In this document: one piece after another, positions 1-56,278 of the stretch
Layout: the number at the start of each line of letters is the position of its first letter
Position numbering within the stretch: position 1 is the first letter of the stretch
Origin: a virus
DNA: 56,278 nt
Strand: one strand, 5' to 3'
IMG/VR virus record: IMGVR_UViG_3300003323_000592
Coordinates: 1 to 56,278 of that record
The notes under the pieces: generated by a model
Database searches by the model: none
Told to the model about the DNA's origin: nothing
What the model saw: only the letters and a program-made list of their open reading frames with translations
Made by a program: the position numbers and the translations under genes

Positions 1-15
1 TCCAAGTCTTGGTAC
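1..15. repeat. Terminal 15-bp direct repeat (circular junction)
   Basis: Bases 1-15 (TCCAAGTCTTGGTAC) equal bases 56264-56278. Joining them keeps the terminase frame open, so this is the overlap of a circular assembly, not a biological terminal repeat. The core CCAAG-T-CTTGG is itself an 11-bp palindrome, probably by chance. The physical virion ends cannot be deduced. Confidence 0.9.
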
Positions 16-823
16 CCGGCTGCTGATCCACTCCACCATCCCATCCACCCAGGTCAGTTGAGGGCTCGCACATGATGCCCAGCGCATCCGTCGTGTCCTT
101 TGGGTTACCGAGACCGACCGCTTTGAAGTCCGGGTTTTTGTCGAGGTTGGATATGGCGTCAACGAATACGCGCGGGAGCAGGTGCAACTCGTCCGCGATC
201 AAGCGCACGCGTTTATTCTTCATGCCGGCGAAGTCACCAAGCCCCACATAGTCGTTGCCCTTTTTGCAAGGCACGCACACGAAGCCATTGCGAACGTCGA
301 TGCCTTCCACATCGGCATCCTTGGTGGCGGTGACGATGCGCTGCCGTGATTCCTTGATGTGGCCTGCAATCCAGGAACGCACCCCCTTCGCCAGAATGTG
401 ATGCTTCTTCACTTCGCCCCAGATGCGTTGCTCCAGCATTTCTCGGGTGGTGGAGCAGCAGAGAACGGTGGTGCAGTCACTGTAAATGTAGTAATCCGCG
501 AGGGCGTCGGTGGCGAAGCAGAAAGACTTGCCGGAGCTGGCGGGACCCATGCAGCCAATCGAACGAAATTCCAGGTAGTTTTGCAGCACCAGCTCGGACC
601 AGCGGTGCCATTTCTTGTGCGGCCAGATGAGCGACTCGAACTGCATGAAGTGGTAGAAGAGCCCCCGGCCCACCTCGCGCCCATCCTTGGTGGTCCACTT
701 GCCGCCCCGTCGGATCATCTCCATCTCGAGCGCCACCGGGTCCAGCAACGGGTCGACCATCAAGCCGTACTTTTCAATCTTGTTCTTCCGCTTGGGAGTG
801 TATGGGGCAAGTGCTTCAGCCAT
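1..823 (-). CDS. terL: Terminase large subunit, N-terminal ATPase part (gene runs off the window start)
   Basis: This is the DNA-packaging motor ATPase. The frame is open from an ATG at 821-823 down to base 1 and continues at 56264 when the ends are joined, giving 615 residues, a usual TerL length. Seen: a Walker A-like GPASSGKS near residue 106 and a Walker B-like segment RLIADELHLLP, both typical of packaging ATPases. The start lies 53 bp from the divergent gene at 877. The only upstream purine run is a weak AAGAGAA. The family call rests on these motifs plus the nuclease-like half at the other end of the window. Any ORF caller treating the window as linear would miss this half because it has no stop codon here. 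Confidence 0.9.
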   Translation of the reverse strand, partial: MAEALAPYTPKRKNKIEKYGLMVDPLLDPVALEMEMIRRGGKWTTKDGREVGRGLFYHFMQFESLIWPHKKWHRWSELVLQNYLEFRSIGCMGPASSGKSFCFATDALADYYIYSDCTTVLCCSTTREMLEQRIWGEVKKHHILAKGVRSWIAGHIKESRQRIVTATKDADVEGIDVRNGFVCVPCKKGNDYVGLGDFAGMKNKRVRLIADELHLLPRVFVDAISNLDKNPDFKAVGLGNPKDTTDALGIMCEPSTDLGGWDGGVDQQPGTKTW

Positions 824-876
824 GACGGTATGGTTTTCTCTTGAGTTAATCACCGTGGACGCTACGGTCAAGCAGT

Positions 877-3600
877 ATGGCACAAGCCAGCCAGAGCCCC
901 AATTCAGATGTCTCCAACGTGGATGGGTCCGTCGACTTCTCCGGAGGCGTCAATTCCCTCAAGGTCACCACCGTCGCCTCGGATCAAAATCCCAAAGGTC
1001 TCGCTCGAAATGAGCTGGCGTGGCTGACCAATGGAACCGTGCGAGATGGCGGCATTACTCCGCGCGCGGGCTGGAAGCCACTGAAGAGACTGGGCTCTGG
1101 CTCCAACCCATTTCAGGGTGGTTACCTGTACCAGCCGATCAACGGCGATGACCCGTATCTGCTCTTCCTAATGGGTGGCCGTTTATTTAAAGCCGGGGTC
1201 GATGACCAGGTAGTGCAGGATTTGTTCTCCACCGTGTACGTGAAGAACAACAACCAGAAGCCGAGCATAACTCTCAAGAATCTTTCCATTCCACCCGTGG
1301 GCACCGTCGGCAACGTCACCGTGGCGGCCGATATCCAATCCATCTACGGACTACCGTCCTCCTTCGCTCAGCCGGCCATCGGATCGAATATCACCATCAC
1401 CAACAACGGGGATGTCACGGGGGAGATTGGCGACGTTATTGTGATCTACGGCTCGATGACCACGACGGCGTTGAGCATCGCTTACAACAGCTCCGCCAAC
1501 CAATGGGAGGCCAGCGCCACCTTGAAGTCCGACCAGCCCAACCTCCTGCCTGCCGGATTGAGCAGTGGTGGTGGAGCTTTCCTGAACCCACACGGCATAC
1601 CGGCGGTGGGTAAAATCACTAACCGGGTGACATGGCTCGTGCCAGTGTTCACCGCTCCCGCAGCTGGTGGCAGCGTGGTGGTGAAATTCACCAGTCCAGC
1701 CGATGTTCGCCTGTCTCCGGGCGTGTACATATTTCAGGACGCGTCACATTCCTATCCCGTCACAGTTCCCAGTGGAGGCCAAACCGTCACTTACAACTCC
1801 GGACCGAACACGCTCAGCGATCACATGGTGTTTAACGCCGCGATTTTAAGGAACACGGACGGCTCACTTATAACGAGTATTTGCGGCAAGCCAGTGGTAA
1901 ATCTTAACACCATCGCCGGGACCACTATCACCCCGACTGCACTCCTTCAGGCCGACTGCACGCCCATCACCAGCTGGACGCTTGCTCCCTTTACCGTGGC
2001 CGCCATTGGCAACACCACCATCGTGATGACTCAGCCTGCCACCGTCCCCTCCGGATTGTTCAACGCGGGCGACATCGTCAATTTCCCCTGGGGCAATGCT
2101 CAGGTGGTGAACATCACCAACGGAGTAGTGTTCAGTTTCGGCGATGGCATCACCAAGCCGTTCTTTGCCCAAGGCAACGAGTTTTGTGTGGTGCAGGCCG
2201 GGGACTATACCACCCTGCCGCTCTTTTGGGATGGCAGCATCCTGCGCAGCTCCCTAGGCATCAGCAACAACGCCGTCGCTCCCGGAACTCCCGGCGTCAA
2301 TGAGCTGCCTCCGGGTGGTCCTATGGACTTTTACATGGGGCGCCTCTGGTACTCGGTTGGACTAAACTTTCAAGCGGGCGACATCACGGGCGGTCCTTCC
2401 GGAACAGCTCCGTACAGTTTCCGGGATGCGATCCTGAACGTCACCGAGAACCCGCTCGTGTTGGGTGGTGACGGCTTTTCCACCCCCGCCAACGAAGGGC
2501 TCATCACCGCGCTCAAGCACAACGCCAACCAGGACCAGGCTCTGGGTCAGGGCGTACTGTTCGCTTTCACTCCCAAGGGAGCCCACGGCCTCACGGTGCC
2601 GGTGACGCGTGGCGACTGGATTGCAGCAAGCAATCAGAATCAGCCTAAACTGGTGCCGGTGCAGCTGGCCATGGGCACGCTCTCCGACCGATCGGTGGTG
2701 GCGGTGAATGGCGACTTGTTCTATCAGGACCCGCTGGGCAATATCCGGACCCTACTCACCGCGGTGCGTTACTTCGGTCAGTGGGGAAACCTTCCCATCA
2801 GCTCAAACATCAACCGGCTCCTTCAGTTCAACGACAAGACATTGCTCAACTGGGGTTGCGGAATCTACTTCAACAACCGGATGATTCAGTCCGCGCTACC
2901 CATCCTCACCCCGCAGGGCACGGTGCATCAAGCCTTGTCCGCGATGGACTTTGAGCCCATCAGTAATTTTCAGTCGCAGACAACTCCGATTTGGGAAGGC
3001 ATGCATGAAGGTCTCGATATTCTCCAGACTTTTGTGGGCGTGTTCAGCGGCAAGGAGCGGGCGTTCGCAGTGACGGTGTCGCGTCTCGATTTCAGCATCC
3101 AACTCTGGGAGTTGACGGCTGATGAGCGTTTCGACAATACCGACAATCGCATCCAGATGCAGGCCGAGTTTCCTGCGTTCACTTGGGGTAATGAGTTCAG
3201 CCTGAAGCAGCAGCTCTCCGCCGAACTGTGGGTGGACCGGCTGTATGGTGAAGTGGTTTTCACCTTGGAGTACCGGCCTGATGGGGAATCATGCTGGCAA
3301 AAATGGCACGAGTGGAAGATCTGTTCGCCACGTAATAGCTGCGAGAGCACCGGGGTCAACCCCTGCACCGGACTGGCGCAGGTGCAGTGCTACCCGCTGA
3401 TTCCCTACGGCGAATCATATCGGCAGACCATGACGCTGCCGACGCCTCCCGAAACTTGTGCTGCTTCCAGCGGTCGGCCGTCGTACGTAAACTACCAGTG
3501 TCAACCGCGGTTGACTGTGAAAGGTTTTTGCCGCATAAGAGGGTTGTTGCTGCACGCGACACCGAAGGAAAAAGCGCTCTACGAAGGAAAGGTTTGTTGA
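877..3600 (+). CDS. Large virion protein, probable tail nozzle (T7 gp12 / P22 gp10-like)
   Basis: 907 residues with no signal peptide or membrane segment. The N-terminal part (about residues 40-75) has a pattern ending in N-G-T-V-x-D-G-x-I-x-P-R-x-G-W, resembling the start of podoviral nozzle and DNA-stabilisation proteins. The rest is beta-rich, as expected of a propeller-based tail protein. It is the first gene of a plus-strand virion block and is followed after 1 nt by the Ig-like protein. The last third is Cys-rich (for example around ICSPRNSCESTGVNPCTG). A copy of the 16-bp palindrome lies in the gene (3500-3515), read here as Q-P-R-L-T. The nozzle assignment is inferred from length, composition and position beside an adaptor-like gene. 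Confidence 0.5.
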   Translation: MAQASQSPNSDVSNVDGSVDFSGGVNSLKVTTVASDQNPKGLARNELAWLTNGTVRDGGITPRAGWKPLKRLGSGSNPFQGGYLYQPINGDDPYLLFLMGGRLFKAGVDDQVVQDLFSTVYVKNNNQKPSITLKNLSIPPVGTVGNVTVAADIQSIYGLPSSFAQPAIGSNITITNNGDVTGEIGDVIVIYGSMTTTALSIAYNSSANQWEASATLKSDQPNLLPAGLSSGGGAFLNPHGIPAVGKITNRVTWLVPVFTAPAAGGSVVVKFTSPADVRLSPGVYIFQDASHSYPVTVPSGGQTVTYNSGPNTLSDHMVFNAAILRNTDGSLITSICGKPVVNLNTIAGTTITPTALLQADCTPITSWTLAPFTVAAIGNTTIVMTQPATVPSGLFNAGDIVNFPWGNAQVVNITNGVVFSFGDGITKPFFAQGNEFCVVQAGDYTTLPLFWDGSILRSSLGISNNAVAPGTPGVNELPPGGPMDFYMGRLWYSVGLNFQAGDITGGPSGTAPYSFRDAILNVTENPLVLGGDGFSTPANEGLITALKHNANQDQALGQGVLFAFTPKGAHGLTVPVTRGDWIAASNQNQPKLVPVQLAMGTLSDRSVVAVNGDLFYQDPLGNIRTLLTAVRYFGQWGNLPISSNINRLLQFNDKTLLNWGCGIYFNNRMIQSALPILTPQGTVHQALSAMDFEPISNFQSQTTPIWEGMHEGLDILQTFVGVFSGKERAFAVTVSRLDFSIQLWELTADERFDNTDNRIQMQAEFPAFTWGNEFSLKQQLSAELWVDRLYGEVVFTLEYRPDGESCWQKWHEWKICSPRNSCESTGVNPCTGLAQVQCYPLIPYGESYRQTMTLPTPPETCAASSGRPSYVNYQCQPRLTVKGFCRIRGLLLHATPKEKALYEGKVC
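3500..3515. repeat. 16-bp palindrome GTCAACCGCGGTTGAC, copy 1
   Basis: Exact copy inside the nozzle-like gene, read in frame as C-Q-P-R-L-T. See the palindrome finding. Confidence 0.95.
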
Positions 3601-3601
3601 T

Positions 3602-4957
3602 ATGTCTGGACCATTTCCCTGCGATAACACGCCCAGCCAGTGCGAGACGAACCCCAACCCACAGACGAGCTTCTCGTCGGAATCGAAAGATTCCACCACC
3701 TTTATCGGGCTGACCTGGAACGGCAAGCTGCCGGCGCTTAATAGGCCATTTAATGTTTTTCCCTGTGAAGCCATCACTCAATCACAAGTGTCACAGGAGG
3801 ACGCGGATCGTCTTGCCAATAACGCGGTGGTGTCTTGCTCCAACCCGTGTGCCCCAACATTCTCAAACTCTGCCCAGACCGCCTCTGGCACGTGCAACGA
3901 TGGAACCAGCTATTTCTTGACGATTCCAGCCGGGCAATACGTGGCGGAAAGCCAGGTGCAGGCCGACCGCAACGCCTTCACAGCAGCTTCCAAAGCCATC
4001 ATTGGCCATTCGATTTGTCTGGGATCTCTGGTTCCCTCAGGATGCTGCCGCAACACATTTTATTTTGGGATCATCAGCATTTTAAAAACCGACCCGACTG
4101 TTACTGTCGAGCTGGTGAGCGGCTCGCTCCCGGCTGGGTTAACCATGGTGATGGAATCGGACCGGGTTGTGATCGAAGGAACTCCTTCCGAGTTTGGCAC
4201 TTCGCACTTCACCCTGACGGCCAGCGGATCGTCCGGAGTGTTTACCACCAAAACCTACAGCATCACCATTATCGGTATCACCACCTCAGGAGCGTTGTCG
4301 TCCGGGTTCTTGAGCACTCCTTACTCCGCAGTCATCATGGCGGCGAGTGTTGATTTATTCATCCAGTCGGGATCGTTGCCGCCGGGACTGTCGTTAAATC
4401 CATCTACAGGGATTATTTCAGGAACCCCGACCGCGTCGGGAAATTACACCTTTACCGTCGCTCAAACATCGGGCGGAATCACCTGCCAGTCCATATGCAG
4501 CATCAATATCCAGGGCATAAATTGGGACCTGATGGTGTGGTCCGATATTGTCAACGGCGTAGGCTCGGGAGGCAGCGCTTCCGGAGTCTATGTGGGTAAA
4601 GCCTTTTCAGTTTCCGCGCTGGGAACCGATGGCGCTCACGCCTCCTCCTCTGAAGCGAACGGAACGCTCGTCTATACTGGACCTGCCGTAAACTGCAATC
4701 TGCGAGTCGTGGTAACCGCTGGGCCGACCAACAATGTTGGGTTCGTCATCAAGCAGGACGGAGTCACCAGGCTGCAAATCAACAACACCATCATCACCAC
4801 TCCAGGCACTTACGATCTGCCCTTCGCTCTGATTGCGGGAGTCAATTCCGTGATTACCATCACCGGCATTGTGAGCATTGGCCACCCGGCCGGATTGTTT
4901 GTGTGGAGCTTCGATAACGCATTGGGAGCCTATTCTGGCGTGTTCTCCAGTGTATGA
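3602..4957 (+). CDS. Virion-associated protein with two He-PIG (Ig-like) repeats
   Basis: 451 residues. Two He-PIG type Ig-like repeats are visible. One has GSLPAGLTM then a GTPSEFGTSHFTLTA segment (about residues 170-210). The other has GSLPPGLSL then SGTPTASGNYTFTVAQ (about 257-300). The C-terminal 140 residues form a Gly/Ala/Ser-rich beta domain. The N-terminal part is Cys-rich. Such folds usually mediate adhesion or decorate virions. The ATG lies 1 nt after the upstream stop, so translation is probably coupled. A tail appendage or receptor-contact protein is the likeliest role. Confidence 0.6.
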   Translation: MSGPFPCDNTPSQCETNPNPQTSFSSESKDSTTFIGLTWNGKLPALNRPFNVFPCEAITQSQVSQEDADRLANNAVVSCSNPCAPTFSNSAQTASGTCNDGTSYFLTIPAGQYVAESQVQADRNAFTAASKAIIGHSICLGSLVPSGCCRNTFYFGIISILKTDPTVTVELVSGSLPAGLTMVMESDRVVIEGTPSEFGTSHFTLTASGSSGVFTTKTYSITIIGITTSGALSSGFLSTPYSAVIMAASVDLFIQSGSLPPGLSLNPSTGIISGTPTASGNYTFTVAQTSGGITCQSICSINIQGINWDLMVWSDIVNGVGSGGSASGVYVGKAFSVSALGTDGAHASSSEANGTLVYTGPAVNCNLRVVVTAGPTNNVGFVIKQDGVTRLQINNTIITTPGTYDLPFALIAGVNSVITITGIVSIGHPAGLFVWSFDNALGAYSGVFSSV

Positions 4958-4998
4958 AATATCTTTTAAAAAACGAGATTGAGGAGTAAAAGACCATC

Positions 4999-6066
4999 AT
5001 GCGACTGCGCCTCTACGATTGCCGAGTGAGCCGACTTCCCAAGGTTATCGGCAAGTGCCAAACCGATATTCCTGAGATCGCGCGGTTTGTGAACACGGCG
5101 CAGCAGCGTTTGCTGTATGCGACCGAGGCGGCTGATGAGAGCTGGTATGGCACGTGGGCGGAGGTGCGCCTCAATGTTTCGCGCGCGGCTCCTTACATCA
5201 CATTGCCACGTGAGATTGCCCGCATCGAGGCCATTACGATCTGTGACAAGCCGGTGCCGGTGTTTAACCAGTTCTACGAGTACATGCAGTTTGGAAATGG
5301 TCGGATGCAACGCACTCGGATTAACAACGCACAGAAGCAAAGGGCGGCTTACACGCGGAATAACGAGCCTCTTTTCACCGATGTTCATGGAGGCCCTCAG
5401 TTCATCACCTTTTACGCCTCCGACAATGCGGACGTCACGGGCAATAAGAGAGTGCTGGTTCAGGGTTTGGACCAGAATAACCAGCCGGTCTACACCAATG
5501 ATGGCAGCAATACCATCCTTGGGGAATTTGTCACGCTTCAGGCTCCATTCGCCGTTGCTAAAAACCAGTTCGTGCGCATCACTGGCATCCAGAAGGATGT
5601 GACCAGTGGGCCCGTGCAAATCTTCCAGATGAACCCACTCACTGGAGAGCAGGTGTTGTTGTCCACTGTTGAGCCCGGAGAATTAACGACCAGCTATCGC
5701 CGTTACTTTTTCGATTGCCTGCCGTGCGGATGCTGCCCGCCGGCCAATGGACCCACGCCAGCCAAGAACTGTTTGCCGCCTCAGGTCACCGCCATCGCCA
5801 AGCTGGAACTAATTCCGGTAGTCAACGACACCGACTGGCTCCTATTTCAGAATCTGGAAGCGGTGATTGAAGAGTGTCAGGCGGTGCGCTTTTCCGAGAT
5901 GGATAATGCCAGCGCCCAGCAACAGGCAGAGATCCACCACAAGCGGGCGATTCGGTTGCTTAATGGTGAGTTGGGCCACTATCTTGGGGTCAACACTCCG
6001 GGGGTGCAGGTACACGTCTTTGGTTCCGCTAAACTTGAACGCCAAGCTATCGGCACGCTTTATTGA
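4999..6066 (+). CDS. Probable head-tail adaptor / gatekeeper (T7 gp11-like)
   Basis: 355 residues. The N-terminal helical segment with FVNTAQQRLL, then GTW, then ITLPREIARIEAI and EYMQFG, resembles podoviral adaptor proteins. In those, a helical platform is followed by a beta insertion. A Cys cluster (CLPCGCCPP) sits near residue 245. The C-terminal part is again helical, with EAVIEECQAVRFSEMDNASAQQQAEIHHKRAI. A clear GAGGAG Shine-Dalgarno precedes the ATG at 4999. It overlaps the next gene by 4 nt. The adaptor role is inferred from position and topology. Confidence 0.45.
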   Translation: MRLRLYDCRVSRLPKVIGKCQTDIPEIARFVNTAQQRLLYATEAADESWYGTWAEVRLNVSRAAPYITLPREIARIEAITICDKPVPVFNQFYEYMQFGNGRMQRTRINNAQKQRAAYTRNNEPLFTDVHGGPQFITFYASDNADVTGNKRVLVQGLDQNNQPVYTNDGSNTILGEFVTLQAPFAVAKNQFVRITGIQKDVTSGPVQIFQMNPLTGEQVLLSTVEPGELTTSYRRYFFDCLPCGCCPPANGPTPAKNCLPPQVTAIAKLELIPVVNDTDWLLFQNLEAVIEECQAVRFSEMDNASAQQQAEIHHKRAIRLLNGELGHYLGVNTPGVQVHVFGSAKLERQAIGTLY

Positions 6067-6794
6067 ATATGAACTTTGGAATCAGAACTCCTGGTGGCGC
6101 TGGTGGTGCGGCGAGTTTAACGCCGGGCCCAGTGAACTTCTTCAACCCGGCGTACGGCGGCGTGCCCACGGTGCCAAATCCGGTCGTCACCGCCGCGTCG
6201 GCCAATGCAGGCAATTACGCGAACCTGCCGGGATTGGAAAGTACTGCCGCCAGCCTGAACACGTTCAATCAGGGACAGCTGCTCGGCCAGTACAACATGG
6301 CCATCCCAAATTACGCAGCCCTCACTCAGACCGCGAGTGGAAATGCGATGCAGGATTTGGAAGGAAAGGTTCCTCAGGATGTTATTAGCCAGCTCCTACA
6401 AGGCGCGGCCGAGCGAGGCATTACTGGTGGCTCGCCAGCCAGCCCAAACGCCAACGCCGCATACCTCCGGGCTCTAGGCCTCACCTCTCTCGGTCAGCAG
6501 GCTACCGGAATGCAGGACCTGCATCAGCTCAGCGCCGATGCGCCGATCGCCAAACCATTTGACCCGGCCAGCATGTTCGTTACTCCGGAGCAGGAACAGG
6601 AAGCCCAGATGGCAGCGAACCTTTATGCCTCAGCGCCGGTGCCCGCCGCTGCCGCCCAGAACGCTGAAGCACTGGCCACTCCTCCGGATAAATCAGGCCT
6701 GCCATGGTGGGCTCGTTCCTCCGGTATGCCGACCGCCCTAGGGCCGGGCTCTTATTTGACGGGCAATACGTGGCATACCCCTGCATCCATCTGA
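6063..6794 (+). CDS. Gly/Ala/Pro-rich virion-module protein of unknown function
   Basis: 243 residues, low complexity, rich in Gly, Ala, Pro and Asn, with no cysteine, signal or membrane segment. The start overlaps the previous stop (ATTGAATATG). It ends 3 nt before the next gene, inside the tail/ejection module. Small low-complexity proteins next to the large ejection protein are often internal core proteins, but nothing in the sequence proves this. Confidence 0.6.
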   Translation: MNMNFGIRTPGGAGGAASLTPGPVNFFNPAYGGVPTVPNPVVTAASANAGNYANLPGLESTAASLNTFNQGQLLGQYNMAIPNYAALTQTASGNAMQDLEGKVPQDVISQLLQGAAERGITGGSPASPNANAAYLRALGLTSLGQQATGMQDLHQLSADAPIAKPFDPASMFVTPEQEQEAQMAANLYASAPVPAAAAQNAEALATPPDKSGLPWWARSSGMPTALGPGSYLTGNTWHTPASI

Positions 6795-6797
6795 CGT

Positions 6798-7694
6798 ATG
6801 GCGAATTATCCAATTCCACCATGGCTTAACCCAGCTGCCGCCCAAGGCTACGGATCGCTGGTAGGTGAAGCGCAGCGCACGGCACTCAGCAATCAAATGC
6901 AGCGGGATGAACTGTCCCAGCGGGCAACCCAATTTGCCATCGAGAGCCAGCAACGCGCTCAGGAAACCGCAGCCCAAAATGCCGCACGTCAGGAGCAACT
7001 CAACTACGAGCATCAGCTGGAGCAGCAGAAAATTGCCATTGACCAGGCATATAAACAGCAGCAGGTGGGACTTCAAGCTGCCGATCTGGATCTTGCACAG
7101 AAGCAGTTCGAGGCAAAGACGCAGGACGCGGCGAAGAGGTTTAGCGCTAATCAGGCGTTCCAGAAAGCCATTCTTCCCAAGGATCAAGGCGGGGAAGGGC
7201 TCACCACCACCCAGGCGGCGCTCAAGTACATGGCCCCCTACATGACCGGCACCGAGCTGGGCCGTCTGGCGGCGCTTCCAGGAGATTTCAAACCAGGAAA
7301 CACCTTCGCGATTCCTGGCGCAGCTAATGAATCATTGGTGCAAGTTAGTCCAACTCGATGGGAAAAGTATGCCACGATTCCTCAGACGATTACCAACCCT
7401 CCGACCGCCATACCCGTACCAGACCCGGAAGGTAATACGATCGGTCACCTCATCCAAATTCCAGGGCAAAAACCAATCTACGAGCGTAACACAGAGACCG
7501 GCAATGACCTTGCCAGTATTGTGAAGAAGCGCCAGCAGGAACAGTCTGCTCCAGACAAAAAGTCAACCGCGGTTGACCCGAGCAAAGATCGTAAGGCTCA
7601 AGGCGGTTACAAGATTGGCATTGTTTACAAAGGCGGCCTGAAGTATTTGGGGGGAGACCCGAACAAAGAATCGAGTTGGGAGAAAGTAAAGTGA
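6798..7694 (+). CDS. Gln/Ala-rich coiled-coil protein, possible internal virion protein
   Basis: 298 residues. Residues about 25-115 are almost entirely Gln/Ala/Glu/Lys heptad-like helix, a long coiled coil. A short globular part and a charged tail follow. The 16-bp palindrome at 7562 encodes S-T-A-V-D in the C-terminal linker. It is followed directly by the 1,881-residue putative ejection protein, which starts with GTG 2 nt after this stop, so a role in the internal core is plausible. Confidence 0.6.
   Translation: MANYPIPPWLNPAAAQGYGSLVGEAQRTALSNQMQRDELSQRATQFAIESQQRAQETAAQNAARQEQLNYEHQLEQQKIAIDQAYKQQQVGLQAADLDLAQKQFEAKTQDAAKRFSANQAFQKAILPKDQGGEGLTTTQAALKYMAPYMTGTELGRLAALPGDFKPGNTFAIPGAANESLVQVSPTRWEKYATIPQTITNPPTAIPVPDPEGNTIGHLIQIPGQKPIYERNTETGNDLASIVKKRQQEQSAPDKKSTAVDPSKDRKAQGGYKIGIVYKGGLKYLGGDPNKESSWEKVK
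7562..7577. repeat. 16-bp palindrome, copy 2
   Basis: Exact GTCAACCGCGGTTGAC, read K-S-T-A-V-D-P in the C-terminal linker of the coiled-coil protein. Confidence 0.95.
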
Positions 7695-7695
7695 C

Positions 7696-10600
7696 GTGGC
7701 ATTCCAGCCTCCAGCAGTTGATGAGATCGAACAAGAGCAGCCGAAGTTTATCCCTCCGGCTGCTGATGAATTTGACCCTCTCCAGAACGTCAAGCTGACC
7801 GATTACGACAAGTACAAGCTGGCAGTCGCCCACGGCCAGCCACCGGAAAACTTCGCTGAGCTTGGCATACCCGCCAGCCTCAACCCAGACTACGACATCG
7901 TGCGCGAGGGAGGAGCTGTTCCGGGTCTTTCCAGCGCTCTCAAATTCTTCAGCGACAAAGTTATTGAACCGGCGGCAGCGCAGGTTTTTACTGGATTGAA
8001 GCGATCCACCGCTGCCGATGTTCCAGTCCGTGAGGATAAAAAGGGTGGAGGAGCTGTCGCGCTATACACTCCACCAGTGGAGCCGGGTAAGCCAATGCTA
8101 AGTCTACCGCGGTTGACCCCTGAGGAATTGGAAGGCGCTACGTCTGGTGAGAAGATCGCTGCCGGCATCGGTGAGGGGCTGGCGGGAACCATCGAGAGTT
8201 TTACCACTCCCGGCAACGTTGCAACACTGCCTTTTGCAGAACTGAAACCAGTTCAAGCTTACTTTGGTGCACAGATGGCTGCGTCAGTTCCTGAAGCGCT
8301 TAAGGCCATCGGTGACGCCAAAGACCCGCAGGAGACAGCGCGCGCCTACACGTCGCTGGCGGCAAACCTTGGAATGGGGGCGCTCCTCGCCCATTCCGAA
8401 TTCAAAGAAGGAGGCTCCAGTGCCAGCCAAATTAAAGAAGCAGCAACGGTTCATGGCGATGTGCGCTCACAACCCATCGATGTCGAAGCGCAAGTGTCCC
8501 CCGCGGAAAGTAGCCCAGGAGTTCAGTCACGGCCCACGCAAGAAGCCCAAGTTCCACTGAGCGACGAGCATTCCAAGCTGTTGGCGCAGCACATGACAGA
8601 GGAAGGGCATTCGTTTGGAAAACTTAGGGAAGGCGCGGTAATGCTGGCCGACCACGACACAGGCCAAGTCATCGTTGACCCTGAGCAATTCTCAAAGTGG
8701 GTTGACCGTGACCTGAAAGACCTATCCCCCGAAGAGAAGAAGGATGCAGTGCGCTCGGCGTTCGAGCATGAGGATATCCATCTCAAGACTGACCCGGACG
8801 ATGCTGAGCCGTTCTGGGAGTCGATGTCACCCTTCGAGCAATACGTACTGAAGCGCCAATATCTCAAGGGTCAGGACGCCTCCAAGTTTTCACCAGCTCA
8901 GCTTGGCTTTGAGGCGATTCGCAACCGCATAGAACGCGCGATGGGAATGACTCGCAGCGACTTCGTTGGACTCGCTCTGCATGAACGCTGGACTGCTCAG
9001 GCTTTGGACCACCTTGCCCACATTGTAGGCAAAATTCGCAGCCTTAAGGACAGTGAGTTGAGCGAGCATCAGAAATCCATCCTCGATAAAGTGCGCGAGA
9101 ACATTAACTCCGCCCGGGATGCAGTCGTATCTGGAGCTGGCGCAGCGGTTGCTGAACAGCCGTTTATGACTCGTCGTGCTGATGGCACCCCTGAAGATGA
9201 TTTAAATAGTCCGTTGCCTCCACTGATGCCGGATGAGCGTGTGGTGCTGATTCGCCGCCCCGATGGTTCTGTCTACCGTGCGTCCTACTCAGGCAAGCAA
9301 TACGACGTTAGCGCAGGCGGAAAGGCCATGATTGAGAAGTATGGCGGCTCCAAAGTGGATTCGATTGGCAGGGTGGATGAACGCGGCCAATGGTCGCATG
9401 GCCTATTGAAACCTGGAGAGAAAATCATAAAAGGCTTCAGTCCGTTCGCGGCGGTGGAGCGATCGGGAGAACCGGAAGGCCCAGCTATGCTCCGTAAAAA
9501 AGGCAAGCCGGGTGAGCAAGAGGAGCTGTTTGGAGCCATGACTGCTCGTGGGGTTCCTGGTGAAGAAACTATTCCCCTTCAAGAAAGGGCGTCAGCAGCC
9601 CAGGCAGGGGCGAAAGAGGTGGCTCCAGAGCAAAAGATTTTTCCCAAAGATATTGGGTTTGACCAGCCTGGACGGGAGATGACCGTGCGTCCCATCTCGT
9701 CTGACGAGGCGTCGAGTCCGGAGGAATTGAATAAGTTCCTGACCAGTGGCGCTCGCAGTGGCGGTTCAGAGCTGCCGGTATCTGCCACCAAACGCATCAC
9801 CGCGCTGTTTGATAAAACGGATGGATCGGTGCATTTGGTATCGACTTACAAAGGCGACAATGTCACCCGGATAGTGGACCCGGAAATTGCCGGCAAAGAG
9901 CGCAACAGCCGGCCTATTGCTGACTTGCTGCATCGGTATACGCCTTTTGCTTCCATTTTGCTGAGCGAGCCACGCCAGGGGTTTCATCAGAAATTCATGT
10001 CGATGGCCGATTACCAGCAAGCGTTCGGAGACGAGGCTGCCACGCTGGTGCGAGAACATGGAACTGGAACTGAGGGAATCCCTATGACGCGTGTGGGTGC
10101 GCTTCCGGAAGTGGAAGTGGAATATCCCGTGGAGCCCGGCAAAGAATCCTCAGAGTCGTTCTTGTATCCTCAGGAGCGGGAACCCAATCTGCCCCGTCCA
10201 ACCGAGCAGGAGTTGAAGGATTTTCACAATTTCTTTGGCGACACTCCACCCTCCGACGCCACGATGTTCAGTCGTAAGATTGAGCGGGAAGCTGCGACCG
10301 CCAGTCGGTCCATGATTAACGGCCTGAGAAAGCTGGTGGCCATGGAGCAGGCCCAAACCAAAGGGTTGAGTGAAGGTGAGGCACTGGGAAGAGTTCTGGA
10401 TAAACTTTATGAAAACTACAGTAACAGCGACACCCGCAGCGACTTCATCCAAAGGACGATGGAGCAAGGCAGTTACGGCGCTCCTAAAGAGGTTCCGCCA
10501 GGAGGAAAGCCAAGAGAGACAGGAGCCCGGGAGCTTACCACCCTCCGCAGCCGTGCCCCCACCAGCACCACCCAAGGCCGCATCCGTAAGCTAAGCCCAA

Positions 10601-13341
10601 CACCACCTCAGGGAGTCGAAGTAAATCCGGTGGAAATGCTGCCTGGGGAAGAGGGCCCGGCTATGCTGCGAAAGGTAGAGGACACCACCGAGAAGTTGAA
10701 GGCGTATCTGAGAGAAACGAGCAAAAACATCTCGAGCGCCGGCAATCTGTCCGATCAACTTTATCGCCTCAAGACCAGCGAGAAAGCGGACTACGATCTG
10801 GCGCTGCCAGTCATCAAGTCGGCCCTTAAAATAATTCCTGAGGCCGACCGTCCGAAGCTGCTCCAGTATGCCGACGAGATGCAGGTGCTAAAGAAATCCA
10901 ACATCCAACTGACCGATGCCCAGCAGACGATTTACGAGACGTTCCTCAAGCCGCTGATGGAGGACAATCAGAAGATGTATCGCTCGCTCATGCGGGCAGG
11001 CATACCGGTGGGCGAATCGACTTACCTCGGCCGCGTGGTGCAGGATACGCACTCGTTGTACAACCGGCTCTGGCAGGGCGCGAAGCAGCGCATAACGGAA
11101 GGCTCGCTGTTGGGCCAAGGTGCCAGCTTCTTCAAGCGTCGTGTGTTCAAGGCGCTCGAAGCGCCAGATGGCAGCCGACGTCTGATTGCACTCGTGGGCG
11201 ACGGCAAGGAAACGCGTGTCATTGGTTACGAGAAGGGGAAGGCTGAACTGCTGGGTAAGATGCCTCCTGAGAGTTTGGAAGTGAAGGAACTGACACCACA
11301 GCAGCAGCGCACGCAGCGCATTGTGGAAGCACGTCGGCTGGCAGAACTCGACAAACTGGACAAGGAAGAGCAGGCGCTTTTGAAGGAGCAGGACCGACTG
11401 GCCAAAGACCCCAACGCCGACCCGGTGAAGGTAAATGGCATCAAGGACCGGCTGGCCTCCATCAACGGCGACTATGCCGACGTAGCGGAGAAATATCCAT
11501 CACCAGTGTTCGACGTGCCTCGCATGTGGAAGGACAAAAACGGCAAGACGTGGCGGTTCACGGACGCGACGATCAACGAGATCGAGAGCAACACCAACAC
11601 GCGCTACTACCAGGAGCCGATGTCGGGTATTATTACTCAGAACCTTAAGCTGAAGCAGATTTACCGAGCCAAACAATTCCTGGAGGACTTGAAGAACTCG
11701 GGTGATTTCAAACGCATCTCGCGCTCCTCCAGGGAAAGAAATATACCTGAAGATTGGAGGCCGGTTAAAGATACGTCTGGGGCAATGCGAGCTTTCCAGG
11801 GGCTTATGATAGAACCTAGAACCGCAGATGTTTTGGATTTATTCGCGGAAGAGCAACGCGGCCCTTCCCTGCCAATGAAGTATGTCACGAAGCTGACCAA
11901 TTTCCTGCGCAACTCACTGTTTGTGTGGAACCCATTCGTCCACGAGCCTAACCTGCTGGCACACTGGTTCACCGCGCGTGGCATCGAGTGGGGCAAGCCG
12001 ATGGGCTACGACCGGATGCTAAAGAGCGGCGTGCAGGCGTTTAACGACGTCCTGACCCGAAGCCGTTTCCGGGACCAGGCTCTTCGTGCCGGAGCGCCTT
12101 TGATGCGTGGTATGGGAAAGATAAACCAGGAAGTGCTCAACCTGCTCCGTAAAGAGCTGGACCCCAATCCTTCACTGGGCACCCGTATTGCCCGTGGACT
12201 CGGTTACATCAACCCACTGCGCATGATCCGTGCGTTCGGTGACTCGCTGACGTGGGGAACCAACGAGGTGCTGACCCTCCAGCTCATCCGGGAAACGATG
12301 GCTCGCACCGGTCTTGGTCTTGAGGATGCCATTAGTGAAGTCGGCAAGCACATGCCGAACTACCGCATCCCGCCGCGCGTGCTGAACTCCCGGCTGATTT
12401 CCCACGTCATGCGTAACCCGCTGCTGACGCTTTGGGGTCATTACCATTACGGCGCTCTCCGGTCGTACGGTGAGATAGCCAAGGAAGTGTTCTCGCCCAA
12501 CAGCACGAAGGGTCAGCGTCTGGAGGGGCTTGGACGCGTGGCAACAATCGGATTCCTGATGGCGGTGGCTTACCCCATCATCGACGACATCGTAAACAAA
12601 GTGCTCAAGACGAAAGGACTGAAGATGCGTCGGGCTGGATCTGCGACATTCCCGCAGGGAGTGATGGATGTGGCGCGTGGTAAGAAAACTCCGGAAGCTT
12701 TGGTGCAGTCGGTATTGACGCCCTCTCCAGTGACGCAGGGGGCCATGGAACTCGCGTTTAATCGAAACCTGCGCACAGGTCTGCCAGTCTACGAGCGACA
12801 TCCCAGCATGGACACACTAAAAGACCTGGGAAGTTTTGCGGCACAAAAGATTTCACCTATCGAAGAAGCGGGACGGGTGTTTGGTGGGAAGAAGAGTGGG
12901 CAGGAATTTGCGCTTGGGCTGGCGGGCATCACGCGCACCCGGACCGACAGCGCCATGTCGCGATTTGGGCGTATGGCCGACAACTGGATGCGGACCAACT
13001 CGGACGAAGATATCCGTGAACAATACAAGCGCCGGACGCAGGACGTATTCCAGGAGTCGGACTATCAACTCCTTCGCAGTGCGATCATTAGGCAGGATGA
13101 ACGGGCCGCACAAATGGCGGTGAACAAGTTGTTGAAAACCCGGAAGCCCGAAGAGGTGGACCGTCGAATCAAACAGTGGAAAGACTCGCCGTTCACAGGG
13201 ACTCGAAAGACCGACAGGGCATTGATGGCAGAAATGACACCAGAGGATTGGGACCTCTGGTATCAGGCGGCACAGGAGCGTCTGGATATTGCAGACGGAA
13301 TGAGGAATGCTTTGGTGGACGCGCTGCTTAAACCGAAGTGA
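7696..13341 (+). CDS. Giant putative ejection / internal virion protein with HExxH motif
   Basis: 1,881 residues, started by GTG at 7696. Residues 358-362 are H-E-D-I-H, a zinc-metalloprotease HExxH signature in a helical context (AFEHEDIHLK). The middle is linker-rich with repeated G-P-A-M-L-R-K phrases. From about residue 1010 to 1650 it is helical and resembles the polyvalent LPD38-like regions of phage ejection proteins, with a hydrophobic segment FLMAVAYPIIDDIV near 1620. Giant multidomain proteins at the end of podoviral virion modules usually enter the cell with the DNA. A degenerate palindrome lies at 8102. Its stop overlaps the convergent NADAR gene by 14 nt. Confidence 0.65.
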   Translation: MAFQPPAVDEIEQEQPKFIPPAADEFDPLQNVKLTDYDKYKLAVAHGQPPENFAELGIPASLNPDYDIVREGGAVPGLSSALKFFSDKVIEPAAAQVFTGLKRSTAADVPVREDKKGGGAVALYTPPVEPGKPMLSLPRLTPEELEGATSGEKIAAGIGEGLAGTIESFTTPGNVATLPFAELKPVQAYFGAQMAASVPEALKAIGDAKDPQETARAYTSLAANLGMGALLAHSEFKEGGSSASQIKEAATVHGDVRSQPIDVEAQVSPAESSPGVQSRPTQEAQVPLSDEHSKLLAQHMTEEGHSFGKLREGAVMLADHDTGQVIVDPEQFSKWVDRDLKDLSPEEKKDAVRSAFEHEDIHLKTDPDDAEPFWESMSPFEQYVLKRQYLKGQDASKFSPAQLGFEAIRNRIERAMGMTRSDFVGLALHERWTAQALDHLAHIVGKIRSLKDSELSEHQKSILDKVRENINSARDAVVSGAGAAVAEQPFMTRRADGTPEDDLNSPLPPLMPDERVVLIRRPDGSVYRASYSGKQYDVSAGGKAMIEKYGGSKVDSIGRVDERGQWSHGLLKPGEKIIKGFSPFAAVERSGEPEGPAMLRKKGKPGEQEELFGAMTARGVPGEETIPLQERASAAQAGAKEVAPEQKIFPKDIGFDQPGREMTVRPISSDEASSPEELNKFLTSGARSGGSELPVSATKRITALFDKTDGSVHLVSTYKGDNVTRIVDPEIAGKERNSRPIADLLHRYTPFASILLSEPRQGFHQKFMSMADYQQAFGDEAATLVREHGTGTEGIPMTRVGALPEVEVEYPVEPGKESSESFLYPQEREPNLPRPTEQELKDFHNFFGDTPPSDATMFSRKIEREAATASRSMINGLRKLVAMEQAQTKGLSEGEALGRVLDKLYENYSNSDTRSDFIQRTMEQGSYGAPKEVPPGGKPRETGARELTTLRSRAPTSTTQGRIRKLSPTPPQGVEVNPVEMLPGEEGPAMLRKVEDTTEKLKAYLRETSKNISSAGNLSDQLYRLKTSEKADYDLALPVIKSALKIIPEADRPKLLQYADEMQVLKKSNIQLTDAQQTIYETFLKPLMEDNQKMYRSLMRAGIPVGESTYLGRVVQDTHSLYNRLWQGAKQRITEGSLLGQGASFFKRRVFKALEAPDGSRRLIALVGDGKETRVIGYEKGKAELLGKMPPESLEVKELTPQQQRTQRIVEARRLAELDKLDKEEQALLKEQDRLAKDPNADPVKVNGIKDRLASINGDYADVAEKYPSPVFDVPRMWKDKNGKTWRFTDATINEIESNTNTRYYQEPMSGIITQNLKLKQIYRAKQFLEDLKNSGDFKRISRSSRERNIPEDWRPVKDTSGAMRAFQGLMIEPRTADVLDLFAEEQRGPSLPMKYVTKLTNFLRNSLFVWNPFVHEPNLLAHWFTARGIEWGKPMGYDRMLKSGVQAFNDVLTRSRFRDQALRAGAPLMRGMGKINQEVLNLLRKELDPNPSLGTRIARGLGYINPLRMIRAFGDSLTWGTNEVLTLQLIRETMARTGLGLEDAISEVGKHMPNYRIPPRVLNSRLISHVMRNPLLTLWGHYHYGALRSYGEIAKEVFSPNSTKGQRLEGLGRVATIGFLMAVAYPIIDDIVNKVLKTKGLKMRRAGSATFPQGVMDVARGKKTPEALVQSVLTPSPVTQGAMELAFNRNLRTGLPVYERHPSMDTLKDLGSFAAQKISPIEEAGRVFGGKKSGQEFALGLAGITRTRTDSAMSRFGRMADNWMRTNSDEDIREQYKRRTQDVFQESDYQLLRSAIIRQDERAAQMAVNKLLKTRKPEEVDRRIKQWKDSPFTGTRKTDRALMAEMTPEDWDLWYQAAQERLDIADGMRNALVDALLKPK
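8102..8117. repeat. 16-bp palindrome, copy 3 (one mismatch)
   Basis: GTCTACCGCGGTTGAC, one base away from the exact palindrome, read S-L-P-R-L-T. Confidence 0.8.
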
Positions 13342-13798
13342 ACAACTCAGCGCGAATCTCCATCCACAGCTTACCCATCATATTCTGACCGTCCCGGTTT
13401 GGACCCCAGCCCCAGAAGTCGTCACGCCACGAGTTTTCGATGAGTGTACGGGTACCACTCTGCTGTAGTTTGCGGCGAATATACTCATGCTGCTGGGCCT
13501 TCGCGCGGAGAATTTCCTTCATAATTCCAACGCGCACCTGATTCCAATCCTCACGCACAGCCGTCTTGTATTGTCGCGCCAACTGGAGAGCCTCATGGGC
13601 GGAAGTGGCGACGATAATATCCTGCTGAACCGGCATGTCTGGGAACTTTTCCCAGTGATAGGCGTGCTCTGAAGTGGGGAACGTTATCCCCTTCCAGCCC
13701 ACCTCGAATGCTGAGAAGTTGGATAGGTAGTAGTGGTCGTTCTCGTAGAAGAACACCTCCGTATCAGTATCAAGGGTCAATCTGTTCTCTTTGGTCAT
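13328..13798 (-). CDS. NADAR-family protein (YbiA-like ADP-ribosyl N-glycosidase)
   Basis: 156 residues, one full NADAR domain. Seen: YYLSNFSAFEV (23-33), PTSEHAYHWEKF (41-52), an R-E-D-W segment (82-85), DDFWGWG (126-132) and GQNMMGKLWMEIR (137-149), the expected family blocks in order. NADAR proteins cleave N-glycosidic bonds to ADP-ribose. Some remove ADP-ribosyl groups from guanine in DNA and act as antitoxins to DarT1. In a phage this could reverse such a defence or handle NAD-derived products; which one is inference. It is the last gene of the minus block, its start overlaps the primase gene by 29 nt, and it converges on the ejection-protein gene. Confidence 0.85.
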   Translation of the reverse strand: MTKENRLTLDTDTEVFFYENDHYYLSNFSAFEVGWKGITFPTSEHAYHWEKFPDMPVQQDIIVATSAHEALQLARQYKTAVREDWNQVRVGIMKEILRAKAQQHEYIRRKLQQSGTRTLIENSWRDDFWGWGPNRDGQNMMGKLWMEIRAELFTSV

Positions 13799-14603
13799 TT
13801 GGTTTACTTGGTTGAGTCCACACCAGTTGGTTAATCATCGAGTCGATGGTGGACTTATCACCGAACTTGACGAACTCTCTCAGATCCTTGCACGGAAGCA
13901 CCATGAGGCAGGAAGGCACCGTAAGCCAGCGCTGGAGGTCCTTGGCGCCACGAATGCCAGGGTCGTCATTATCAGCCACGATCACCACTTCCTTTACTCG
14001 GCTTCGCTTCACGTGGTCTACGATGTGAGGAACGCCGCCTGAGCAACTCGGACGCCCGATAGCGTAATAGCCAAGCGAGAGAGCGGCACAGAGGTCGGTG
14101 GGACCTTCGACAACGAGCATCCTCGGCTGTGGTTTTGTGACTGGGACGAATATGCCAGCGTGTGATCCCGTCACCGCCCACTTGTCTCCCAGAAGATTAC
14201 GAATGCGTATGCCTGTGTAGTCTCCATACCCATCACGCATTGGCCAACACCAAGCGTTCTTATATCCACCCGCCAGCCAGCATTCAGTTTCTTCGAGTGA
14301 TTGAATGCTAACGCCAAGGTCGTGTGCCAACACCGCCAATCGTGGGAATGGATACGCTCGCTTCCATTCTGCCAACACCTTGCGAGCGTTTATCTTGGGA
14401 GGCTCCTTCGCTCGCGATTCGCGCACGAACGGCTTCGCGTCTCCCAAGGGATGCACCCAGCCTACCTCCCCACCGCGCAAGGTTCTGGGACGGTCCGACT
14501 GCACCCTCATACACAGAATCGCGCTCTTGCCCACCAGACACCACGTATCATGGTCACAAACCGGGCATTTATGGGCGCGGCTCACCCTAGCCATGGTGCT
14601 CAT
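13770..14603 (-). CDS. DNA primase-like protein with zinc finger and toprim domain
   Basis: 277 residues. An N-terminal zinc-binding pattern (C13, C16, C22, C31) is followed by a toprim domain with VVEGPTD (164-170) and VADNDDPG (209-216), giving the acidic triad expected for metal-dependent primer synthesis. This layout matches T7 gp4-type primase halves and plasmid or phage primases without a fused helicase. The start overlaps the previous stop by 4 nt (ATGA). The intein-containing helicase two genes upstream is the obvious partner. The zinc finger is compact, so the template motif may be unusual. Confidence 0.8.
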   Translation of the reverse strand: MSTMARVSRAHKCPVCDHDTWCLVGKSAILCMRVQSDRPRTLRGGEVGWVHPLGDAKPFVRESRAKEPPKINARKVLAEWKRAYPFPRLAVLAHDLGVSIQSLEETECWLAGGYKNAWCWPMRDGYGDYTGIRIRNLLGDKWAVTGSHAGIFVPVTKPQPRMLVVEGPTDLCAALSLGYYAIGRPSCSGGVPHIVDHVKRSRVKEVVIVADNDDPGIRGAKDLQRWLTVPSCLMVLPCKDLREFVKFGDKSTIDSMINQLVWTQPSKPNDQREQIDP

Positions 14604-15028
14604 AAACCCGGGATGCTCCGGTCATCCATAAATCCAGGAATGGTGTCGGTTTGAAACTCGGCCAGCTTGCGCGACAGTTTTGATAGCACATCCTTTTCCA
14701 GTCGGTCCGCCTGACGTCCGCGCTTGTCCCCGAAAGCGTCGAGGCTGGTGGCTTGTTTGATAAGAGTGCCGGGAATCACCATGGGGCTCGGGTTTTTCTC
14801 GTTACGATGCGCTATCTCCCGAAGATCTCTGGCATCCTGATAGGCTTTGGTTTGCTCGGAACGATAGCGTTTTGCCTTTCTTGTGAACTTATCGATCCTT
14901 GCGATGATCTGCTCCTTGCTGGTGAAGCGCGGCGGCACCCGTTTATTCTTTGGCGGGAGGATAAAGGTAGCTTTTCCACTCTCAATATTCTCGAGAGTGG
15001 GAGGTGTGGGTTTGGGTTCGGTGTCCAT
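14600..15028 (-). CDS. Hypothetical charged coiled-coil protein
   Basis: 142 residues, rich in Lys, Arg and Glu. It has a Pro-rich N-terminus and two predicted helices (about 40-75 and 105-130). It starts 4 nt after the helicase stop and overlaps the primase start by 4 nt, so it is translated with replication genes. No family recognised; an accessory replication role is inference from position. Confidence 0.65.
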   Translation of the reverse strand: MDTEPKPTPPTLENIESGKATFILPPKNKRVPPRFTSKEQIIARIDKFTRKAKRYRSEQTKAYQDARDLREIAHRNEKNPSPMVIPGTLIKQATSLDAFGDKRGRQADRLEKDVLSKLSRKLAEFQTDTIPGFMDDRSIPGL

Positions 15029-15032
15029 AAGT

Positions 15033-17699
15033 TTACAATAGTTCTTCGGCGATTACTGGTTTACTGACTGGTCGTTTCCATCCGTTGTTTCGGAGATTAT
15101 CGATGAGGACTTTGGCCTCCTTGGCGGGCAGCTCGGCCGCGTTCGCGTAGCCCGCTCGTTTGAGCACGTCGGCCTGACGTGGTGTGGCCTTTCGGTCCTT
15201 CAGGCGCTTGCATAGCTCGACAAAGAGCTGCTTGGCTTGCGTGTAGGGATACTGAGAAGCGTTGATGCCGAAGCGAGCCATCAGGTTCACCTGCGACTCG
15301 GACAGTTTCTTTCCCATGTCGAACGGCTTGGGCTTGGTGGGAACCAGGTCGAGCGCATCGAAGGGGTTGATCTCGATCTTGGTGTACTTCGAGCGGGCCA
15401 CCAGCTTCACGCGCCGGGCCTCGGCCTCGCGCTTGGTGCGCTCGATGCGTTTGCGAATCTCCTCCTCCGATTCTTCCAGCACCTCCATGACATCCATCGC
15501 CTCGCCCTTCTTCTCCATTTTCTTCTTCGCGAGTTTCAGGGCGCGGTCGCTGACCTTACCGCCAAGAATGTCAGCCACGGTGATTAGCTTGTGGTTGCCG
15601 GAGTTACCCACGAAGTCGAGCACGGTGCAGCTCGGTTTCTCGGACTGGGCGATGAGTTTGCAGCGCGAACCTGAGTCCACGCAGTCGTTGAGCAGTCGTG
15701 CGATGGAGTCGGCGGGACGCAGGCCACGGCCGGCGAACTGGGTGTAGAGACTCCGGCTTTTTGTAGCGCGGCCCATGATGAGCAGCTCCACGGCGGGGTT
15801 ATCAAATCCCTCGCCGCAGATGCCGACATTGACCAGCACCTGCAACGCACCAGATTTGAAGTCCTTGAGGATAACCTTCCGCTCTTCGCGCGAAACTTTG
15901 TCCCAGATGGCCGTGGACATGCCGCTGACCACCCGGTTCAGAACCTCCGAGAAACGCTGGGCCTGCTTGATGCTCGTGCAGAACACGAGCGTCCGGCGTG
16001 GCTTGCCTTTCCGGCGCAGCACCTGCCCCCAGTCCTCGACTGGGGCGAAGTCCAGATACCGGTCAGGTAAACTCCACGAGGCTTCCAGGGTGGGCTGAAT
16101 CATGCGTTGAACCGTCTCTTCTTCTTCGAGCACGGCTGAGAGTTGTCCGAGGTTGAGATCCCCGGCGGTGGTGGAGATGTGGGAGTAGTCAAGCCCTTCC
16201 ACCGGGACGTAGTGCTGTTTGATGGGGACGAGCCAGCCTTCGCCGATGCCCGCCAGAATGTCCATCTTGTAGGCTGTTGTCTGGAACAGCTGCTTGAGAG
16301 CTTCTTCGTCAGATCGGTCAGGGGTGGCGGTGAACCCCACAACCTTGAGTCGAGGATTTTGCTGAAAGTAGCGGACCACCTTGAGGTAGGAGGGAGCGAC
16401 CCAGTGATGGCAGTTATGGACGAGCACGCCATCAGCGAAGTAATTGTGGTTGTCCTCTACTTCAATATTGTAGACAAAACCATCTGGACACAGCCCTCCA
16501 AATTTTCCATCACTTCCTGGTTCGAGAAACGTAACACTTTCCACCCTATCGACTGTAAAAAATCGACCTTCTTGCTGTCCTGTTGCCTCCTGGTCGCCGC
16601 AGAATGTGAACGACCATCTATTTCCACCCCGATCTTTAATTGAGGATGGCCAACATCCAGCTTGTAGCAGGTTGGATAACCCGAATCTCTCGGCATACTC
16701 GTTTTCACCACGACATTGGTGCTCCAAGATAACGCGGCGGCAAGTGCCGCCTCGGTGCTTGTTGGACCTTTCCCATTTCCACCCCGAGAAATAGGCTGGT
16801 GGCCAATCCGTCGTAGCGTGGCGGCCATCTTCTTGCGAGTGATCGGTTGGAACATAGGGTTGCGGTAGGTCATCCTCTGGGATGCGTATTTTCGATTTGT
16901 TCTCGCCATAGTCGATGACGACTCCCTTGATCGCATTGCGCGCGCGCAGGAGTGGGAACAGAACAGCCTCTTTCCAGACGAGACTCGAAAGCGTTCGTAT
17001 TTTGTCTTTGGTGTGACGACTCCTCCACATTCGCAGCATTTCAGGCTCATTAGTGATGAGTCTAAACACCACTGAGTTGCTTGTCAATGCGTGAGCGGGA
17101 ACGTAACCACCAACTCCGATACTGAATATCGGATGGCTGTTGGTAGTGACCATCGTGTGCCCCGAGGCAAACGCCACCCTCACCATACAGTGAGGCTTTG
17201 ATTTGAAGGTGGCGACGACCTTCTTAGGCTCGATGGTTTTTCCCATTGACCTCACCGTGTCTCCTTTTTTGAGCTGTTCGATTGGAATGCCGTCCACCAG
17301 CGTCCCCGCAGGAAAGCACTCGTCAAGGAACATATAATCGAAGTCTGTCGGCCTAAAGTTCGCCATGCGTCCATCCCCACCATTGCCTGAGTATTGGGTT
17401 TGAACGGTGCCGATCACAACTTGCTCTTTCGAGAAAACACCGTAATCAGCTTTGAGGTCTGCCATCTCAATCCCAACCTTAACGCCGGCGTTCTGCTCAA
17501 TCGTGTCCCTTGCCTGGTAAACTAGGGTGTCTCGATGGCATAAAAAAAGGCACCGGCTAGGCTGCACCCTACGTATCAGCTCGGCGGTGATACGGGTCTT
17601 GCCAAGCCCGGTCGCTAGCACATTGATTGTCGACATGACCCCTTTGTCAAACTCGGCCAGTGTTGCTGCCACGCAGTCGTCCTGATAAGGGCGAATCAC
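15033..17699 (-). CDS. DEAD/H-box helicase (SF2) interrupted by an intein
   Basis: The 888-residue precursor carries a 302-residue intein (residues 128-429). Splicing would give a helicase of about 586 residues. Seen: Q-motif-like start, Walker A with GLGKT (31-35), FLDE (124-127) joined after splicing to CHHW (430-433) to rebuild the DECH box, GFTATP motif III, and FAGRGLRP motif VI. This is the restriction-type/UvsW-like SF2 group, likely replication or branch-migration work. Translation is coupled to the upstream gene (ATGA at 17696-17699). Because the intein splits motif II, activity must depend on splicing. Confidence 0.88.
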   Translation of the reverse strand: MIRPYQDDCVAATLAEFDKGVMSTINVLATGLGKTRITAELIRRVQPSRCLFLCHRDTLVYQARDTIEQNAGVKVGIEMADLKADYGVFSKEQVVIGTVQTQYSGNGGDGRMANFRPTDFDYMFLDECFPAGTLVDGIPIEQLKKGDTVRSMGKTIEPKKVVATFKSKPHCMVRVAFASGHTMVTTNSHPIFSIGVGGYVPAHALTSNSVVFRLITNEPEMLRMWRSRHTKDKIRTLSSLVWKEAVLFPLLRARNAIKGVVIDYGENKSKIRIPEDDLPQPYVPTDHSQEDGRHATTDWPPAYFSGWKWERSNKHRGGTCRRVILEHQCRGENEYAERFGLSNLLQAGCWPSSIKDRGGNRWSFTFCGDQEATGQQEGRFFTVDRVESVTFLEPGSDGKFGGLCPDGFVYNIEVEDNHNYFADGVLVHNCHHWVAPSYLKVVRYFQQNPRLKVVGFTATPDRSDEEALKQLFQTTAYKMDILAGIGEGWLVPIKQHYVPVEGLDYSHISTTAGDLNLGQLSAVLEEEETVQRMIQPTLEASWSLPDRYLDFAPVEDWGQVLRRKGKPRRTLVFCTSIKQAQRFSEVLNRVVSGMSTAIWDKVSREERKVILKDFKSGALQVLVNVGICGEGFDNPAVELLIMGRATKSRSLYTQFAGRGLRPADSIARLLNDCVDSGSRCKLIAQSEKPSCTVLDFVGNSGNHKLITVADILGGKVSDRALKLAKKKMEKKGEAMDVMEVLEESEEEIRKRIERTKREAEARRVKLVARSKYTKIEINPFDALDLVPTKPKPFDMGKKLSESQVNLMARFGINASQYPYTQAKQLFVELCKRLKDRKATPRQADVLKRAGYANAAELPAKEAKVLIDNLRNNGWKRPVSKPVIAEELL
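16413..17318 (-). mobile_element. Intein in the helicase DECH box
   Basis: 302 residues. It starts C-F-P-A-G-T-L-V (Cys1 codon 17316-17318) with block B HTMVTTNSHP about 50 residues later. It ends in a typical C-terminal block ending NHNYFADGVLVHN, with Asn at 16413-16415 followed by Cys+1. All splice-junction residues look intact. The middle (about residues 217-380 of the precursor) has no LAGLIDADG or other in-frame endonuclease motif. The same DNA encodes an endonuclease in another frame (16457-17050). Confidence 0.9.
16457..17050 (-). CDS. Vsr-like (EDxHD) homing endonuclease encoded out of frame inside the intein
   Basis: 197 residues, reading one base off the helicase/intein frame. Seen: a treble-clef zinc finger (C5/C8 and C31/C35), a NUMOD-like segment NPMFQPITRKKM...GHQPISRGGNG (64-93), then a nuclease core with E100, D132 (YKLDV), VEIDGRSH (142-149) and D158, ending LQSIGWKVLRFSNQEV. 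These match the EDxHD family related to Vsr and to I-Bth0305I. It occupies exactly the slot between intein splicing blocks B and F, where in-frame endonucleases normally sit, and its last codons overlap block F. No clear Shine-Dalgarno precedes the ATG at 17050. Real coding is supported by preserved motifs over the full length. Confidence 0.85.
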   Translation of the reverse strand: MSLKCCECGGVVTPKTKYERFRVSSGKRLFCSHSCARAMRSRESSSTMARTNRKYASQRMTYRNPMFQPITRKKMAATLRRIGHQPISRGGNGKGPTSTEAALAAALSWSTNVVVKTSMPRDSGYPTCYKLDVGHPQLKIGVEIDGRSHSAATRRQQDSKKVDFLQSIGWKVLRFSNQEVMENLEGCVQMVLSTILK

Positions 17700-18520
17700 T
17701 TCCGACCTTTCTTCCCGAGTGCAGCGTTGACCGCCTTCTCGCGAATCTCCTTGGTCTTTTCCGGCACCTTGTGCTTCCAGTAGAACTCACTGACCATGCC
17801 GCGACCCAAACAGGTTGTGCACGGTGATAGCACGCGCCCTTGGCAGGTCGGGCACACCGCGTAAGGCAGTGCCACCTTAAGCAATGAGTAGGTGCTTTGC
17901 AGGTCGTTCGTAAAAGCCGAGAAGTTGATCTCGGTGTAGACCGGGTCAGCGTTCTTCGGGTCGCCCGGAGAGCAGCCCCGCTCCACACGAGTTTTGATTT
18001 TGCTGAGCGCGGTGAGCATCTCCTGGATTTCATCCATACGCAGCCATGTCGCGCTGGCTGGCGACGGCTGGGGAATCTCAAATCCGGTTCGGTCGTATAT
18101 CGCGGACGCCTTGACCTGCTTCGCTGCCTTGGTGATGGCTGGTCCAGTGACAGGCCCTGCTTCTTGCGCCCGCTTAACTACTTCGGCACGCTCGGCTTCC
18201 GGAACTTTCTTCAGCTCACGAGCGGCCCGTTCGGAGTCAACCGCGGTTGACTGTTCGGGAGGCAGGGCCTCCACGATCTTGGCGGTATCAATCAACTGAT
18301 ACGCCCGTTGTTTGCTGACGCCCCAGTTGTCGATGCAGAATTGCTGGAACGATTCTGACTTCTCCTCCTTCCAGAGTTCACGGTCCCGAATTTCCTTCAA
18401 CGCCCGTCCGGCGTCGATGGTGGCGCTCAAGTTGCGACTGACGATTTGCTTGAGCTGAGTGAGGGTAAGTGGTGCAGCCTGAAGTTCAGCCACGACTGCT
18501 CTGGCTTCTGTCTCTTTCAT
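17696..18520 (-). CDS. DNA-binding-like protein with C-terminal zinc ribbon (ParB/DUF3102-like N-terminus)
   Basis: 274 residues. The N-terminal 75 residues (LKQIVSRNLSATIDAGRALKEI ... FQQFCIDNWGVSKQRAYQLI, shown in parts) match the helical pattern of DUF3102/ParB-like DNA-binding segments. The C-terminal part has two CxxC pairs (CPTCQG and CTTCLG), a DnaJ-like zinc ribbon. Between them, a linker carries the palindrome-encoded S-T-A-V-D (18236-18251). It immediately precedes and overlaps the helicase, so a role in replication initiation or partition is plausible but unproven. Confidence 0.6.
   Translation of the reverse strand: MKETEARAVVAELQAAPLTLTQLKQIVSRNLSATIDAGRALKEIRDRELWKEEKSESFQQFCIDNWGVSKQRAYQLIDTAKIVEALPPEQSTAVDSERAARELKKVPEAERAEVVKRAQEAGPVTGPAITKAAKQVKASAIYDRTGFEIPQPSPASATWLRMDEIQEMLTALSKIKTRVERGCSPGDPKNADPVYTEINFSAFTNDLQSTYSLLKVALPYAVCPTCQGRVLSPCTTCLGRGMVSEFYWKHKVPEKTKEIREKAVNAALGKKGRK
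18236..18251. repeat. 16-bp palindrome, copy 4
   Basis: Exact copy, read Q-S-T-A-V-D-S on the minus strand in a linker of the zinc-ribbon protein. Confidence 0.95.
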
Positions 18521-18555
18521 TTGTTTGGTGATTCAAGTATGAAACATTTAAGGTG

Positions 18556-18978
18556 TCAAACACAAAGGATGGGAGGCGTCGGAAATATGATGTTCTTCGG
18601 CTTCCACAGGTGTAAAACGTGCGGGTGATAGTTCACATAATCCTTCTTTGGAGGATGGAACTGCACAACGCATTCGTCATCATTCCAGAACAATTCCTTG
18701 AGCCAGCACATCTCAGCCCAGTTTGGCACCCGCTCGTAAACCCGGCCTTCGGAGTTTCGGCTTTGGGCGCGTGCTGAAATGTGCTCCCACGCTTCCCCTG
18801 GACCGTGGGACTCTTCCCAGCCGTCGCCATTGCTGACGATACACAAGAAGCGAATCCTGTCGTCCTTTTCGTAGGGGATCTCAAAGCACCCGTTCATCCC
18901 ATCAGCATCAGTAGTTGAGTACTGAGGCATGGGGTGTTTGGTGCGTCTGAATTTATTGATATGATCTGAGGTTCTCAT
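18556..18978 (-). CDS. Conserved phage protein (DUF7694-like)
   Basis: The likely start is the ATG at 18978 (MRTSDHINKF), which overlaps the upstream stop. That gives 140 residues. The C-terminal part has the pattern VPNWAEMCWLKELFW then VVQFHPPKKDYVNYHPHVLHLW, known from many phage genomes in replication or accessory regions, with no assigned function. Trp, His and Cys are frequent. A purine-rich AAAAAGGAAAAAT lies upstream of the start. Confidence 0.75.
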   Translation of the reverse strand: MRTSDHINKFRRTKHPMPQYSTTDADGMNGCFEIPYEKDDRIRFLCIVSNGDGWEESHGPGEAWEHISARAQSRNSEGRVYERVPNWAEMCWLKELFWNDDECVVQFHPPKKDYVNYHPHVLHLWKPKNIIFPTPPILCV

Positions 18979-19232
18979 TTGGATATTTTTCCTTTTTCCA
19001 TTGGATTGACCGGTATAGGATCCATGCACGAGTGATGACCGCAGTGAACGCAGTAACCGTTCTTGCCGCGCTTGTGCTCGCAGGCTTCGATAGATGTGCT
19101 GTTTCCGTCAATGGCCAAAACCCTTGCTGTGTGGGCAAGCTCTTCAGCACATTGATGGACCATGCCAACATTTCCACTTCTCCTGGCGGCCAATAGTTTG
19201 GTCCACGCTTCGTTGTATGCCTCTCGGTTCAT
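18975..19232 (-). CDS. Small zinc-finger-like hypothetical protein
   Basis: 85 residues from the ATG at 19232, preceded by AAAAAGGAGAACGG. The N-terminal half is helical. The C-terminal half has a metal-binding pattern: C-x-H ... C-x-x-C-x-H-H-x-C (around EACEHKRG and YCVHCGHHSC). It overlaps its neighbours by 4 nt on both sides. No family recognised. Confidence 0.65.
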   Translation of the reverse strand: MNREAYNEAWTKLLAARRSGNVGMVHQCAEELAHTARVLAIDGNSTSIEACEHKRGKNGYCVHCGHHSCMDPIPVNPMEKGKISK

Positions 19233-20086
19233 AGTCCGTTCTCCTTTTTCCATAGCTTGAATTGCTCGCAGAACTGCGAGACTGAGCAGTAGTTTTCGCA
19301 GCGTGGCCGCTCAGCCGGCCGCACTTCGATCTCGAATTGCGAGGGGTTGGGTTGGCTGGCCATCCACTGGCCAGCCTCCAGCTTCGAGTCGAGCACCCGG
19401 CTGGCTTTCTTGTTACCCTTCTTCATCACCGCGTAACGCTCCGGTCGCTCCCACATTTCCTCGGGGGTACATTCTGGCAGGGCCCCACTGCGGGCATTCT
19501 CGTGAAGAGCGATACGTTTGCGAAGCCAGGATTCCACGGCTTCCTTTGGCCAGATGAGCGACTTAAGGACAACCACCTGTGATTGCGGCAGCTCGGGATT
19601 GCGGCTCGCCTCACTCACATTCCAATCCCGTAGGATGGCAATGATTTTGAGTTCCTTCACCGTAACGCCGTACTGGTCAGCCATGTACTTGTAGACGTTC
19701 AGCTGCTGCTCCCACTCCGGCTTGATGCCGTCCTTGATGGCCCAGAGCGAGACGAACTTGTAATCGATGATGGACTGCTCACTCACGGCGTAATCCAGCT
19801 GTCCAGACACCTTGTAACCGTCGAAGTCCACAACGCACCGCTCTTCCACAATGCCGCCATCCGATGCTCTGCGTAGCACTTCGTGGCCGGCCTTCCCCAT
19901 AAGCAGCCACAGACGGTCGCTGGCATCCTCTTCCAATTGGTCGGCGTATTTGAGTTCAAGAGCCGCTATGCGTGGTGGTTTTATTAACTCGGTTACTGAA
20001 TAATCGGCACCACCCTTGTCGTAATTGTCGTGAGTGACCGCTCGGACCAGTGGTTCTGGAAGTCCTTGGGTGTTTGTTATACGCAT
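19229..20086 (-). CDS. RecB/Cas4-like PD-(D/E)XK exonuclease
   Basis: 285 residues from the ATG at 20086, chosen because AAAGGACAG lies just upstream. Seen: GKAGHEVLRRA (motif I His), SGQLDYAV (catalytic Asp), IIDYKFVS (D-x-K) and a C-terminal Cys cluster CENYCSVSQFC that may bind an Fe-S cluster, as in Cas4 or AddB relatives. It most likely resects DNA for the Rad52-like annealing protein encoded two genes upstream, forming a two-component recombination pair. The annealing partnership is inference from gene content. Confidence 0.75.
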   Translation of the reverse strand: MRITNTQGLPEPLVRAVTHDNYDKGGADYSVTELIKPPRIAALELKYADQLEEDASDRLWLLMGKAGHEVLRRASDGGIVEERCVVDFDGYKVSGQLDYAVSEQSIIDYKFVSLWAIKDGIKPEWEQQLNVYKYMADQYGVTVKELKIIAILRDWNVSEASRNPELPQSQVVVLKSLIWPKEAVESWLRKRIALHENARSGALPECTPEEMWERPERYAVMKKGNKKASRVLDSKLEAGQWMASQPNPSQFEIEVRPAERPRCENYCSVSQFCEQFKLWKKENGL

Positions 20087-21129
20087 GATTCTGTCCTTTC
20101 TGTTTTCGCTCCGACCAACATTGGTCGAATCCAAATTACTTTTGATTGTCGTTTTGATTTATCCTCGAAGCGGGGTCCGATAGGCTGGTGTCGCCAATGA
20201 CCGCGGCGAGGATGCAGTCGTGGGCTGGCGTGCGTTCCCTGTGACGCGCCACTCTCTCGCAGCCAGGTGTATTTCCGGCCGATGAAGTTGGGCGACCACA
20301 GTTCTGACTTCACCACCACACCGTTACGTAGCTTCGGTGGGCGCAGCATGAACTCGTGCTCGATTTGCTCCGGCACCGCGTTCATGGCGAGCAGCAGGTG
20401 ACCACAGAGAGCAATCACCTTTTTAATCAGCTTCATGTCCTCGACCGTATTGGTCTGCGCCACGATTTCCATTTCCTTGGCCGACTCAGGATCGACACAG
20501 AAGTCCTGGTAGCGCTGGTCAGTCATCATCTTGTGCAGCGTGTCGAGGTCACTGAAGCTGCCCGAGTAATCCACCGGCTTGTCGTCATACATCGCGGTGA
20601 ACGTGATGATGAAGGCCTTCTCACCGTACGCGTCGGCTGAGATGCCGAAGGTGGGTGCCCATGGGTAGAACTTCTTCACCCGCTCAGGCGCCGGCTGTGG
20701 ACCAGTTTCTTGCAGAGCCATCCTGACGAACGGCACATGCACGCCGAGGTAATCCATCTGAAACTTCTCCGGCAGCATGAAGCACATGCCGTCAAACGGC
20801 CATTGCAGCTCCCGGATGGTGAGGTTCTCTGGTGGCTCGGTCTGCACAAGCGACTCCGCGAAGTCCTGTCCGACAAAGAACGTCGGAACCAGGTTCTTCA
20901 GGATTTGCCACGCGCACAGGATGCAATCCACTTCCACCTTGTTCGGGTGCGGGTTGTCCATGAAGTGCATGTAGACTTCGAGCAGTGCCGAGTTCCAGCG
21001 CGGGTTTGCGTAGCCCTGAGGAGGCACATAACGGCGAGGATAAACCAGCTTCCATACACTCTCTCCCGCCTCGTCCTCAATCATCTGCGCCGTCGCCTCC
21101 AGCATTGCGAAGCGTTGGCTATTGTTCAC
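20077..21129 (-). CDS. AcrVA2-like protein
   Basis: 350 residues. The C-terminal 60 residues (HASPRLHPRRGHWRHQPIGP, then a Lys/Arg stretch and VIWIRPMLVGAK) match what I recall of the Moraxella anti-CRISPR AcrVA2, which ends with a similar H-x-R-R-G-H-W block followed by a W-x-P beta strand. The N-terminal part is helical, with a conserved-looking AWQILKNL helix. AcrVA2 lowers Cas12a by acting on its mRNA during translation; most AcrVA2-like relatives are untested. It lies between the Rad52-like and RecB-like genes. It overlaps the nuclease start by 10 nt and a small upstream gene by 4 nt. Confidence 0.65.
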   Translation of the reverse strand: MNNSQRFAMLEATAQMIEDEAGESVWKLVYPRRYVPPQGYANPRWNSALLEVYMHFMDNPHPNKVEVDCILCAWQILKNLVPTFFVGQDFAESLVQTEPPENLTIRELQWPFDGMCFMLPEKFQMDYLGVHVPFVRMALQETGPQPAPERVKKFYPWAPTFGISADAYGEKAFIITFTAMYDDKPVDYSGSFSDLDTLHKMMTDQRYQDFCVDPESAKEMEIVAQTNTVEDMKLIKKVIALCGHLLLAMNAVPEQIEHEFMLRPPKLRNGVVVKSELWSPNFIGRKYTWLRESGASQGTHASPRLHPRRGHWRHQPIGPRFEDKSKRQSKVIWIRPMLVGAKTERTESCV

Positions 21130-21329
21130 AACATATCCTCCAAGCGAATCGTGCCGTCGAACACCTGCCAGTTAATGTTGTTGGCGCTGACTCCCTGCCG
21201 CTCACACCACTCATCCACCGCCTCTTCGGCATCGGATTGAACCCCGGCGTTTGACTGAGACTCAGAGATGCAGTTGGGGAGGATGTGCACCGTGCCCTTT
21301 TCCCCGTTGAGTATTGCTATCGATTTCAT
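21126..21329 (-). CDS. Small acidic hypothetical protein
   Basis: 67 residues from the ATG at 21329, which has AAAGGACAG directly upstream. It is acidic (many Glu/Asp) with a short beta start (SIAILNGEKGTVHIL) and a helical middle. It overlaps the AcrVA2-like gene by 4 nt and probably shares its translation. An accessory or inhibitor protein is possible; no family recognised. Confidence 0.6.
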   Translation of the reverse strand: MKSIAILNGEKGTVHILPNCISESQSNAGVQSDAEEAVDEWCERQGVSANNINWQVFDGTIRLEDML

Positions 21330-21344
21330 CTGTCCTTTGGTTGA

Positions 21345-21373
21345 GCCAGCCACCGTGGTCAGCGATGGCTGGC
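21345..21373 (-). other. Intergenic hairpin after the Rad52-like gene
   Basis: An 8-bp stem (GCCAGCCA/TGGCTGGC) with a 13-nt loop lies between the Rad52-like stop and the next leader. It has no U-run, so it is more likely an mRNA processing or stability element than a terminator. Confidence 0.45.
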
Positions 21374-21379
21374 GATTGA

Positions 21380-22567
21380 TTATTCTGCTGACTCCTTCGT
21401 CCAGCCGTAGTGAACGCCCGCGGCGTCCAGCATCCGGCGAAACTCCTCATCCTTGGCGATCGACTCAGCTTTCTTTGGCTGGCCGTTGTACTCGCGCTCG
21501 ACCTCGTAGTTCATCACGAGGCCGTAGAGGTAGTTCTTCTCCAGCTCGGCGAGCGGGATGTCCTTGTTGCGACCCCACGGCATCAGATACTTCCGCCATG
21601 GCTCTTCTTCCCCAGCTGGCGGCTGCGTGACGAACGCCTCGACTTGAGCAAAGAGGTCGTCGGCTGCCTTTTTAGTGGTCGGAACGTATTTCAACGGCAG
21701 GTCGGCAAGTTTTGCCTCTGGCGTGTTGGGTATCCACCCCTTCGACTGGAAGAATCGCAGGGCATAATCGGCATTGGTGCCCGGGAACAGGGCGATGAAC
21801 CGATTTCGCTGGTCCTCGGTGGCCTCCTGAGGGAGAACCTGACTCGCTGTAGCGGCCTGCCGCGTTGCGGGCTGGGGGCTAGGCCGTGCCGCAGGAGGGG
21901 GAGCGCTGCTCTGGGACCCTCCAAACGCTCCACGGGGCGGCTGGGAGCCTCTTGGACCTCGGTTACGCTCCTTCCACCCCTCACACCATCCCTTCATCCA
22001 AGCCTGCAATCCGACCCCAAACTCCTTGCAGCACCGCCTGAATGCATTCGATTTGGCTGATTCCAAGGCGTCCGAGTAGTTGGATTTAGCGTTATCGGGG
22101 TAATAAACCGCGTCCCCAATGGCCTCACCTACCACACAGCCACGGGCAATAAGGACCACGTCGGCGTAAACTTTCACGGCCTTTTTCTCCCGGTTGTCCT
22201 TCCAGTAGGTAAATTCTTCCGCCCACTCGCGTCGGCGGATGGGGACAACCGCCCCCACACCCAGCACTTTGTTCAAGCGCTGCCGTAGGTATGCGTGCTC
22301 GATGTAAATCAACTCGTTGTCACCGCCAGCGCCTTGCCGGAATGCTTCGTCGGGGAAGTCCTCGGACAGGGCGTTGGCCTCTTCGGGTGTCAGGTTGAGT
22401 TTGGAAGCGTTGGCGTAAGCCGCACTCAGCGCGTCTGCCACCGCCTCAACCCGTGCTTGGGCTGGCGTGATGGGTTGCTGCTGTTGCTGTGCTTCTCGCA
22501 AGCGTTCGTCATTGACTGCTGGAACGGTTATTTCCGCTCCTGGGATCTGGTCATCTGGTTCATTCAT
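21380..22567 (-). CDS. Rad52-like single-strand annealing protein
   Basis: 395 residues. Residues about 85-185 carry the Rad52/22 signature: YIEHAYLRQRLNKVLG, then YADVVLIARG with GEAIGDAVY, then SAKSNAFRRCCKEFGVG. A Pro/Gln-rich low-complexity linker and a C-terminal domain (about 285-390, PWGRNKDIPLAELEKNYL) follow. That last part resembles the small domain that often follows phage nucleases and annealing proteins. Role: annealing of complementary single strands in recombination or replication. Its start overlaps the upstream nuclease stop by 4 nt. The RecB-like gene nearby is the likely exonuclease partner. Confidence 0.75.
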   Translation of the reverse strand: MNEPDDQIPGAEITVPAVNDERLREAQQQQQPITPAQARVEAVADALSAAYANASKLNLTPEEANALSEDFPDEAFRQGAGGDNELIYIEHAYLRQRLNKVLGVGAVVPIRRREWAEEFTYWKDNREKKAVKVYADVVLIARGCVVGEAIGDAVYYPDNAKSNYSDALESAKSNAFRRCCKEFGVGLQAWMKGWCEGWKERNRGPRGSQPPRGAFGGSQSSAPPPAARPSPQPATRQAATASQVLPQEATEDQRNRFIALFPGTNADYALRFFQSKGWIPNTPEAKLADLPLKYVPTTKKAADDLFAQVEAFVTQPPAGEEEPWRKYLMPWGRNKDIPLAELEKNYLYGLVMNYEVEREYNGQPKKAESIAKDEEFRRMLDAAGVHYGWTKESAE

Positions 22568-23016
22568 ATTGTTGGTCGATATTCAATCTCACCGTCCACA
22601 AACACGAGCGCCAGCAAATCGTAGGCGTCTGGGTCGTGCGGGGCAAAGACGGCTTCCCCTTTTCTGGTTCGGGTGGCGGTTGTCACCTCCACTCGAAGAA
22701 ATGTCTGCTGCTGCACTGGAAGAAGAACGTTGGGCATCATCACGATCAGGTCGCACGAACACGACTGAGAGACTGAACGAAACACGCTGTATCCACGGTT
22801 CATCAAGTCCGCGCACACCAACAGTTCGTTGATGGCGCCGCGGACTCCTGTGGAGACGGCAGGACCAACCTTCACGATTGGCTTGTAGCCATTTTTCGCG
22901 AATCGCTTTCTACATTCGACCGAGCAGAACTTTTTATTTTTCCGTTCGTGCCGGTCCATCTTGGTGCCGCAGCCCTCACAGGAGCGCTGAAACACGCCAT
23001 CAACGACCGCACTCAT
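22564..23016 (-). CDS. Zinc-finger PD-(D/E)XK-like nuclease (possible free-standing homing endonuclease)
   Basis: 150 residues from the ATG at 23016, which overlaps the upstream stop. A treble-clef finger (SCEGCG ... FCSVEC, C13/C16/C31/C35) is followed by a nuclease-like fold: E64 in GAINELLVCADLMNRG, D89 in SCSCDLIVMM and E110 in LRVEVTTATR. The usual Lys of E-x-K is replaced by Thr, so the enzyme could be inactive or use another residue. The finger is close to those of the endonucleases at 16457 and 34681, suggesting a shared module. Confidence 0.65.
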   Translation of the reverse strand: MSAVVDGVFQRSCEGCGTKMDRHERKNKKFCSVECRKRFAKNGYKPIVKVGPAVSTGVRGAINELLVCADLMNRGYSVFRSVSQSCSCDLIVMMPNVLLPVQQQTFLRVEVTTATRTRKGEAVFAPHDPDAYDLLALVFVDGEIEYRPTI

Positions 23017-23333
23017 TCTGCTAATCCTTTTTCTTCGGGGTTCTCGGGACGCTGGCGGTCGATAACGCGTTTGAAATGGGCGCGGCACTCGTCGCCGGCC
23101 TTGATGACTGCTTTGATGGCCTCACCGCACTGCGGATCTCCACACTCGCACGGCAAGGTTGAGGCTTCCTTAATCAGCTCCCACTGCTCGTCGGGGATGT
23201 TGCCCACCATGTTGACAAACACGGCGGACAAAATCACCTGCGCTTCCTGCGGGTGCATGTTCGTAAACGCTGCCGCCAGAAAGCCGCCGATGTGCGGCAG
23301 GCCTTCGGGTCCTTGCATCATTTCAATGTTCAC
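23013..23333 (-). CDS. Hypothetical protein with a CECGDPQCG cluster
   Basis: 106 residues, started by GTG at 23333, which overlaps the upstream TGA (GTGA). Helical, with a Cys pair near the middle (PCECGDPQCGEAI). The N-terminal part is rich in Met/Gly. No family recognised. It is translated with the nuclease gene it overlaps. Confidence 0.6.
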   Translation of the reverse strand: MNIEMMQGPEGLPHIGGFLAAAFTNMHPQEAQVILSAVFVNMVGNIPDEQWELIKEASTLPCECGDPQCGEAIKAVIKAGDECRAHFKRVIDRQRPENPEEKGLAE

Positions 23334-23605
23334 GGTAGATACTCTCCCGGGTCCCACAGCCGCCACATTCCGCTGAAAGCGTAGTTGCCGGTGGCGGCGC
23401 TGACCTCGAATTTGGAACCCACACCACCATAGCGGCCGGTCGGGTCTTGGGTTACTTCCAGTTTGAAAGCGAGCATCTCGTCGTTTGATTCATCGGCGAG
23501 CACCTTCACCCGGCAGGGAGCGCCATCTTCGGTATAGTCGTACTCCTTGCCCACTTCGATGCTGCTGTTGTCGGTGCAGATTTGATTGTGTTGGTATTTT
23601 TTCAT
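23330..23605 (-). CDS. Small beta-rich hypothetical protein
   Basis: 91 residues from the ATG at 23605. Beta-rich, with a DPTGRYGGVGSKFEVSAATG segment and a Trp-rich end (MWRLWDPGEY). No Shine-Dalgarno is present; a U-run from the preceding hairpin lies just before the start. It overlaps the GTG start of the next gene. No family recognised. Confidence 0.6.
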   Translation of the reverse strand: MKKYQHNQICTDNSSIEVGKEYDYTEDGAPCRVKVLADESNDEMLAFKLEVTQDPTGRYGGVGSKFEVSAATGNYAFSGMWRLWDPGEYLP

Positions 23606-23610
23606 AGTGA

Positions 23611-23684
23611 AAAAGTCGGGGTGTGGAGCAGGCCGGGACAGAGCGACCGTCCGCAACCGCGCGCATTTGCGTGCCCCACACCCC
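23611..23684 (-). terminator. Long-loop terminator-like hairpin after the JAMM gene
   Basis: Read on the minus strand, a 9-bp stem GGGGTGTGG/CCACACCCC encloses about 49 nt with smaller internal pairing. It is followed by GACTTTTTC and then the ATG of the next gene. It lies 10 nt after the JAMM protease stop, so it may end or attenuate the ubiquitin-like operon transcript. The large loop makes strong termination uncertain. Confidence 0.5.
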
Positions 23685-23694
23685 AGATTGTTGG

Positions 23695-24888
23695 TTAGAT
23701 ACCTAATCTCCAGGCCTCCCATTGCAGGTCATCATCGATTCCACCAACGGGGCCCCTTCCATCGGCCTCTTTTCTTTTTCCGCCCTCGTTGGTTTCGGAT
23801 TTTGGGAAGGTGTGGTTCTCCTTCTCCCCACCCTTGCTTTTGTCCTCTTTCTCCTTCTGCTGCTGGAGCGCTTCTTCGACCATCGCCTTCTCCAAGTCTG
23901 GCACGCATTGACGCTCCAGATCGTCCGGGTCGACCTTGTGATGACGACAAGCCATGCAGATGATGTAAGGAGCGAAGTCCACCAGCGCCATCTCACTGAG
24001 CGCATTGCTCAAGTCATCAAGTTCAACACCTTTGTCCACGCACTTGTAGATGATTTCCTTCCACGCAGCGTCGGTCCGCTTCCACAGCGGCTCGGTCTCG
24101 GCCGAGTACATCGACGGGCACTGATGCCCACCGGTCATGCCGCCCAAAGGAATCGATCCACTGGAGCCCGTGTAGGTGGTGACAGCCGGCTTGATCTCGA
24201 TGACGTTGTCCTTCCACTGCTGGGGGAAGCTCAACTCTGTCGGTGGAGTCGTGAGCAGCCGGCGGGCCTGCTTGTTCGCCCAATCGTTCGGCAGGTAGGG
24301 CCGGAACTTCTCGGGACACTCAGCGAGTATCGGGTCGGTATCAACGAACCACGCCATGTTGAGGTTCTCATCCTTGATGACTAGCCCCTTCCGGTAGAAC
24401 CGCGCGTGAATGTCGTATTTGTCCTTGTTGGACATGTGGCCAATGGTGATGTGCAGACCATCCTGATTCTGCTCGTTGGTCTCATCCGTGCCCGACTGGA
24501 AGGCACTGGCCGAGCAGTGGTGATGCACCGTGCCGAAGGCGAACCAATCGGGTGGCTGCAATCCCAGCTCCGCGTGCTGCTTGCGCTTCTCCTCGTTGTC
24601 GAGTTCATGAGCGGTCATGCCGGTCTTGGCCTCCTGCGGATAGGCGTAGGCCTTCCACGTCTGGAGGGTGGGACTGACATAGAGCCGCACCTGGCACTCG
24701 CTGCGATACTCGTTGTAGCACCACTGGAAGAAGGAAAGGACCTCGTTCCACACATCGAGCGGGATCTTCGGGCCCTTCCAATCTATCGTTGCCTTGGTGT
24801 TCTTGATCTCATACTTCATGGTGCAGTCGAATAGACCTGCAACGGAGGCGTCATCCTCGATGAAGCCCCCTTGTACTTTCAGTTTCAT
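23695..24888 (-). CDS. JAMM/MPN-type metalloprotease of the ubiquitin-like operon
   Basis: 397 residues. H122-x-H124 followed seven residues later by S132-x-x-D135 (HHHCSASAFQSGTD) is the JAMM zinc signature, and GLHITIG follows as in MPN folds. JAMM enzymes remove or mature ubiquitin-like proteins. The C-terminal 150 residues are helical and end in a Lys/Glu/Gly-rich tail. AAAGGACAG precedes the start. It is the last gene of a set with E1, E2-like and Ubl genes, so it likely processes the Ubl or cleaves its conjugates. The upstream active-site Glu is not certain by eye. Confidence 0.75.
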   Translation of the reverse strand: MKLKVQGGFIEDDASVAGLFDCTMKYEIKNTKATIDWKGPKIPLDVWNEVLSFFQWCYNEYRSECQVRLYVSPTLQTWKAYAYPQEAKTGMTAHELDNEEKRKQHAELGLQPPDWFAFGTVHHHCSASAFQSGTDETNEQNQDGLHITIGHMSNKDKYDIHARFYRKGLVIKDENLNMAWFVDTDPILAECPEKFRPYLPNDWANKQARRLLTTPPTELSFPQQWKDNVIEIKPAVTTYTGSSGSIPLGGMTGGHQCPSMYSAETEPLWKRTDAAWKEIIYKCVDKGVELDDLSNALSEMALVDFAPYIICMACRHHKVDPDDLERQCVPDLEKAMVEEALQQQKEKEDKSKGGEKENHTFPKSETNEGGKRKEADGRGPVGGIDDDLQWEAWRLGI

Positions 24889-24917
24889 TTTCTGTCCTTT
24901 TGTTTACTGGTTGATTC

Positions 24918-25772
24918 TTATCCGTTGGGGAATAACTCAGCGAAGAGGGCGGGGTCAGCCGTCCGCAAGGCATCCTTGAGCGCGGTCTTGCCCGCGTCCT
25001 GGATGGTGATTTCGCTGTCGGTGGTCTCGTCGAACTCGTGGTCGTCGTACTCGGCCGTTCCTTCCACGTCTCTCATGGTGAGGTAGTCGCTCGGAGAATC
25101 CTCATCTATTTTTGAGGCGATTAGGTCGAAGAACTCGTCTGAATCGCTCGCTTCCGAAGCAGCTTCGATGAGCGCCTCGCGACAGACACCCATCTGCCCT
25201 CGGCCCTCGCGCGTGTTGTGGTAGGAGCAGCGTCCATGCTCACGCTCGGAAGCTACAACCTCCACCATCACCTGAGTCCGTCGGCGCTCGGCCGCTGCTG
25301 CGTTCAGCCGCTCCTGCTCAGCCTGCTGACGTTCCATTTCCAGCTCCCAAGACGACTTCGGCTTGGGGGGAATCTCGCAGTTGTACTCGATCCAATTCTT
25401 CACCTTCTCAAAGGTGTCCTCCTCCCGCGGCACCGGCACCTTGAGGTGCGCGAGCAGCAGGTTGCGGATCGTTTCGTTATTGGGTGCTGACTTCACCAGG
25501 TCAATCACGCTGCGGGGCAGGAAGTCAGTGATGTTGCACTTCTTTTTCGGAGGCGATTTGACCTCGACGGTTTTCTTGGCTCCGTCGAGTTCGACCTCCA
25601 CTTTTTTGGTGGCCATATCAGTGCTCTCCTGCGCCTGCGAGGTTGGCGACGGCGGTGGGCTCGGCGGCGTTTCGGGTGCCGCTGCTCTCTCGCTCGAGTA
25701 TCGCTGGTCCTCCGTTAGTGTCGCTTCCTCCGGGTATGGATTTCGTGGAGGCAGCGGTATTTCCTGACTCAT
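24918..25772 (-). CDS. Ubl-operon accessory protein (possible PRTRC_E analogue)
   Basis: 284 residues from the ATG at 25772, supported by AAAGGACAG 4 nt upstream. The first 52 residues are Pro-rich and share DNA with the E1 C-terminus in another frame. An alternative start (25616, MATKKVEVEL) lies just after the E1 stop. A middle helical part contains Glu/Gln/Arg-rich coiled coil and a CSYHNTREG segment. The tail is very acidic. PRTRC clusters contain an extra protein between ThiF and JAB that I cannot match by sequence. Function unknown; probably a scaffold or target adaptor. Confidence 0.65.
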   Translation of the reverse strand: MSQEIPLPPRNPYPEEATLTEDQRYSSERAAAPETPPSPPPSPTSQAQESTDMATKKVEVELDGAKKTVEVKSPPKKKCNITDFLPRSVIDLVKSAPNNETIRNLLLAHLKVPVPREEDTFEKVKNWIEYNCEIPPKPKSSWELEMERQQAEQERLNAAAAERRRTQVMVEVVASEREHGRCSYHNTREGRGQMGVCREALIEAASEASDSDEFFDLIASKIDEDSPSDYLTMRDVEGTAEYDDHEFDETTDSEITIQDAGKTALKDALRTADPALFAELFPNG

Positions 25773-26466
25773 TGTTCTGTCCTTTCGTTTCTGGTTTCAG
25801 TTTGTCTTTGATGAGGTGTGTCTCCATCCGTGTCCGGTTCGCCACGAGGCGATAGGGCAGGCTGGGGATGATTTTGGCCTTCACCGTGGGCGCGTGCAGA
25901 TGCCACAGCGCGAAGAGGTGGCCGGCCAGTGACGCCGCCAGCGAATTGCTGGTGACGAGCTGCGGGTTCTCCTTCTGGGCTTCGCCCGTGCACCCGATGC
26001 CCCGCGCTCGCGGGTCACCGCTGGTGTCGGTCAGTATGTCCGGGAAGTAGGTTCTCGGGTCAACCGCGGTTGACTTCCACTCCGGCTGGTAGAAGTACGC
26101 CTCGGCTGAGTGCGTCTCATTCGCCGCGAAGATGGCCTTGCACTGCCACCGATCGCACTCGGACAGCGCCGCGCGGCGTGCCCGGTGGTTGTCGACGCAG
26201 ACGACCAGCCAGTCGTCCTCACCGAACTCAATGAGGCTTTCAGCGAACCACTCGTTGCGGAAGAGGCAGCCGTATTTCTCAGCCAATGCCTCAGCCTTCG
26301 AGCGGCCAATGTCCTCCGGCTTGAACAGCTGCCGGTCGAGATTCTTCTCTTCCAGCGTGTCCGCGTCGATGAGGGTGATTTGACCCGGTGACGTGAGGAG
26401 GGTGAGCGCCGGGGTGAGCCAGCTGCCGACACCTCCACACCCAATGATGTAAATGTTTGACTTCAT
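25618..26466 (-). CDS. ThiF/E1-like Ubl-activating enzyme
   Basis: 282 residues. Seen: GCGGVGS nucleotide-binding loop (9-15), D35 of LIDAD, NLDRQLF (42-48) with the Arg and Gln that bind ATP, DIGRSKA (52-58), a hydrophobic VVCVDN strand (88-93), and a likely thioester Cys at C159 in GIGCTGEA. This matches E1/ThiF proteins, including the PRTRC ThiF family. It would adenylate the C-terminus of the Ubl. The 16-bp palindrome encodes S-T-A-V-D (132-136) in a loop. The C-terminal tail (about 50 residues) is low complexity and overlaps the next gene. The start is coupled to the 114-residue gene (ATGA). Confidence 0.85.
   Translation of the reverse strand: MKSNIYIIGCGGVGSWLTPALTLLTSPGQITLIDADTLEEKNLDRQLFKPEDIGRSKAEALAEKYGCLFRNEWFAESLIEFGEDDWLVVCVDNHRARRAALSECDRWQCKAIFAANETHSAEAYFYQPEWKSTAVDPRTYFPDILTDTSGDPRARGIGCTGEAQKENPQLVTSNSLAASLAGHLFALWHLHAPTVKAKIIPSLPYRLVANRTRMETHLIKDKLKPETKGQNNESGNTAASTKSIPGGSDTNGGPAILERESSGTRNAAEPTAVANLAGAGEH
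26059..26074. repeat. 16-bp palindrome, copy 5
   Basis: Exact copy, read K-S-T-A-V-D-P inside a loop of the E1-like enzyme. Confidence 0.95.
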
Positions 26467-26807
26467 ATTCCCGTCAGCTTTCTCAACACCTGCACCATTT
26501 TGTTGGCGGGTGTCACTTTGGGTTGCGTTTTAGTGAGGATGAACTGCTGTGCCTGCCCGACGATGTTGTCGAACTCGCGCACGTCAATGCCAGCCGACCG
26601 GCAATCGTCCCGGAGGACCGAGTCGAACGCCAGCAGCAGGGCTACCGTGTAGTTCTGTCGGCTGTATTGGACCGCGCGAAGAGCAAACGAGTCTTTCGGG
26701 ATCGCACTCGCCGCCGACTTCATTTTTTCCTCCAGATACTCCTTCCAGTCGAAGCTCGGAGGACTATTGAGCAGCGCCTGGTATAGTTCAGGATTTGGTA
26801 GGCTCAT
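26463..26807 (-). CDS. Small helical protein between E2-like and E1 genes
   Basis: 114 residues, mostly helical, with no cysteine-rich or membrane segment. The middle (LRAVQYSRQNYTVALLLAFDS) forms an amphipathic helix. It overlaps both neighbours by 4 nt (ATGA), so it is translated with the E2-like and E1 genes. This suggests a subunit or adaptor of the conjugation machinery. No family recognised by eye. Confidence 0.7.
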   Translation of the reverse strand: MSLPNPELYQALLNSPPSFDWKEYLEEKMKSAASAIPKDSFALRAVQYSRQNYTVALLLAFDSVLRDDCRSAGIDVREFDNIVGQAQQFILTKTQPKVTPANKMVQVLRKLTGI

Positions 26808-27553
26808 ACCTGGCAGAATTTAAGGAGTGCGGTTGATACCTTGGTGCAAAGAGTAGTCCACGGCGCCAAGATGGGTTGAGTGTGGAACTTGTTGTCCACC
26901 GATTTGAAGCGAATGAATTTCCAGATGGTGTCGCCCTGATAGAAGAGGTCGGAGTTCCACGGTGCGGTGCGGAACTGATGGATGGCCTTCTGCACAGCTT
27001 CGAGCACCGTTGGCGATGTCGAGTTGTACTGGCCCATGCAGACCTGGCACGTCTCGTAGAGATTGCCGAGCGGCAGGCGCCACGCCACACCCCGGCCATC
27101 GAAGGCGTAGAGGTAGTGGTCATGGCACAACCATTGATCGCCGTTGCTGGACGGCCGGATGAGCAGGTGGAAGCGGATACGCATGGTGGCGTCCTGCTTG
27201 AGCATGGCGTCCGCGCGGTTCCATTCCATCTCCAGAATCGGCTCGCCCGAGTCCTTGTGGGCGAACGTCGGATAGAACTGGTCCTTGTAGCCGTCGTCCT
27301 CCTTGATGGCTTTGAACGTGGTGCGGAAGTTGATGGTTTCGAGCGGCACGGAGATGTGCAGCGTGCTGTCGCTCTGCTGGTGCACAACGTGAATCGGACC
27401 GTGTCCCGGCAACTCCATGAAGTTACGCGCGGTCGTGACGACGTTGGTGGTAAATGCCTTCTGCAAGGCATCGCCGGGCTCGATCTCGGAGCGTTCGAAA
27501 TGCTCCAGAAACACGCGCCCTTGCGTATCGATTACGAATCTTGATTCATTCAT
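26804..27553 (-). CDS. E2-like protein (PRTRC_B-like) of the ubiquitin-like operon
   Basis: 249 residues. The second half has LPLGNLYETCQVCMG (160-174), then about 20 residues later TAPWNSDLFYQGD (196-208). The pattern P-L-x-N-x-y-x-x-x-x-V-C-x-G with a following F-x-x-S/D segment is what I know from PRTRC_B proteins, which Iyer, Burroughs and Aravind described as E2-like. C172 is the best candidate for the thioester Cys. The N-terminal half is beta-rich. AAAGGACAG precedes the ATG at 27553. A terminator separates it from the Ubl gene. Confidence 0.65.
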   Translation of the reverse strand: MNESRFVIDTQGRVFLEHFERSEIEPGDALQKAFTTNVVTTARNFMELPGHGPIHVVHQQSDSTLHISVPLETINFRTTFKAIKEDDGYKDQFYPTFAHKDSGEPILEMEWNRADAMLKQDATMRIRFHLLIRPSSNGDQWLCHDHYLYAFDGRGVAWRLPLGNLYETCQVCMGQYNSTSPTVLEAVQKAIHQFRTAPWNSDLFYQGDTIWKFIRFKSVDNKFHTQPILAPWTTLCTKVSTALLKFCQV

Positions 27554-27578
27554 ATTCTGTCCTTTGGTCTAAACGATT

Positions 27579-27618
27579 AAAAAGCCCCAGCCCGAGCGCT
27601 GGTTACGCCGGGCTGGGG
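27579..27618 (-). terminator. Rho-independent terminator between the Ubl and E2-like genes
   Basis: On the minus strand, stem CCCCAGCCCG/CGGGCTGGGG (10 bp, 14-nt loop) is followed by CTTTTTAA. It lies 17 nt past the Ubl stop and 25 nt before the E2-like start, well placed to make Ubl mRNA far more abundant than the enzyme mRNAs. Confidence 0.9.
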
Positions 27619-27634
27619 TGAGTGTGGCTACGGA

Positions 27635-27877
27635 TTAAGCGTGGGCGAGTTCCGCCGTGGCCTTCTTGTTGGCCGCGGTTTCAATCACCACCACCGAACC
27701 GTTCGGGACCATGGCGTCGTCGGGCATGGTGATGCCGCCAATCATCAGATTGACGTTATCGCCGTAACCCAGCTGGTCGCGCAGGTCCTGGCTGTGCCGA
27801 ATGTCTTGGATACGAATCGGCGTGTCCTGCTCGAACGATTCAGAGTCAGGTCCGTAGACTACAGTACAACGAAACAT
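27635..27877 (-). CDS. Ubiquitin-like (beta-grasp) protein, PRTRC_C-like
   Basis: 80 residues. Beta-strand pattern FRCTVVYGP, a short helix DIRHSQDLRDQLGYG, then NVNLMIGGITMPDD and VPNGSVVVIETAANKK, the usual beta-grasp ending. In phages and PRTRC clusters, proteins of this size and pattern accompany ThiF and JAB genes. The C-terminus is K-K-A-T-A-E-L-A-H-A, not Gly-Gly, so it may need trimming, may use another terminal residue, or may act by non-covalent binding. AAAGGA lies upstream of the ATG, and a strong terminator follows. Confidence 0.75.
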   Translation of the reverse strand: MFRCTVVYGPDSESFEQDTPIRIQDIRHSQDLRDQLGYGDNVNLMIGGITMPDDAMVPNGSVVVIETAANKKATAELAHA

Positions 27878-27920
27878 ATTGATTCCTTTGGTTTCTGTTG
27901 ATGTTGGTTATCCCAGTCGG

Positions 27921-28208
27921 TTAGGGCTGGGCCGTCGCGGTGCCAGTATTGGCCGCACCAGCCGTGGCTTCGGCCAGCTTCACGGCGAGGCTGTTCACCT
28001 CGGCGTTGGCCTTGCCCAGCTCGGTCTGCAGCGCCGTGATGCGCTTGTCAGACTCCGTGTTGAGCGCGTCCAGACGGGCCTTCTCGGCGTTGTTCTGGCG
28101 CTGACCCTCGAGTTCGCCATTGATGCTGGCGATGAGGGGCTTGATGCGACGATCCGCGAGCTTCTGGACTTCCGAGTCCACGAAGGCTTGAACTTGATTA
28201 GCGTTCAT
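27921..28208 (-). CDS. Coiled-coil hypothetical protein
   Basis: 95 residues from the ATG at 28208 (MNANQVQAFV). Long coiled coil (about 10-80), then an Ala/Thr/Gly tail. The start has only a weak GAACAG leader. It precedes the Ubl gene with a 43-nt gap, so it is probably in the same transcript as the Ubl. No family recognised. Confidence 0.6.
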   Translation of the reverse strand: MNANQVQAFVDSEVQKLADRRIKPLIASINGELEGQRQNNAEKARLDALNTESDKRITALQTELGKANAEVNSLAVKLAEATAGAANTGTATAQP

Positions 28209-28361
28209 ACTGTTCTGTTTGTTACGTAACTGAGAGCGGGCATTTGCCCATTTAACTCGGCTCTCTCGAGTCCTGTCGCTAAAACTAAGGCTCACACGAG
28301 CCCTGTCCTTTTAGCTCCAAGCGTCTGCTGTTTCAAGTAAGAAACAGCAGAGGTTTGAAGT
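28209..28361 (-). other. Structured intergenic leader
   Basis: Between genes lie CTGCTGTTTC/GAAACAGCAG (28325-28350, 10-bp stem, 6-nt loop), GGCTC-GTGT-GAGCC near 28290-28305 and a GGGCAAATGCCC hairpin near 28240. The 10-bp stem is not followed by a U-run. An orphan AAAAGGACAGGG sits in the middle with no ATG after it, possibly a lost gene start. A regulatory leader is possible. Confidence 0.45.
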
Positions 28362-28535
28362 TTATGCGTCCTTCTTTCGACCGCACACCGTGCAGGTGTA
28401 GGTCTTTTCCTTTCCTGGGTTATGCACCCGATTGCCATGACCGTAGCGTGCATCCTGATATTGATGGTAGCAGGTGCATGGCAGTATTTTTGTCTGCTTT
28501 TGAGTGTGGTCTTTTTGACCAGGTGTCGACTTCAT
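28362..28535 (-). CDS. Small zinc-ribbon phage protein
   Basis: 57 residues from the ATG at 28533-28535, with GAAAGGACAGACA upstream. Two Cys pairs are visible: CTCYHQYQD ... YGHGNRVHN ... YTCTVCGRKK. This is a widespread small phage protein of unknown role. Too short for many gene callers. Confidence 0.8.
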   Translation of the reverse strand: MKSTPGQKDHTQKQTKILPCTCYHQYQDARYGHGNRVHNPGKEKTYTCTVCGRKKDA

Positions 28536-28561
28536 TGTCTGTCCTTTCGTTGTTGGTTAAA

Positions 28562-28816
28562 TCAATTTCTGAAATTGATCGTTCGGTCGCCGTTGTCGCC
28601 TCCGGTCCATTGGCGATAGGCGATGACGTAGGCGAGGTAGTCTGAGACCACGCCTTTGGCGAGCAGGTCGCTCTTGAAGGTGGCGAAGTATCGGCGCAGG
28701 TCATTGATGGCCTTCATCCGGTCACCGCCACAATCGTTTAAGATCCGCTCTACTTCATCGAGCTGAGTCTCGGTGAGCAGGTCGGCGAGTTTCACCATTT
28801 TGGTGCCTTCGTCCAT
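28562..28816 (-). CDS. Small helical hypothetical protein
   Basis: 84 residues. The ATG at 28816 has AAAGGCAAC upstream. Helical with a central segment LTETQLDEVERILND and a C-terminal TGGDNGDRTINF. It overlaps the preceding gene by 62 nt. No family recognised. Confidence 0.65.
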   Translation of the reverse strand: MDEGTKMVKLADLLTETQLDEVERILNDCGGDRMKAINDLRRYFATFKSDLLAKGVVSDYLAYVIAYRQWTGGDNGDRTINFRN

Positions 28817-28943
28817 AGTTGCCTTTCGTTGGTTGAGTTAAAAGTTTCCCGATGGTGGCTGCCAGCACTTTCTTGGGTGCTGACTGCATCGTCCATTTGA
28901 TGTGCACACCTTCGCCGAGTTCGTTCAAGACGTGGGTGCTCAC
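28755..28943 (-). CDS. Short hypothetical protein, translationally coupled
   Basis: 62 residues, starting in an ATGA overlap with the gene upstream. The N-terminal 40 residues look protein-like (HVLNELGEGVHIKWTMQSAP). The rest is Arg/Gly-rich and overlaps the next gene, so the true product may be shorter or the call wrong. Confidence 0.5.
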   Translation of the reverse strand: MSTHVLNELGEGVHIKWTMQSAPKKVLAATIGKLLTQPTKGNYGRRHQNGETRRPAHRDSAR

Positions 28944-29191
28944 AGGCTATTGCGGCCGGCTTTGCGTGCTTTGGCACAGCGCAGTTTGGCTGCTGCTGAG
29001 ATCTTCGCGCGTGCGACTGCGCTCATGCGGCGACGGCCGTTGCGTATCAGTTTTCCGAGGTCAACCGGGCCTTTGATGAGTGGCATTGGATTGAAGATGC
29101 TGTCTAACTCGGTTTTGAGTGAGTCGATTTGGTCCTTGATGTCCGCGGCTCTCCTGAGCTGCATGGGAGTGAGGTCGTTCAGTGTTTTCAT
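28940..29191 (-). CDS. Small basic protein
   Basis: 83 residues with AAAGGACAGAAACTT before the ATG. Helical N-terminal half; strongly basic C-terminal half (RNGRRRMSAVARAKISAAAK). Such proteins are common in phage early regions and may bind nucleic acid. Confidence 0.65.
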   Translation of the reverse strand: MKTLNDLTPMQLRRAADIKDQIDSLKTELDSIFNPMPLIKGPVDLGKLIRNGRRRMSAVARAKISAAAKLRCAKARKAGRNSL

Positions 29192-29266
29192 AAGTTTCTG
29201 TCCTTTGGTTGCCGTCCGTCATTGGCCGGCAGTCAAGCGGTGAGATCGTTACCGCCTGAGTGCTGG

Positions 29267-29476
29267 TCACAGTCTTTTGTCGGTTGAACAGTGACAGTTT
29301 GAGCACAGGGTAAGCGTCTTTCCTTTGCGCTCGTACAATGCGAGTTCGTTGGTGCACTTGCATTTCCCTGGCGCGTGTTTAACGAAGGGGAGTTCGGTCA
29401 CCGAGTCGTACCACGATTCCATGCCGGTATTGAGCACACCCTCTTCGTCACACTCGCAATGGTCTTTGATAGGCAT
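29267..29476 (-). CDS. Small Cys/His-rich protein (zinc-finger-like)
   Basis: 69 residues from the ATG at 29474-29476. Cys/His clusters: HCEC, KCKC, CSNCHC. The start follows TTTTT and has no Shine-Dalgarno. A hairpin lies just upstream. Probably a zinc-ribbon protein. Confidence 0.65.
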   Translation of the reverse strand: MPIKDHCECDEEGVLNTGMESWYDSVTELPFVKHAPGKCKCTNELALYERKGKTLTLCSNCHCSTDKRL

Positions 29477-29489
29477 AAAAAGGGGATGA

Positions 29490-29512
29490 ACCGGGAGGGG
29501 TTGCCTCCCGGT
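29490..29512 (-). other. Hairpin upstream of the Cys-rich small gene
   Basis: Minus-strand stem ACCGGGAGG/CCTCCCGGT (9 bp, 5-nt loop) with TTTTT starting 8 nt later, directly before an ATG. It could be a weak terminator or an RNA element that controls access to the start. Confidence 0.5.
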
Positions 29513-29525
29513 GTCACCTTGAGTG

Positions 29526-29990
29526 TTACTCCGCGGTGTTGGCCGGCTGCATCTCGATGGCAGCGGTCTGGCGGACGCGTGCTTCGCGGACCTGTTCGAC
29601 GGTCCAGCCGAGGGATTTGGCGATCGCCTCGTCGCTCGGACCCACGTTGCGCTTGATTTCCTTGACGGTGACGCTGATTTGGCGGACACCGCTCGACAAC
29701 GTGCGGGAGCTGATTTTGCCCAGGGTCCAATCGCCGCCGAGTTGGGCGATTTGGCCTTTGACGACGCGGAAGGCCTCGTCGGACTGCTTCAGGATGGCGC
29801 TGTCCAACGCGTCTTTGTTGTCCTTGCCCTTGAGATTGAGCAGGGCAGCGATGTCCTTGCGGCTCTTGGGTTGGAACACGGTGCCAACGCTGGCGCCGTC
29901 CTTGCCCTTGATGTCTTTGCCGGTGAACACCTGTTGGATTGCGTCATCGAAGCCAATCAGGCCGAGTTGTTTGTTTTGTTCTGTCTGCAT
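29526..29990 (-). CDS. Hypothetical protein, possibly DNA-binding
   Basis: 154 residues, with AAAGGACAGACAGT before the ATG. It contains a helix-turn-helix-like C-terminal segment (SDEAIAKSLGWTVEQVREARVRQ, about 120-145). The middle is Lys-rich. No named family recognised; a regulator is plausible. Confidence 0.65.
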   Translation of the reverse strand: MQTEQNKQLGLIGFDDAIQQVFTGKDIKGKDGASVGTVFQPKSRKDIAALLNLKGKDNKDALDSAILKQSDEAFRVVKGQIAQLGGDWTLGKISSRTLSSGVRQISVTVKEIKRNVGPSDEAIAKSLGWTVEQVREARVRQTAAIEMQPANTAE

Positions 29991-30114
29991 ACTGTCTGTC
30001 CTTTCAAACCGCCGGCGGAATTGCCGACGGGCGAGTGAATCGCGCTCAAAGGGAAATCATCCCTGACCGCGGCCCACTTCGAGGACAGCTCTCACTTAAT
30101 GCGAACCATGATGG

Positions 30115-30261
30115 TTACTGGGGAAAAACTCGCTCGATGGTGAAGCGAACACCCATGTTTGACCAATGAATGCACTGGGATAGTGCACCAGACTCGGAAA
30201 GGTAGGTGTCGCGTTGAATCTCAACCCCGTGCGAGTCGAAGGCAATGATGATGTATTTCAT
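30115..30261 (-). CDS. Very small hypothetical protein
   Basis: 48 residues (starts MKYIIIAFDSHGVEIQRDTY). The ATG overlaps the upstream stop (ATGA). Beta strand then a short helix. Its stop codon lies inside AACCATGATGGTT. Confidence 0.6.
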   Translation of the reverse strand: MKYIIIAFDSHGVEIQRDTYLSESGALSQCIHWSNMGVRFTIERVFPQ

Positions 30262-30404
30262 GCGTCATCCCTCCTTTGCTGGAATATCCAGCTTTTGGGG
30301 TAGCGCACCATTGATTCCAGCTTCTGATTGGCACTGGCGAGGGAATCGGCGATGATGTCGAGTTTTCCCAGACCGTACTCTTGGATGAAGATGAAGTGGC
30401 TCAT
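30258..30404 (-). CDS. Very small hypothetical protein
   Basis: 48 residues (MSHFIFIQEYGLGKLDIIAD...), overlapping both neighbours by 4 nt. Three overlapping starts in a row (30404, 30261 and the upstream 30604 gene) support real translation. Confidence 0.6.
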   Translation of the reverse strand: MSHFIFIQEYGLGKLDIIADSLASANQKLESMVRYPKSWIFQQRRDDA

Positions 30405-30604
30405 ATCGCGTAGTCATCCCATTGGAAGTTGGGGTTGGCAGCACGCCGGATTTGCTCCCGAGTGAGCGTGCCACGTTGATAGGTGCCAAGGCGCAGGGTC
30501 TTGGCAGCCTCTTCGCGGTCGGTATCGGCCTTGCGAATGGCAACGGCCTTGGCAATGGAGTCATCGACTTCATTGACCATTTCAATCATCACAGTTTGAC
30601 TCAT
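30401..30604 (-). CDS. Small helical protein, first gene of the minus block
   Basis: 67 residues from the ATG at 30604, with GAAAGGACAAACT upstream. Acidic helix followed by a basic one; ends FQWDDYAI. As the first gene of the minus operon it may be expressed early. No family recognised. Confidence 0.65.
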   Translation of the reverse strand: MSQTVMIEMVNEVDDSIAKAVAIRKADTDREEAAKTLRLGTYQRGTLTREQIRRAANPNFQWDDYAI

Positions 30605-30719
30605 AGTTTGTCCTTTCATCGGGGAAGCACCATGCTCACCCCTCACCCTATGCTTGCCATGATGGTTATCATTGACAGCCCGACAATCAGGGTGCATACA
30701 GACAGTCAGACCAGAGCGT

Positions 30720-30938
30720 ATGGCCCTTTACCCGCCCGCATATAAGCACGCCGTTGCAGGCCAACGGGATATAATGAACAGGCTTCCCAATGCCAGTGAT
30801 AAGGATGCAGCCATGCTCCTTAAATCTTTCGTCGCATTGGAGATGCTCAAGCTACGCCTCAAGATGAAGCCAGCGCCTAAGCCCATCGATGTGAGCAAGC
30901 CGAAGAAGAGCGCAGCACCATCGGTTGAGCTTGAGTAA
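30720..30938 (+). CDS. Small Lys-rich ORF in the divergent region
   Basis: 72 residues from an ATG at 30720, or 53 from 30777, where GGGATATA precedes. The helical part LLKSFVALEMLKLRLKM is followed by a Lys/Pro tail. Isolated from other plus genes; coding status uncertain. Confidence 0.4.
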   Translation: MALYPPAYKHAVAGQRDIMNRLPNASDKDAAMLLKSFVALEMLKLRLKMKPAPKPIDVSKPKKSAAPSVELE

Positions 30939-31203
30939 GGAATCTCTTTTGCATTGAGACCGTCACCACGGGGTGTGGGTGGGGAGGGCGCTGTTCCTGG
31001 AGTTGGACTGTCTTACCTCCCACTTCAGAAAAATCTGCAATTCCAGTCACGATCCTCAAGTTGGGATCACGTGAGGAACGCTGGTGAAACACAGTGAGGG
31101 AGGCGTCAGCACTGGAGACGCCCTCATGGCCGGGGGGCCTCCCCCAAATCCCTATCATACCGCCAGGGGAGGGTGTCGAGTACAAAGTACTTTGTCGAAC
31201 AAA

Positions 31204-31219
31204 GTCTACCGTGGTTGAC
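31204..31219. repeat. 16-bp palindrome, copy 6 (two mismatches, intergenic)
   Basis: GTCTACCGTGGTTGAC, the only copy outside a gene. It lies in the divergent control region. Confidence 0.65.
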
Positions 31220-31391
31220 GACCGAGCACTTGCCTTTTATCCGCCAAAGACTCATGTGTCCATAAGCGAGACAAACTATGGATGATGGACCAAGGCGATC
31301 TCCATGGCGGGTCTTATTATTTCCATATCCATTTCCATGTCTACACGGACAGTAACGAAATATACACGTGTATATCATGTCAAATAAATGC

Positions 31392-31419
31392 TTGACGTGT
31401 ATTTTATAGGGTGTATAAC
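31392..31419 (+). promoter_or_regulatory. Sigma70-type promoter for the plus-strand regulatory block
   Basis: TTGACG (31392-31397), a 16-bp spacer, then TATAAC (31414-31419). AGGA lies 3 nt before the ATG at 31430. A half-site of the ATATACACGTGTATAT palindrome overlaps the -35 end, fitting repression. Confidence 0.7.
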
Positions 31420-31429
31420 CCACAGGAAC

Positions 31430-31975
31430 ATGAAGAACTCCTTCGCTCCGATATTCACCTCGATGCTTGATTCGTCAGTGTGGATGGAGCCTTACCCGGT
31501 GAGGGTTTTGTGGACAGCCATGCTGGCATTGAAGGAGGCTGACCAGGTGGTTCGACTCACCGCTTTTCAGATCGCAAAACGGGCCAACATGACGGAGAAG
31601 GAGGTGCTCGACTGCCTCGCCGTTCTCGCCGCCCCCGACACCCGACGCATTGAACCCCAACCCTTCGAGGGGCGCAGGATCGAGAAAGTGCCCGATGGGT
31701 GGCGGGTCCTCAATGGGGAGAAGTACGAGCAGCTGATGCGGACCATTTCCAAGCGGGCTTACAATGCCCGCAAACAACGGGAGTACCGGGAAAGCACCCG
31801 CACCCGCAAAGCCACCGCGGCCGCGGGACGGGAACAACGATACGTCCAAGCCTACGAACGAGGTGACATGAGAACCGCCGACCATATCGCCGCCGAAGGC
31901 CTGCCGGAAACAACACCCCCGCCTTCCACCGATTTGGAGCCACCCCAACCCACCTCCATGCCTGAACTCGAATGA
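31430..31975 (+). CDS. Winged-helix-like phage regulatory / replication protein
   Basis: 181 residues from the ATG at 31430, chosen for its AGGA. The start FAPIFTSMLDSSVWME, then VRVLWTAMLALKEADQVV and AFQIAKRANMTEKEVLDCL, is a recurrent phage helix-turn-helix pattern. The second half has Arg-rich and Pro-rich stretches. As the first gene behind the promoter it is a candidate replication initiator or switch protein. Confidence 0.7.
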   Translation: MKNSFAPIFTSMLDSSVWMEPYPVRVLWTAMLALKEADQVVRLTAFQIAKRANMTEKEVLDCLAVLAAPDTRRIEPQPFEGRRIEKVPDGWRVLNGEKYEQLMRTISKRAYNARKQREYRESTRTRKATAAAGREQRYVQAYERGDMRTADHIAAEGLPETTPPPSTDLEPPQPTSMPELE

Positions 31976-32145
31976 GCGACTCGGCCGACACCATCAATTT
32001 CAAGCAGTGCGTCGCCGTCGTGGTCCTGAACCACTGCCAGCACATGGCCGCGCGGCGCAAGATTCAGGGGGCGCTCTACTACCTCCAGCGCCAGGGGGTC
32101 GTCGAGCGGATCGGCAAAGACAAGTGGCGAGCCGTCAAAAAATAG
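31972..32145 (+). CDS. Small winged-helix-like protein
   Basis: 57 residues, in an ATGA overlap with the gene before. The C-terminal part KIQGALYYLQRQGVVERIGKDKWR looks like the recognition helix and wing of a winged helix. Confidence 0.6.
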   Translation: MSDSADTINFKQCVAVVVLNHCQHMAARRKIQGALYYLQRQGVVERIGKDKWRAVKK

Positions 32146-32147
32146 CC

Positions 32148-32339
32148 ATGAACACCGAAAAACACACCGTCACCATCCCGCTCGCCGACTATCAGGAACT
32201 GGTCGCCGCCAAGGAAGAGGCCGAACTGAAGTTTCAAAAACTCAAGAATGGCCTCGTGGATGTATTGCGCCGGGCCACCTTCGCCACCCATAACCGACCC
32301 TCACTCGAGCAGGTCATCGACATGATTCGCGGCGCATGA
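32148..32339 (+). CDS. Small helical protein
   Basis: 63 residues. Amphipathic helix DYQELVAAKEEAELKFQKL in the middle. Overlaps the following gene by 4 nt. No family recognised. Confidence 0.6.
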   Translation: MNTEKHTVTIPLADYQELVAAKEEAELKFQKLKNGLVDVLRRATFATHNRPSLEQVIDMIRGA

Positions 32340-32533
32340 CCACCGACCACGATAAATCCAACGCCCGTCTCGGAGGCATGGAAGCCTTCAAGGCCGGCAA
32401 GATGTTCAGCGAGTGCCCGCACCAGGGCTTTCGCGAGGACGACATCGAGCTGCGCTGGCAGTGGCAGAAGGGCTGGCTCCGCGCCCAGTTGGACGAGAAG
32501 GACAAGAAGAACCCGCCCAGCTACAAGGTATGA
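32336..32533 (+). CDS. Small hypothetical protein
   Basis: 65 residues, Lys/Asp/Trp-rich (RWQWQKGWLRAQL). Ends in an overlap with the macro-like gene. It resembles the ribosome-modulation-factor size class (G-x-x-A-F x-A-G then C-P), but the match is weak. Confidence 0.6.
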   Translation: MTTDHDKSNARLGGMEAFKAGKMFSECPHQGFREDDIELRWQWQKGWLRAQLDEKDKKNPPSYKV

Positions 32534-32943
32534 AAACCACGCCAGAGAACATCACCAAACTCGAGCACAACCAGATCTTCGTGTTCGGCTCCAACACCGC
32601 CGGAGTCCACGGCAAGGGCGCGGCCAAGACCGCCCGAGATTTGTTCGGCGCCGTCAAGGGAGTCAGTGAAGGACGCACCGGCCAGTGCTACGCCATCCCT
32701 ACCCGCATCTACATCGGCCGCGACGAGGAGCACTGGAAGGTTCGCTTCGAGCCCGTTCCCCTGCTCGACATCCACCGTGCCATCCACCGGTTCTTCGACT
32801 ACGCCGAGCAGCACCCGGAGCTGGAGTTCCTCGTGACCAAGATCGGCTGTGGTTACGCCGGCTACGACGCTGACGATTTTCGCGACATCTTCTCCCGGGA
32901 AAACGTCCCGCTCAACGTGTCCCTGCCCATCGAATTTCAATGA
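32530..32943 (+). CDS. Macro-domain-like (ADP-ribose-binding) protein
   Basis: 137 residues from the ATG at 32530. Seen: IFVFGSNTAGVHGKGAAKTA (16-35), QCYAIPTR (52-59), a helix RAIHRFFDYAEQHPEL and FLVTKIGCGYAGYDADDF (100-117). This is the glycine-rich pattern of small macro-like proteins found in phages and bacteria, which bind or hydrolyse ADP-ribose or its derivatives. With the NADAR gene, the phage has two proteins pointing to ADP-ribose chemistry. Its substrate is not known. Coupled to both neighbours (ATGA). Confidence 0.65.
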   Translation: MKTTPENITKLEHNQIFVFGSNTAGVHGKGAAKTARDLFGAVKGVSEGRTGQCYAIPTRIYIGRDEEHWKVRFEPVPLLDIHRAIHRFFDYAEQHPELEFLVTKIGCGYAGYDADDFRDIFSRENVPLNVSLPIEFQ

Positions 32944-33224
32944 ACTCCATCACTCCCCGAGAGGTTGAGGTGATAACGCTCATCTGCCAGGGCCACCAGA
33001 ACAAGGACGTGGCCCAAATGCTGGGCATGTCGATCAAGACCGTGGAAAAGCACCGTCAGTCGGTCTACTACAAGTGGCACGTCGACTGCGTCCCCGCGCT
33101 CATTCGCGTCGCGCTCCGGGAAAAGGTGCTCGACCTCGGCGTGTTCTTCGAGTCGCGCGTCGGGGAGAACTGCGTGCACACCCGCCCCCAACACCTGCCC
33201 GTCGAATCAGCCGCCCCCGCATGA
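32940..33224 (+). CDS. LuxR-type helix-turn-helix regulator
   Basis: 94 residues. The GerE/LuxR DNA-binding core is clear: SITPREVEVITLICQGHQNK, then DVAQMLGMSIKTVEKHRQSV (residues 3-42). There is no sensor domain. Such short regulators can act alone in phages. Overlaps the macro-like gene and the next gene by 4 nt. Confidence 0.85.
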   Translation: MNSITPREVEVITLICQGHQNKDVAQMLGMSIKTVEKHRQSVYYKWHVDCVPALIRVALREKVLDLGVFFESRVGENCVHTRPQHLPVESAAPA

Positions 33225-33739
33225 GAGCCGAGACGATGCCGACGATAGTGGTCGAAACCACACTTGAAGATTTGGTGGCGTTCATGCGAACGCTACCGTC
33301 AGAGAAACCAGAAACCAAAGGAAAAATGAAACCAGATCCAGAGACGAGTGGCACTCCTCAGGAGGTGCTCGCCATGAACCGTATCAACGACGAGCGTGAT
33401 GCTCACAAGACCCGCGAGGATTGGAGCGATGAACACGACGACGCCCACCTTAAAGGCGAACTGTGGCGTGCCGCGCTCTTCTACACCAACGTTGCCCTGA
33501 AGTCTCCCACCTGGGTCTACACCCGGTTCCACATCGACTGGCCGTGGGACCCGTGTTGGTTCAAGCCGTGGAAGAAGGACTCCGCTGGCAACTACACCAC
33601 CGAGATCGACAAGGAACGATGCCTCGTCAAAGCCGGTGCCCTCATCATCGCCGAACAGGAACGCCTCGAACGGGCGCTCCAGAAGGTCGTCACCAAACTT
33701 GCAGAAATCCAAACCCAGAAAACCAATGATAACCATTAA
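33221..33739 (+). CDS. Hypothetical protein (regulatory block)
   Basis: 172 residues from the ATG at 33221 (ATGA overlap). Contains a Trp-rich segment FHIDWPWDPCWFKPWKKD and a C-terminal helix. No membrane segment. No family recognised. Confidence 0.65.
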   Translation: MRAETMPTIVVETTLEDLVAFMRTLPSEKPETKGKMKPDPETSGTPQEVLAMNRINDERDAHKTREDWSDEHDDAHLKGELWRAALFYTNVALKSPTWVYTRFHIDWPWDPCWFKPWKKDSAGNYTTEIDKERCLVKAGALIIAEQERLERALQKVVTKLAEIQTQKTNDNH

Positions 33740-34184
33740 AAAATCACCCACCGCCGATACCCGCACCTGCGACGTAACCAAAGTTAGCCGGGATCAACTC
33801 CTCCAATCCAGCAACCAGCACATCCTGGATGTGATGTCCGCGTTGAGACTGTTTCAAACCATGCTTGGTGACGCGGCGGAGCGGCATGATTACGATAAGC
33901 TGACCGACATCGATTGGTTCCATGAGGACTTCCTCACCAAGTTCCAGCAGACTGGGTGGTGGGACAAGCACCGCCAAATTCATCGCCACCACCTCAACTA
34001 CCCGGATGGAGTGCCACACACCGTCAACCTCGTCGACGTGCTGGAGTACATTGCCGACTGCGTGATGGCAGGCATGGCTCGCAGCGGAAGCGTTTACGAA
34101 ATCAAGATCGACGATGCGGTGCTTCGCAGGGCATTCCAGAACACAGTCGAGCTGCTCAAGAAAAACGTTCAGGTGCAAGAATAA
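33726..34184 (+). CDS. DUF5662-like phage protein
   Basis: 152 residues from the ATG at 33726. Conserved-looking parts: HILDVMSALRLFQTML, then HHLNYPDGVP, then NLVDVLEYIADCVMAGMARSG and a C-terminal helix. The pattern matches DUF5662 phage proteins, whose function is unknown. Overlaps the gene before by 14 nt and the one after by 1 nt. Confidence 0.7.
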   Translation: MITIKKSPTADTRTCDVTKVSRDQLLQSSNQHILDVMSALRLFQTMLGDAAERHDYDKLTDIDWFHEDFLTKFQQTGWWDKHRQIHRHHLNYPDGVPHTVNLVDVLEYIADCVMAGMARSGSVYEIKIDDAVLRRAFQNTVELLKKNVQVQE

Positions 34185-34426
34185 TGAACCGCCGCACCCG
34201 ATTGGAACTGGCCGGCAAGAGGGCACTCCTCTTGACCGGCAAAAAGGCGGAACGCGCGTGGCGTCATCTGGCGGAAAGGCTGTACGAGCAGGGGGACCCG
34301 GACCGCGTCGGCCGCGTCACCTTCAACGACCTCTTGGCGATGGTTCGTCGCTCAACGATAGATGGCCATCAGCGTCCGAAAATCCCTCAAAAGGCAGGAC
34401 TACCAGAACTTGCTCCACGTCGATAA
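34184..34426 (+). CDS. Small basic hypothetical protein
   Basis: 80 residues, very basic, starting in a TAATG overlap. Its last 104 nt overlap the GroES-like gene on the other strand, so either this C-terminus or the end of the GroES-like gene is under double coding constraint. Confidence 0.5.
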   Translation: MNRRTRLELAGKRALLLTGKKAERAWRHLAERLYEQGDPDRVGRVTFNDLLAMVRRSTIDGHQRPKIPQKAGLPELAPRR

Positions 34427-34676
34427 AAGCCCGCTGGGTCCCGTCGGTAAGATACTCAAGGCCGTCGTGGTCGAACTTGCAGATCACGCGGTCTTTTACT
34501 TTTATATCGCCAGCTTTCTCCAGGGAGGCACTCACCGCGACCACCCAGAAACAGTGGTCGTCGCCCATGAGCACGTTTCTTTGATCTTCGCGCAAAAGGA
34601 TCTTGCCACCCCACCGCGTCTTTCGGCGGTACGGGGTCACGAGTAGTTTGTTTCCGGTAGGATTGAGGAGGCTCAT
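34323..34676 (-). CDS. GroES/Cpn10-like co-chaperonin (phage gp31-like)
   Basis: 117 residues. Seen: NKLLVTPYRRKTRWGGKILLRE, shown in parts (KLLVTPYRR, GGKILL), a mobile-loop region after it, AVSASLEKAGDIKVKDRVI and FIDVEQVLVVLP, the beta-barrel pattern of Cpn10 proteins. A phage version can replace host GroES for folding the capsid protein, as in T4. The start has GATTTT before the ATG and no Shine-Dalgarno. The tail beyond residue 100 overlaps the opposite-strand gene. Confidence 0.65.
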   Translation of the reverse strand: MSLLNPTGNKLLVTPYRRKTRWGGKILLREDQRNVLMGDDHCFWVVAVSASLEKAGDIKVKDRVICKFDHDGLEYLTDGTQRAFIDVEQVLVVLPFEGFSDADGHLSLSDEPSPRGR

Positions 34677-34680
34677 AAAA

Positions 34681-35391
34681 TCATTCCCATCCAGGTATTA
34701 GTGCAGCCATGGTGCGGGAGTTGCGCTTGAACCAACCAGAGTCCAGCACGAGCAGAGACACAGTTGGGTGGTACTTCTTCATGCGTTTCAGCTTGGTCTT
34801 GCTCTTCGAGTCCATCCACCCCTTCACCTCGTGGAACACAACCTTGCCGTCGTTGAGGATGACTTTGAAATCGGGCAGGTACGACATCACTCCACGCTTG
34901 ATCCCATCAAACCAGAAGGTTTCAGGCTCATGCTTCCAGTCGGTGATGTGCTTGTTGATGCGAAGCCACTCCAAATACCGTCCGTAATTGGCCTCCCATC
35001 GAGACCGCGCGAAGAACCGCCTGTCACCCAACTCGACCCAGCCCTTCTTGCATCGCGAGTAGGTCTTGGTTTGAGGGAACGAATTGAGAGTCGCTGTGCG
35101 CTTTTTAATCAGGTCAGGGTTGGTTGCAGCACAGGTCTGACTGCAATAAATTCGTTTGTGCGATGCCCAATACGTGAACTTATCGCCGCAAGTTGGACAC
35201 ACTCCGATAAGCAACTGAGTCTGCGGGTTGACCTTCCTGTTACGTGGCATGGTGCGCTTGCCGATATGGGAGGCGGCGCATGACTGGGTGCAGTAAATCT
35301 GACCCTGTTCCTTGGGTTTGAAAGTTCCTGAGCAACCAAGGCAAACTGACAAGCCCTTTGCTCCTAACCACTCGGTTGTGAACTGGCTCAT
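34681..35391 (-). CDS. Zinc-finger PD-(D/E)XK endonuclease (homing-endonuclease-like)
   Basis: 236 residues. Two treble-clef fingers (C17/C20/C34/C38 and C65/C68/C83/C87) are followed by a nuclease: E133 in RSRWEANYGRYLEWL, D174 in YLPDFKV and E188-x-K190 in HEVKGWM. The D...ExK arrangement is intact. It lies between the GroES-like gene and the XRE gene, whose stop overlaps its start (ATGA). Free-standing homing endonucleases often sit like this; its target site is unknown. Confidence 0.75.
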   Translation of the reverse strand: MSQFTTEWLGAKGLSVCLGCSGTFKPKEQGQIYCTQSCAASHIGKRTMPRNRKVNPQTQLLIGVCPTCGDKFTYWASHKRIYCSQTCAATNPDLIKKRTATLNSFPQTKTYSRCKKGWVELGDRRFFARSRWEANYGRYLEWLRINKHITDWKHEPETFWFDGIKRGVMSYLPDFKVILNDGKVVFHEVKGWMDSKSKTKLKRMKKYHPTVSLLVLDSGWFKRNSRTMAALIPGWE

Positions 35392-35570
35392 TTGTCGGTA
35401 CCCGTCATCCAGACGAAGATCTTGTTCAGATTATCGATGGCGATGGCCCGGCAATCGTTGTTCTCAATGCGGGAGAGCGTTACGTGGTCAATGCCGATCT
35501 GTCCGGCCAGGGTGCGCCGCGACACATGGTTCTTGTCCCGCCAAGCCCGAATCATTTCACCGAGTCTCAT
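35388..35570 (-). CDS. XRE-family helix-turn-helix repressor
   Basis: 60 residues, a single HTH: LGEMIRAWRDKNHVSRRTLAGQIGIDHVTLSRIEN, shown in parts (SRRTLAGQIG, VTLSRIEN). Divergent from the gene at 35642, with a 13-bp palindrome between them. Likely repressor of that promoter and perhaps of itself. Confidence 0.85.
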   Translation of the reverse strand: MRLGEMIRAWRDKNHVSRRTLAGQIGIDHVTLSRIENNDCRAIAIDNLNKIFVWMTGTDK

Positions 35571-35601
35571 AGTTGGTGTAACGACTATGAAACACAGGAC
35601 T

Positions 35602-35632
35602 CTTGACAGTCAAGCACAGAGTATGGGATAAC
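35602..35632 (+). promoter_or_regulatory. Promoter with palindromic operator
   Basis: CTTGACAGTCAAG (35602-35614, perfect 13-bp palindrome) contains the -35 box TTGACA. An 18-bp spacer leads to GATAAC (35627-35632), 10 nt before the ATG at 35642. The layout fits autoregulation by the XRE gene. Confidence 0.65.
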
Positions 35633-35641
35633 GGCCCCATT

Positions 35642-36367
35642 ATGGCACGACTCACTAATCGCCAGCGCCAGATTCCTTTTGGCCTCAAGTTCTATCAGCC
35701 CGAGACGCGGTTCAACACGCGGCAGGGTTCATTCCAAAACATCGTCGACCAGGTCGTCGCCATGCGAAAGGCGAACCCGGCGCTGGTCGCCAAGCACGGC
35801 TGGTCCACCGACTGGAACACGGTCGCCGACGAGGTGGACGCGTTCAACGCCGCCATCTGTGAGCGCATGGGTTGGACCGACTTCATCAGCCAGCCCGGAG
35901 CAGGAGTCGCCCCTGCCCCAAAATTCAAAGCCCTGTCACCCCAAAGCGAAAAGCAACTAAGTGCTGTGGCCGATAAGGTGAAGAAAGTGTGGCAGGGCGT
36001 ACGCACACTCAACGATTGGATCGAGTCGGGCGAGCCGCCGGTTCCCACCGAGCAGTCCCAGAAACGCGCGGAAACCTGCGCCGCCTGCGCTCTCAACGGG
36101 AAGGGCGGGCTGGAGGGCTGGTTCACCAAGCCAGCCGCCGAGGCCATCAAGCTGCAGATCGCCAAGCTGGCGGACCGCAAGCTGTCCACCACCGTCGATG
36201 AAAAACTCAACGTCTGCACCGCCTGCCTCTGCCCACTGAAGCTGAAGGTGCACACTCCGCTGGGATTTATCTCACCGAACATGGGAGCGGAAACCCGCGC
36301 CGCCCTCGACCCTCAGTGCTGGATACTGGCTGAGGAAAAGTCAACCGCGGTTGACTCCACCAAATGA
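35642..36367 (+). CDS. Conserved hypothetical protein with zinc-ribbon-like cysteines
   Basis: 241 residues from the ATG at 35642. Two Cys groups: CAACALNGKG and CTACLCPL. The N-terminal 60 residues form a helical module (FQNIVDQVVAMRKANPALV). The palindrome is read S-T-A-V-D in the last nine residues. It is the first gene after the XRE-controlled promoter. No named family. Confidence 0.65.
   Translation: MARLTNRQRQIPFGLKFYQPETRFNTRQGSFQNIVDQVVAMRKANPALVAKHGWSTDWNTVADEVDAFNAAICERMGWTDFISQPGAGVAPAPKFKALSPQSEKQLSAVADKVKKVWQGVRTLNDWIESGEPPVPTEQSQKRAETCAACALNGKGGLEGWFTKPAAEAIKLQIAKLADRKLSTTVDEKLNVCTACLCPLKLKVHTPLGFISPNMGAETRAALDPQCWILAEEKSTAVDSTK
36340..36355. repeat. 16-bp palindrome, copy 7
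   Basis: Exact copy, read K-S-T-A-V-D-S at the very C-terminus of the preceding protein. Confidence 0.95.
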
Positions 36368-36642
36368 AATCCTTCGCCTTTTTTGTGCTCGGCATGGTCA
36401 CTGTGCTGGGAATCAACGCCACCTTTGAGACGGATATGACCTGCCACTACAAGCAGGTAGAACGGCAGGTGGTGCTCATGGAAAACCCCAACACGGATGG
36501 CCGGACCAAGCGGGTGGCGTACGAGATTTACGTCGACCGCATCTTCCGCGGCGTCGTTTCCAACGAGGTCATCTACGCCACCAATGAGATCGATACTGGG
36601 AACGCCGTCATCAAAGTGGAGCCGGCTGCCCAGAGGCCATGA
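36364..36642 (+). CDS. Small membrane-anchored protein
   Basis: 92 residues. One N-terminal hydrophobic segment (FAFFVLGMVTVLGI) followed by a soluble part. No lipobox. Overlaps its neighbours by 4 nt. No family recognised. Confidence 0.6.
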   Translation: MKSFAFFVLGMVTVLGINATFETDMTCHYKQVERQVVLMENPNTDGRTKRVAYEIYVDRIFRGVVSNEVIYATNEIDTGNAVIKVEPAAQRP

Positions 36643-37289
36643 AGATCGCCCTGGTTTACATCCACCCGACCGCCAACGCCATGACCTACGTGCCGATGGC
36701 GCGTCGGTTCGTTGAGAGTTACATGGCCAACCCTCCTGGGGAAACCGACCATGAGATCCATGTCTGTATCAACGGCAGCATCGAGATGGGCGACTGGTGC
36801 AAGGTGTTGTTCTCTCCGCTCGCGCCTCGCTTCTTCCAGCACAACAATTACGGCAAGGACATCGGCGCTTACCAGGTCGCGGCCGACGCCATCGATTGCG
36901 ACCTGATGGTGTGCCTTGGTGCGCCCTTGCACTTCCACCGCGCTGGGTGGCTCGACCGTATCATGCTCGCCTACCTCGAACACGGCCCGGCCGTTTACTC
37001 TCCGTGGGGCTTTCACAGTCCGCGTCCACACCTGAGAACAACCGCGTTCTGGTGCCCCCCGGAGTTGCTCAACTCGTACCCGAACCGCGTCTCCAATCAG
37101 GACCGATACCAGTTCGAACACGGCGCCGACTCCATCACGCTCTGGAGTCAGAAGCAGGGGTTCGAACCCTTGCAGGTAACGTGGCGCGGCGTGTACCACA
37201 TGGACAGCTGGCACGCTGTCGATCGCTTTGAGTCTCTCTTAACCGACCAACACATGGCACCCGCATGGCCTCCACCACGCCGCAAATAG
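36639..37289 (+). CDS. Glycosyltransferase-like protein
   Basis: 216 residues. A Rossmann-like start (KIALVYIHPTA), then HNNYGKDIGAYQVAADAI, DCDLMVCLGAPLHFHR and a region ending WRGVYHMDS match the pattern of small phage glycosyltransferase-like proteins. It is the first of three or four sugar-related genes. The target could be virion, DNA or host surface; none is shown by sequence. Confidence 0.6.
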   Translation: MKIALVYIHPTANAMTYVPMARRFVESYMANPPGETDHEIHVCINGSIEMGDWCKVLFSPLAPRFFQHNNYGKDIGAYQVAADAIDCDLMVCLGAPLHFHRAGWLDRIMLAYLEHGPAVYSPWGFHSPRPHLRTTAFWCPPELLNSYPNRVSNQDRYQFEHGADSITLWSQKQGFEPLQVTWRGVYHMDSWHAVDRFESLLTDQHMAPAWPPPRRK

Positions 37290-37924
37290 CAGTGTTCTAT
37301 CACACGCTCCTCAGCAGCGAGCACCGAGTCATTGACCCGGACTACGCGCTCAATCTCATCGCGCAGCAGATGGCAGCGCTGAAGCAGAGCGGACTTGAGG
37401 AGGCGGCGGGCACGATCTGTATCGGAGTTAATGGTTCGGACGCCGATGCCTTGGCCGTCGCCTGCCTCGCCCCCGACAAGGCCGCAGTGGTCGCGCATGG
37501 TGTGGGAGCCACCACCGAGATTCCCACGATGAACATCCTCCGCGCGTGGGCTGTGGAGCATCCCAACACCTACGTCATGTATCACCACAGCAAAGGTGTC
37601 AGCACTCCCAACCAGGCAGACGGCTGGCGCCGCAGGATGGAGCGAGTGTCGGTGTGGGGATGGAGCGAGTGCTATCAGGCGCTCCAGCGCGGAGCCGACT
37701 GCGCGGGCGCTCACTGGCTCACCCCTGAACGATTTCCCGGAGTCATCCACAGCCCCTTCTTTGGCGGCACCTTCTGGTGGGCGAAGTCCAACTACATCGC
37801 CAAGCTGCCGGTGCTCCCAGAGGCAAAGTGGGAGAACCGCTATGAGGCGGAGACGTGGATTGGAAAAGGCAACCCGCGCCCGCGCGTCGCCGACTTCTGG
37901 CCCGGGTGGCCGCAACCGAATTGA
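37265..37924 (+). CDS. Glycosyltransferase-like protein
   Basis: 219 residues. YVMYHHSKGVSTP, WRRRMERVSVWGWSEC, then HSPFFGGTFWWAKSNYIAKL and a final ETWIGKG resemble phage proteins related to the previous gene. Overlaps it by 25 nt. Confidence 0.6.
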   Translation: MASTTPQIAVFYHTLLSSEHRVIDPDYALNLIAQQMAALKQSGLEEAAGTICIGVNGSDADALAVACLAPDKAAVVAHGVGATTEIPTMNILRAWAVEHPNTYVMYHHSKGVSTPNQADGWRRRMERVSVWGWSECYQALQRGADCAGAHWLTPERFPGVIHSPFFGGTFWWAKSNYIAKLPVLPEAKWENRYEAETWIGKGNPRPRVADFWPGWPQPN

Positions 37925-37927
37925 TTT

Positions 37928-38554
37928 ATGATAACCCTCGACGAACTCGCCCATCAAGAGACTGTGCCGGCACTGTGGACCGACAAGCGCACCCGCCGCG
38001 AAGGCGACGGTGAGTACATCCTCCATGGCTACACCCCGTTCTACGACCGGGAGTTCAGCAAGTGGCGCGACGAGCCGATTCGACTGCTGGAAATCGGACT
38101 CAATGTGGGCGCATCCATTAAGCTGTGGCTCCAGTATTTCTCGAAGGCGGAAGTGCACGGCATGGACATCGTCGACTTCAAATTCGCGATGCCGATCGAC
38201 GAGGACCTGCTCCACCGGTTCCGCTTCCACAAGGGAAACCAGTTCAGCCCTTACGATCTCCAGCGCTTCGTGGAGGACCAGCCGGAGTTCGACATCATCA
38301 TTGACGACGGCGCTCATGCCTCCGGCCCCATCATCATGTCGTTCCAGTACCTCTGGGCCAAGGTGAAGCCGGGTGGCTACTACTGCATCGAGGACTTTCG
38401 GGAGAAGGTGAACAATCCTGCCAGCTTGACGCCGGGCTACCCGGACCAGGTGCAGTTCGCGGAATCGCTGCTCGGCCGAGTACTGCTTGGAGACGAAGCA
38501 ATCGAGGAAGCCTTCGTGTCCAAGGAACTCCTGATGCTGAAGAAGAAGCTATGA
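37928..38554 (+). CDS. SAM-dependent methyltransferase (CmcI/CepH-like)
   Basis: 208 residues. LLEIGLNVGASIKLWLQYF (glycine loop), HGMDIVDF, then DIIIDDGAHASGPIIMSF and GGYYCIEDF. The pattern fits the O-methyltransferases of the CmcI/rhamnosyl group. In this cluster it may methylate a sugar added by the neighbouring enzymes (inference). Confidence 0.75.
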   Translation: MITLDELAHQETVPALWTDKRTRREGDGEYILHGYTPFYDREFSKWRDEPIRLLEIGLNVGASIKLWLQYFSKAEVHGMDIVDFKFAMPIDEDLLHRFRFHKGNQFSPYDLQRFVEDQPEFDIIIDDGAHASGPIIMSFQYLWAKVKPGGYYCIEDFREKVNNPASLTPGYPDQVQFAESLLGRVLLGDEAIEEAFVSKELLMLKKKL

Positions 38555-38766
38555 CCCCGAGAGAGGAAGTAGAGTGGCGCGTCCAGCAGCTGGACATTAT
38601 CAGCGCCGAGTACGATGAGGAGAAGGCCAAGGCGCGAGCCGCCGGTCACGGCCACTCCGTCACTCACGCCAGCATCTCCAAGCGTCACGGTTTGCCGCCC
38701 ACCGCACTGAAGAATTTTCGAACCAACCACTACACCCCATCTCGCATAGCGCGAAGGAAAACATGA
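38551..38766 (+). CDS. Small helix-turn-helix-like protein
   Basis: 71 residues. THASISKRHGLPPTALKNFRT looks like a turn-helix pair. Highly charged. Overlaps both neighbours by 4 nt. Confidence 0.55.
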   Translation: MTPREEVEWRVQQLDIISAEYDEEKAKARAAGHGHSVTHASISKRHGLPPTALKNFRTNHYTPSRIARRKT

Positions 38767-39431
38767 CCATCGAACTAATCACCACGTTCTATCGCGAGGA
38801 GTTCCTCGCTCCACTGTTCATGCTCCACTATAGCCCTTGGGTTGATAAGATGACCTTCCTGACGAACAAGTTCCCGGGCGGTAAGTTCGACGACGAGTTG
38901 AAGCAGGGGTGGATTAACGAAGCCCTGCGTCTCTCTGTCGCCGACTGGGTGGTGCTGGTGGATATGGACGAGTTCGTGTTCCCGTTACCGTACGGAGCCA
39001 ACCCGCGCGTGGTGCTGGAGCAGGAGCGCGACATGGGGCACCGGATGATTTTCTCGCGCATGACCCGGATGTGGCGGCACAAGGATGATGCTGACATCGA
39101 CCGCATGAAGCCACCGGTCCCGCAGCGCCTGCACGGCATACCCGACCACTGCAAGCCGTGTCTCTTCGATCCCCAAGGAGTTCGAATGGGCGCGGGCAAT
39201 CACGACTACACATCTGACACTCCACGCGCTCATGGGAAGGAGTGGGGAGGAGCGCACTGGGCCAACGCCGACGCGTGTTTCTGGATTGACCGGGAGACGC
39301 GCGACCGAGGACCTCGCCTAAGCCAGCGCAACATCGAGCGCGGCCATGGAACCCACACTCTCCGCACCAAGGAGCAGATTTTGGCTGAATGCAAAGCCCA
39401 CGAAAACGACCCAATCATCATTGAACTATGA
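38763..39431 (+). CDS. Glycosyltransferase-2-like protein
   Basis: 222 residues. IELITTFYREEFLAPLF, then WVVLVDMDEFVFPL (metal-binding D-x-D-E type motif) and GNHDYTSDTPRAHG. This fits the Glyco_tranf_2_4 group of glycosyltransferase-like proteins. Part of the sugar cluster. Confidence 0.7.
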   Translation: MTIELITTFYREEFLAPLFMLHYSPWVDKMTFLTNKFPGGKFDDELKQGWINEALRLSVADWVVLVDMDEFVFPLPYGANPRVVLEQERDMGHRMIFSRMTRMWRHKDDADIDRMKPPVPQRLHGIPDHCKPCLFDPQGVRMGAGNHDYTSDTPRAHGKEWGGAHWANADACFWIDRETRDRGPRLSQRNIERGHGTHTLRTKEQILAECKAHENDPIIIEL

Positions 39432-40132
39432 ACCTGCCCATCGAAATCTATCTCGACACCAGCGACCTCAAGGAGATTACTCGGTACGCCGATAGCCATC
39501 TGGTGAAAGGCTTCACTACAAACCCTACGCTGATGCGCCGCGCGGGTGTCTCCGACTACGAGCTGTTCGCCCGCAGTGTTCTGGAAGTGGTGAGGGGAAA
39601 GCCAGTGTCCTTCGAGGTGGTGAGCGAGGAGCCCAAGGAAGTGATGCGCCAGGCATTGCTCATCCAGTCGTGGGGTCCAAACGTCAGCGTCAAGATCCCG
39701 ATGATGAACAGCCGGGGCCAGTGCAACTGTCCCATCATTTCCGAACTGATGAGTCTGAAGGTGCAGGTCAACGTGACTGCGATGATAAGCCTGCACCACG
39801 TCAGCTACGTGCTTGCCCACATCCCCCTTGGACCCGCCATCCTTTCCGTGTTCGCCGGCCGGTTGGCTGACACAGGACAATCTCCGCACTCCGCCATGCG
39901 GGAAGCCGCGTCCAAGTTGAGCTATCACCCGGGCAAGAAACTGCTCTGGGCGAGTGTCCGCGAACCGGTGAACATCAGCGAAGCCGCCCATGCTGGATGC
40001 CACATCATCACCGTGCCTCCGGCGATGCTGGAGAAGGCGATGAAGTGGTACGGGCGGGATGACGACCAGATTGCCGCCGAAACCTCCAAGCAGTTCATCG
40101 ACGACGCTGTTAGCGCAGGCTTGACGCTTTAA
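39428..40132 (+). CDS. talC: Transaldolase / fructose-6-phosphate aldolase-like (TalC)
   Basis: 234 residues. LDTSDLKEI (9-17), VKGFTTNPTLM (26-36), VSVKIPM with K89 as Schiff-base Lys (87-92) and QVNVTAMISL match the TalC/FSA family in order. Cyanophages carry talC to redirect pentose-phosphate flux to nucleotides. Here it follows sugar-transfer genes and may serve either purpose. Confidence 0.85.
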   Translation: MNLPIEIYLDTSDLKEITRYADSHLVKGFTTNPTLMRRAGVSDYELFARSVLEVVRGKPVSFEVVSEEPKEVMRQALLIQSWGPNVSVKIPMMNSRGQCNCPIISELMSLKVQVNVTAMISLHHVSYVLAHIPLGPAILSVFAGRLADTGQSPHSAMREAASKLSYHPGKKLLWASVREPVNISEAAHAGCHIITVPPAMLEKAMKWYGRDDDQIAAETSKQFIDDAVSAGLTL

Positions 40133-40155
40133 CCCCGGCAGCGTAAGACGGCATC

Positions 40156-42462
40156 ATGAGATTCGAGAAAGCCGACCTGGTTCAGTCCATCGCGTGGCAG
40201 CTGCGGTACGGGGACTGGTTTCGCGCCAACAACCGGGCTCGCATCAACTCCCTGTTCAACGGTGCGCCGCCGTACACCGCTGAGGAGGTCGAACAAAACA
40301 ACATCAACGTCAACGTCAACTTTCTCGAAGCCACCAGTCTTTCGCACGACGCGCGTTCCCAGTTTGCCGCCGCGTTCCAGAAGCCGGGCAACTACTTCAA
40401 AGCCTCGACCGATCGTGGCCCGGTGCACAAGCGTCAGGAGAGGTCCGCGATAGTCACCAAGGAAATCAACCGCATTATGAAGCGGTCCCTGGAGTACTAC
40501 GAGACGATGCGTTCCAAGTTCGCCCTGCTCGTCATGCACGGCATTGCGCCGGCCGCGTGGGATAACCGGGATGCCTGGTGCCCGCTGGCCATGGGTGTCG
40601 AGGATTTGCTCGTCCCTTCCGACACCCTGCTCTCGTTCCGCAACCTTCCCTTCTTCGTCAAGCTGCGGGCGTTCACCGCGCCCGAGTTAATCAAGCTGAC
40701 CAAGAGCCCCAAGCGCGACAAGGGCTGGAACATGAAGCTGGTGGACGCCTGCATCAAGTGGGTGGACAAGGAATCACAGAGCCTGCTCGGCTCCAACTTC
40801 CCGGATATGTGGTCACCGGAGAAGATGGAGGAGCGCCTCAAGTCCGACGGCGGCTACTACATGGGCGACCGCGTCCCTACCATCAACGTGTTTGATTTCT
40901 GGTACTGGTCCGACGAGGGTGGCAACGGCGGCTGGCGCCGACGCATGGTGCTCGACACTTGGGCCTCCCCGACCGGAGTGGCTCCCGAGATGAAAGCCAA
41001 TCAGCAGATGGCCTTCGCGGAAAACCAGTGGCTCTACAACTCTGGAGATGTCATCAAGGCCACCAGCCGCGAGCAGATTTTCAGTTGTCAGTTCGGTGAC
41101 CTCTCCTCGGTTGCCCCCTTCAAATATCACTCGGTCAGATCCCTCGGCTTTCTCCTTTACGCAGTTTGCCATCTTCAGAACCGGCTGCGTTGCCGGCTGA
41201 CCGAGACTACTTTCGAGCAGCTGATGATGCTCTTCCGGGTGAACAGCCAGGAGGACGTGCAGCGCGTGCTCAAGATCGACCTCTACAACCGCGGCTTCAT
41301 CGACGAGTCGGTAAAGTTCGTCAACGGTGACGAACGCTTCCAGCCGAACTATCAGCTGGCCGAACTGGGGGTAAGCCAGATTGCCGATCTGATTGGCAAG
41401 CACTCTTCGTCCTTCACCTCAATGCCACAGCAGGGAGCGAGCGATGTGGAGAAAACCAAATTTCAGGTGCAGGCGGAAACGCAGACGGCGACCGCTCTCG
41501 TGTCAATCGCGCTCCAGCAGGCCTACACGTACCAGTCGTTTGAGTACAAAGAAATCTTCCGCCGGTTCTGCAAGAGCAACTCCACTGACCCGGATGTGGT
41601 GCGATTCCAGGCGGCGTGTCTCCGGCAGGGCGTGCCGAAGAGCTACCTCGAAGCTGAGCAGTGGGACATTGAACCGGAGCGCGTGCTGGGCGCGGGCAAC
41701 AAGACGCTCGAGATGAGCATCGCTCAACAGCTGATGGGTTACCGCAATCTCTTCGATCCCGGTCCGCAGCGTCAGATTCTGCGCGATGTCACGCTTGCCA
41801 TCACCGACGACCCGGCTCGCGCGAACGCGCTAGTGCCGGAGAACCCGGTTACCATCACCGACGCCGTGCACGACGCGCAGCTGGCGGCCGGCACACTTAT
41901 GCAGGGGCTGCCTGTCGCGCTCAAGACCGGCATGAACCACATCGAGTATGTGGATACGCTGATGGCCACGATGGCTCACATCATTCAGGGCGCCCAGCAG
42001 AACGGCGGCATGGCCGACATGAAAACGATTCAAGGCCTGAGCAACATGGCCAACAACATCGCCCAGCACATCAGCATCATCGCTCAGGACCCGAACGAGA
42101 AGCAGCGGGTCAAGCAGTATGGCGACCAGCTAGGCAAGATGATGAACCTCGTCAAAGCGATGGCGCAGCGCCTGGTGGAACAGATGAAGCAGCAGCAACA
42201 GCAGTCTCCGCAGGGCGACCCGCAGGCGGCGGCGAAGGTGCAGGCCACCATCATTCAGGCCCAGACCAAGGCCAAGCTGGCCAGCCAGAGCCACGCGCAA
42301 AAGACCGCGCAGCGCCAGATTCAGTTCGAGCAGCAGATGCACCAGAAGGAACAGGAGCACGCGCTCGAACTCCGCATCAAGGCGACCGAGTCAGGCCTCG
42401 ACCTCGTGCACGAACGGCTCAAGATGCTCAACGGCGAACACTCATCCAAAGGCGAAGAATGA
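40156..42462 (+). CDS. Portal (head-tail connector) protein
   Basis: 768 residues. Layout is as in podoviral portals: a helical start, a core with WYWSDEGGN and a TW strand, and a stem-like middle (RVLKIDLYNRG ... QAETQTATALVSIALQQAY). The 130-residue Gln/Lys/Ala-rich coiled coil at the end matches the barrel or crown of large portals. It opens the head module and is the partner of TerL. No signal or membrane segment. Confidence 0.75.
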   Translation: MRFEKADLVQSIAWQLRYGDWFRANNRARINSLFNGAPPYTAEEVEQNNINVNVNFLEATSLSHDARSQFAAAFQKPGNYFKASTDRGPVHKRQERSAIVTKEINRIMKRSLEYYETMRSKFALLVMHGIAPAAWDNRDAWCPLAMGVEDLLVPSDTLLSFRNLPFFVKLRAFTAPELIKLTKSPKRDKGWNMKLVDACIKWVDKESQSLLGSNFPDMWSPEKMEERLKSDGGYYMGDRVPTINVFDFWYWSDEGGNGGWRRRMVLDTWASPTGVAPEMKANQQMAFAENQWLYNSGDVIKATSREQIFSCQFGDLSSVAPFKYHSVRSLGFLLYAVCHLQNRLRCRLTETTFEQLMMLFRVNSQEDVQRVLKIDLYNRGFIDESVKFVNGDERFQPNYQLAELGVSQIADLIGKHSSSFTSMPQQGASDVEKTKFQVQAETQTATALVSIALQQAYTYQSFEYKEIFRRFCKSNSTDPDVVRFQAACLRQGVPKSYLEAEQWDIEPERVLGAGNKTLEMSIAQQLMGYRNLFDPGPQRQILRDVTLAITDDPARANALVPENPVTITDAVHDAQLAAGTLMQGLPVALKTGMNHIEYVDTLMATMAHIIQGAQQNGGMADMKTIQGLSNMANNIAQHISIIAQDPNEKQRVKQYGDQLGKMMNLVKAMAQRLVEQMKQQQQQSPQGDPQAAAKVQATIIQAQTKAKLASQSHAQKTAQRQIQFEQQMHQKEQEHALELRIKATESGLDLVHERLKMLNGEHSSKGEE

Positions 42463-42620
42463 AAAAGTCTCTCATTGCGATCGTAGCCCTCGTTATTCTG
42501 GCGAGCGGCTGTCAGGCCATCCCCACTGATATGTTCCCCAAGTTCCGGTGGTACTGGTCGGATGAGGCAAAACAATATCGCGCCGACCGCGACGCGGGAA
42601 ATCCCTACAAGCACCAATGA
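42459..42620 (+). CDS. Small lipoprotein
   Basis: 53 residues. Signal segment MKKSLIAIVALVILASGC with lipobox L-A-S-G-C (Cys18), then a short Trp-rich part. Overlaps the portal stop and the next start by 4 nt each. A lipid-anchored phage protein made with head genes could act in superinfection exclusion (inference) or lysis. Missed by length-limited callers. Confidence 0.7.
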   Translation: MKKSLIAIVALVILASGCQAIPTDMFPKFRWYWSDEAKQYRADRDAGNPYKHQ

Positions 42621-42997
42621 ACATTTTCGTCAAAGCGATCCCGCATAGTCAGCAGCGCTATCCAACGTGCGGCGACTGGTGGTTTGAGGACGGCACGCTC
42701 CAGATTCGCGTCAGCGAGGAGATGTCGTGGCAGTCGCAGCAGCTCGTGGTGCTGCACGAGTTGGCGGAAGTGATGATGTGCCAGGCCAACGGCATCAGCC
42801 AGAAGCAGGTCGACGAGTTCGACATGAACTTCGAGGCCAACCGCAAACCGGATGATGAGTCCGAGCCCGGCGATAGCCCTCAGGCCCCGTATCAGAAGCA
42901 GCACAACATAGCGACTGGCATCGAGCGAATCGTCTGCGCCCAGATGGGGCTCGCGTGGTCCGACCACGAAGCCGATGTGAACAAGCTGTTTGAATGA
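42617..42997 (+). CDS. Zincin-like protein (H-E-L-A-E motif)
   Basis: 126 residues. VVLHELAEVMMC is a metal-binding zincin-like helix (HExxE), seen in a family of small phage proteins. No signal peptide. Activity not shown. Confidence 0.6.
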   Translation: MNIFVKAIPHSQQRYPTCGDWWFEDGTLQIRVSEEMSWQSQQLVVLHELAEVMMCQANGISQKQVDEFDMNFEANRKPDDESEPGDSPQAPYQKQHNIATGIERIVCAQMGLAWSDHEADVNKLFE

Positions 42998-44277
42998 AAC
43001 CCGTCGAAGAAGTTGTCGCCTGCGTCATAGACCACGGACTGTTCCTTCCCATCGCCCAGAAGCTGGGGGAGCAGTTCAAGAAAGTGTACTACTGGTCACC
43101 GTGGGATGATGTCGCGCCCAAGCTGGAGCGCGGGCTGGTGGGTGATGGCTTCAAGACGATTGAACGAGTCGACAGCCCGTGGCTGGTGAAGTCCAAGTGC
43201 GACGTGTTCATCTTCCCTGACATCGGTTTCAAGGGAGAGCAGCGCGAGTTGCTTCGTCAAGGCTACCCGGTGTGGGGGCACCACGGGGCCGACGAACTGG
43301 AGACGCAACGCGGGCTCTTCCTTGGGCAGCTTAAGGAACTGGGGATGCTCGTCCCAAAGTACGAGAAGGTGGTCGGCATCACCGCCCTCAAGGAACGACT
43401 TCGCAACGAGAAGGACAAATGGATCAAGATGTCCCGCTGGCGCGGCGACTGGGAAACTCTGCATTGGCGCGACTGGGAGCACGACGAACTGACGCTCGAT
43501 GGTTACGCCTATCGGTTTGGTCCGCTCAAGGACAAGGTCACGCTCTACGTGTTCGATTCCATCGACACCGACATTGAGGACGGGATGGACACGTTCTGCA
43601 TCGACGGCCATTTCCCAGAGCAGATCCTCCACGGCATCGAGTGCAAAGACCGTTCATATCTCTGCGCGGTGCAGCCGATGCGCGACCTCGACGAGCGTGT
43701 CCGCATCGTGCCGGAGAAGTTCGGGCCGGTCCTTCGTGAGTACAGCTACCGCAGCTTCTTCACCTGCGAAGTCCGCATCAAGGACGACCAGAGCTATTTC
43801 ATCGACCCCACCTGTCGCGCGGGCTCGCCGCCCTCCCAGCTGATGACCGAGATGATTGCCAACCTCGGAGAAGTCATGTGGAAGGGAGCCCAAGGCATCC
43901 TTGTGGAGCCGGAGTACACCGCTCCGTTCGGTGTGCAGGCGCTCATTAAGTGCGAGCGCGAAGCCTGCGACTGGGAAGTCCTCGACATCCCGGACGAGAT
44001 TCGGCAGTGGGTGAAGTGTGGATTTGCCTGTGAGGTGGATGGCAAGATTTGCATTCCCCCGCACCCGCTCGGCGGCATGATTGGTTGGCTGGTGGCCACA
44101 GGCGATACTATCGAAGAAGCCATCGACAACCTGAAGGAGTATCGCAAAGAGTTGCCGGATGGTTTAGACTGTGACGTTGACTCGCTGGCCAAGTTGCTCC
44201 AGGAGGCGGAGGAAGCCAAGGAGCAGGGCATCGAGTTCACCGACAAAAAACTCCCCAAACCTGAAGTCGTGTTATGA
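42994..44277 (+). CDS. ATP-grasp-like enzyme
   Basis: 427 residues. Seen: VFIFPDIGFKGEQRELLRQG, shown in parts (FPDIGFKG), GHHGADELETQR, WIKMSRWRGDWET (Lys/Arg nucleotide-binding strand), YFIDPTCRAGSPPSQLMTEM (D and R/P loop) and a C-terminal helix. The fold suggests a carboxylate-amine ligase of the ATP-grasp group, PurD-like. Its substrate is not evident. It lies with head genes, an unusual place for a metabolic enzyme; it might act on a virion protein. Confidence 0.65.
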   Translation: MKPVEEVVACVIDHGLFLPIAQKLGEQFKKVYYWSPWDDVAPKLERGLVGDGFKTIERVDSPWLVKSKCDVFIFPDIGFKGEQRELLRQGYPVWGHHGADELETQRGLFLGQLKELGMLVPKYEKVVGITALKERLRNEKDKWIKMSRWRGDWETLHWRDWEHDELTLDGYAYRFGPLKDKVTLYVFDSIDTDIEDGMDTFCIDGHFPEQILHGIECKDRSYLCAVQPMRDLDERVRIVPEKFGPVLREYSYRSFFTCEVRIKDDQSYFIDPTCRAGSPPSQLMTEMIANLGEVMWKGAQGILVEPEYTAPFGVQALIKCEREACDWEVLDIPDEIRQWVKCGFACEVDGKICIPPHPLGGMIGWLVATGDTIEEAIDNLKEYRKELPDGLDCDVDSLAKLLQEAEEAKEQGIEFTDKKLPKPEVVL

Positions 44278-44432
44278 ACACAGGAACAACCGGACCCAGC
44301 ACTGTTGGACAAGCCATGGTCAGTCAGACACCCGTGTACGATAGCGGTCACAAACCGCGCAAGACCGTGTTCTCGAGGAAGGGTGGAGTATATCGGCCGA
44401 CCAAGAAGCACAAGAAACAACGATTCCTATGA
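44274..44432 (+). CDS. Small basic protein
   Basis: 52 residues, strongly basic C-terminus (RPTKKHKKQRFL). Overlaps both neighbours by 4 nt. No family recognised. Confidence 0.55.
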   Translation: MNTGTTGPSTVGQAMVSQTPVYDSGHKPRKTVFSRKGGVYRPTKKHKKQRFL

Positions 44433-44644
44433 CCACTCCGCCCCGAGGTCAGTCCCCTCCACATCTGCCATCGGTTCATCCCGGACCTTCGTTCCCGAGT
44501 TACAATCCTCCCAATCAGTCATTCATGGAACGCAAGCAGGCCAGTCCTTTACTGAAGCTGGCGAACAAAATGGTGAAGCTGCCCAAAACAAAAGTGTTGC
44601 AAAGGCGAAACAGAGTCTCTAAAAGGAAGTTCAGAATTATTTGA
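44429..44644 (+). CDS. Small basic Pro-rich protein
   Basis: 71 residues: Pro-rich first half, Lys/Arg-rich second half. Possibly nucleic-acid-binding. Overlaps the gene before by 4 nt. Confidence 0.55.
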   Translation: MTTPPRGQSPPHLPSVHPGPSFPSYNPPNQSFMERKQASPLLKLANKMVKLPKTKVLQRRNRVSKRKFRII

Positions 44645-44647
44645 ACC

Positions 44648-44953
44648 ATGGCTGAAACACCAAAGACTACCGTACCGTTCAACCCCACACCCAAGCAGCG
44701 CTTTCAAGCGTTAGGCAATAAAGCCATGGGAGATCATCGCCAGATGGTGGATAGCTCGGCGTTCAATATTGCTGTCGACATGGCCCTCCTCCAGTACCAG
44801 CGCGAGTCGACCGCCACCATTGTGGATGGTAACGGCGCTGGCTCGGTGGGCCTCCGGTTGCAGGGAGCACAGGAGTTCATTAACGTATTACGAAATCTCT
44901 CCGAGACATACACGTTGCCCATCAACCGGCCGCAGGATAATTTGAAACATTGA
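44648..44953 (+). CDS. Small structural-module protein
   Basis: 101 residues, helical, with a RFQALGNKAM segment and LQGAQEFINVLRNL helix. It lies just before the scaffold-like gene; a head-assembly role is possible. No family recognised. Confidence 0.6.
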   Translation: MAETPKTTVPFNPTPKQRFQALGNKAMGDHRQMVDSSAFNIAVDMALLQYQRESTATIVDGNGAGSVGLRLQGAQEFINVLRNLSETYTLPINRPQDNLKH

Positions 44954-44957
44954 TTTT

Positions 44958-46289
44958 ATGGCAACTGAAGCTCCCACAATCGTACCCCCATCCGCTCCTG
45001 CTCGACCCGTCGCCGCTGGCGCTCCTAGCGCCGTGCCAGCCTCAGCGGGGGAGATCCATGTCACCCCTGGTAAACTGACACCTGTGCCTTCCGAGGCACC
45101 CAAGACAGGGTCAGCGAAGTCACGGTTGCGTGAAAGTTTGGAGGCCAAGAGCAACGCCAATCCGCGCACTGCCGCGCCGCCGGTCGCCAAGCCAGTTGAG
45201 CGACCAGGCACTGCCGCCACTCCGCCCGTACAACCCAAGCCGGGTGAGGCGACTGCCTCTCCTGCTGAGCCGGCTGCCACCGCGGCGACTGAGACACCTA
45301 AACCGGGTGAGTCAACCGCGGTTGACCCCAAGGATGGGAAGAGGCCAAGCCCGTGGAAACTGGTGGAAGATTACAAGGCTAAGGCCACCAAGGCAGAGCA
45401 AGAGCTGGCCCAACTCCGGCAGAACCAACTTCCGGAGAATGATCGCAAATCACTCGAGGAGCGAATTGCCAAGGCTGAGCAGCAAGCAGCTGAGTACAAA
45501 AAGCGACTCATCGACAAAGATTGGCAGGAGAGCGACGACTACAAGAAGCAGCAGAGCGAGTACGAGTCGGCGTGGAAAGTGGCGATTGCTGAGATGCAGG
45601 GCATCACGGTGTCCGATGGTCAGGGTGGTGAACGGCCGGTGTCCGCTCAGGACTTACTCACAATCGTGAACGCGCCCATGGCACAGGCCCGCAAGATGTC
45701 CGAAGAGCTGTTCGGCTCATACGCCAACGATGTGATGCTGCATCGTAATAAAATCCGCGACCTGTTCGACAACCAGAGCAAGTCACTGGAGGCCAAGAAG
45801 GCGGAGAGTTTGGCGAAGAAGCAGCAGGAACTGGAAACTCAGGCCAAGACCCAGAAGGAGCTGATGCAGACCATCAGCACCACGTGGCAGAAGGAGAACG
45901 AGGCCGCGCTCAACGATCCGAAGTACGGGCCGCTCTTCAAACCCCGCGAAGGTGACGAGCAATGGAATCAGCGGCTCGCGAAAGGGTTTGAGCTGGTTGA
46001 CAAAGCGTTCTCCCAAAACCCGGCTGATCCGAAGCTGACTCCCGAAGAGCGGGCGGCGGTGATTCGTCGTCACGCGGCAGTGAGGAACCGCGCGGCGGCG
46101 TGGGGTCCGTTGCGCGGCGAAGTGGAGGCTCTGACTGCACAGGTGAAGTCGCTCACGGAAGAGCTGGCCACGTATAAGGGCACCGAGCCCCCGACTGGCG
46201 GTGAACGCAAGACCGCTCCAGCCGCAGCGCCCGGCTCAGGTAATGCCAAGGCCGGCATCATGGAAGAGCTGAAGAAACGGGCGCGTTGA
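44958..46289 (+). CDS. Scaffolding-like protein
   Basis: 443 residues. Residues 1-130 are Pro/Ala/Thr-rich and disordered. A long coiled coil follows (about 140-185 and 270-310). The end is helical and basic (GIMEELKKRAR). It lies before the capsid gene, as scaffolds do, with composition and length to match. The start has TTGATTTT upstream and no Shine-Dalgarno. The palindrome encodes S-T-A-V-D (45311) in the disordered part. Confidence 0.65.
   Translation: MATEAPTIVPPSAPARPVAAGAPSAVPASAGEIHVTPGKLTPVPSEAPKTGSAKSRLRESLEAKSNANPRTAAPPVAKPVERPGTAATPPVQPKPGEATASPAEPAATAATETPKPGESTAVDPKDGKRPSPWKLVEDYKAKATKAEQELAQLRQNQLPENDRKSLEERIAKAEQQAAEYKKRLIDKDWQESDDYKKQQSEYESAWKVAIAEMQGITVSDGQGGERPVSAQDLLTIVNAPMAQARKMSEELFGSYANDVMLHRNKIRDLFDNQSKSLEAKKAESLAKKQQELETQAKTQKELMQTISTTWQKENEAALNDPKYGPLFKPREGDEQWNQRLAKGFELVDKAFSQNPADPKLTPEERAAVIRRHAAVRNRAAAWGPLRGEVEALTAQVKSLTEELATYKGTEPPTGGERKTAPAAAPGSGNAKAGIMEELKKRAR
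45311..45326. repeat. 16-bp palindrome, copy 8
   Basis: Exact copy, read E-S-T-A-V-D-P in the disordered linker of the scaffold-like protein. Confidence 0.95.
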
Positions 46290-46356
46290 CATTTAGTGGC
46301 ACCTGAGTTTAAGTAGGACCGTTCGTACAGTTCTGTACCTTTGGTGAATCTGGTTA

Positions 46357-46389
46357 AACCCGGTGCCTTCGATAAGCACCGGGTTTTTT
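46357..46389 (+). terminator. Rho-independent terminator after the scaffold gene
   Basis: Stem AACCCGGTGC/GCACCGGGTT (10 bp, 9-nt loop) followed by TTTTTT. The next ATG begins at 46390, directly on the U-run. A smaller GTACAG-TT-CTGTAC hairpin lies at 46325-46338. Confidence 0.85.
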
Positions 46390-46710
46390 ATGCCAGGACC
46401 ACAGCCAAAACCAAAGGTCTGCGACTGCGGTAGTCCAGCCACCACTCGAAATGTCGCCCGTGACTATGTCTGTGACCGGTGCCGAGCGATCGAACGCGCC
46501 GCTCGGGAGAACCGGGGCAGGTACGCGCTGGGACTCATCTCCAAGGTGCGCGAGTGGCGGGCGCCACAGAGGGAAAGACACACACAGAACTTCATGGAAT
46601 TTCTGGACCAGACCCCGATTATCGCCCCCGACTCCATAGCCCGGCTCAACGCCATGCTCTCCGACGGACTTCAGAAGTGTGTTGACAGAATCGTCTTGCC
46701 GACTACATGA
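46390..46710 (+). CDS. Small zinc-ribbon protein
   Basis: 106 residues from the ATG at 46390 (PGPQPKPKVCDCGSPAT). Four-Cys zinc ribbon (CDCG ... YVCDRC) then a helical, basic part. Directly after a terminator, without a Shine-Dalgarno. It overlaps the HNH gene by 4 nt and may be part of the same insertion. Confidence 0.6.
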   Translation: MPGPQPKPKVCDCGSPATTRNVARDYVCDRCRAIERAARENRGRYALGLISKVREWRAPQRERHTQNFMEFLDQTPIIAPDSIARLNAMLSDGLQKCVDRIVLPTT

Positions 46711-47216
46711 GCATCGACGCCAAGCACGCTTACCGCTTTGGGTTCCTTAGGTCGGAAGAGTGGAAATCCATCAGGTTGGTCCTGCTTTCAAAGAAGGATG
46801 CAACATGTGATTGCTGTGGTTTTAGAGATTGGTCCAACGATGTCCATCACGTCTGGTATCCCGACAGATGGCAGGACACCACCCACAAACACGTTTTGAT
46901 TTTATGCAGGCAGTGTCACGAAAGGGTGCACCAGTTCTTTGACCAGCCACCACCCACTCGCGATGTTTTTATGCTGGCTCTGGCCCTCAGCCGATCCTAC
47001 GCAATGTTTGGAGAGGAGATGACAGCCTTAAACGTCATCGAAGAGTTGGATTTTATCAGGTCCTATAAGGGCGATGAACGGCGAAGGTTCTTTGAAGTTT
47101 GCTTTAGGACGGTTCAAAAGGTGTTGACACCCCATACAGTTGGGAGTAGAACCACGAACATGGCGCCAGCCATTAGACATTCGGGACAGACCGGACAGCT
47201 TCAGACTGAGCTGTAA
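46707..47216 (+). CDS. HNH endonuclease
   Basis: 169 residues. CDCCG and H47-H48 (DVHHVW), then LCRQCHERVH (C67, C70, H71, H75) form an HNH/zinc core. It lies between the scaffold and capsid genes, a typical place for free-standing homing endonucleases. The coding region is more AT-rich than its neighbours, which fits acquisition. A helical C-terminus follows. Confidence 0.8.
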   Translation: MSIDAKHAYRFGFLRSEEWKSIRLVLLSKKDATCDCCGFRDWSNDVHHVWYPDRWQDTTHKHVLILCRQCHERVHQFFDQPPPTRDVFMLALALSRSYAMFGEEMTALNVIEELDFIRSYKGDERRRFFEVCFRTVQKVLTPHTVGSRTTNMAPAIRHSGQTGQLQTEL

Positions 47217-47332
47217 ATCAGTACGGCCAGCAGTGGCCCACAGAAGGCTTCTTCAAACTGCAAATCACTGGGTCCATTACGCATTGGCGTCGTGGAGATT
47301 TGAATTTAACAACCTGAACTTGAATTGATTTT

Positions 47333-48865
47333 ATGTCGTGTCCCACAGGACAAATTATTGCTGCGTGCGACTTCCCGCAGTTCCTCGTCGACCAGACCCC
47401 GCGCTTCGACGAGGTCATCATGGAAGATATTCGGCCGACCGATGGTTGGCTGTACAACGTATCGACTGGCACCACGGAGATGGGTACGCCGGTTGAAGTG
47501 ACTCAGGACCGATTCCGTAGCGTGTTCCCGAACATCACCAAGCCGTGGACCCGCAAGGTCGCCAACGGCCCGGGATGCGTGGGCAACCCCTGCGACATGG
47601 TCGAGCATCAAGTCGGCTGGGGCGCGGACCGCCTCACCTGGTACGCTGAACAGCAGTACTGGAGCACGCCGCTGTTCTGCTACGACCAGGACATGCACAT
47701 CACCGCGGCGATGGAGCATATCGAGCAGATCATCAGCGAGATCCTCAAGCCCGCGACCACGGCGATTTCGAGCAACTTCCTGCGCCGCCGCCACTTGCTC
47801 TGGTCCTTCACCAAGAGCGTGGCCAACAAGAATTGCTCCAACCCGAACACGGACGGCGTGTTCACCTACCAGTGGAACAACAACGCGGCCGGCGACGAGG
47901 TGTTCTTTGATTGCAACGCTAGCCCGACGCGCGTGTTCAAGCTGGTGCCGCAGATGCTGCAGAACCGCTTCAACAACCTCATGTTGAAGGGCTATGCCGG
48001 CAAGAACCCGTTCAAGGACACGAGCCCGTTCATCGAACTCGTGACCGACATGGACACCTGCTGGAGCCTCGACCACCTCGGTGGTCAGCAAGGCGTAGGC
48101 GCAGCGGACAACCCGAACGTGCTGGGCAACTGGCGCTTCACCCAGTTCGACGACAGCACGAAGTACTGGCGCTATGGGTTCTCGGGCTCGATCGGCAACT
48201 ACATGACCCGCGTGGACCCGATGGGCCTCCGGTTCAACTTCGTGGCCGACCTCGGCGCGGGCGCCAACGGCGGCAACGGCAACCGTTACCGCTATCAGGT
48301 TGTGCTGCCCTTCGTGAATCAAATCACGACCGGTGCCGGCGGCTCGGCTGGATTGGGTTCGCAGCCCAACCCGGATTACGACCGCGCTCACTTCTCACTG
48401 AGCCAGATCCATCACAAGATGGGTATGGAGCTGCTCGTGCCGGATGCGAAGCCGCTTAATCCCGAGATGCCCTTCGGTCACCGCGACTTCGGCGGCAAGT
48501 GGCAGTTCGTGATGGACAACCTCGGTGCCGATGCCAATGGCAACGTCATCCAGAACAAGCGCCGGAATAAGGGCCAGTTCATCGCGGACTTCATGTATTA
48601 CGTCCGCCCGATGCACTACGAGTTCCTGGAAACCTTCTTCCACAAGCGCGAGCAGTTCTGCGTGCCGGAAATCGACACCTGCTCGGCCGATCCTGGATAC
48701 CCGACGCAGAGCTACGACAGCACGCTGCCGTCCTGCCCGGTCCCGGCGGACTTCACCGCGCTCTATGGCACCTTCCCGTGCGGCGTGCCGAGCGGAACTC
48801 AGGATGGGCCTGTGCCTCAGCCTCAGCCTACCCCGAACCCCAACGATCCGAATCTCGACGTTTAA
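47333..48865 (+). CDS. Probable major capsid protein
   Basis: 510 residues. Position after scaffold, uniform GC-rich codon use, no signal, and a Pro-rich tail (VPQPQPTPNPN) are typical of a capsid gene; I do not recognise the fold by motif. Several Cys in the N-terminal 80 residues are unusual. No Shine-Dalgarno; GATTTT lies before the ATG. A hairpin follows 18 nt after the stop. Confidence 0.65.
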   Translation: MSCPTGQIIAACDFPQFLVDQTPRFDEVIMEDIRPTDGWLYNVSTGTTEMGTPVEVTQDRFRSVFPNITKPWTRKVANGPGCVGNPCDMVEHQVGWGADRLTWYAEQQYWSTPLFCYDQDMHITAAMEHIEQIISEILKPATTAISSNFLRRRHLLWSFTKSVANKNCSNPNTDGVFTYQWNNNAAGDEVFFDCNASPTRVFKLVPQMLQNRFNNLMLKGYAGKNPFKDTSPFIELVTDMDTCWSLDHLGGQQGVGAADNPNVLGNWRFTQFDDSTKYWRYGFSGSIGNYMTRVDPMGLRFNFVADLGAGANGGNGNRYRYQVVLPFVNQITTGAGGSAGLGSQPNPDYDRAHFSLSQIHHKMGMELLVPDAKPLNPEMPFGHRDFGGKWQFVMDNLGADANGNVIQNKRRNKGQFIADFMYYVRPMHYEFLETFFHKREQFCVPEIDTCSADPGYPTQSYDSTLPSCPVPADFTALYGTFPCGVPSGTQDGPVPQPQPTPNPNDPNLDV

Positions 48866-48882
48866 TAGAGGTTGATTATCAG

Positions 48883-48912
48883 CACCCGGGAGGGGTAAAA
48901 CTCTCCCGGGTG
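48883..48912 (+). other. Strong hairpin after the capsid gene
   Basis: CACCCGGGAG/CTCCCGGGTG, 10-bp stem, 10-nt loop, no U-run directly after. Probably an mRNA stabiliser or partial terminator that lifts capsid mRNA above the genes downstream. Confidence 0.6.
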
Positions 48913-48959
48913 AAACAGGTTTTAACAATCAACTGGCTCGAGAACGAGCCGCACGCACA

Positions 48960-49238
48960 ATGTCTGAAGATTATTACGGTGATGGCGACCAATCGAGCGA
49001 CACTCCCGCGCCCTCCGGTGGCGAGGATACTCCGCACGACACTGGCACCACGGCGGTCGTACCGTCCGAGCTGTGTCCGGGGATGAAGGTCGGCGACGAG
49101 ATGGTCGTGAAGATCGTTGGCGTCGATGACGACAGTTACGAAATCGCTTATGCGCCCAAGGAAGGCAAAGGTGGGGACGAGGAAACTCCCGCGCCCGCGT
49201 CGGCTCCCGAAGGCTCGATGGCGAGCATGATGGAGTGA
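48960..49238 (+). CDS. Small acidic virion-module protein
   Basis: 92 residues, acidic ends (EDYYGDGDQSSD...) and a beta-like core (GDEMVVKIVGVDDDSYEIAY). A head decoration or head-completion protein is possible. Overlaps the next gene by 4 nt. Confidence 0.6.
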   Translation: MSEDYYGDGDQSSDTPAPSGGEDTPHDTGTTAVVPSELCPGMKVGDEMVVKIVGVDDDSYEIAYAPKEGKGGDEETPAPASAPEGSMASMME

Positions 49239-49579
49239 GCGCTGTTCCTGAGCTGGATCACGAGTCGTGCTTTGCCTGCTTTTCACAAGCGAGCGAAGCC
49301 GACCTTATCGAACTGGGATTATTGGTTGAGATTGCCGGCGCCATGAACACCGACCCACAAACCTTACTTTCGTCCGCTCAGTGCTATGTCTGCGAGGGGG
49401 TCAGCATTGCACAGGCGCTTAAACTGTCGCTGCTGGCGAAAATCTCGCTGGCGCATAACCCGCTGAACAAGGTGGACCCGCAGAGCCTGCTGACTCAGGC
49501 CCAGTGCTACGCCTGCTTCAGCAACGCTTCTATAGGGAAACTGATGGAGCTGGCATTGCTCGCACAGATTGCCACATGA
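49235..49579 (+). CDS. Three-repeat Cys protein
   Basis: 114 residues with three copies of a 25-30-residue unit: (D-P-Q-x-L-L-x-x-A)-Q-C-Y-x-C ... x-L-L-x-I. Each has a C-x-x-C pair and an amphipathic helix. A fourth unit is the start of the next gene. It lies after the capsid genes. Function unknown. Confidence 0.65.
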   Translation: MSAVPELDHESCFACFSQASEADLIELGLLVEIAGAMNTDPQTLLSSAQCYVCEGVSIAQALKLSLLAKISLAHNPLNKVDPQSLLTQAQCYACFSNASIGKLMELALLAQIAT

Positions 49580-49863
49580 CCGATCCCCAAACCCTTTTAT
49601 CCCAAGCCCAATGCTACGTCTGTCTCGGTATCTCTCTCGCTGAGGCGTTGCAGTTGGCACTGCTCGCTCAAATCGCAGGCGGCAGCAGCTCGGTGGGTAA
49701 CAACAACCTTTCCACTACCGACGCTAATCCAAATACGGCGGGACTCGTTCCACCTGACCAGACGGGCGCTTCGTGGTTTTATCAGGACCCAGCTACCGGC
49801 TCGGGTACGAACGTTTGGTATTGGAGCAAGACCAACAAGAACTGGGTGCAATTTAGCGCATGA
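49576..49863 (+). CDS. One-repeat protein with a C-terminal beta domain
   Basis: 95 residues from the ATG at 49576. Starts with the fourth copy of the repeat (TDPQTLLSQAQCYVCLG), then a Ser/Asn-rich linker and a Trp-rich end (VWYWSKTNKNWVQF). Likely a virion attachment or decoration protein. Confidence 0.6.
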   Translation: MTDPQTLLSQAQCYVCLGISLAEALQLALLAQIAGGSSSVGNNNLSTTDANPNTAGLVPPDQTGASWFYQDPATGSGTNVWYWSKTNKNWVQFSA

Positions 49864-50870
49864 AAACCTACCTGATTTTATTCCTGGTTCTGCTTGGCGT
49901 CAGTGCCCGCGCGGGCTATGTCCCAAACACCTACGACACTAACGCGGAAGCAACGGTTCGCGCCGCTATTGCAACCCAGGTGGGAGCACAAGTTGGTCCG
50001 GCGGGATCAAATTATCAGACCGCAGCTCAAGTCATCACCCAGATTGGAGCACAGGTCGGTCCTTCAGGCTCGAACTTTATCACTCCCGGCAGCCTCAGCT
50101 CGTCCAATTTTCTGATGCAGGCACCCGCGACCAACTGGTTCGTTTTGACAAACGGAAGCGATTCGAACATCGGCACCGCCAGCAACTCCGCGACCGCGTT
50201 TCGAACCATCCAGAAGGCTATCAACACGGTGTCGAAATACTGGTACACCAACATCACCCCTGTCTCGATTCAGCTTGGTCCAGGAATCTATAACGAGAAC
50301 GTGACCCTCGTTCCTTATGCTGGAAACGCCATCGTGACGATCGGCAACGAGACGAACGCCAACATCGCGCCCTCGTCTGGTGATGCAGTGTCGGCATCAG
50401 GTCCAGTAGGTGGATGGGTGCTCTCGAACGTGAAACTGTGGGCCACCAACGGCAGCTGCCTCACCTCTTCCTTGGGTGCTTCAGTGGTGGTGGGCACTGG
50501 CGTCAACTTCGCCACGGCCAACAGCGGCAACTATCACATGCTGGCGAACAACAACGGGGCCATCATTGTATCCGGCAATTACACGGTGTCTGGCGGGGCA
50601 AGAAACCACTACTACGCGACACGCGGATCGGTTATCAACGACTCAGTCAGCCCGACTGTGACCATTTCCGGAACGCCTGCGTTCACCGCATTTGCCGCCT
50701 GTGACGACGCCGGTGTCGTGGCCATGTTCAACTGCACATTCAGCGGCTCCGCAACCGGAAAGCGTTTCGATATAAGTCTTAATGGTGTCATGCACACGCT
50801 ATCAGGGAGCGCCACTTATTTCCCAGGCAACGCGGCCGGCACCACTAACAGCGGGGCGCAGTACCAATGA
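49860..50870 (+). CDS. Secreted beta-helix-like protein
   Basis: 336 residues. Signal peptide MKTYLILFLVLLGVSARA. A short repeat (QVGAQVGPAGSNYQTAAQVI and a related copy, in parts) is followed by a beta-helix start (FRTIQKAINTV, then IQLGPGIYNENVTL), resembling fibre or pectate-lyase-like folds. The signal peptide is unusual for a virion protein, so it may be exported or surface-bound. Overlaps both neighbours by 4 nt. Confidence 0.65.
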   Translation: MKTYLILFLVLLGVSARAGYVPNTYDTNAEATVRAAIATQVGAQVGPAGSNYQTAAQVITQIGAQVGPSGSNFITPGSLSSSNFLMQAPATNWFVLTNGSDSNIGTASNSATAFRTIQKAINTVSKYWYTNITPVSIQLGPGIYNENVTLVPYAGNAIVTIGNETNANIAPSSGDAVSASGPVGGWVLSNVKLWATNGSCLTSSLGASVVVGTGVNFATANSGNYHMLANNNGAIIVSGNYTVSGGARNHYYATRGSVINDSVSPTVTISGTPAFTAFAACDDAGVVAMFNCTFSGSATGKRFDISLNGVMHTLSGSATYFPGNAAGTTNSGAQYQ

Positions 50871-51781
50871 AAACCTTCCTGCTTATTTTTGGCATACTAT
50901 TGGGGCTGAGCGCCCGCGCCGACACCGTGCTGCAGATGAATCAGATGGTGACGGGTAGCAACGTGTATGCTCCAAGCGTTCTGTTCGACCAGCAGGAGAA
51001 TAAGTACAAAATGTGGTACGGCGGGTGGCAGCTCACCTCCGACTCTCCACACGACAACATCTATTACCGGGAGTCCACCAACGGCATCAACTGGGGAGGG
51101 TACACCAAGGTACTCGACCACTCCACTTACAGCATGTTCCATGTCAACGACCCCACAGTCATCAAGGCGTGGAACGGAGCGCTAAACCGGTGGATGTACT
51201 GGATGTTCTTCACCGGCATCGCCTGCGATCCGACAATCTGTTCGATCACCAACCACCACATTTACGCGGTCAGTGGATTTGATGGTAAAACGTGGGGTGG
51301 ATTTCAGAAGGTCATCGATGGCTACGGAACCAATGGGGTGTTCGCCCCTTCCGTCGTCAGCCTCAACGACACCAATGGAACCTTCTGGCTTTACTACCAG
51401 ATGACCGGTGTGGCGGACCGCATCATCCTGACGCAGTTGACGGCCGGAACGGTTGGTGTGTCCACGCAAGAGGTCTACGTGTCGTCTTTTGATGGCGCTC
51501 ACAACCCTGATGTCTCTAGGAAGCCGGATGGAACCTGGACGATGATGTACAACCGGATCGACACCAATAACGCTTTCCACATTTGGAAGCTGACATCGAC
51601 CAACGGCATTGATTGGACCAATGACACCTTGATTCTCTACAGTGGGTGCTCCCCCTTCTGCGTCGCCACCACTCCGAATCACAGGTGGTTGAACAACAGC
51701 AACTACTACCTTTATTACGGCCTGGATGAAACACTCACCTTTCCATCAGCGGAAATCCATGGCTGGAAAATGAGTGAATAA
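50867..51781 (+). CDS. Secreted five-bladed-propeller (glycoside-hydrolase-like) protein
   Basis: 304 residues. Signal peptide MKTFLLIFGILLGLSARA. Propeller repeats: YAPSVLFDQQENKYKMWYGG, shown in parts (KYKMWYGG), then NDPTVIKAWNG, FAPSVVSLND, WLYYQMTG and NPDVSRKPDGTW. The fold is that of GH43/GH130-type enzymes. It may cleave a host polysaccharide. Paired with the signal-bearing gene before it. Confidence 0.65.
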   Translation: MKTFLLIFGILLGLSARADTVLQMNQMVTGSNVYAPSVLFDQQENKYKMWYGGWQLTSDSPHDNIYYRESTNGINWGGYTKVLDHSTYSMFHVNDPTVIKAWNGALNRWMYWMFFTGIACDPTICSITNHHIYAVSGFDGKTWGGFQKVIDGYGTNGVFAPSVVSLNDTNGTFWLYYQMTGVADRIILTQLTAGTVGVSTQEVYVSSFDGAHNPDVSRKPDGTWTMMYNRIDTNNAFHIWKLTSTNGIDWTNDTLILYSGCSPFCVATTPNHRWLNNSNYYLYYGLDETLTFPSAEIHGWKMSE

Positions 51782-52340
51782 GTGGCTTCCATTGCTGCTA
51801 TTGCTGACAGGATGCACAACGTCAACCACGGTTGACTCGTCGCACAAGCTGGTGTCGATCGCGTCTCGCTCGGAACCACTGGTGGTCATCACTCCTTCAG
51901 CTCCCGTCAGAATTGTCGACTGGCAGGACTTCGTGTGGTCCGAGTCCGACACCAACGTCGCCTCCTTCAACCTCTACTACAGCAGCACTTCTCCCCATGT
52001 TTATGACCAGGCAATCCGTGATATTCCAACTCTCGGTTGTGCAGTGTCAAACCTGGTGGTGGGTACGACGTATTACTTAGCCGCGACAGCTGTAGACACC
52101 AACGGCAACGAGAGTGACCTTTCCGACCAGTACGTGTTCGTGATGTCAACGAACCTCGAATTTGGGTTGGTATTTGACCAGGCTGTTACAAATGTCTCAG
52201 TGCAAAGCAGTACCGACCTGATGACGTGGTCAGCATCCAACGCACGCCAGAGAACCAACGGCTTGTGGAGAGTGGAAGTGGACCCCGCCTCCCCGGTGGA
52301 ATTTTACCGCGGCATCGGGCAAGTTGCACCAGCCCTATGA
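51774..52340 (+). CDS. Lipoprotein with a fibronectin-III-like domain
   Basis: 188 residues. N-terminus MNKWLPLLLLLTGC with lipobox L-L-T-G-C, then S-T-T-V-D from a palindrome copy at 51821. Body: NLYYSSTSP, NLVVGTTYYLAATAVDTNGNES, a Fn3-like pattern common in secreted proteins. Likely a surface lipoprotein. Confidence 0.65.
   Translation: MNKWLPLLLLLTGCTTSTTVDSSHKLVSIASRSEPLVVITPSAPVRIVDWQDFVWSESDTNVASFNLYYSSTSPHVYDQAIRDIPTLGCAVSNLVVGTTYYLAATAVDTNGNESDLSDQYVFVMSTNLEFGLVFDQAVTNVSVQSSTDLMTWSASNARQRTNGLWRVEVDPASPVEFYRGIGQVAPAL
51821..51836. repeat. 16-bp palindrome, copy 9 (one mismatch)
   Basis: GTCAACCACGGTTGAC, read S-T-T-V-D right after the lipoprotein Cys. Confidence 0.8.
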
Positions 52341-52663
52341 GCGAGCCGAAAACTGAAACGTATGACCGCCTTCGCAAATTCATGTCTCTTAAGCCCGACG
52401 AGCGGGACGAGGCACTGTTCTTGCAAGTGCAGCGGATCAAGTCACACCTGGAAAGCGAAGGCTTTCTTCAGGATGTCGAGAAGTTGGTAGAGCTTATGAA
52501 TGGCACCACCGAGAAAGCTGGACTGCCCGTGCAGATGGAGGACATGAAGGCTCAGGTGAAAAAGCTGGTGAAGAGCAACTCTAATCTCCAGAAAGCGTTG
52601 TACATCTGCACTGGGTTTTTCATTGCAATTAAACTCTATTTGGAGTTCTTTCATAAGCCATGA
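52337..52663 (+). CDS. Small protein with a C-terminal membrane segment (lysis-cassette-like)
   Basis: 108 residues from the ATG at 52337. Long helical part, then a C-terminal hydrophobic segment ALYICTGFFIAIKLYLEFF. Together with the two genes that follow it looks like part of a lysis cassette (holin, spanin), but no family matched. Confidence 0.55.
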   Translation: MSEPKTETYDRLRKFMSLKPDERDEALFLQVQRIKSHLESEGFLQDVEKLVELMNGTTEKAGLPVQMEDMKAQVKKLVKSNSNLQKALYICTGFFIAIKLYLEFFHKP

Positions 52664-52989
52664 AGAACTGGCGCACCAACCTCGGAGGAGCGATCGCCGT
52701 CACTGGCACCGCCCTGCTGGCTGTCGGAACCCTCTCTCAGCTTTCCCAACTCGAACCCGACGCCTCTGTGCTCACCACCAAGCAGCTGCATGTCATGTGG
52801 TACGTGGCGCTGGTGGGATTTGTGATGGTCGCCATCGGCAAAGGCATCACCGCCCTCTTTGCCGCCGACGCCGCGCAGGTGAAGGATCTCCAGAATCAGC
52901 TTGCGAAGATTCCTGATGCCATCGATAGTGGCGACACCACCCAGTTGAAACAAAATCAGCCAACAACCAAACCAGATAATCAGCCATGA
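52660..52989 (+). CDS. Holin-like protein (two membrane segments)
   Basis: 109 residues. Two hydrophobic segments (GAIAVTGTALLAVGTL and MWYVALVGFVMVAIGKGITAL), then a charged C-terminus (QVKDLQNQLAKI). Size and topology are those of a class II holin. Overlaps its neighbours by 4 nt. Confidence 0.6.
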   Translation: MKNWRTNLGGAIAVTGTALLAVGTLSQLSQLEPDASVLTTKQLHVMWYVALVGFVMVAIGKGITALFAADAAQVKDLQNQLAKIPDAIDSGDTTQLKQNQPTTKPDNQP

Positions 52990-53390
52990 AAAAGCTCGCT
53001 TACAATCTCACACATCCCGCCATCGTTCCACTCCTCCTGATGCTGGTTGCTCTTGGTGTCGCTGGCATCAATGCCGGCTGTAACACTACCGCGCAGCGCA
53101 CTGCTGCCAACACCCTCTCCGCCACGCATGACGTGGTGCAGTCCGGGGTGGAAAGCTATTTCGTGGCGACCGCGAAGGGTCAGGCCTCCACCAACGGCAT
53201 CCCCACCGTGGCGGGCGCGTACAACAAGTTCCAGAAGGTGTACGTGACGGCCGTGGATCTCGCGCAAAACAACACCAACGCTTTGGCTCCTGCGAACGTT
53301 ATCCAGGAGGCGTCCGATGTAGCGGCAGTCATCGGCCAGTTCTATAAACCCGCTGCCGACCAGATAACCTCCAAACTTAAAAGCCCATGA
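52986..53390 (+). CDS. Spanin-like or signal-anchor protein
   Basis: 134 residues. N-terminal hydrophobic segment VPLLLMLVALGVAGINAGC with a possible lipobox, then a helical Thr/Ala-rich part. Could be an outer spanin or surface lipoprotein. Confidence 0.5.
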   Translation: MKKLAYNLTHPAIVPLLLMLVALGVAGINAGCNTTAQRTAANTLSATHDVVQSGVESYFVATAKGQASTNGIPTVAGAYNKFQKVYVTAVDLAQNNTNALAPANVIQEASDVAAVIGQFYKPAADQITSKLKSP

Positions 53391-53626
53391 CAACTGCTGT
53401 CCTTGCACTGATTGAAGAGTTCGGCCCGGAAGCCCTCACCCTCATTGACGAATTGATTACCACGCTCGAAAAGAAAGGCACCGTGACATCCGACGAGTGG
53501 GCGGCCATCAAGGCGAAGGGTGGGAACAAGGCGCAGGACGTGATGGCCTCGGCGTTGCAAAAAGCGGGTATCGACCCGAACAGCGACCAAGGTAAAGCGC
53601 TGCTGGCTGCGGCCGCCGATCAATGA
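53387..53626 (+). CDS. Small helical protein
   Basis: 79 residues, acidic helices (LALIEEFGPEALTLIDELI) and a C-terminal KALLAAAADQ. Overlaps both neighbours by 4 nt. No family recognised. Confidence 0.55.
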   Translation: MTTAVLALIEEFGPEALTLIDELITTLEKKGTVTSDEWAAIKAKGGNKAQDVMASALQKAGIDPNSDQGKALLAAAADQ

Positions 53627-55236
53627 ACCTTCTGGTTCGCCGTTTCCTTTTCGCGCTGGCATGGCTTATCGCTGTGCCAGCGTTTTGCCAAACGTCCTAT
53701 TTCAATCAGGGATTTTTGAGGCAGCCAGATGCGGCAACAGACCGAGCATATCTTGGCATCACAGGAGGCGGCAGTGGGTTGACCAACTTCACTATCGGAG
53801 ACTTCAATCCCCTGTTCGTATCCAGCGTGACGACTCCGACGTCTTGGCCGCACGTATCTTTCACCGCAGTTCCACAGTTGCCCCATCTTTTTTACGCGTC
53901 ACCCATTGGTGGTGCGGGTAACCCAACCTTCCGCGCAATCGACGCCTCCGACCTTCCTGGAAGCAGCGGCACCGTCACCAGCTTCTCGTCGGGTGACCTT
54001 TCGCCTTTATTCACCACGTCGGTCGCCAACCCCACAACAACGCCAGCGCTTTCCTTCTCCTTGAATAGCCAGTCTGCCAATGTCGTCTTTGCGGGGCCAG
54101 CTTCTGGTGGAGCTGGGGCGCCCACCTTTCGTTCGCTTGTGGCCGCTGACATTCCGGGAGTGGGCGGCTTCACCAATTCCATCGAGATAGCGATGACGAA
54201 TCTGGTGTCTTATTCCAATGGCACCAATTTCGCCCTGGACTTCAACTGGCCGGCCCAAACCATTCAGGCCACTGGAGACATCGTTTTCAACTATTCCACC
54301 AACCTCTCCTTGAGCAGCACGAGCCGGGTGGCCACTGTGTATGTGCCGCCATCCCCACTGTTGAGGAAGGTGTTTTTCAGCAGCTCAGCCACCAACTGGC
54401 AGACCTCCCCTTACAAGATTTCCGCCATCCCCACCGGGTATGGAGCTCGACTCAACTTCCAATGCTTTGGACTGGGCGACTCGAACATTACCTGCAATGC
54501 GTTCATCAGCGCCACGCTATGCACGTCCAACACCACCGCAAGTTTTTGTCCTACGAATATCGGTGGCGTAAAACTCTGGCTCGACGCGAGCACCGGAGTT
54601 TACTACGACGAGTTTCTCACCATCCCCGCCTTTGATGGAGCCAAGATCCGTGGGTGGAAGGATATTTCCGGTTTTACGCTCGGGGTGACCAACGGCGCCA
54701 CGGATGCACAGCTGTTCTATCGCGGTCCATCCTCGGCACCAAACAACATCCCCTGCATCAATGTGCTGCCCGGCACAACTTGGCTCGACAGCCCAACCCT
54801 CAGCTCCATTCCCCAGCCGATGTGGGTGTTTATCATGTTCTACGGACGCGGAGGAGATAACGCCCAAGTGGATGCACCCGGTTCGAGCACACGCATCGCC
54901 TGCTTCTGCTCTGAGACTTCGAAGAACATCTGCCAGCTATATTGCACGGGGGCCTCCAACATTCATTTCACACCGGGAGATCAAGTGAGCTGGAGACTCT
55001 TCACCTTCGGTGCTAACGGAGCCAGTTCCGTGATTCGAACGAACGGTGTTCAAGCGGTGACGGGCAATCCCGGAAACGCTTCCATCACTGGGTTTCGTGT
55101 GGCAGCAGACTTCAATAACACCGCCAGCATCTCGGACAATTACATCGCGGAGATCGTGGTGTGCCAATCAAACCTGACCTCGCTTCAGGTGACCAACTTC
55201 GAGAACTACTTCCTGACGAAATACGGACGGTGGTAA
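53623..55236 (+). CDS. Fibre/receptor-binding-like protein with signal peptide
   Basis: 537 residues. Signal-like start (RFLFALAWLIAVPAFC). Repeats ALSFSLNS and GGAGAPTFRSLVAADIPG in the first 180 residues are typical of phage fibre linkers. The C-terminal 220 residues start GGVKLWLDASTGVYYDE, a LamG-like fold ending in VTNFENYFLTKYGRW. Convergent with TerL, with 2 nt between stops. The signal peptide again argues for export or for a host-derived origin. Confidence 0.65.
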   Translation: MNLLVRRFLFALAWLIAVPAFCQTSYFNQGFLRQPDAATDRAYLGITGGGSGLTNFTIGDFNPLFVSSVTTPTSWPHVSFTAVPQLPHLFYASPIGGAGNPTFRAIDASDLPGSSGTVTSFSSGDLSPLFTTSVANPTTTPALSFSLNSQSANVVFAGPASGGAGAPTFRSLVAADIPGVGGFTNSIEIAMTNLVSYSNGTNFALDFNWPAQTIQATGDIVFNYSTNLSLSSTSRVATVYVPPSPLLRKVFFSSSATNWQTSPYKISAIPTGYGARLNFQCFGLGDSNITCNAFISATLCTSNTTASFCPTNIGGVKLWLDASTGVYYDEFLTIPAFDGAKIRGWKDISGFTLGVTNGATDAQLFYRGPSSAPNNIPCINVLPGTTWLDSPTLSSIPQPMWVFIMFYGRGGDNAQVDAPGSSTRIACFCSETSKNICQLYCTGASNIHFTPGDQVSWRLFTFGANGASSVIRTNGVQAVTGNPGNASITGFRVAADFNNTASISDNYIAEIVVCQSNLTSLQVTNFENYFLTKYGRW

Positions 55237-55238
55237 AA

Positions 55239-56278
55239 TCAGCTGTAGTTCAGCTCGTGACTCTTGCGAGCCTCACGCATCTTGCTGCGCGCGCCTTTGA
55301 GCCAGTCCTCGCGTGGAGGCAGCTCCACCTGCTTGCCAAGATTCTTGATGACAAAGCCGAGTCGTCGAGCCCCCTCAGTGCCGATGGCCACCGTGTCAGC
55401 CAAGTCTGGTGAGCGGCCGATCTTCAGCTTCATATCCGCCTTGGGCTCAACCTGAATCTTGTTCTTGCCGGCCATGCCCCATTCCCGTTGGCAGAACTCC
55501 ATCAGCACATCTTCCGTCATGCCTCGAAACTGGCCTGACTCCACCACGTTGCGCACCGAGTACCACATCTCCGTCACGTAGTTGAAGTAATACTCCTTGC
55601 ACGGCATCACAATCTGTTCACTCACCTGCTTCTCAGACGCGGGCCCTCCGCAGTCAATGGAGTTGGCAAAGGCCCAACCCATCCGGCCAAAGCAGGACAC
55701 GAGGCCTGTCCGCATACCAGAGTCGTAGAAGAATTTCTCAGGCGGGATGCCGGACTCAGCGCATCGGGCCTGCACAAAGGCGACGATTTGCTCCTCCGCT
55801 TCATCTTTGTTGTTCGCTTGGATAGGCACGATGTCGGTCCGTACCAGGTGCAGGATGGGACGGATCGGGCTCTTCGGCACAGCCTGGTTAAGCAGCACTT
55901 CCACCTCTCCCGAGTCAACCGCGGTTGACTCAATCTCGTCCCCAAACTCCAGCTCGGCGTACACACACCGGTCACCGCCCACGCCCTTGTACGCGGCATC
56001 CAAGCAGGCAATACGGGTACGGTTGGAATTGCGCCAGATCGGTTCCTCCATCGCCTTGTTCTTCACCGCCATGTTACGGGTCAGTACGCGTCGGCTGCCC
56101 TGACCGCGAGGCATCTTGCCTTCATCCATCATCGTCACCCAGATGGAGTCAGTGCCGTAGAACGCGACGTCACGATCAATGTCAGCCTGCGTGATGAGGG
56201 GGATGCCGAGTTTGCCATCAAGGTTGGGAGAATCGCTGCCGGGGAGCTGGATGCGGCGGGTTTTCCAAGTCTTGGTAC
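55239..56278 (-). CDS. terL: Terminase large subunit, C-terminal nuclease part
   Basis: Continues the ATPase half at 1-823 through the circular joint, in frame at 56264. Expected nuclease features: IACLDAAYKGVGGDRC (first Asp, strand 1), FFYDSGMRT (second acidic patch) and a late D in GRSPDLADTVAIG. These form the RNase H-like acidic triad of TerL. A palindrome copy at 55914 encodes S-T-A-V-D between strands. Together with the first part this makes 615 residues. Confidence 0.88.
   Translation of the reverse strand, partial: TKTWKTRRIQLPGSDSPNLDGKLGIPLITQADIDRDVAFYGTDSIWVTMMDEGKMPRGQGSRRVLTRNMAVKNKAMEEPIWRNSNRTRIACLDAAYKGVGGDRCVYAELEFGDEIESTAVDSGEVEVLLNQAVPKSPIRPILHLVRTDIVPIQANNKDEAEEQIVAFVQARCAESGIPPEKFFYDSGMRTGLVSCFGRMGWAFANSIDCGGPASEKQVSEQIVMPCKEYYFNYVTEMWYSVRNVVESGQFRGMTEDVLMEFCQREWGMAGKNKIQVEPKADMKLKIGRSPDLADTVAIGTEGARRLGFVIKNLGKQVELPPREDWLKGARSKMREARKSHELNYS
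55914..55929. repeat. 16-bp palindrome, copy 10
   Basis: Exact copy, read E-S-T-A-V-D-S in the terminase nuclease domain. Confidence 0.95.

Follow-up and report, generated by a model that had tools for sequence, protein, structure and literature searches.

The virus record analysed here (the window, meaning the whole stretch of 56,278 bp) carries a 15-base repeat at its ends and has neither a DNA match nor a portal-protein match among known phages. On its minus strand lies a run of adjoining genes. One of them, at 17696–18520, encodes the proposed site-binding protein, here called the adaptor, with a predicted N-terminal ParB-like helix-turn-helix (WGVSKQRAYQLI) and a C-terminal CxxC...CxxC zinc-type domain. 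Its end is overlapped by 4 bp by the start of an SF2 (ResIII/Helicase_C) helicase gene at 15033–17699 (minus strand), which is interrupted inside motif II by a probable intein (16413–17318, minus strand; DE before C at one border and HN before CHH at the other, the borders being inferred from the translation) that is missing from relatives. A Toprim DNA primase gene at 13770–14603 (minus strand) belongs to the same run. A search against a defence library returned nothing beyond generic helicase-type matches.

Spread round the window are ten copies of the strandless 16-bp palindrome GTCAACCGCGGTTGAC, seven of them exact. The exact copies are located at 3500–3515 (in ORF 877–3600), 7562–7577 (in ORF 6798–7694), 18236–18251 (within the adaptor gene, directly after its helix-turn-helix), 26059–26074 (in the ThiF-like ORF 25618–26466), 36340–36355 (at the end of ORF 35603–36367), 45311–45326 (in ORF 44958–46289) and 55914–55929 (in ORF 55239–56138). 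The near copies at 8102–8117 (GTCTACCGCGGTTGAC) and 51821–51836 (in ORF 51774–52340) have one mismatch each, and the one at 31204–31219, in a divergent control region where no gene was called convincingly, has two. Upon recounting, all ten positions given in an earlier note on this DNA were correct. Shuffled sequences held 0.36 copies on average with up to three mismatches, and the largest number among 100 shuffles was 2. No three-mismatch copies were found in the window, and because the mismatch distribution ends so sharply, it indicates selection on a defined site.

Translation confirmed the earlier statement that six exact copies (7562, 18236, 26059, 36340, 45311 and 55914) are read S-T-A-V-D and the near copy at 51821 S-T-T-V-D. 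The alignments placed the copies at 3500 (Q-P-R-L-T) and 8102 (L-P-R-L-T) in another frame. Plain conservation of the S-T-A-V-D peptide would account for the six identical readings, but it is contradicted by the two copies in the other frame, by a joint probability of about 0.002 per copy for the five codons used, and by the unrelatedness of the proteins that carry the motif, and we find this explanation scarcely credible. S-T-A-V-D is merely a reading frame that the proteins carrying the sites tolerate, and the feature lies at the DNA level.

In the relative G004 (56,053 bp, reverse orientation), six of the eight sites share positions with those of the window, the 16-mers being intact or nearly so within flanks that are about 70–80% identical and contain small indels. 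The copies at 3500 and 7562 are kept, the variant at 8102 is identical, the copy at 36340 has one mismatch, and that at 45311 is kept beside a 3-bp indel, while those at 26059 and 55914 are missing. G003 carries the 55914 copy with one mismatch and has one site absent from the window. Where a site was missing from a relative, alignment mostly revealed substituted sequence with no clean gap, as at 26059 in both G004 and G320; as aligned, the gains and losses of sites are point changes, not insertions. This bears on the suggestion in the earlier note of a mobile mini-palindrome inserting into genes. The predominance of one frame would fit such an element, of the RPE or REP kind, but the site-less stretches are present and substituted, the sets switch in concert and the copies have no common flanks, which contradicts the suggestion and leaves it very improbable.

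The concerted switch was seen in the sister phage G320, whose portal-like protein is 86% identical to that of the window. G320 has zero exact copies of GTCAACCGCGGTTGAC and nine sites of the GTCCACCGCGGTGGAC type, with a mirror-symmetric change in both halves; the counterpart of 7562 reads GTCCACCGCGGTGGAC, that of 36340 is likewise switched, and that of 8102 is absent. Read from the codons, the change from GTCAACCGCGGTTGAC to GTCCACCGCGGTGGAC is silent in the S-T-A-V-D frame, and at 3500, which is in the other frame, the counterpart has decayed to GTCAACCGAGGTTGAA. Homologues with the same residues over different DNA had been named in advance as a sign of plain protein conservation. Such homologues do occur in G320, but the meaning attached to them does not hold, since the DNA differs by a pair of mirrored changes that recurs at almost all sites, as a changed binding site would predict.

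A palindrome census of further relatives, run without a prior motif, revealed other repeated palindromes: CTCGGAwwTCCGAG in G321, G324 and G330, CGGGGAwwTCCCCG in G323, TTGGGAwwTCCCAA in the fragment G360, CCGGAAnTTCCGG in G335 and CGCAACnGTTGCG in G326. G321, G323, G324, G330, G335 and G326 hold 6–28 copies each, against 0–0.6 expected. The adaptors of the relatives have the C-terminal domain in common (profile match, 99.9% probability) and differ in their N-terminal heads: the window-type head was found in G000, G004, G320, G342, G355 and G357, and a head of ParB_N plus helix-turn-helix in G321, G323, G324, G330, G335 and others. The nucleotide-binding ParB_N domain, which is the CTP-dependent clamp in KorB, is absent from the window adaptor. 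The ParB-like helix-turn-helix of the window adaptor is predicted from a match of residues ~17–137 to the helix-turn-helix region of an Anaerolineae ParB with a profile probability of 75%; there was no Pfam match, and the structure model was poor (pLDDT 58) and yielded no fold match. The model of the G323 orthologue matched Noc, ParB and KorB structures.

The palindromes followed these heads. The recognition helix is GVSRSRAHQLI in G320 versus GVSKQRAYQLI or GVTRQRAYQLI in phages with GTCAACCGCGGTTGAC-type sites, so that KQRAY or RQRAY helices go with the A-form of the site and RSRAH with the C-form. Among ParB-type orthologues, GGA..TCC-type palindromes accompanied VD[DN][KH]TV or VTDKTV helices in 5/5 phages, and phages with other helices had no palindromes of any type (0/5: G327, G329, G331, G341 and G361). 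A site also lies within the adaptor gene itself in all nine palindrome-bearing phages found (in G324 only by a looser match), with a chance product of about 1e-5 over seven lineages. No such palindrome was present in seven relatives that are close to full length and have no adaptor. Taken together, these comparisons strongly support the view that the palindrome sequence follows the DNA-binding domain of the adaptor, and with it one option of the earlier note, namely that a DNA-binding protein of the phage recognizes the copies, with 17696–18520 as the candidate gene.

The association is not without exceptions. About 13 adaptor-bearing relatives had no dispersed palindrome that we could detect. 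Upon searching adaptor-bearing phages without a census match for hidden palindromes, we saw a plausible pair in G342 alone, one member of which lies at the position of its adaptor equivalent to S-T-A-V-D. Searching deposited phages with the G330 adaptor protein led to MW202545 (57,457 bp), examined afterwards as a follow-up test. Its annotated parB-like gene overlaps the helicase gene by four bases, with the primase downstream as in the window, and two of its eight exact copies of ACTAGTCWGACTAGT lie within the parB-like gene (P = 0.005 for two or more). AP1, a cultured phage of Paracidovorax oryzae, shares this operon but carries no such repeated palindrome, indicating that the association of operon and palindrome is not universal. 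MW202898, which has a parB-like gene with no helicase neighbour, and MT835519 had no repeated palindrome to speak of. Considering AP1 and the approximately 13 relatives together, either some modules of this kind do without the sites or the sites take another form there.

The sites are spaced more evenly than random in the window (P=0.015) and in most genomes (Fisher combined P=3.6e-7 across seven), the P values depending on site thresholds and on records being treated as circular. Over nine phages, 104 of 115 sites were coding in a greedy ORF set. Mostly genic and evenly spaced sites speak for a genome-wide role and not for promoter control. Nevertheless, the adaptor might act on scattered sites to silence or time phage transcription. 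On RK2, the ParB-family CTPase KorB exerts repression at a distance from its 16-bp OB sites (PMC11790492), and the repressors of cluster A phages bind many, mostly non-promoter, sites (PMC6550527). The own-gene site suggests autoregulation, and the 11/115 sites that are not fully coding exceed the 5.8 expected. On the other side, most sites lie deep within genes with more even spacing than random, simple motif scans found neither a tyrosine-integrase nor a ParA motif in the relatives, the adaptor gene lies beside helicase and primase genes and not in a lysogeny locus, and the window-type adaptor lacks the ParB_N clamp domain. We therefore consider a regulatory role unlikely, though a serious competitor. 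Most likely, the palindromes are scattered sites, placed at even intervals, for a ParB-like protein encoded by the phage.

Outside the phage family the 16-mer is rare: a scan of 257 Gb of genomes found it in only 86 stretches, which is near chance. The earlier note had mentioned similar S-T-A-V-D insertions in Verrucomicrobiota proteins, which found no backing: one of the 86 stretches belongs to a Verrucomicrobiales bin whose 6.5 Mb hold a single copy. Viral contigs G006, G008, G010 and G011 contain the exact 16-mer and, as far as could be seen, do not carry the same system, as their copies are mostly intergenic and they have no proteins in common with the window; the single-copy contigs G001, G002, G005, G007 and G009 look like chance. 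In several Anaerolineae, one to three copies lie no more than about 3 kb from the parB helix-turn-helix. The identical 16-mer lies near parB in eight Anaerolineae loci, and in some Anaerolineae it flanks parAB. One of these copies abuts a TGTTTCCCGTGAAACG site resembling canonical parS, and the Anaerolineae ParB recognition helix, GYSRQRIHQLI, resembles that of the window adaptor. The 16-mer looks like a lineage-specific parS in some Anaerolineae. A Chloroflexota-wide site was ruled out, as only 3/301 Chloroflexota genomes have the 16-mer, which confines the site to a subclade.

These loci raise the idea that the phage genome mimics host parS and captures host ParB. The eight loci with the identical 16-mer would fit, but the other palindromes of the sister phages track their own adaptors, and we regard such mimicry as quite improbable. 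The adaptor itself might instead coat, compact or segregate the phage genome from spaced nucleation sites like those of ParB or Noc, for which the even spacing, the ParB/Noc fold of a distant orthologue and the 16-mer beside parAB in Anaerolineae can all be cited. However, no KGGVGKT-type Walker motif of ParA was found by motif scan in the window or its relatives, nor any ParA among the Pfam-scanned window proteins. The window-type adaptor has no ParB_N, with other heads occurring in relatives, and the zinc-type C-terminal domain common to both adaptor types is, to our knowledge, not known from ParB. A role in genome organisation or partition thus seems unlikely to us, though it too is a serious competitor.

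We consider it probable that the palindromes are the cognate sites of the phage's ParB-like adaptor, which would direct the helicase and primase to numerous genomic positions. The adaptor would be a dimeric DNA-binding protein with one helix-turn-helix reading each half-site. Genome-wide sites for it are argued for by palindromes that change together with its DNA-binding domain in relatives. The sites, which selection would maintain, are scattered through coding sequence, are spaced more evenly than random and include one inside the adaptor gene. The site set, the concerted change, the covariation with the DNA-binding domain and the own-gene copy are each supported at the level of sequence. 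The conserved C-terminal domain may then bring the adjoining SF2 helicase and primase to these points. Recruitment is favoured because the helicase occurs in 22/23 adaptor-bearing phages, because in the window there is a four-base overlap between the two genes, and because the primase is next. In nearly all of these phages the helicase gene adjoins the adaptor gene, and other phages gave only weak helicase matches. Lambda O and P recruit helicase. From the gene coupling and the analogy with lambda O, we infer that helicase and primase recruitment by the adaptor might serve to initiate replication or recombination, or to restart either, in the way that lambda O acts at a single origin. More tentatively, evenly spaced, phage-specific palindromes and a modular adaptor with an exchangeable DNA-binding head, ParB-like or not, and a conserved zinc-type tail could constitute a multi-site system loading an SF2 helicase and primase for replication or recombination, whose intragenic sites are rewritten genome-wide together with its specificity.

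Within this one phage family, DNA-binding domains and palindromes form a natural series of pairs. In the sister pair, a few recognition-helix changes accompany one mirrored base change at sites genome-wide, so that it becomes directly testable how a DNA-binding protein and its dispersed sites coevolve. A function is suggested for an unannotated phage gene adjoining a helicase gene, as is a lineage-specific parS in some Anaerolineae.

Among the systems described in open-access papers, several resemble parts of this arrangement. KorB, with its 16-bp OB sites acting at a distance on the IncP plasmid RK2 (PMC11790492), likewise combines a ParB-family DNA-binding protein, predicted in the window, with 16-bp sites. 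KorB, however, retains the ParB_N CTPase clamp and acts with KorA at promoters, whereas the window adaptor has a zinc-type C-terminus and no ParB_N, its gene lies next to that of a helicase, and most of its sites are intragenic. In ParB and Noc, the recognition residues of the helix-turn-helix set site specificity (PMC7383237), and Noc sites are distributed around the chromosome (PMC4331003). The window sites resemble parS and NBS in being multi-copy, unspaced 16-bp palindromes (seven of the ten are perfect) that would be recognized by a helix-turn-helix, and differ in their sequence and in being many in 56 kb of a phage without ParA or ParB_N. In cluster A mycobacteriophages such as L5, stoperators and the matching repressor diverge together (PMC6550527), and here too many dispersed sites per phage genome go with a matching protein. 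Stoperators lack symmetry and mostly follow the direction of transcription, unlike the largely palindromic, mostly intragenic sites of the window, whose partner gene adjoins replication genes. The SPbeta element SPBRE, a 15-bp repeat bound by one phage protein, MrpR (PMC10516654), parallels the proposed pairing of a repeated element with a single phage protein, but SPBRE lies in promoter regions and MrpR has a tyrosine-recombinase fold. Dimers of the lambda O initiator recognize inverted repeats, the ori-lambda iterons, that lie inside the gene for O (PMC5043065), and the window likewise has, as sequence, a site within the gene of the proposed binding protein; the lambda sites form one cluster, whereas those of the window are single and genome-wide, and the window helicase is of the SF2 type.

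The parAB operon is flanked by the 16-mer in several Anaerolineae, with the palindrome lying 0.6-2.9 kb from the parB HTH, as at positions 5530, 6603 and 9564 of stretch L136; further such loci are L138, L137, L139, L047, L089, L093 and L098. In some of these Anaerolineae, the 16-mer directly abuts a TGTTTCCCGTGAAACG site. The flanking copies look like a lineage-specific second parS.

Among viral contigs, G006, G008, G010 and G011 (stretches L110, L112, L114 and L116), which are apparently unrelated to the window, carry two to four copies of GTCAACCGCGGTTGAC or its one-mismatch form, mostly intergenic; these are possibly operators of another system. The adaptor gene of another viral genome, G342, contains GAGAACCATGGTTCTC, a perfect 16-bp palindrome, at the position equivalent to S-T-A-V-D, and a single additional near copy was observed (the two lie at L237:432 and L238:19214). 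Repeated words that are non-palindromic occur in G349 (L285-L287; for example CTCGGTTAGC, 16 times), G350 (L262-L264; for example CGGCTACGGC, 15 times), G333 and G336.

In the window, helicase motif II is interrupted (DE|C...HN|CHH) by an insert of about 302 residues (16413-17318), a probable intein, and relatives aligned exclusively with the parts outside it. Other window genes encode a NADAR-domain protein (13328-13798) and a ThiF-like protein (25618-26466).

The cultured Acidovorax phage AP1 has, at L291:8605-11821, the same adaptor-helicase-primase operon as the window, its adaptor being annotated as a 'plasmid replication/partition related protein'. Despite this operon, AP1 contains no dispersed palindromes; it might serve as a laboratory model for the operon.

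Follow-up and report, generated by a model that had tools for sequence, protein, structure and literature searches.

How can a contiguous intein and a homing endonuclease be encoded by the same stretch of DNA in two different reading frames, when as a rule the endonuclease of a full-length intein lies in frame? This question is raised by the IMG/VR virus record IMGVR_UViG_3300003323_000592, which was analysed at its full length of 56,278 nt (referred to as the window in the following). Its minus strand carries a phage helicase gene with the features listed in Table 1.

Table 1. Features of the helicase, the intein and the nested nuclease ORF in the window, with the support for each assignment.
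Feature	Position	Strand	Support
Phage SF2 (ResIII/Helicase_C, phrog_16) helicase precursor, 888 aa	15033..17699	-	Pfam ResIII E=1.6e-21, Helicase_C E=3e-14; PHROG 16 DNA helicase E=4.6e-68
N-extein, C-terminal end ...YMFLDE (Walker B / motif II)	17319..17699	-	Sequence
Contiguous intein, 302 aa, C1...H301-N302, +1 Cys	16413..17318	-	TIGR01443 intein_Cterm 32.1 bits vs cut-off 15.6; profile matches to solved inteins, best 2lwy E=1.6e-20; AF2 model matches HINT folds (Foldseek)
N-terminal splicing domain, intein residues 1-90	17049..17318	-	AF2 pLDDT ~97
In-frame intein linker, residues 91-252, predicted to be disordered; its DNA doubles as the larger part of the nuclease gene in the +1 frame	16563..17048	-	AF2 pLDDT ~50; substitution pattern of close pairs is that of the nuclease frame
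C-terminal splicing domain, intein residues 253-302, blocks F and G	16413..16562	-	AF2 pLDDT 87-98, strands 254-265 and 282-301
Nested putative homing endonuclease ORF, 197 aa, ATG start, +1 relative to the intein frame	16457..17050	-	DUF559 E=3.9e-12; AF2 mean pLDDT 94.3; Foldseek 3r3p I-Bth0305I and 3hrl
Predicted internal nuclease start codon (ATG), without strong Shine-Dalgarno	17048..17050	-	Start-codon and SD comparison
Zinc-finger-like CxxC...CxxxC of the nuclease (C5, C8, C31, C35)	16946..17038	-	Invariant in 9-sequence alignment
DUF559/Vsr-like catalytic domain, residues 129-194, with E143, D145, H149, D158	16469..16666	-	Pfam; residue conservation in relatives
Doubly constrained stretch: nuclease residues 163-197 and folded intein strands on common DNA	16457..16564	-	Four-fold-site entropy; lowest substitution rate

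In the helicase of the window the intein is flanked by the ResIII and Helicase_C domains detected by Pfam, and it is inserted into the Walker B motif at DE↓C (the arrow marks the insertion point). Its first residue, C1, directly follows ...YMFLDE, and its end, ...YFADGVLVHN, precedes the Cys of the DECHH motif. C1, H62 and N302 are invariant in 73 inteins of the family, T59 and H301 are present in at least 90% of them, and the residue following the intein is Cys or Ser in the listed loci. By its splice motifs, its predicted HINT fold and a conserved host site for which an intein-free allele exists, the insert has class 1-like intein features; splicing activity is inferred from this anatomy.

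The nuclease frame starts at intein codon 90, directly after the N-terminal splicing domain, and ends with a stop codon at 16457-16459 inside the C-terminal splicing domain. The match to DUF559 (PF04480) reaches 46.4 bits, compared to a gathering score of 20.6. In 73 relatives, D145, H149 and D158 of the nuclease are invariant, and E143 is found in at least 90%. Two strands, FFTVDRVESVTF and VYNIEV, open the C-terminal splicing domain, and their DNA coincides with the last ~35 nuclease codons, so both frames code for folded protein here: in the window, KKVDFLQSIGWKVLRFSN of the nuclease and EGRFFTVDRVESVTFLEP of the intein are encoded by identical DNA. A first-pass annotation of this DNA had described a contiguous intein with open frame and intact splice motifs, and within it, in the +1 frame, a full endonuclease with a zinc finger. 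The combination of such an intein with an intact endonuclease ORF in a second frame holds for the window as well as for all 182 related loci, with splicing itself being inferred, and coordinates and content were confirmed. Its placement exactly between blocks B and F can be kept for the start, which lies after the N-terminal splicing domain, but not for the end, which does not lie before block F.

Structure predictions are in agreement with this division. An AF2 model based on the intein alignment gave pLDDT values of ~97 for residues 1-90, ~50 for the linker, and 87-98 for the C-terminal part from residues ~251-253 to 302, and a Foldseek search with the model ranked solved inteins first (prob 1.00). 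The nuclease was modelled with a mean pLDDT of 94.3. Its Foldseek matches with high target coverage were I-Bth0305I (3r3p) and 3hrl, with a TMt of 0.64 each and an E value of only about 0.01 (for 3r3p, E=8.6e-3 and prob 1.00). The sequence HMM match to 3r3p is weak (E=0.036), and the alignment to I-Bth0305I has N and W at the columns of D145 and H149. According to these models, the ends of the intein frame are predicted to fold as a splicing domain and its middle to be disordered, while in the other frame the common DNA would yield a compactly folded nuclease.

When IMG/VR was scanned with the 197-aa protein, 10 loci were obtained, 8 of them with identical layout, and the set was widened by alignment-based scans and by tblastn on phages and plasmids. 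In all 182 related loci obtained in this way the intein frame is open over the whole nuclease, the +1 relation is constant, and the nuclease is intact. An in-frame endonuclease, as found in full-length inteins, was thus not present in any of the 182 loci, nor was a host gene or intein split into two ORFs found in the window or in any of these loci, in which the host ORF is contiguous throughout. The 182 loci form 132 clusters at 99%, 82 at 60% and 31 at 50% nuclease identity. These clusters were built greedily from BLAST identity and their numbers are approximate; certain contigs were fetched repeatedly, and the duplicates are absorbed by the cluster counts. Since the loci were found with nuclease queries, inteins lacking a nuclease are under-sampled.

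The loci stem from phages, bacterial contigs and one plasmid. Isolates with the layout include Vibrio phages CP-T1, 159E43-1b, 1.088 and 1.194, Corynebacterium phage phi673 and Pseudomonas phage MR14; outside phages it is carried by bacterial contigs, for example of Azospirillum canadense and Roseicella, and by a plasmid of Rhodovastum. None of the six phage regions that were inspected has a separate annotation for the nuclease, which is contained in a single CDS named helicase or otherwise; for CP-T1, phi673 and MR14 the annotation gives a helicase alone. Host genes of the family encode SF2 helicases, SNF2 proteins, DNA polymerase III clamp-loader subunits and a T4-like terminase domain, and insertion is mostly after an acidic Walker B-type DE or DEAH. 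The only in-frame relative (L010/L214, 2548-3573) has the ordinary layout: a distant DUF559 nuclease with a related catalytic domain lies in frame with an intein of a different phage gene, possibly a head morphogenesis gene, although this is a guess. A scan with this nuclease returned only itself and none in phages. As a separate observation, the third forward frame is also open in a Verrucomicrobia contig (L094, 3726-4547), with 274 codons over most of the overlap; this is unusual in the family and likely due to chance.

The effect of the double coding on the sequence was assessed by codon shuffling. In the window, synonymous shuffling of the nuclease created 7.2 intein-frame stops on average and none of 300 shuffles stayed open, while the nuclease frame remained open in 1.7% of the cases when the intein was shuffled. 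A chance ORF was rejected on the basis of the shuffling tests. Over 72 non-redundant loci, no intein-frame stop was observed in the overlap versus 511 expected when nuclease codons were shuffled among synonymous positions, and the third frame contained 941 stops versus 869 expected. Intein-frame stops come about where AA, AG or GA follows a nuclease codon with T in third position: not one of 3432 nuclease codons in this context ends in T, compared to 23.5% elsewhere and to 20.8% in free-standing DUF559 genes. When the intein codons were shuffled, 183 nuclease-frame stops were expected and 1 was observed, which is the natural end of the ORF. Both reading frames are under constraint.

Across most of the overlap, substitutions are governed by the nuclease frame: nuclease third positions account for 59% of the changes in nine independent close pairs, and downstream of the nuclease 13 of 14 changes fall on intein third positions. 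The substitution rate per site in close pairs was 0.056 in the doubly coding zone versus 0.145 in the linker and 0.194 before the nuclease match. Among divergent relatives the entropy of four-fold sites was 1.40 bits in the overlap with the splicing domain versus 1.78 bits (p=1.1e-7). Two positions illustrate the double use: the invariant Gly169 of the nuclease is encoded by GGG in 58 of 67 sequences, giving Val in the intein, and at nuclease residue 193, 50 of 57 four-fold codons have T as their last base, by which the Tyr of VYN is encoded in the intein.

In relatives a start codon is present just before the first zinc-finger Cys (in L075 an ATG precedes the zinc finger) or a few tens of codons upstream, and in most of them this internal start is accompanied by an SD-like site. 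SD-like pairing at these internal starts has a mean of −5.6 kcal/mol versus −3.4 kcal/mol at control start codons (p=1.4e-7), and values at or below −5 were obtained for 60% of the internal starts versus 32% of the controls. From the start codons and the enrichment of SD-like sites in relatives, internal initiation therefore appears as the likeliest route to the nuclease, whose expression is inferred. Support is weakest for the phage of the window itself, because its nuclease ATG has no SD (dG +0.5); use of SD sequences is weak in this window generally, with 29% of 34 presumed genes at or below −5. Programmed +1 ribosomal frameshifting from the N-terminal intein domain would lead to a fusion of N-intein and nuclease without internal initiation. 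The missing SD in the window would be compatible with this, as would the nuclease frame being open for tens of codons upstream in some loci. In many loci (e.g., L127, L028, L064, L086), however, a nuclease-frame stop is located a few codons before the first zinc-finger Cys with the start codon in between, and the SD-like sites at the internal starts also argue against frameshifting, which we consider unlikely but cannot exclude.

The other alternatives concern the nature of the element. If only the intein frame mattered, the nuclease ORF could be a dead remnant, since homing theory leads one to expect decay of the endonuclease after fixation. Homologues with an endonuclease frame broken by stops would have refuted the first-pass annotation, and none was found in 182 loci: where stops seemed to be present, the ORF either ends naturally 1-6 residues early (L057/L066, L176) or the stop is located upstream of the start codon (L211, L198). 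Together with the depletion of nuclease-frame stops on intein shuffling and the nuclease third-position bias in the linker, this makes a dead remnant very improbable. Endonuclease ORFs of group I introns are often out of the host frame, and the insert might accordingly be an RNA intron that carries such an ORF and involves no protein splicing; this is scarcely tenable given that the host frame is open through the insert in all 182 loci, that the intact splicing domains match solved inteins, and that an Rfam search of the insert gave no intron match. Single indels in metagenomic contigs can shift frames, and an in-frame nuclease moved out of frame by such a sequencing or assembly error would likewise have refuted the earlier interpretation, but the frame relation is identical in independently sequenced phage isolates and in all 182 loci, by which an error is practically ruled out. 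The first-pass annotation had also suggested, in hedged form, an intermediate on the way to or from split inteins. Nuclease ORFs are indeed found between split-intein halves in S16, JEP6, 1.238 and others, and a single stop codon within the linker would be enough to part the halves. Nevertheless, no split form with the present nuclease family occurs in the 182 loci, the layout is stable over 82 clusters (<60% nuclease identity), and the fractured cases with an identified nuclease (S16, 1.238) have other families and another frame relation. It is quite improbable that the layout is a transient state to or from fractured genes.

Several observations bear on mobility. Vibrio phage 142E35-1 has an intein-free version of the same helicase, with a contiguous DEAHH (DE↓AHH) and flanks that are 85-87% identical. 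In the pair 159E43-1b and 104E43.1, which both bear the intein, the intein is 95.3% identical versus 90-92% for the exteins, as expected for recent spread or for stronger constraint, two causes that are not separated here. A nuclease-free mini-intein of ~150 aa is present at the same DE↓C site in the Vibrio phages K459, 13VV501A and PS65A, so loss of the nuclease does occur. The helicase of two of these phages (L216, Vibrio phage 13VV501A; L222, PS65A.1) seems to hold, besides the ~150-aa mini-intein in Walker B (DE↓CFPAG), a second intein in Walker A (G[AG]GK↓CHRKG). Distance matrices of the intein N-domain and the nuclease are correlated (Mantel r=0.43, p=0.003), which agrees with co-inheritance of intein and nuclease but does not prove it. 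Homing is inferred from the nuclease family, its distribution and the empty sites; no cleavage site was mapped.

Considering all these data, we regard it as highly probable that the locus is a mobile intein with a homing endonuclease gene nested out of frame, although splicing, internal initiation, cleavage and homing are inferred. A ribosome would read the helicase mRNA straight across the intein, and the nuclease-coding stretch would appear in the intein frame as a disordered linker between two HINT halves. Judging from its anatomy, the intein would then splice from the Walker B motif and restore the helicase. Second ribosome entry at the internal start after the N-terminal splicing domain may give rise to a separate zinc-finger and DUF559/EDxHD-like nuclease. 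This nuclease is presumed, from its family, distribution and the empty sites, to cut the DE↓(A/C)HH Walker B site of alleles without the intein, and repair would copy the intein together with the nested gene into the cut alleles. The two proteins would be bound permanently to common DNA, with the linker mainly requiring the absence of stops and the last ~35 nuclease codons also encoding two splicing strands.

It is also probable, in our opinion, that such elements constitute a stable and widespread intein class beside split, in-frame full-length and mini-inteins. The endonuclease gene of this class is fully nested in +1, catalytic domain and C-terminal splicing domain lie on the same nucleotides, and the elements occur in several P-loop NTPase families (SF2 and SNF2 helicases, clamp loader, terminase-like) and are mostly unannotated. 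Intein and endonuclease thus need not be one polypeptide, and two unrelated folded domains can occupy common DNA in different frames across very distant phages. A hidden nuclease gene is predicted in helicase, SNF2, clamp-loader and terminase-like genes that are annotated as single proteins. For the study of overlapping genes the family provides a large natural data set, in which the linker as control zone and the doubly constrained zone are part of one element. The way in which the out-of-frame nuclease is translated, and its possible protection by the common DNA from the usual decay of homing endonucleases, become testable, and such long disordered linkers in working inteins would be useful for engineering.

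The first-pass annotation knew of no case of this kind. This view is weakened by the ShiLan element, an out-of-frame HNH in a mycobacteriophage DNA methylase (Arsenault et al. 2025, PMC11855218), and by a preprint that the same paper cites for overlapping reading frames (Gosselin et al. 2025, bioRxiv 10.1101/2025.01.02.630785), on actinobacteriophage inteins of 'non-canonical architecture'. The preprint may already describe the principle of out-of-frame nesting, and the nested layout is for these reasons not categorically new. Within the actinophages of the collection that was searched, only Corynebacterium phi673 has the present nuclease family. ShiLan resembles our elements in that an open host gene conceals a mobile nuclease gene in a second frame, which annotation overlooked; it differs by the absence of a splicing domain and by its nuclease family, and its insert is thought to remain in the host protein (PMC11855218).

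With I-Bth0305I (PDB 3r3p) and DUF559/Vsr-like nucleases the present nuclease may share the fold of the catalytic domain and the E-x-D-G...D block, but the PDB lists I-Bth0305I as a mobile intron protein; it is not nested in an intein, and matches only weakly in sequence. Fractured genes, with a nuclease gene between split-intein halves, were reportedly described by Dassa and co-workers in 2009. We see this arrangement in UvsW of Salmonella phage S16 and in the terminase of Escherichia phage JEP6; judged by profile matches, the nuclease is TnsA-like/NUMOD3 in S16 and HNH_3 in Vibrio 1.238, and DUF559 in neither. In the fractured intein of the 1.238.A terminase (L219, 2728-3715) the end of each split half runs into an HNH ORF that lacks annotation, with overlaps of roughly 135 and 85 nt. 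In Escherichia phage TB34 (L223, 1169-2920) and Shewanella phage Thanatos-2 (L225, 467-2212) the first terminase fragment contains a TnsA-like/NUMOD match within its ORF, while JEP6 (L224) has a separate ORF for it, so that fractured layouts in T4-like gene 17 seem to form a series. The fractured helicase intein of Dickeya phage JA11 (L217) has its halves at 1652-2788 and 3865-4758, and the roughly 1 kb between them (2789-3864) has unidentified content. As in fractured genes, the nuclease of the present family is a separate ORF between splicing halves, and the site is sometimes Walker B there as well. Fractured genes, however, have a host gene in two parts with ORF overlaps of ~10-65 nt, whereas in the present family one host ORF contains the fully nested nuclease of ~590 nt.

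Full-length inteins with an in-frame homing endonuclease have been termed type II (PMC9403480). Like these, the elements described here have a HINT domain interrupted at the usual place by endonuclease DNA, a conserved host site and presumed homing. Unlike them, they encode the endonuclease as a separate protein in another frame, and the in-frame insert is predicted to be disordered.

Follow-up and report, generated by a model that had tools for sequence, protein, structure and literature searches.

A remote homologue of AcrVA2 and FinQ encoded among the recombination genes of a viral contig

What does a protein that resembles AcrVA2 do among the recombination genes of a phage? The question is raised by a protein of 350 residues encoded on the minus strand (20077..21129) of a viral contig 56,278 bases long, which is called the window here. 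The gene begins with GTG, preceded by GGAGGA at a gap of six bases, and the protein ends in HPRRGHWR...WIRPMLV. The original prediction pointed to an H-x-R-R-G-H-W block at the C terminus that recalls AcrVA2, and this block is present as HPRRGHW at residues 306-312 (codons 20194..20214, minus strand). AcrVA2 is reported to trigger decay of the cas12a mRNA via the nascent N terminus and is described as the first case of translation-coupled, nascent-peptide-guided mRNA decay in prokaryotes, and the same review calls the decay machinery behind it unknown (PMC13131331). The window protein has both features of the AcrVA2-like superfamily, whose hallmark is a C-terminal HxRRGHWR block followed by a WIxPxxV-type end. 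Clustered gene calls placed family members in 155 loci, the window counted, and the block is more than a chance resemblance because it recurs as the C terminus of the family at these loci and is accompanied by similarity through the rest of the protein.

The C terminus of the window protein is conserved, and the rest is variable. We hand-picked 50 of 148 viral and bacterial loci for full length and variety and aligned them with the window protein; the resulting alignment of 51 rows, A4, contains no known AcrVA2. His306, Arg308, Arg309, His311 and Trp312 are invariant in A4; when ten sequences, AcrVA2-clade members among them, are aligned, His306, Arg308, His311 and Gly318 show no variation. 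Top-residue fractions delimit a conserved C-terminal module at residues 296-342 (20104..20244, minus strand), where the mean fraction is 0.51 as compared with 0.15-0.33 across the segments of residues 1-295. Residues 296-350 are also net positive, with 12 Lys and Arg to 4 Asp and Glu, whereas the remainder is net negative (28 to 39 in residues 1-295).

The window protein matched no Pfam, NCBIfam or PADLOC family, and as a single query it found only chance ninjurin matches among the PDB sequences. Single-sequence searches were thus uninformative about AcrVA2, and family profiles were needed. The same held for the viral contigs, in which the window protein alone found no match, whereas scans with a four-sequence profile succeeded and recovered 97 relatives, of which 80 were kept, together with 68 in bacterial genomes. 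By tblastn, the window protein matched a Granulicella plasmid protein (E 1e-13, query coverage 93%) and a Gloeobacter plasmid protein (E 2e-13, query coverage 89%). The profile comparison named in advance as the check on the original prediction, in which the absence of a match to AcrVA2-like proteins would have spoken against it, gave a clear match: hhalign aligned A4 with five AcrVA2-clade phage proteins at 99.0% probability (E 3.1e-18, 220 columns). When a sixth protein was included and both sides were trimmed of the block and the sequence downstream of it, the probability was still 95% (E 3.5e-8), so that the profile match extends past the C-terminal block, and 17 unrelated neighbour families used as controls gave at most 0.8% and E values no lower than 0.065. 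The close clade of the window protein alone, likewise cut, did not reach AcrVA2 (1.8%, E 0.028), which indicates that the full-length link depends on the wider family. Searches of the PDB with the A2 and A4 profiles placed AcrVA2 (7ci1) on top, yet with E values of 1.3 and 0.086, respectively.

Other matches of the window protein lie in its C terminus, where 47 residues match phrog_6160 (E 7.4e-4) and 35 match phrog_15934 (E 0.0064). A Pasteurella phage protein matches both phrog_6160 (E 4.9e-47) and AcrVA2 (7ci1, E 3.7e-17), and phrog_6160 therefore covers AcrVA2-clade proteins. Since pairwise and small-profile matches are confined to the C terminus, one could suppose that this module, serving to bind RNA or the ribosome, is all that the window protein has in common with AcrVA2 and that its function is a different one. 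We consider this very unlikely, because the match obtained with the cut profiles and the fold comparison, which covers model residues 42-340, both argue against it.

We modelled the window protein with AlphaFold2 from A4, an input without any known AcrVA2, and obtained a model with a pLDDT of 79.9 and a pTM of 0.81. The AcrVA2 fold is present in this model. Foldseek against the PDB returned the two AcrVA2 entries, 7ci2 (E 1.2e-4) and 7ci1 (E 1.8e-4), with a probability of 1.00 and as the only chains under an E value of 0.001; the third chain had an E value of 0.72. VIA-align 2 gave Z scores of 10.5 and 10.4 for AcrVA2 over 226 and 212 residues, and the next chain had a Z score of 3.0, above which no other family was found. 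The TM-scores between the model and AcrVA2 are modest (0.37-0.43), and the r.m.s.d. is high. Among viral structure models, twelve match at E values of at most 0.001, and most of these are unnamed or uncharacterised. With the profile and the fold in agreement, the AcrVA2-like identity put forward originally stands, and we have hardly any doubt that the window protein is a true, distant homologue of AcrVA2.

A homologue need not share the activity of its relatives, and function can change over distances such as that between the window protein and AcrVA2. In a tree of 61 proteins (A4 and ten more) made with a quick method, the AcrVA2 homologue of a Moraxella phage, five other phage proteins and FinQ, the fertility inhibitor of IncI plasmids that acts on F conjugation (PMC8744291), form a clade with a support of 96. 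The window protein lies outside this clade and groups with the two plasmid proteins named above and the loci L014-L018 (support 93). The deeper branching order is unsure, given several long branches and the quick method. This position indicates that Acr activity should not be assumed for the window protein.

The immediate surroundings of the gene raise the possibility of a different role. Its end shares ten bases with an exonuclease gene (phrog_2139, E 5.9e-47), counted from the likely ATG of the latter at 20086 (19229..20086, or 19229..20134 from an earlier start; minus strand), and its start shares four bases with a gene for 75 residues (21126..21353, minus strand). Next come a single-strand-annealing protein (SSAP) of the Mgm101/Rad52 type (21380..22567, minus strand; PF06420, E 1.8e-12, over the cut-off) and a probable endonuclease with a zinc-finger-like part (22564..23088, minus strand), for which the matches are weak (phrog_5018, E 1.1e-10; PDDEXK_5, E 0.0012, below the cut-off). 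The SSAP and the exonuclease bear out the recombination cluster that had been proposed from the sequence. The operon also contains a Toprim protein and a helicase with an intein (15033-17699, minus strand), whose C-terminal splicing region matches TIGR01443 (E 8.5e-9). Within the helicase, in a different frame, we noticed a frame for 197 residues (16457-17050) that has, by eye, the look of a homing-type endonuclease.

The overlaps on both sides could mean that the window protein assists or regulates the SSAP-exonuclease module of the phage itself, for instance by tuning the expression of the operon, and is not directed against host or rival genes. A family A DNA polymerase adjoins the relative in 54 of the 80 viral loci, these belonging to an extensive environmental phage lineage, and in 54 of the 80 there is also a PD-(D/E)XK nuclease downstream, which would fit such a role. 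However, at 60% identity the polymerase-adjacent loci all fall into a single one of 16 clusters and hence represent one lineage instead of a repeated association, and the PF12705 nuclease was matched in only 5 of the 24 records tested. We dropped this neighbourhood as evidence for a role in recombination. The window exonuclease itself has no detectable relation to the PD-(D/E)XK nuclease family of the polymerase-type loci. Moreover, FinQ and the phage genes of the AcrVA2 clade have other surroundings: integrases, lysis genes or trbA are nearby. Taken together, a recombination partner is an unlikely identity for the window protein.

Upstream of the recombination genes, and on the same strand as the AcrVA2-like gene, the window carries a PRTRC-like cassette (23695-27877, minus strand). 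It encodes a JAB-like protein of 397 residues (23695..24888, minus strand; HHHCSASAFQSGTD), for which the only match is TIGR03735 PRTRC_A (E 0.013). The JAMM motif has the form HxH(x7)SxxD. The cassette further encodes a ThiF/E1-like protein (25618..26466, minus strand; TIGR03736 PRTRC_ThiF, E 5.4e-14, below the cut-off) and a probable PRTRC protein B-like, or E2-like, protein (26804..27553, minus strand). The latter is homologous to the proteins of L016 712-1404 (E 1.2e-4) and L014 1399-2097 (E 0.001), and the L014 protein matches PF14460 Prok-E2_D at an E value of 6.5e-4, below the cut-off. An 80-residue protein of the cassette is, by eye, possibly ubiquitin-like. Homologues of the JAB-like protein occur in L014, L015, L016 and L019, with which the cassette is partly syntenic, and the order ThiF, JAB-like, AcrVA2-like is kept in four near relatives. 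We considered the cassette as a partner of the AcrVA2-like gene and rejected it. In a sample of 39 of the 80 viral loci and 11 other records, ThiF was matched in 6 of the 50 records, namely the nearest-relative viral records L014, L015, L016, L018 and L019 and Moraxella phage Mcat5 (E 5.9e-4), and the ThiF family also matched 8 of 14 control genomes. The partnership is weakened further because ThiF in L018 lies far from the AcrVA2-like gene and the records may represent one broad lineage.

If not recombination, the homology to AcrVA2 might point to an anti-CRISPR or anti-defence protein that silences a Cas or other immune protein in the manner of AcrVA2. We chose 50 of the 68 cellular loci for a Cas12a test and searched 49 of these genomes, leaving out L102. 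Cas12a (TIGR04330) was over the cut-off in 0 of the 49, and one genome contained a Cas12a fragment of 51 positions; 0 of 14 control genomes matched, known Cas12a carriers not being among the genomes run. In the same 49 genomes, cas1 was found in 31, and the genomes with relatives are therefore not poor in CRISPR, though Cas12a was found in them only as the one fragment. Whereas the presence of cas1 is compatible with an anti-CRISPR role, the Cas12a result argues against it. The adjacent 75-residue gene matches no family in Pfam, PHROG or NCBIfam and so offers no hint of an acr-aca arrangement. We regard an anti-CRISPR or anti-defence protein as improbable. The original prediction also held that most relatives occur where Cas12a is absent. 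This agrees with the cellular genomes, to which our counts refer as carriers of relatives, whereas the phage hosts of which the prediction spoke lie outside the sample.

For the predicted extension to other nascent peptides, FinQ is informative, because this family member has a phenotype unrelated to Cas. By sequence comparison, FinQ of IncI plasmids is an AcrVA2 homologue. The finQ frame of plasmid R621a (L162, NC_015965.1) spans 5397-6491 on the minus strand with 364 codons; NC_015965.1 annotates a shorter frame (5397-6176), and the homology spans the longer one. FinQ alone found 7ci1 in the PDB by phmmer (E 1.8e-16), a profile of six AcrVA2-clade proteins matched FinQ over residues 13-351 (E 6.5e-52), and the window-family profile matched it with an E value of 2.1e-9, while the other frames in the 20-kb stretch around finQ gave 1.3 or worse. 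One Erwinia phage relative is annotated as 'putative protein FinQ'. A FinQ-like gene was found in 550 plasmid records; in 501 of them it is at least 99% identical, and 518 are typed as conjugative. In ColIb-P9 (NC_002122.1), finQ is annotated in neither half, and the first half, when searched with an HMM, contained no member of the family.

Reportedly, FinQ interrupts tra transcription at multiple sites by 'Rho-independent termination' (PMC8744291); the sequence that we compared is the R621a copy, whereas the experiments concern the R820a protein. As FinQ is a homologue of AcrVA2, nascent-chain-triggered mRNA decay offers a testable explanation of how FinQ may work. If so, what looks like termination at many sites would in fact be the decay of transcripts under translation. 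FinQ supports the idea that the family has targets beyond Cas12a, a support that falls short of a demonstration. Among the papers searched, a set that excluded preprints and most subscription papers, none treats FinQ together with AcrVA2 or anti-CRISPR. The link is therefore new to the searched literature and may have been mentioned elsewhere, whereas uncharacterised structural relatives of AcrVA2 are already in print: 342 hits have been reported, and 273 of the 273 described ones are uncharacterised (PMC12230656). AcrVA2-like proteins have also been noted in huge phages (PMC7162821).

Relatives occur in diverse settings. In Mu-like elements (L097 3559-7587 and L056 2425-6334), the AcrVA2-like gene is flanked by genes for a Mu-type transposase on one side and an AAA ATPase on the other. 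In the Alphaproteobacteria loci L124 (724-7848), L133 (413-7585) and L136 (409-6141), it directly follows SIR2, HerA and an RNase T/DEDDh exonuclease, and L119 (1-3399) is a partial locus of this kind; SIR2 and HerA are strong PADLOC matches in L133, on which the neighbour families were tested. The AcrVA2-like protein of these loci, of about 460 residues, is a family member within a defence-type operon, and in L119, L124 and L133 a CoiA-nuclease/DUF6035-like protein comes after it. Chromosomal relatives of 576-662 residues with the same C-terminal block (L114 4666-6396, L118 4393-6144 and L143 4204-6192) may correspond to the published two-domain AcrVA2-like structural case (PMC12230656). The Gloeobacter plasmid (L006) has two adjacent members (5932-6999 and 7602-8024), the second of which is a frame for 140 residues with an AcrVA2-clade-type C terminus, HVRRAHWHGFW, and is perhaps a remnant. 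In our judgement, such varied settings speak more for a silencing tool whose targets change than for one fixed role.

We favour, with a probability of roughly one half, the reading that the window gene, a divergent AcrVA2/FinQ-superfamily member carried in the early replication/recombination operon of the phage, acts by AcrVA2-like silencing on a target that is probably not Cas12a. By analogy with AcrVA2, from which we infer both nascent-peptide recognition and mRNA decay, the variable middle part may recognise a short stretch of one specific protein as it leaves the ribosome, and the conserved, positively charged C-terminal module (HxRRGHWR...WIxP) would trigger the destruction of the mRNA under translation. 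This division of labour between two parts of the protein is a guess on our side, as is the kind of target, which would probably be some protein of the host or of a rival element whose synthesis the phage must stop.

Compared with known systems, the window protein resembles AcrVA2 (PDB 7ci1/7ci2) in its fold, C-terminal HxRRGHW block, WxxP-type end and overall length. In contrast, the two have about 12% identity over the structural alignment and belong to different clades, and the window protein shows no link to Cas12a and is encoded in a recombination operon. The similarity to phrog_6160 and phrog_15934 is weak and limited to the C terminus. With FinQ (R621a, NC_015965.1), the window protein has in common the superfamily, the C-terminal block and carriage by a mobile element unrelated to Cas12a; however, FinQ groups with AcrVA2, which the window protein does not, and has its target within the F tra operon. 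Tentatively, and with more doubt than confidence, we suggest that AcrVA2, FinQ and the window protein are parts of one large mobile-element family that silences chosen genes by reading a nascent peptide and then destroying its mRNA. FinQ 'termination' would then be decay, and the window branch would be the phage-replication-operon version with a host target of its own. If the family were this general, phages and plasmids would possess a gene-silencing fold directed at many targets, while FinQ would provide a second, classical and easily assayed E. coli system in which to find the decay machinery. The chief value of the window protein in this comparison is that it ties the phage and plasmid branches of the family together.

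Follow-up and report, generated by a model that had tools for sequence, protein, structure and literature searches.

Operons that pair a ubiquitin-like protein (Ubl) with its own processing and conjugating enzymes are already known: the type concerned here, type 6d, was proposed for bacteria in a 2006 prediction and comprises, in that paper's account, genes for a Ubl, a JAB protease, an E1, an E2 and an alpha-helical protein (Iyer, Burroughs and Aravind; PMC1779556). The same paper, where it turns to phages, gives the tail-assembly Ubl/JAB pairs TAPI/TAPK (PMC1779556). In the bacterial defence system Bil (BilABCD), a JAB protease trims the Ubl (PMC11354881), and bacterial Ubl-based defences are known to confront phages (PMC10097602; PMC13373217). 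Ubl conjugation in bacteria is now studied largely as an anti-phage weapon; here we describe phages that are themselves equipped with a complete set. Outside subscription papers and preprints, our literature search found no paper on phage-encoded E1/E2/Ubl sets, and we do not claim priority.

Given its 56,278 bases, its 15-base direct terminal repeat and its five closest relatives, which are contigs of 56.0-57.8 kb, the window (the whole stretch of DNA analysed, an entire virus record) is probably a complete phage genome. Matches to tail proteins elsewhere in the window are weak; it also encodes an intein-bearing helicase. A first-pass annotation had proposed a six-gene minus-strand operon at 23695-27877. 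All six ORFs are present there on the minus strand, in the order claimed (Ubl, E2-like protein, 114-aa protein, E1, acidic protein, JAMM protease), with 4-base overlaps at the E2/114-aa and 114-aa/E1 gene junctions. Downstream of the JAMM gene, at a distance of 1.1 kb, lies a gene for an Mgm101-type annealing protein. Overall, we consider it likely that these genes together provide a tailed phage with a reversible and self-contained pathway of Ubl conjugation, including trimming by the JAMM protease and transfer through E1 and E2. This reading is built on the homology of the parts, the predicted fold of the Ubl, the conserved catalytic residues, the conserved gene set and purifying selection.

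The E1 (25618-26466, minus strand, 282 aa) is of the ThiF type (Pfam ThiF, 8.6e-18) and its adenylation motifs are intact. The GCGGVGS (residues 9-15), NLDRQ (42-46) and candidate catalytic Cys159 reported by the first-pass annotation are all where it placed them, and this position is Cys in all 65 aligned rows that reach it. In the PDB, the E1 profile matches UBA2 and UBA3. The JAMM metalloprotease (23695-24888, minus strand, 397 aa) has the HxH-x7-SxxD pattern noted earlier, made up of H122, H124, S132 and D135, and an upstream Glu64, which had gone unmentioned, completes the JAMM motif. The two His, the Ser and the Asp are invariant in 74 relatives, and E64 is kept in 72 of the 74 (the other two have gaps).

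The E2-like protein (26804-27553, minus strand, 249 aa) contains the VCMG motif with Cys172 that was singled out from the start. This candidate catalytic Cys, as well as N164 and G174, is invariant in the aligned relatives (48/48), and the Asn-to-Cys spacing of eight residues is the same as in the HPN...Cys motif of eukaryotic E2s. When compared using hhalign, the window-group E2 family matched PRTRC_B/Prok-E2_D with a probability of 95.9% (E 5.7e-9), versus no more than 0.3% for unrelated families used as controls. In addition, the E2 of one relative (L059) matches Pfam Prok-E2_D at 2.1e-4, just under the family cut-off. The region after the Cys reads N-x-D-L in most phage members and T-H-P-N in the PRTRC type. 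The predicted model has a pLDDT of 84.6. A fold search with the full model matched no E2 among solved structures, and among predicted viral structures it matched one uncharacterised phage protein (8.3e-10); the E2, JAMM and PRTRC_B profiles found nothing meaningful among PDB sequences. Thus, the E2-like match expected for the 249-aa protein was obtained at the level of family profiles but not from the fold search, and we assign it as a candidate E2 based on family relationship and active-site pattern.

Direct family searches (Pfam, NCBIfam, PHROGs, PADLOC) clearly recognised the E1 alone. There was no credible match in Pfam, PHROGs or PADLOC for the window Ubl, E2, 114-aa, acidic or JAMM proteins, and the only NCBIfam match among these was a weak one of the JAMM protein to PRTRC_A. 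A nucleotide search of the operon region against named phages found no match, and scans of viral contigs using a single E1, E2 or JAMM sequence found no relative, whereas alignment-based scans of viral contigs did. Profiles built without the window sequence find the window E1 (E=2.6e-47), JAMM (3.7e-30), E2 (4.8e-5) and Ubl (E=1e-6). Shuffled versions of the window E1, JAMM and E2 proteins (500 shuffles each) gave no profile match, and these results together rule out chance motif matches as the origin of the E1, JAMM and E2 signals. The poor recognition of the window proteins by databases is a matter of divergence, not absence.

Two further proteins accompany the core set. The 114-aa protein (26463-26807, minus strand) has no Pfam match but is found by phmmer in the two nearest relatives (L077, 1.4e-12; L078, 7.4e-11), and a gene of similar size lies between E2 and E1 in relatives including L059, L066 and L070. 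The acidic, charged protein was mechanically listed as an ORF of 284 aa reaching 25772. However, the ATG at 25616, which closely follows the E1 stop and an AGGAG, is very probably its true start, and the protein would then have 232 aa (24918-25616, minus strand). L077-L081 have homologues of it in the corresponding position, and searches of Pfam, PHROG and NCBIfam gave no match. Comparison of the window with L077 and L078 gives pN/pS values under 1 for all six genes: the E1 core has the lowest (0.18-0.22), the Ubl has 0.29-0.45 and the 114-aa protein 0.64-0.70, and the E1/acidic overlap has the highest (0.66-0.91). The operon genes are under purifying selection.

The gene set is widespread among phages. 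An alignment of phage JAMM proteins retrieved 64 viral contigs, and one made from window-group E1 proteins retrieved 75. Following the E1 scans, 75 loci were examined (74 viral and one from a bacterial MAG). All four core genes (Ubl, E2, E1, JAMM) occur in 59 of these 75 loci, every one of them viral, and several of the other loci are cut by contig ends. It should be noted that the relatives are mostly metagenomic contigs with mechanical gene calls. Among bacterial and archaeal genomes, one per species for 84,980 species, a single contig matched one strict peptide pattern; with a pattern this strict, the window group can be called mostly, not provably solely, viral. Related sets reached via E1 occur in Burkholderia phage BgVeeders33, Salmonella phage Arash, Vibrio phages D69/D148/D181, a crAss-like phage and PRTRC plasmids.

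What the pathway might act on can be approached from its neighbours. The operon adjoins the annealing protein gene in the window and, in relatives, genes for an Hjc/VRR-NUC nuclease and DNA polymerase A; in the crAss-like phage, the neighbours are a primase, uracil-DNA glycosylase and nucleases. Because of these annealing, nuclease and polymerase genes, our tentative guess is that the target may be a phage replication or recombination protein, or a host factor that works on the phage's DNA. The same conjugation chemistry could instead serve counter-defence or the modification of virion proteins, a possibility that we rate at somewhat less than even. Phages do face bacterial Ubl-based defences (PMC10097602; PMC13373217), and the E1 and E2 homologues of Salmonella phage Arash are annotated as "structural protein". 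On the other hand, DNA-metabolism genes flank the operon both in the window and in relatives, and no defence-system gene was recognised in the operon itself.

The Ubl (27635-27877, minus strand, 80 aa) was modelled using AF2 as a beta-grasp protein (pLDDT 84.3). In a Foldseek search of solved structures, the best 50 matches all have the ubiquitin fold (ubiquitin, SUMO, NEDD8 and other Ubl domains), so the 80-aa protein is predicted to have the fold on which the first-pass reading depended. The best match is BfUbb, the ubiquitin of Bacteroides fragilis (2.7e-4). Ubiquitins also rank at the top when the Ubl family profile is compared with PDB sequences (0.0017), and the weaker matches include MoaD, Mth1743 and SAMP2.

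As initially reported, the Ubl has no Gly-Gly and ends in AELAHA. Read from the alignment column across 54 distinct family sequences, a Lys in the C-terminal region is invariant (54/54) and is followed by Ala in 48, Gly in four, Asn in one and Gln in one (19, four, one and one, respectively, of 25 clusters at 70% identity). The protein stops at this next residue in 42 of the 54, mostly as ...QASSKA. The remainder carry a tail of 1-7 residues that differs even between close relatives: TAELAHA in the window, TVELALA in L077, ELACA in L078, VRELVMA in L080 and A in L079. With a Lys that never varies, an Ala or Gly behind it in nearly all members and tails that differ across the family, the window end reads as Lys-Ala (Lys72-Ala73, the likely mature end) plus a variable 7-residue tail. 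This tail is probably trimmed off, which would fit a precursor cut by the JAMM protease. The earlier suggestion of a novel end chemistry or a trimming step therefore holds up as a lead, and both may apply, but the lack of a Gly-Gly end is shared across the family rather than an oddity of this protein. We see an even chance that a whole phage lineage activates and conjugates its modifier through a C-terminal Ala, in some members after tail trimming by JAMM, and that this serves the phage.

The E1 tree places the window together with L077 and L078 (97/99). The Ala end requires five changes on this tree, versus a mean of 17 when shuffled, so the state is clustered, yet not confined to one clean clade. 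Profile comparison of the window-family Ubl with the Ubl family of Gly-ended phages and PRTRC_C found nothing beyond the C-terminal motif (probability 0.8%), and lends no support to common descent of the two. Given that profiles do not link them, what we say about Gly giving way to Ala is based on differences among members of the window family itself.

The Ubl might, of course, be processed or used elsewhere than at Lys-Ala, either because its mature end lies at another position or because it is not activated through that end. We know of no precedent for conjugation via an Ala end, the conjugated Ubls known to us all end in Gly, and BfUbb, the best fold match, is a ubiquitin that occurs naturally in bacteria and ends in Cys. 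Even so, we think use of another end unlikely, considering the invariant Lys, the Ala or Gly that follows it in 52 of 54 sequences, the 42 proteins that stop exactly there, and the invariant E1 and E2 cysteines. Less probable still is a sulfur carrier, in which a ThiS/MoaD-like Ubl would be loaded by the E1 and matured by JAMM while the E2-like protein had some other job: the ThiF type of the E1 and the weaker MoaD, Mth1743 and SAMP2 matches fit such a role, but every complete set includes an E2-like partner with the invariant Asn..Cys, no sulfurtransferase gene was recognised in the operon, and sulfur carriers end in Gly-Gly.

In the conjugation pathway that we favour, JAMM would trim the 7-residue tail to expose ...Asn-Lys-Lys-Ala. 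The E1 would adenylate this end and hold the Ubl as a thioester on Cys159, as its conserved residues suggest; the Ubl would then pass to Cys172 of the E2, which would attach it to the target, and JAMM could later remove it again. Should activation really take place at the Lys-Ala end, conjugated ubiquitin-like modifiers would no longer all follow the glycine rule, and the compact phage enzymes would offer a simple system for studying the end requirements of E1, E2 and JAMM. As there are natural Gly-ended members within the window family, the end question can be addressed by comparing relatives.

The first-pass annotation had likened the operon to PRTRC clusters. This stands insofar as a phage-borne Ubl/E2/E1/JAMM set is akin to that of PRTRC plasmids (e.g., Cupriavidus L002) and of BgVeeders33 (L005), which have a Ubl-like C, an E2-like B, a JAB A and a ThiF-type E1. 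The accompanying picture of a plasmid set in one odd phage does not: a plasmid system strayed into a single phage is ruled out by at least 59 other uncultured viral contigs and by a second phage group with named isolates. Moreover, the best NCBIfam model for the window E1, PRTRC_ThiF, scores 52.1 bits against a cut-off of 144.75, and PRTRC_A scores 15 bits against 101.8 for the window JAMM. No ParB-, E- or F-type PRTRC genes were recognised in the operon, and PRTRC Ubls of the C type terminate in GAKG or GTKG followed by a tail, unlike the Lys-Ala of the window. The second phage group (Arash, D69 and contigs L010-L027) shares a Ubl or polyUbl, E2, JAMM and E1 found together. However, its order is Ubl, a protein of about 200-320 aa, a small protein, E2, JAMM and E1, its Ubls end mostly in GTKG, and it is separate from the window on the E1 tree.

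Among the bacterial defence systems, Bil also has Ubl, E2, JAB/JAMM and E1 as separate genes, but BilA contains a pair of Ubl domains and BilB carries a CEHH motif (PMC11354881); the single 80-aa domain of the window Ubl rules out identity with Bil. Type II CBASS Cap2 is ruled out because it is a fused E2-E1, whereas in the window each of the two enzymes has its own gene; the E1-E2 models of PADLOC recognise only the E1 portion of the window operon. TAPI/TAPK resemble the window in being a phage-encoded Ubl with a JAB-type protease, but have an NlpC/P60 domain, with no E1 or E2 described in that paper's passages on them (PMC1779556). We reject identity with these pairs, as the window operon includes both E1 and E2 and adjoins DNA-metabolism genes.

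Type 6d, as set out in the relevant part of its description (PMC1779556), likewise has separate small Ubl, E1, E2 and JAB/JAMM genes plus helper proteins. Its E1-like gene adjacent to a JAB gene has a counterpart in the window E1 and JAMM, which share one operon and have complete motifs, and its family D E2 is matched at the sequence level by the hhalign result (E 5.7e-9). Type 6d also has an alpha-helical protein (alpha-hel2), to which the 114-aa protein of the window operon, lacking a Pfam match, may or may not correspond, and its JAB is described with an N-terminal alpha+beta domain that has a conserved Arg and Trp (PMC1779556). The gene order differs, and the window set is phage-borne. The type 6d E2 is described with a conserved His downstream of the Cys, where the window region is of the N-x-D-L kind, and the type 6d Ubl with a highly conserved C-terminal Gly, where the window family mostly has Ala (PMC1779556). 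The novel point is a family of Ubls in which activation would take place at Ala.

The window begins and ends with the same 15-base direct repeat, TCCAAGTCTTGGTAC (positions 1-15 and 56264-56278), which suggests that the genome is complete and was circularly assembled. The minus-strand helicase ORF (15033-17699), with ResIII and Helicase_C domains, probably contains an intein, because an intein-splicing signature at residues 407-429 separates the two helicase halves. The same strand encodes an Mgm101-type single-strand annealing protein (21380-22567; 1.8e-12), accompanied by a zinc-finger/PD-(D/E)XK-like gene (22564-23088). On the plus strand lies a transaldolase gene (39428-40132; phrog_440, 3.6e-30), a recognized type of auxiliary metabolic gene in phages.

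Related gene sets occur in other phages. At positions 1933-6289 of its locus, crAss-like phage cr85_1 has genes for a Ubl-like protein (the core of which terminates in TTNKNIKSG), a JAMM protease, and a ThiF-type E1, adjoined by primase and UDG genes. In the Gly-ended phage group, polyUbl proteins ending in GTKG-type motifs are encoded by Vibrio phage D69 (1388-2179 of its locus; three tandem Ubl repeats) and contig L025 (3276-4379; a longer repeat protein of 368 aa). The E2 (locus positions 1519-2274) and E1 (3499-4539) homologues of Salmonella phage Arash are both annotated as “structural protein”; if these labels derive from virion proteomics, both enzymes may be packaged.
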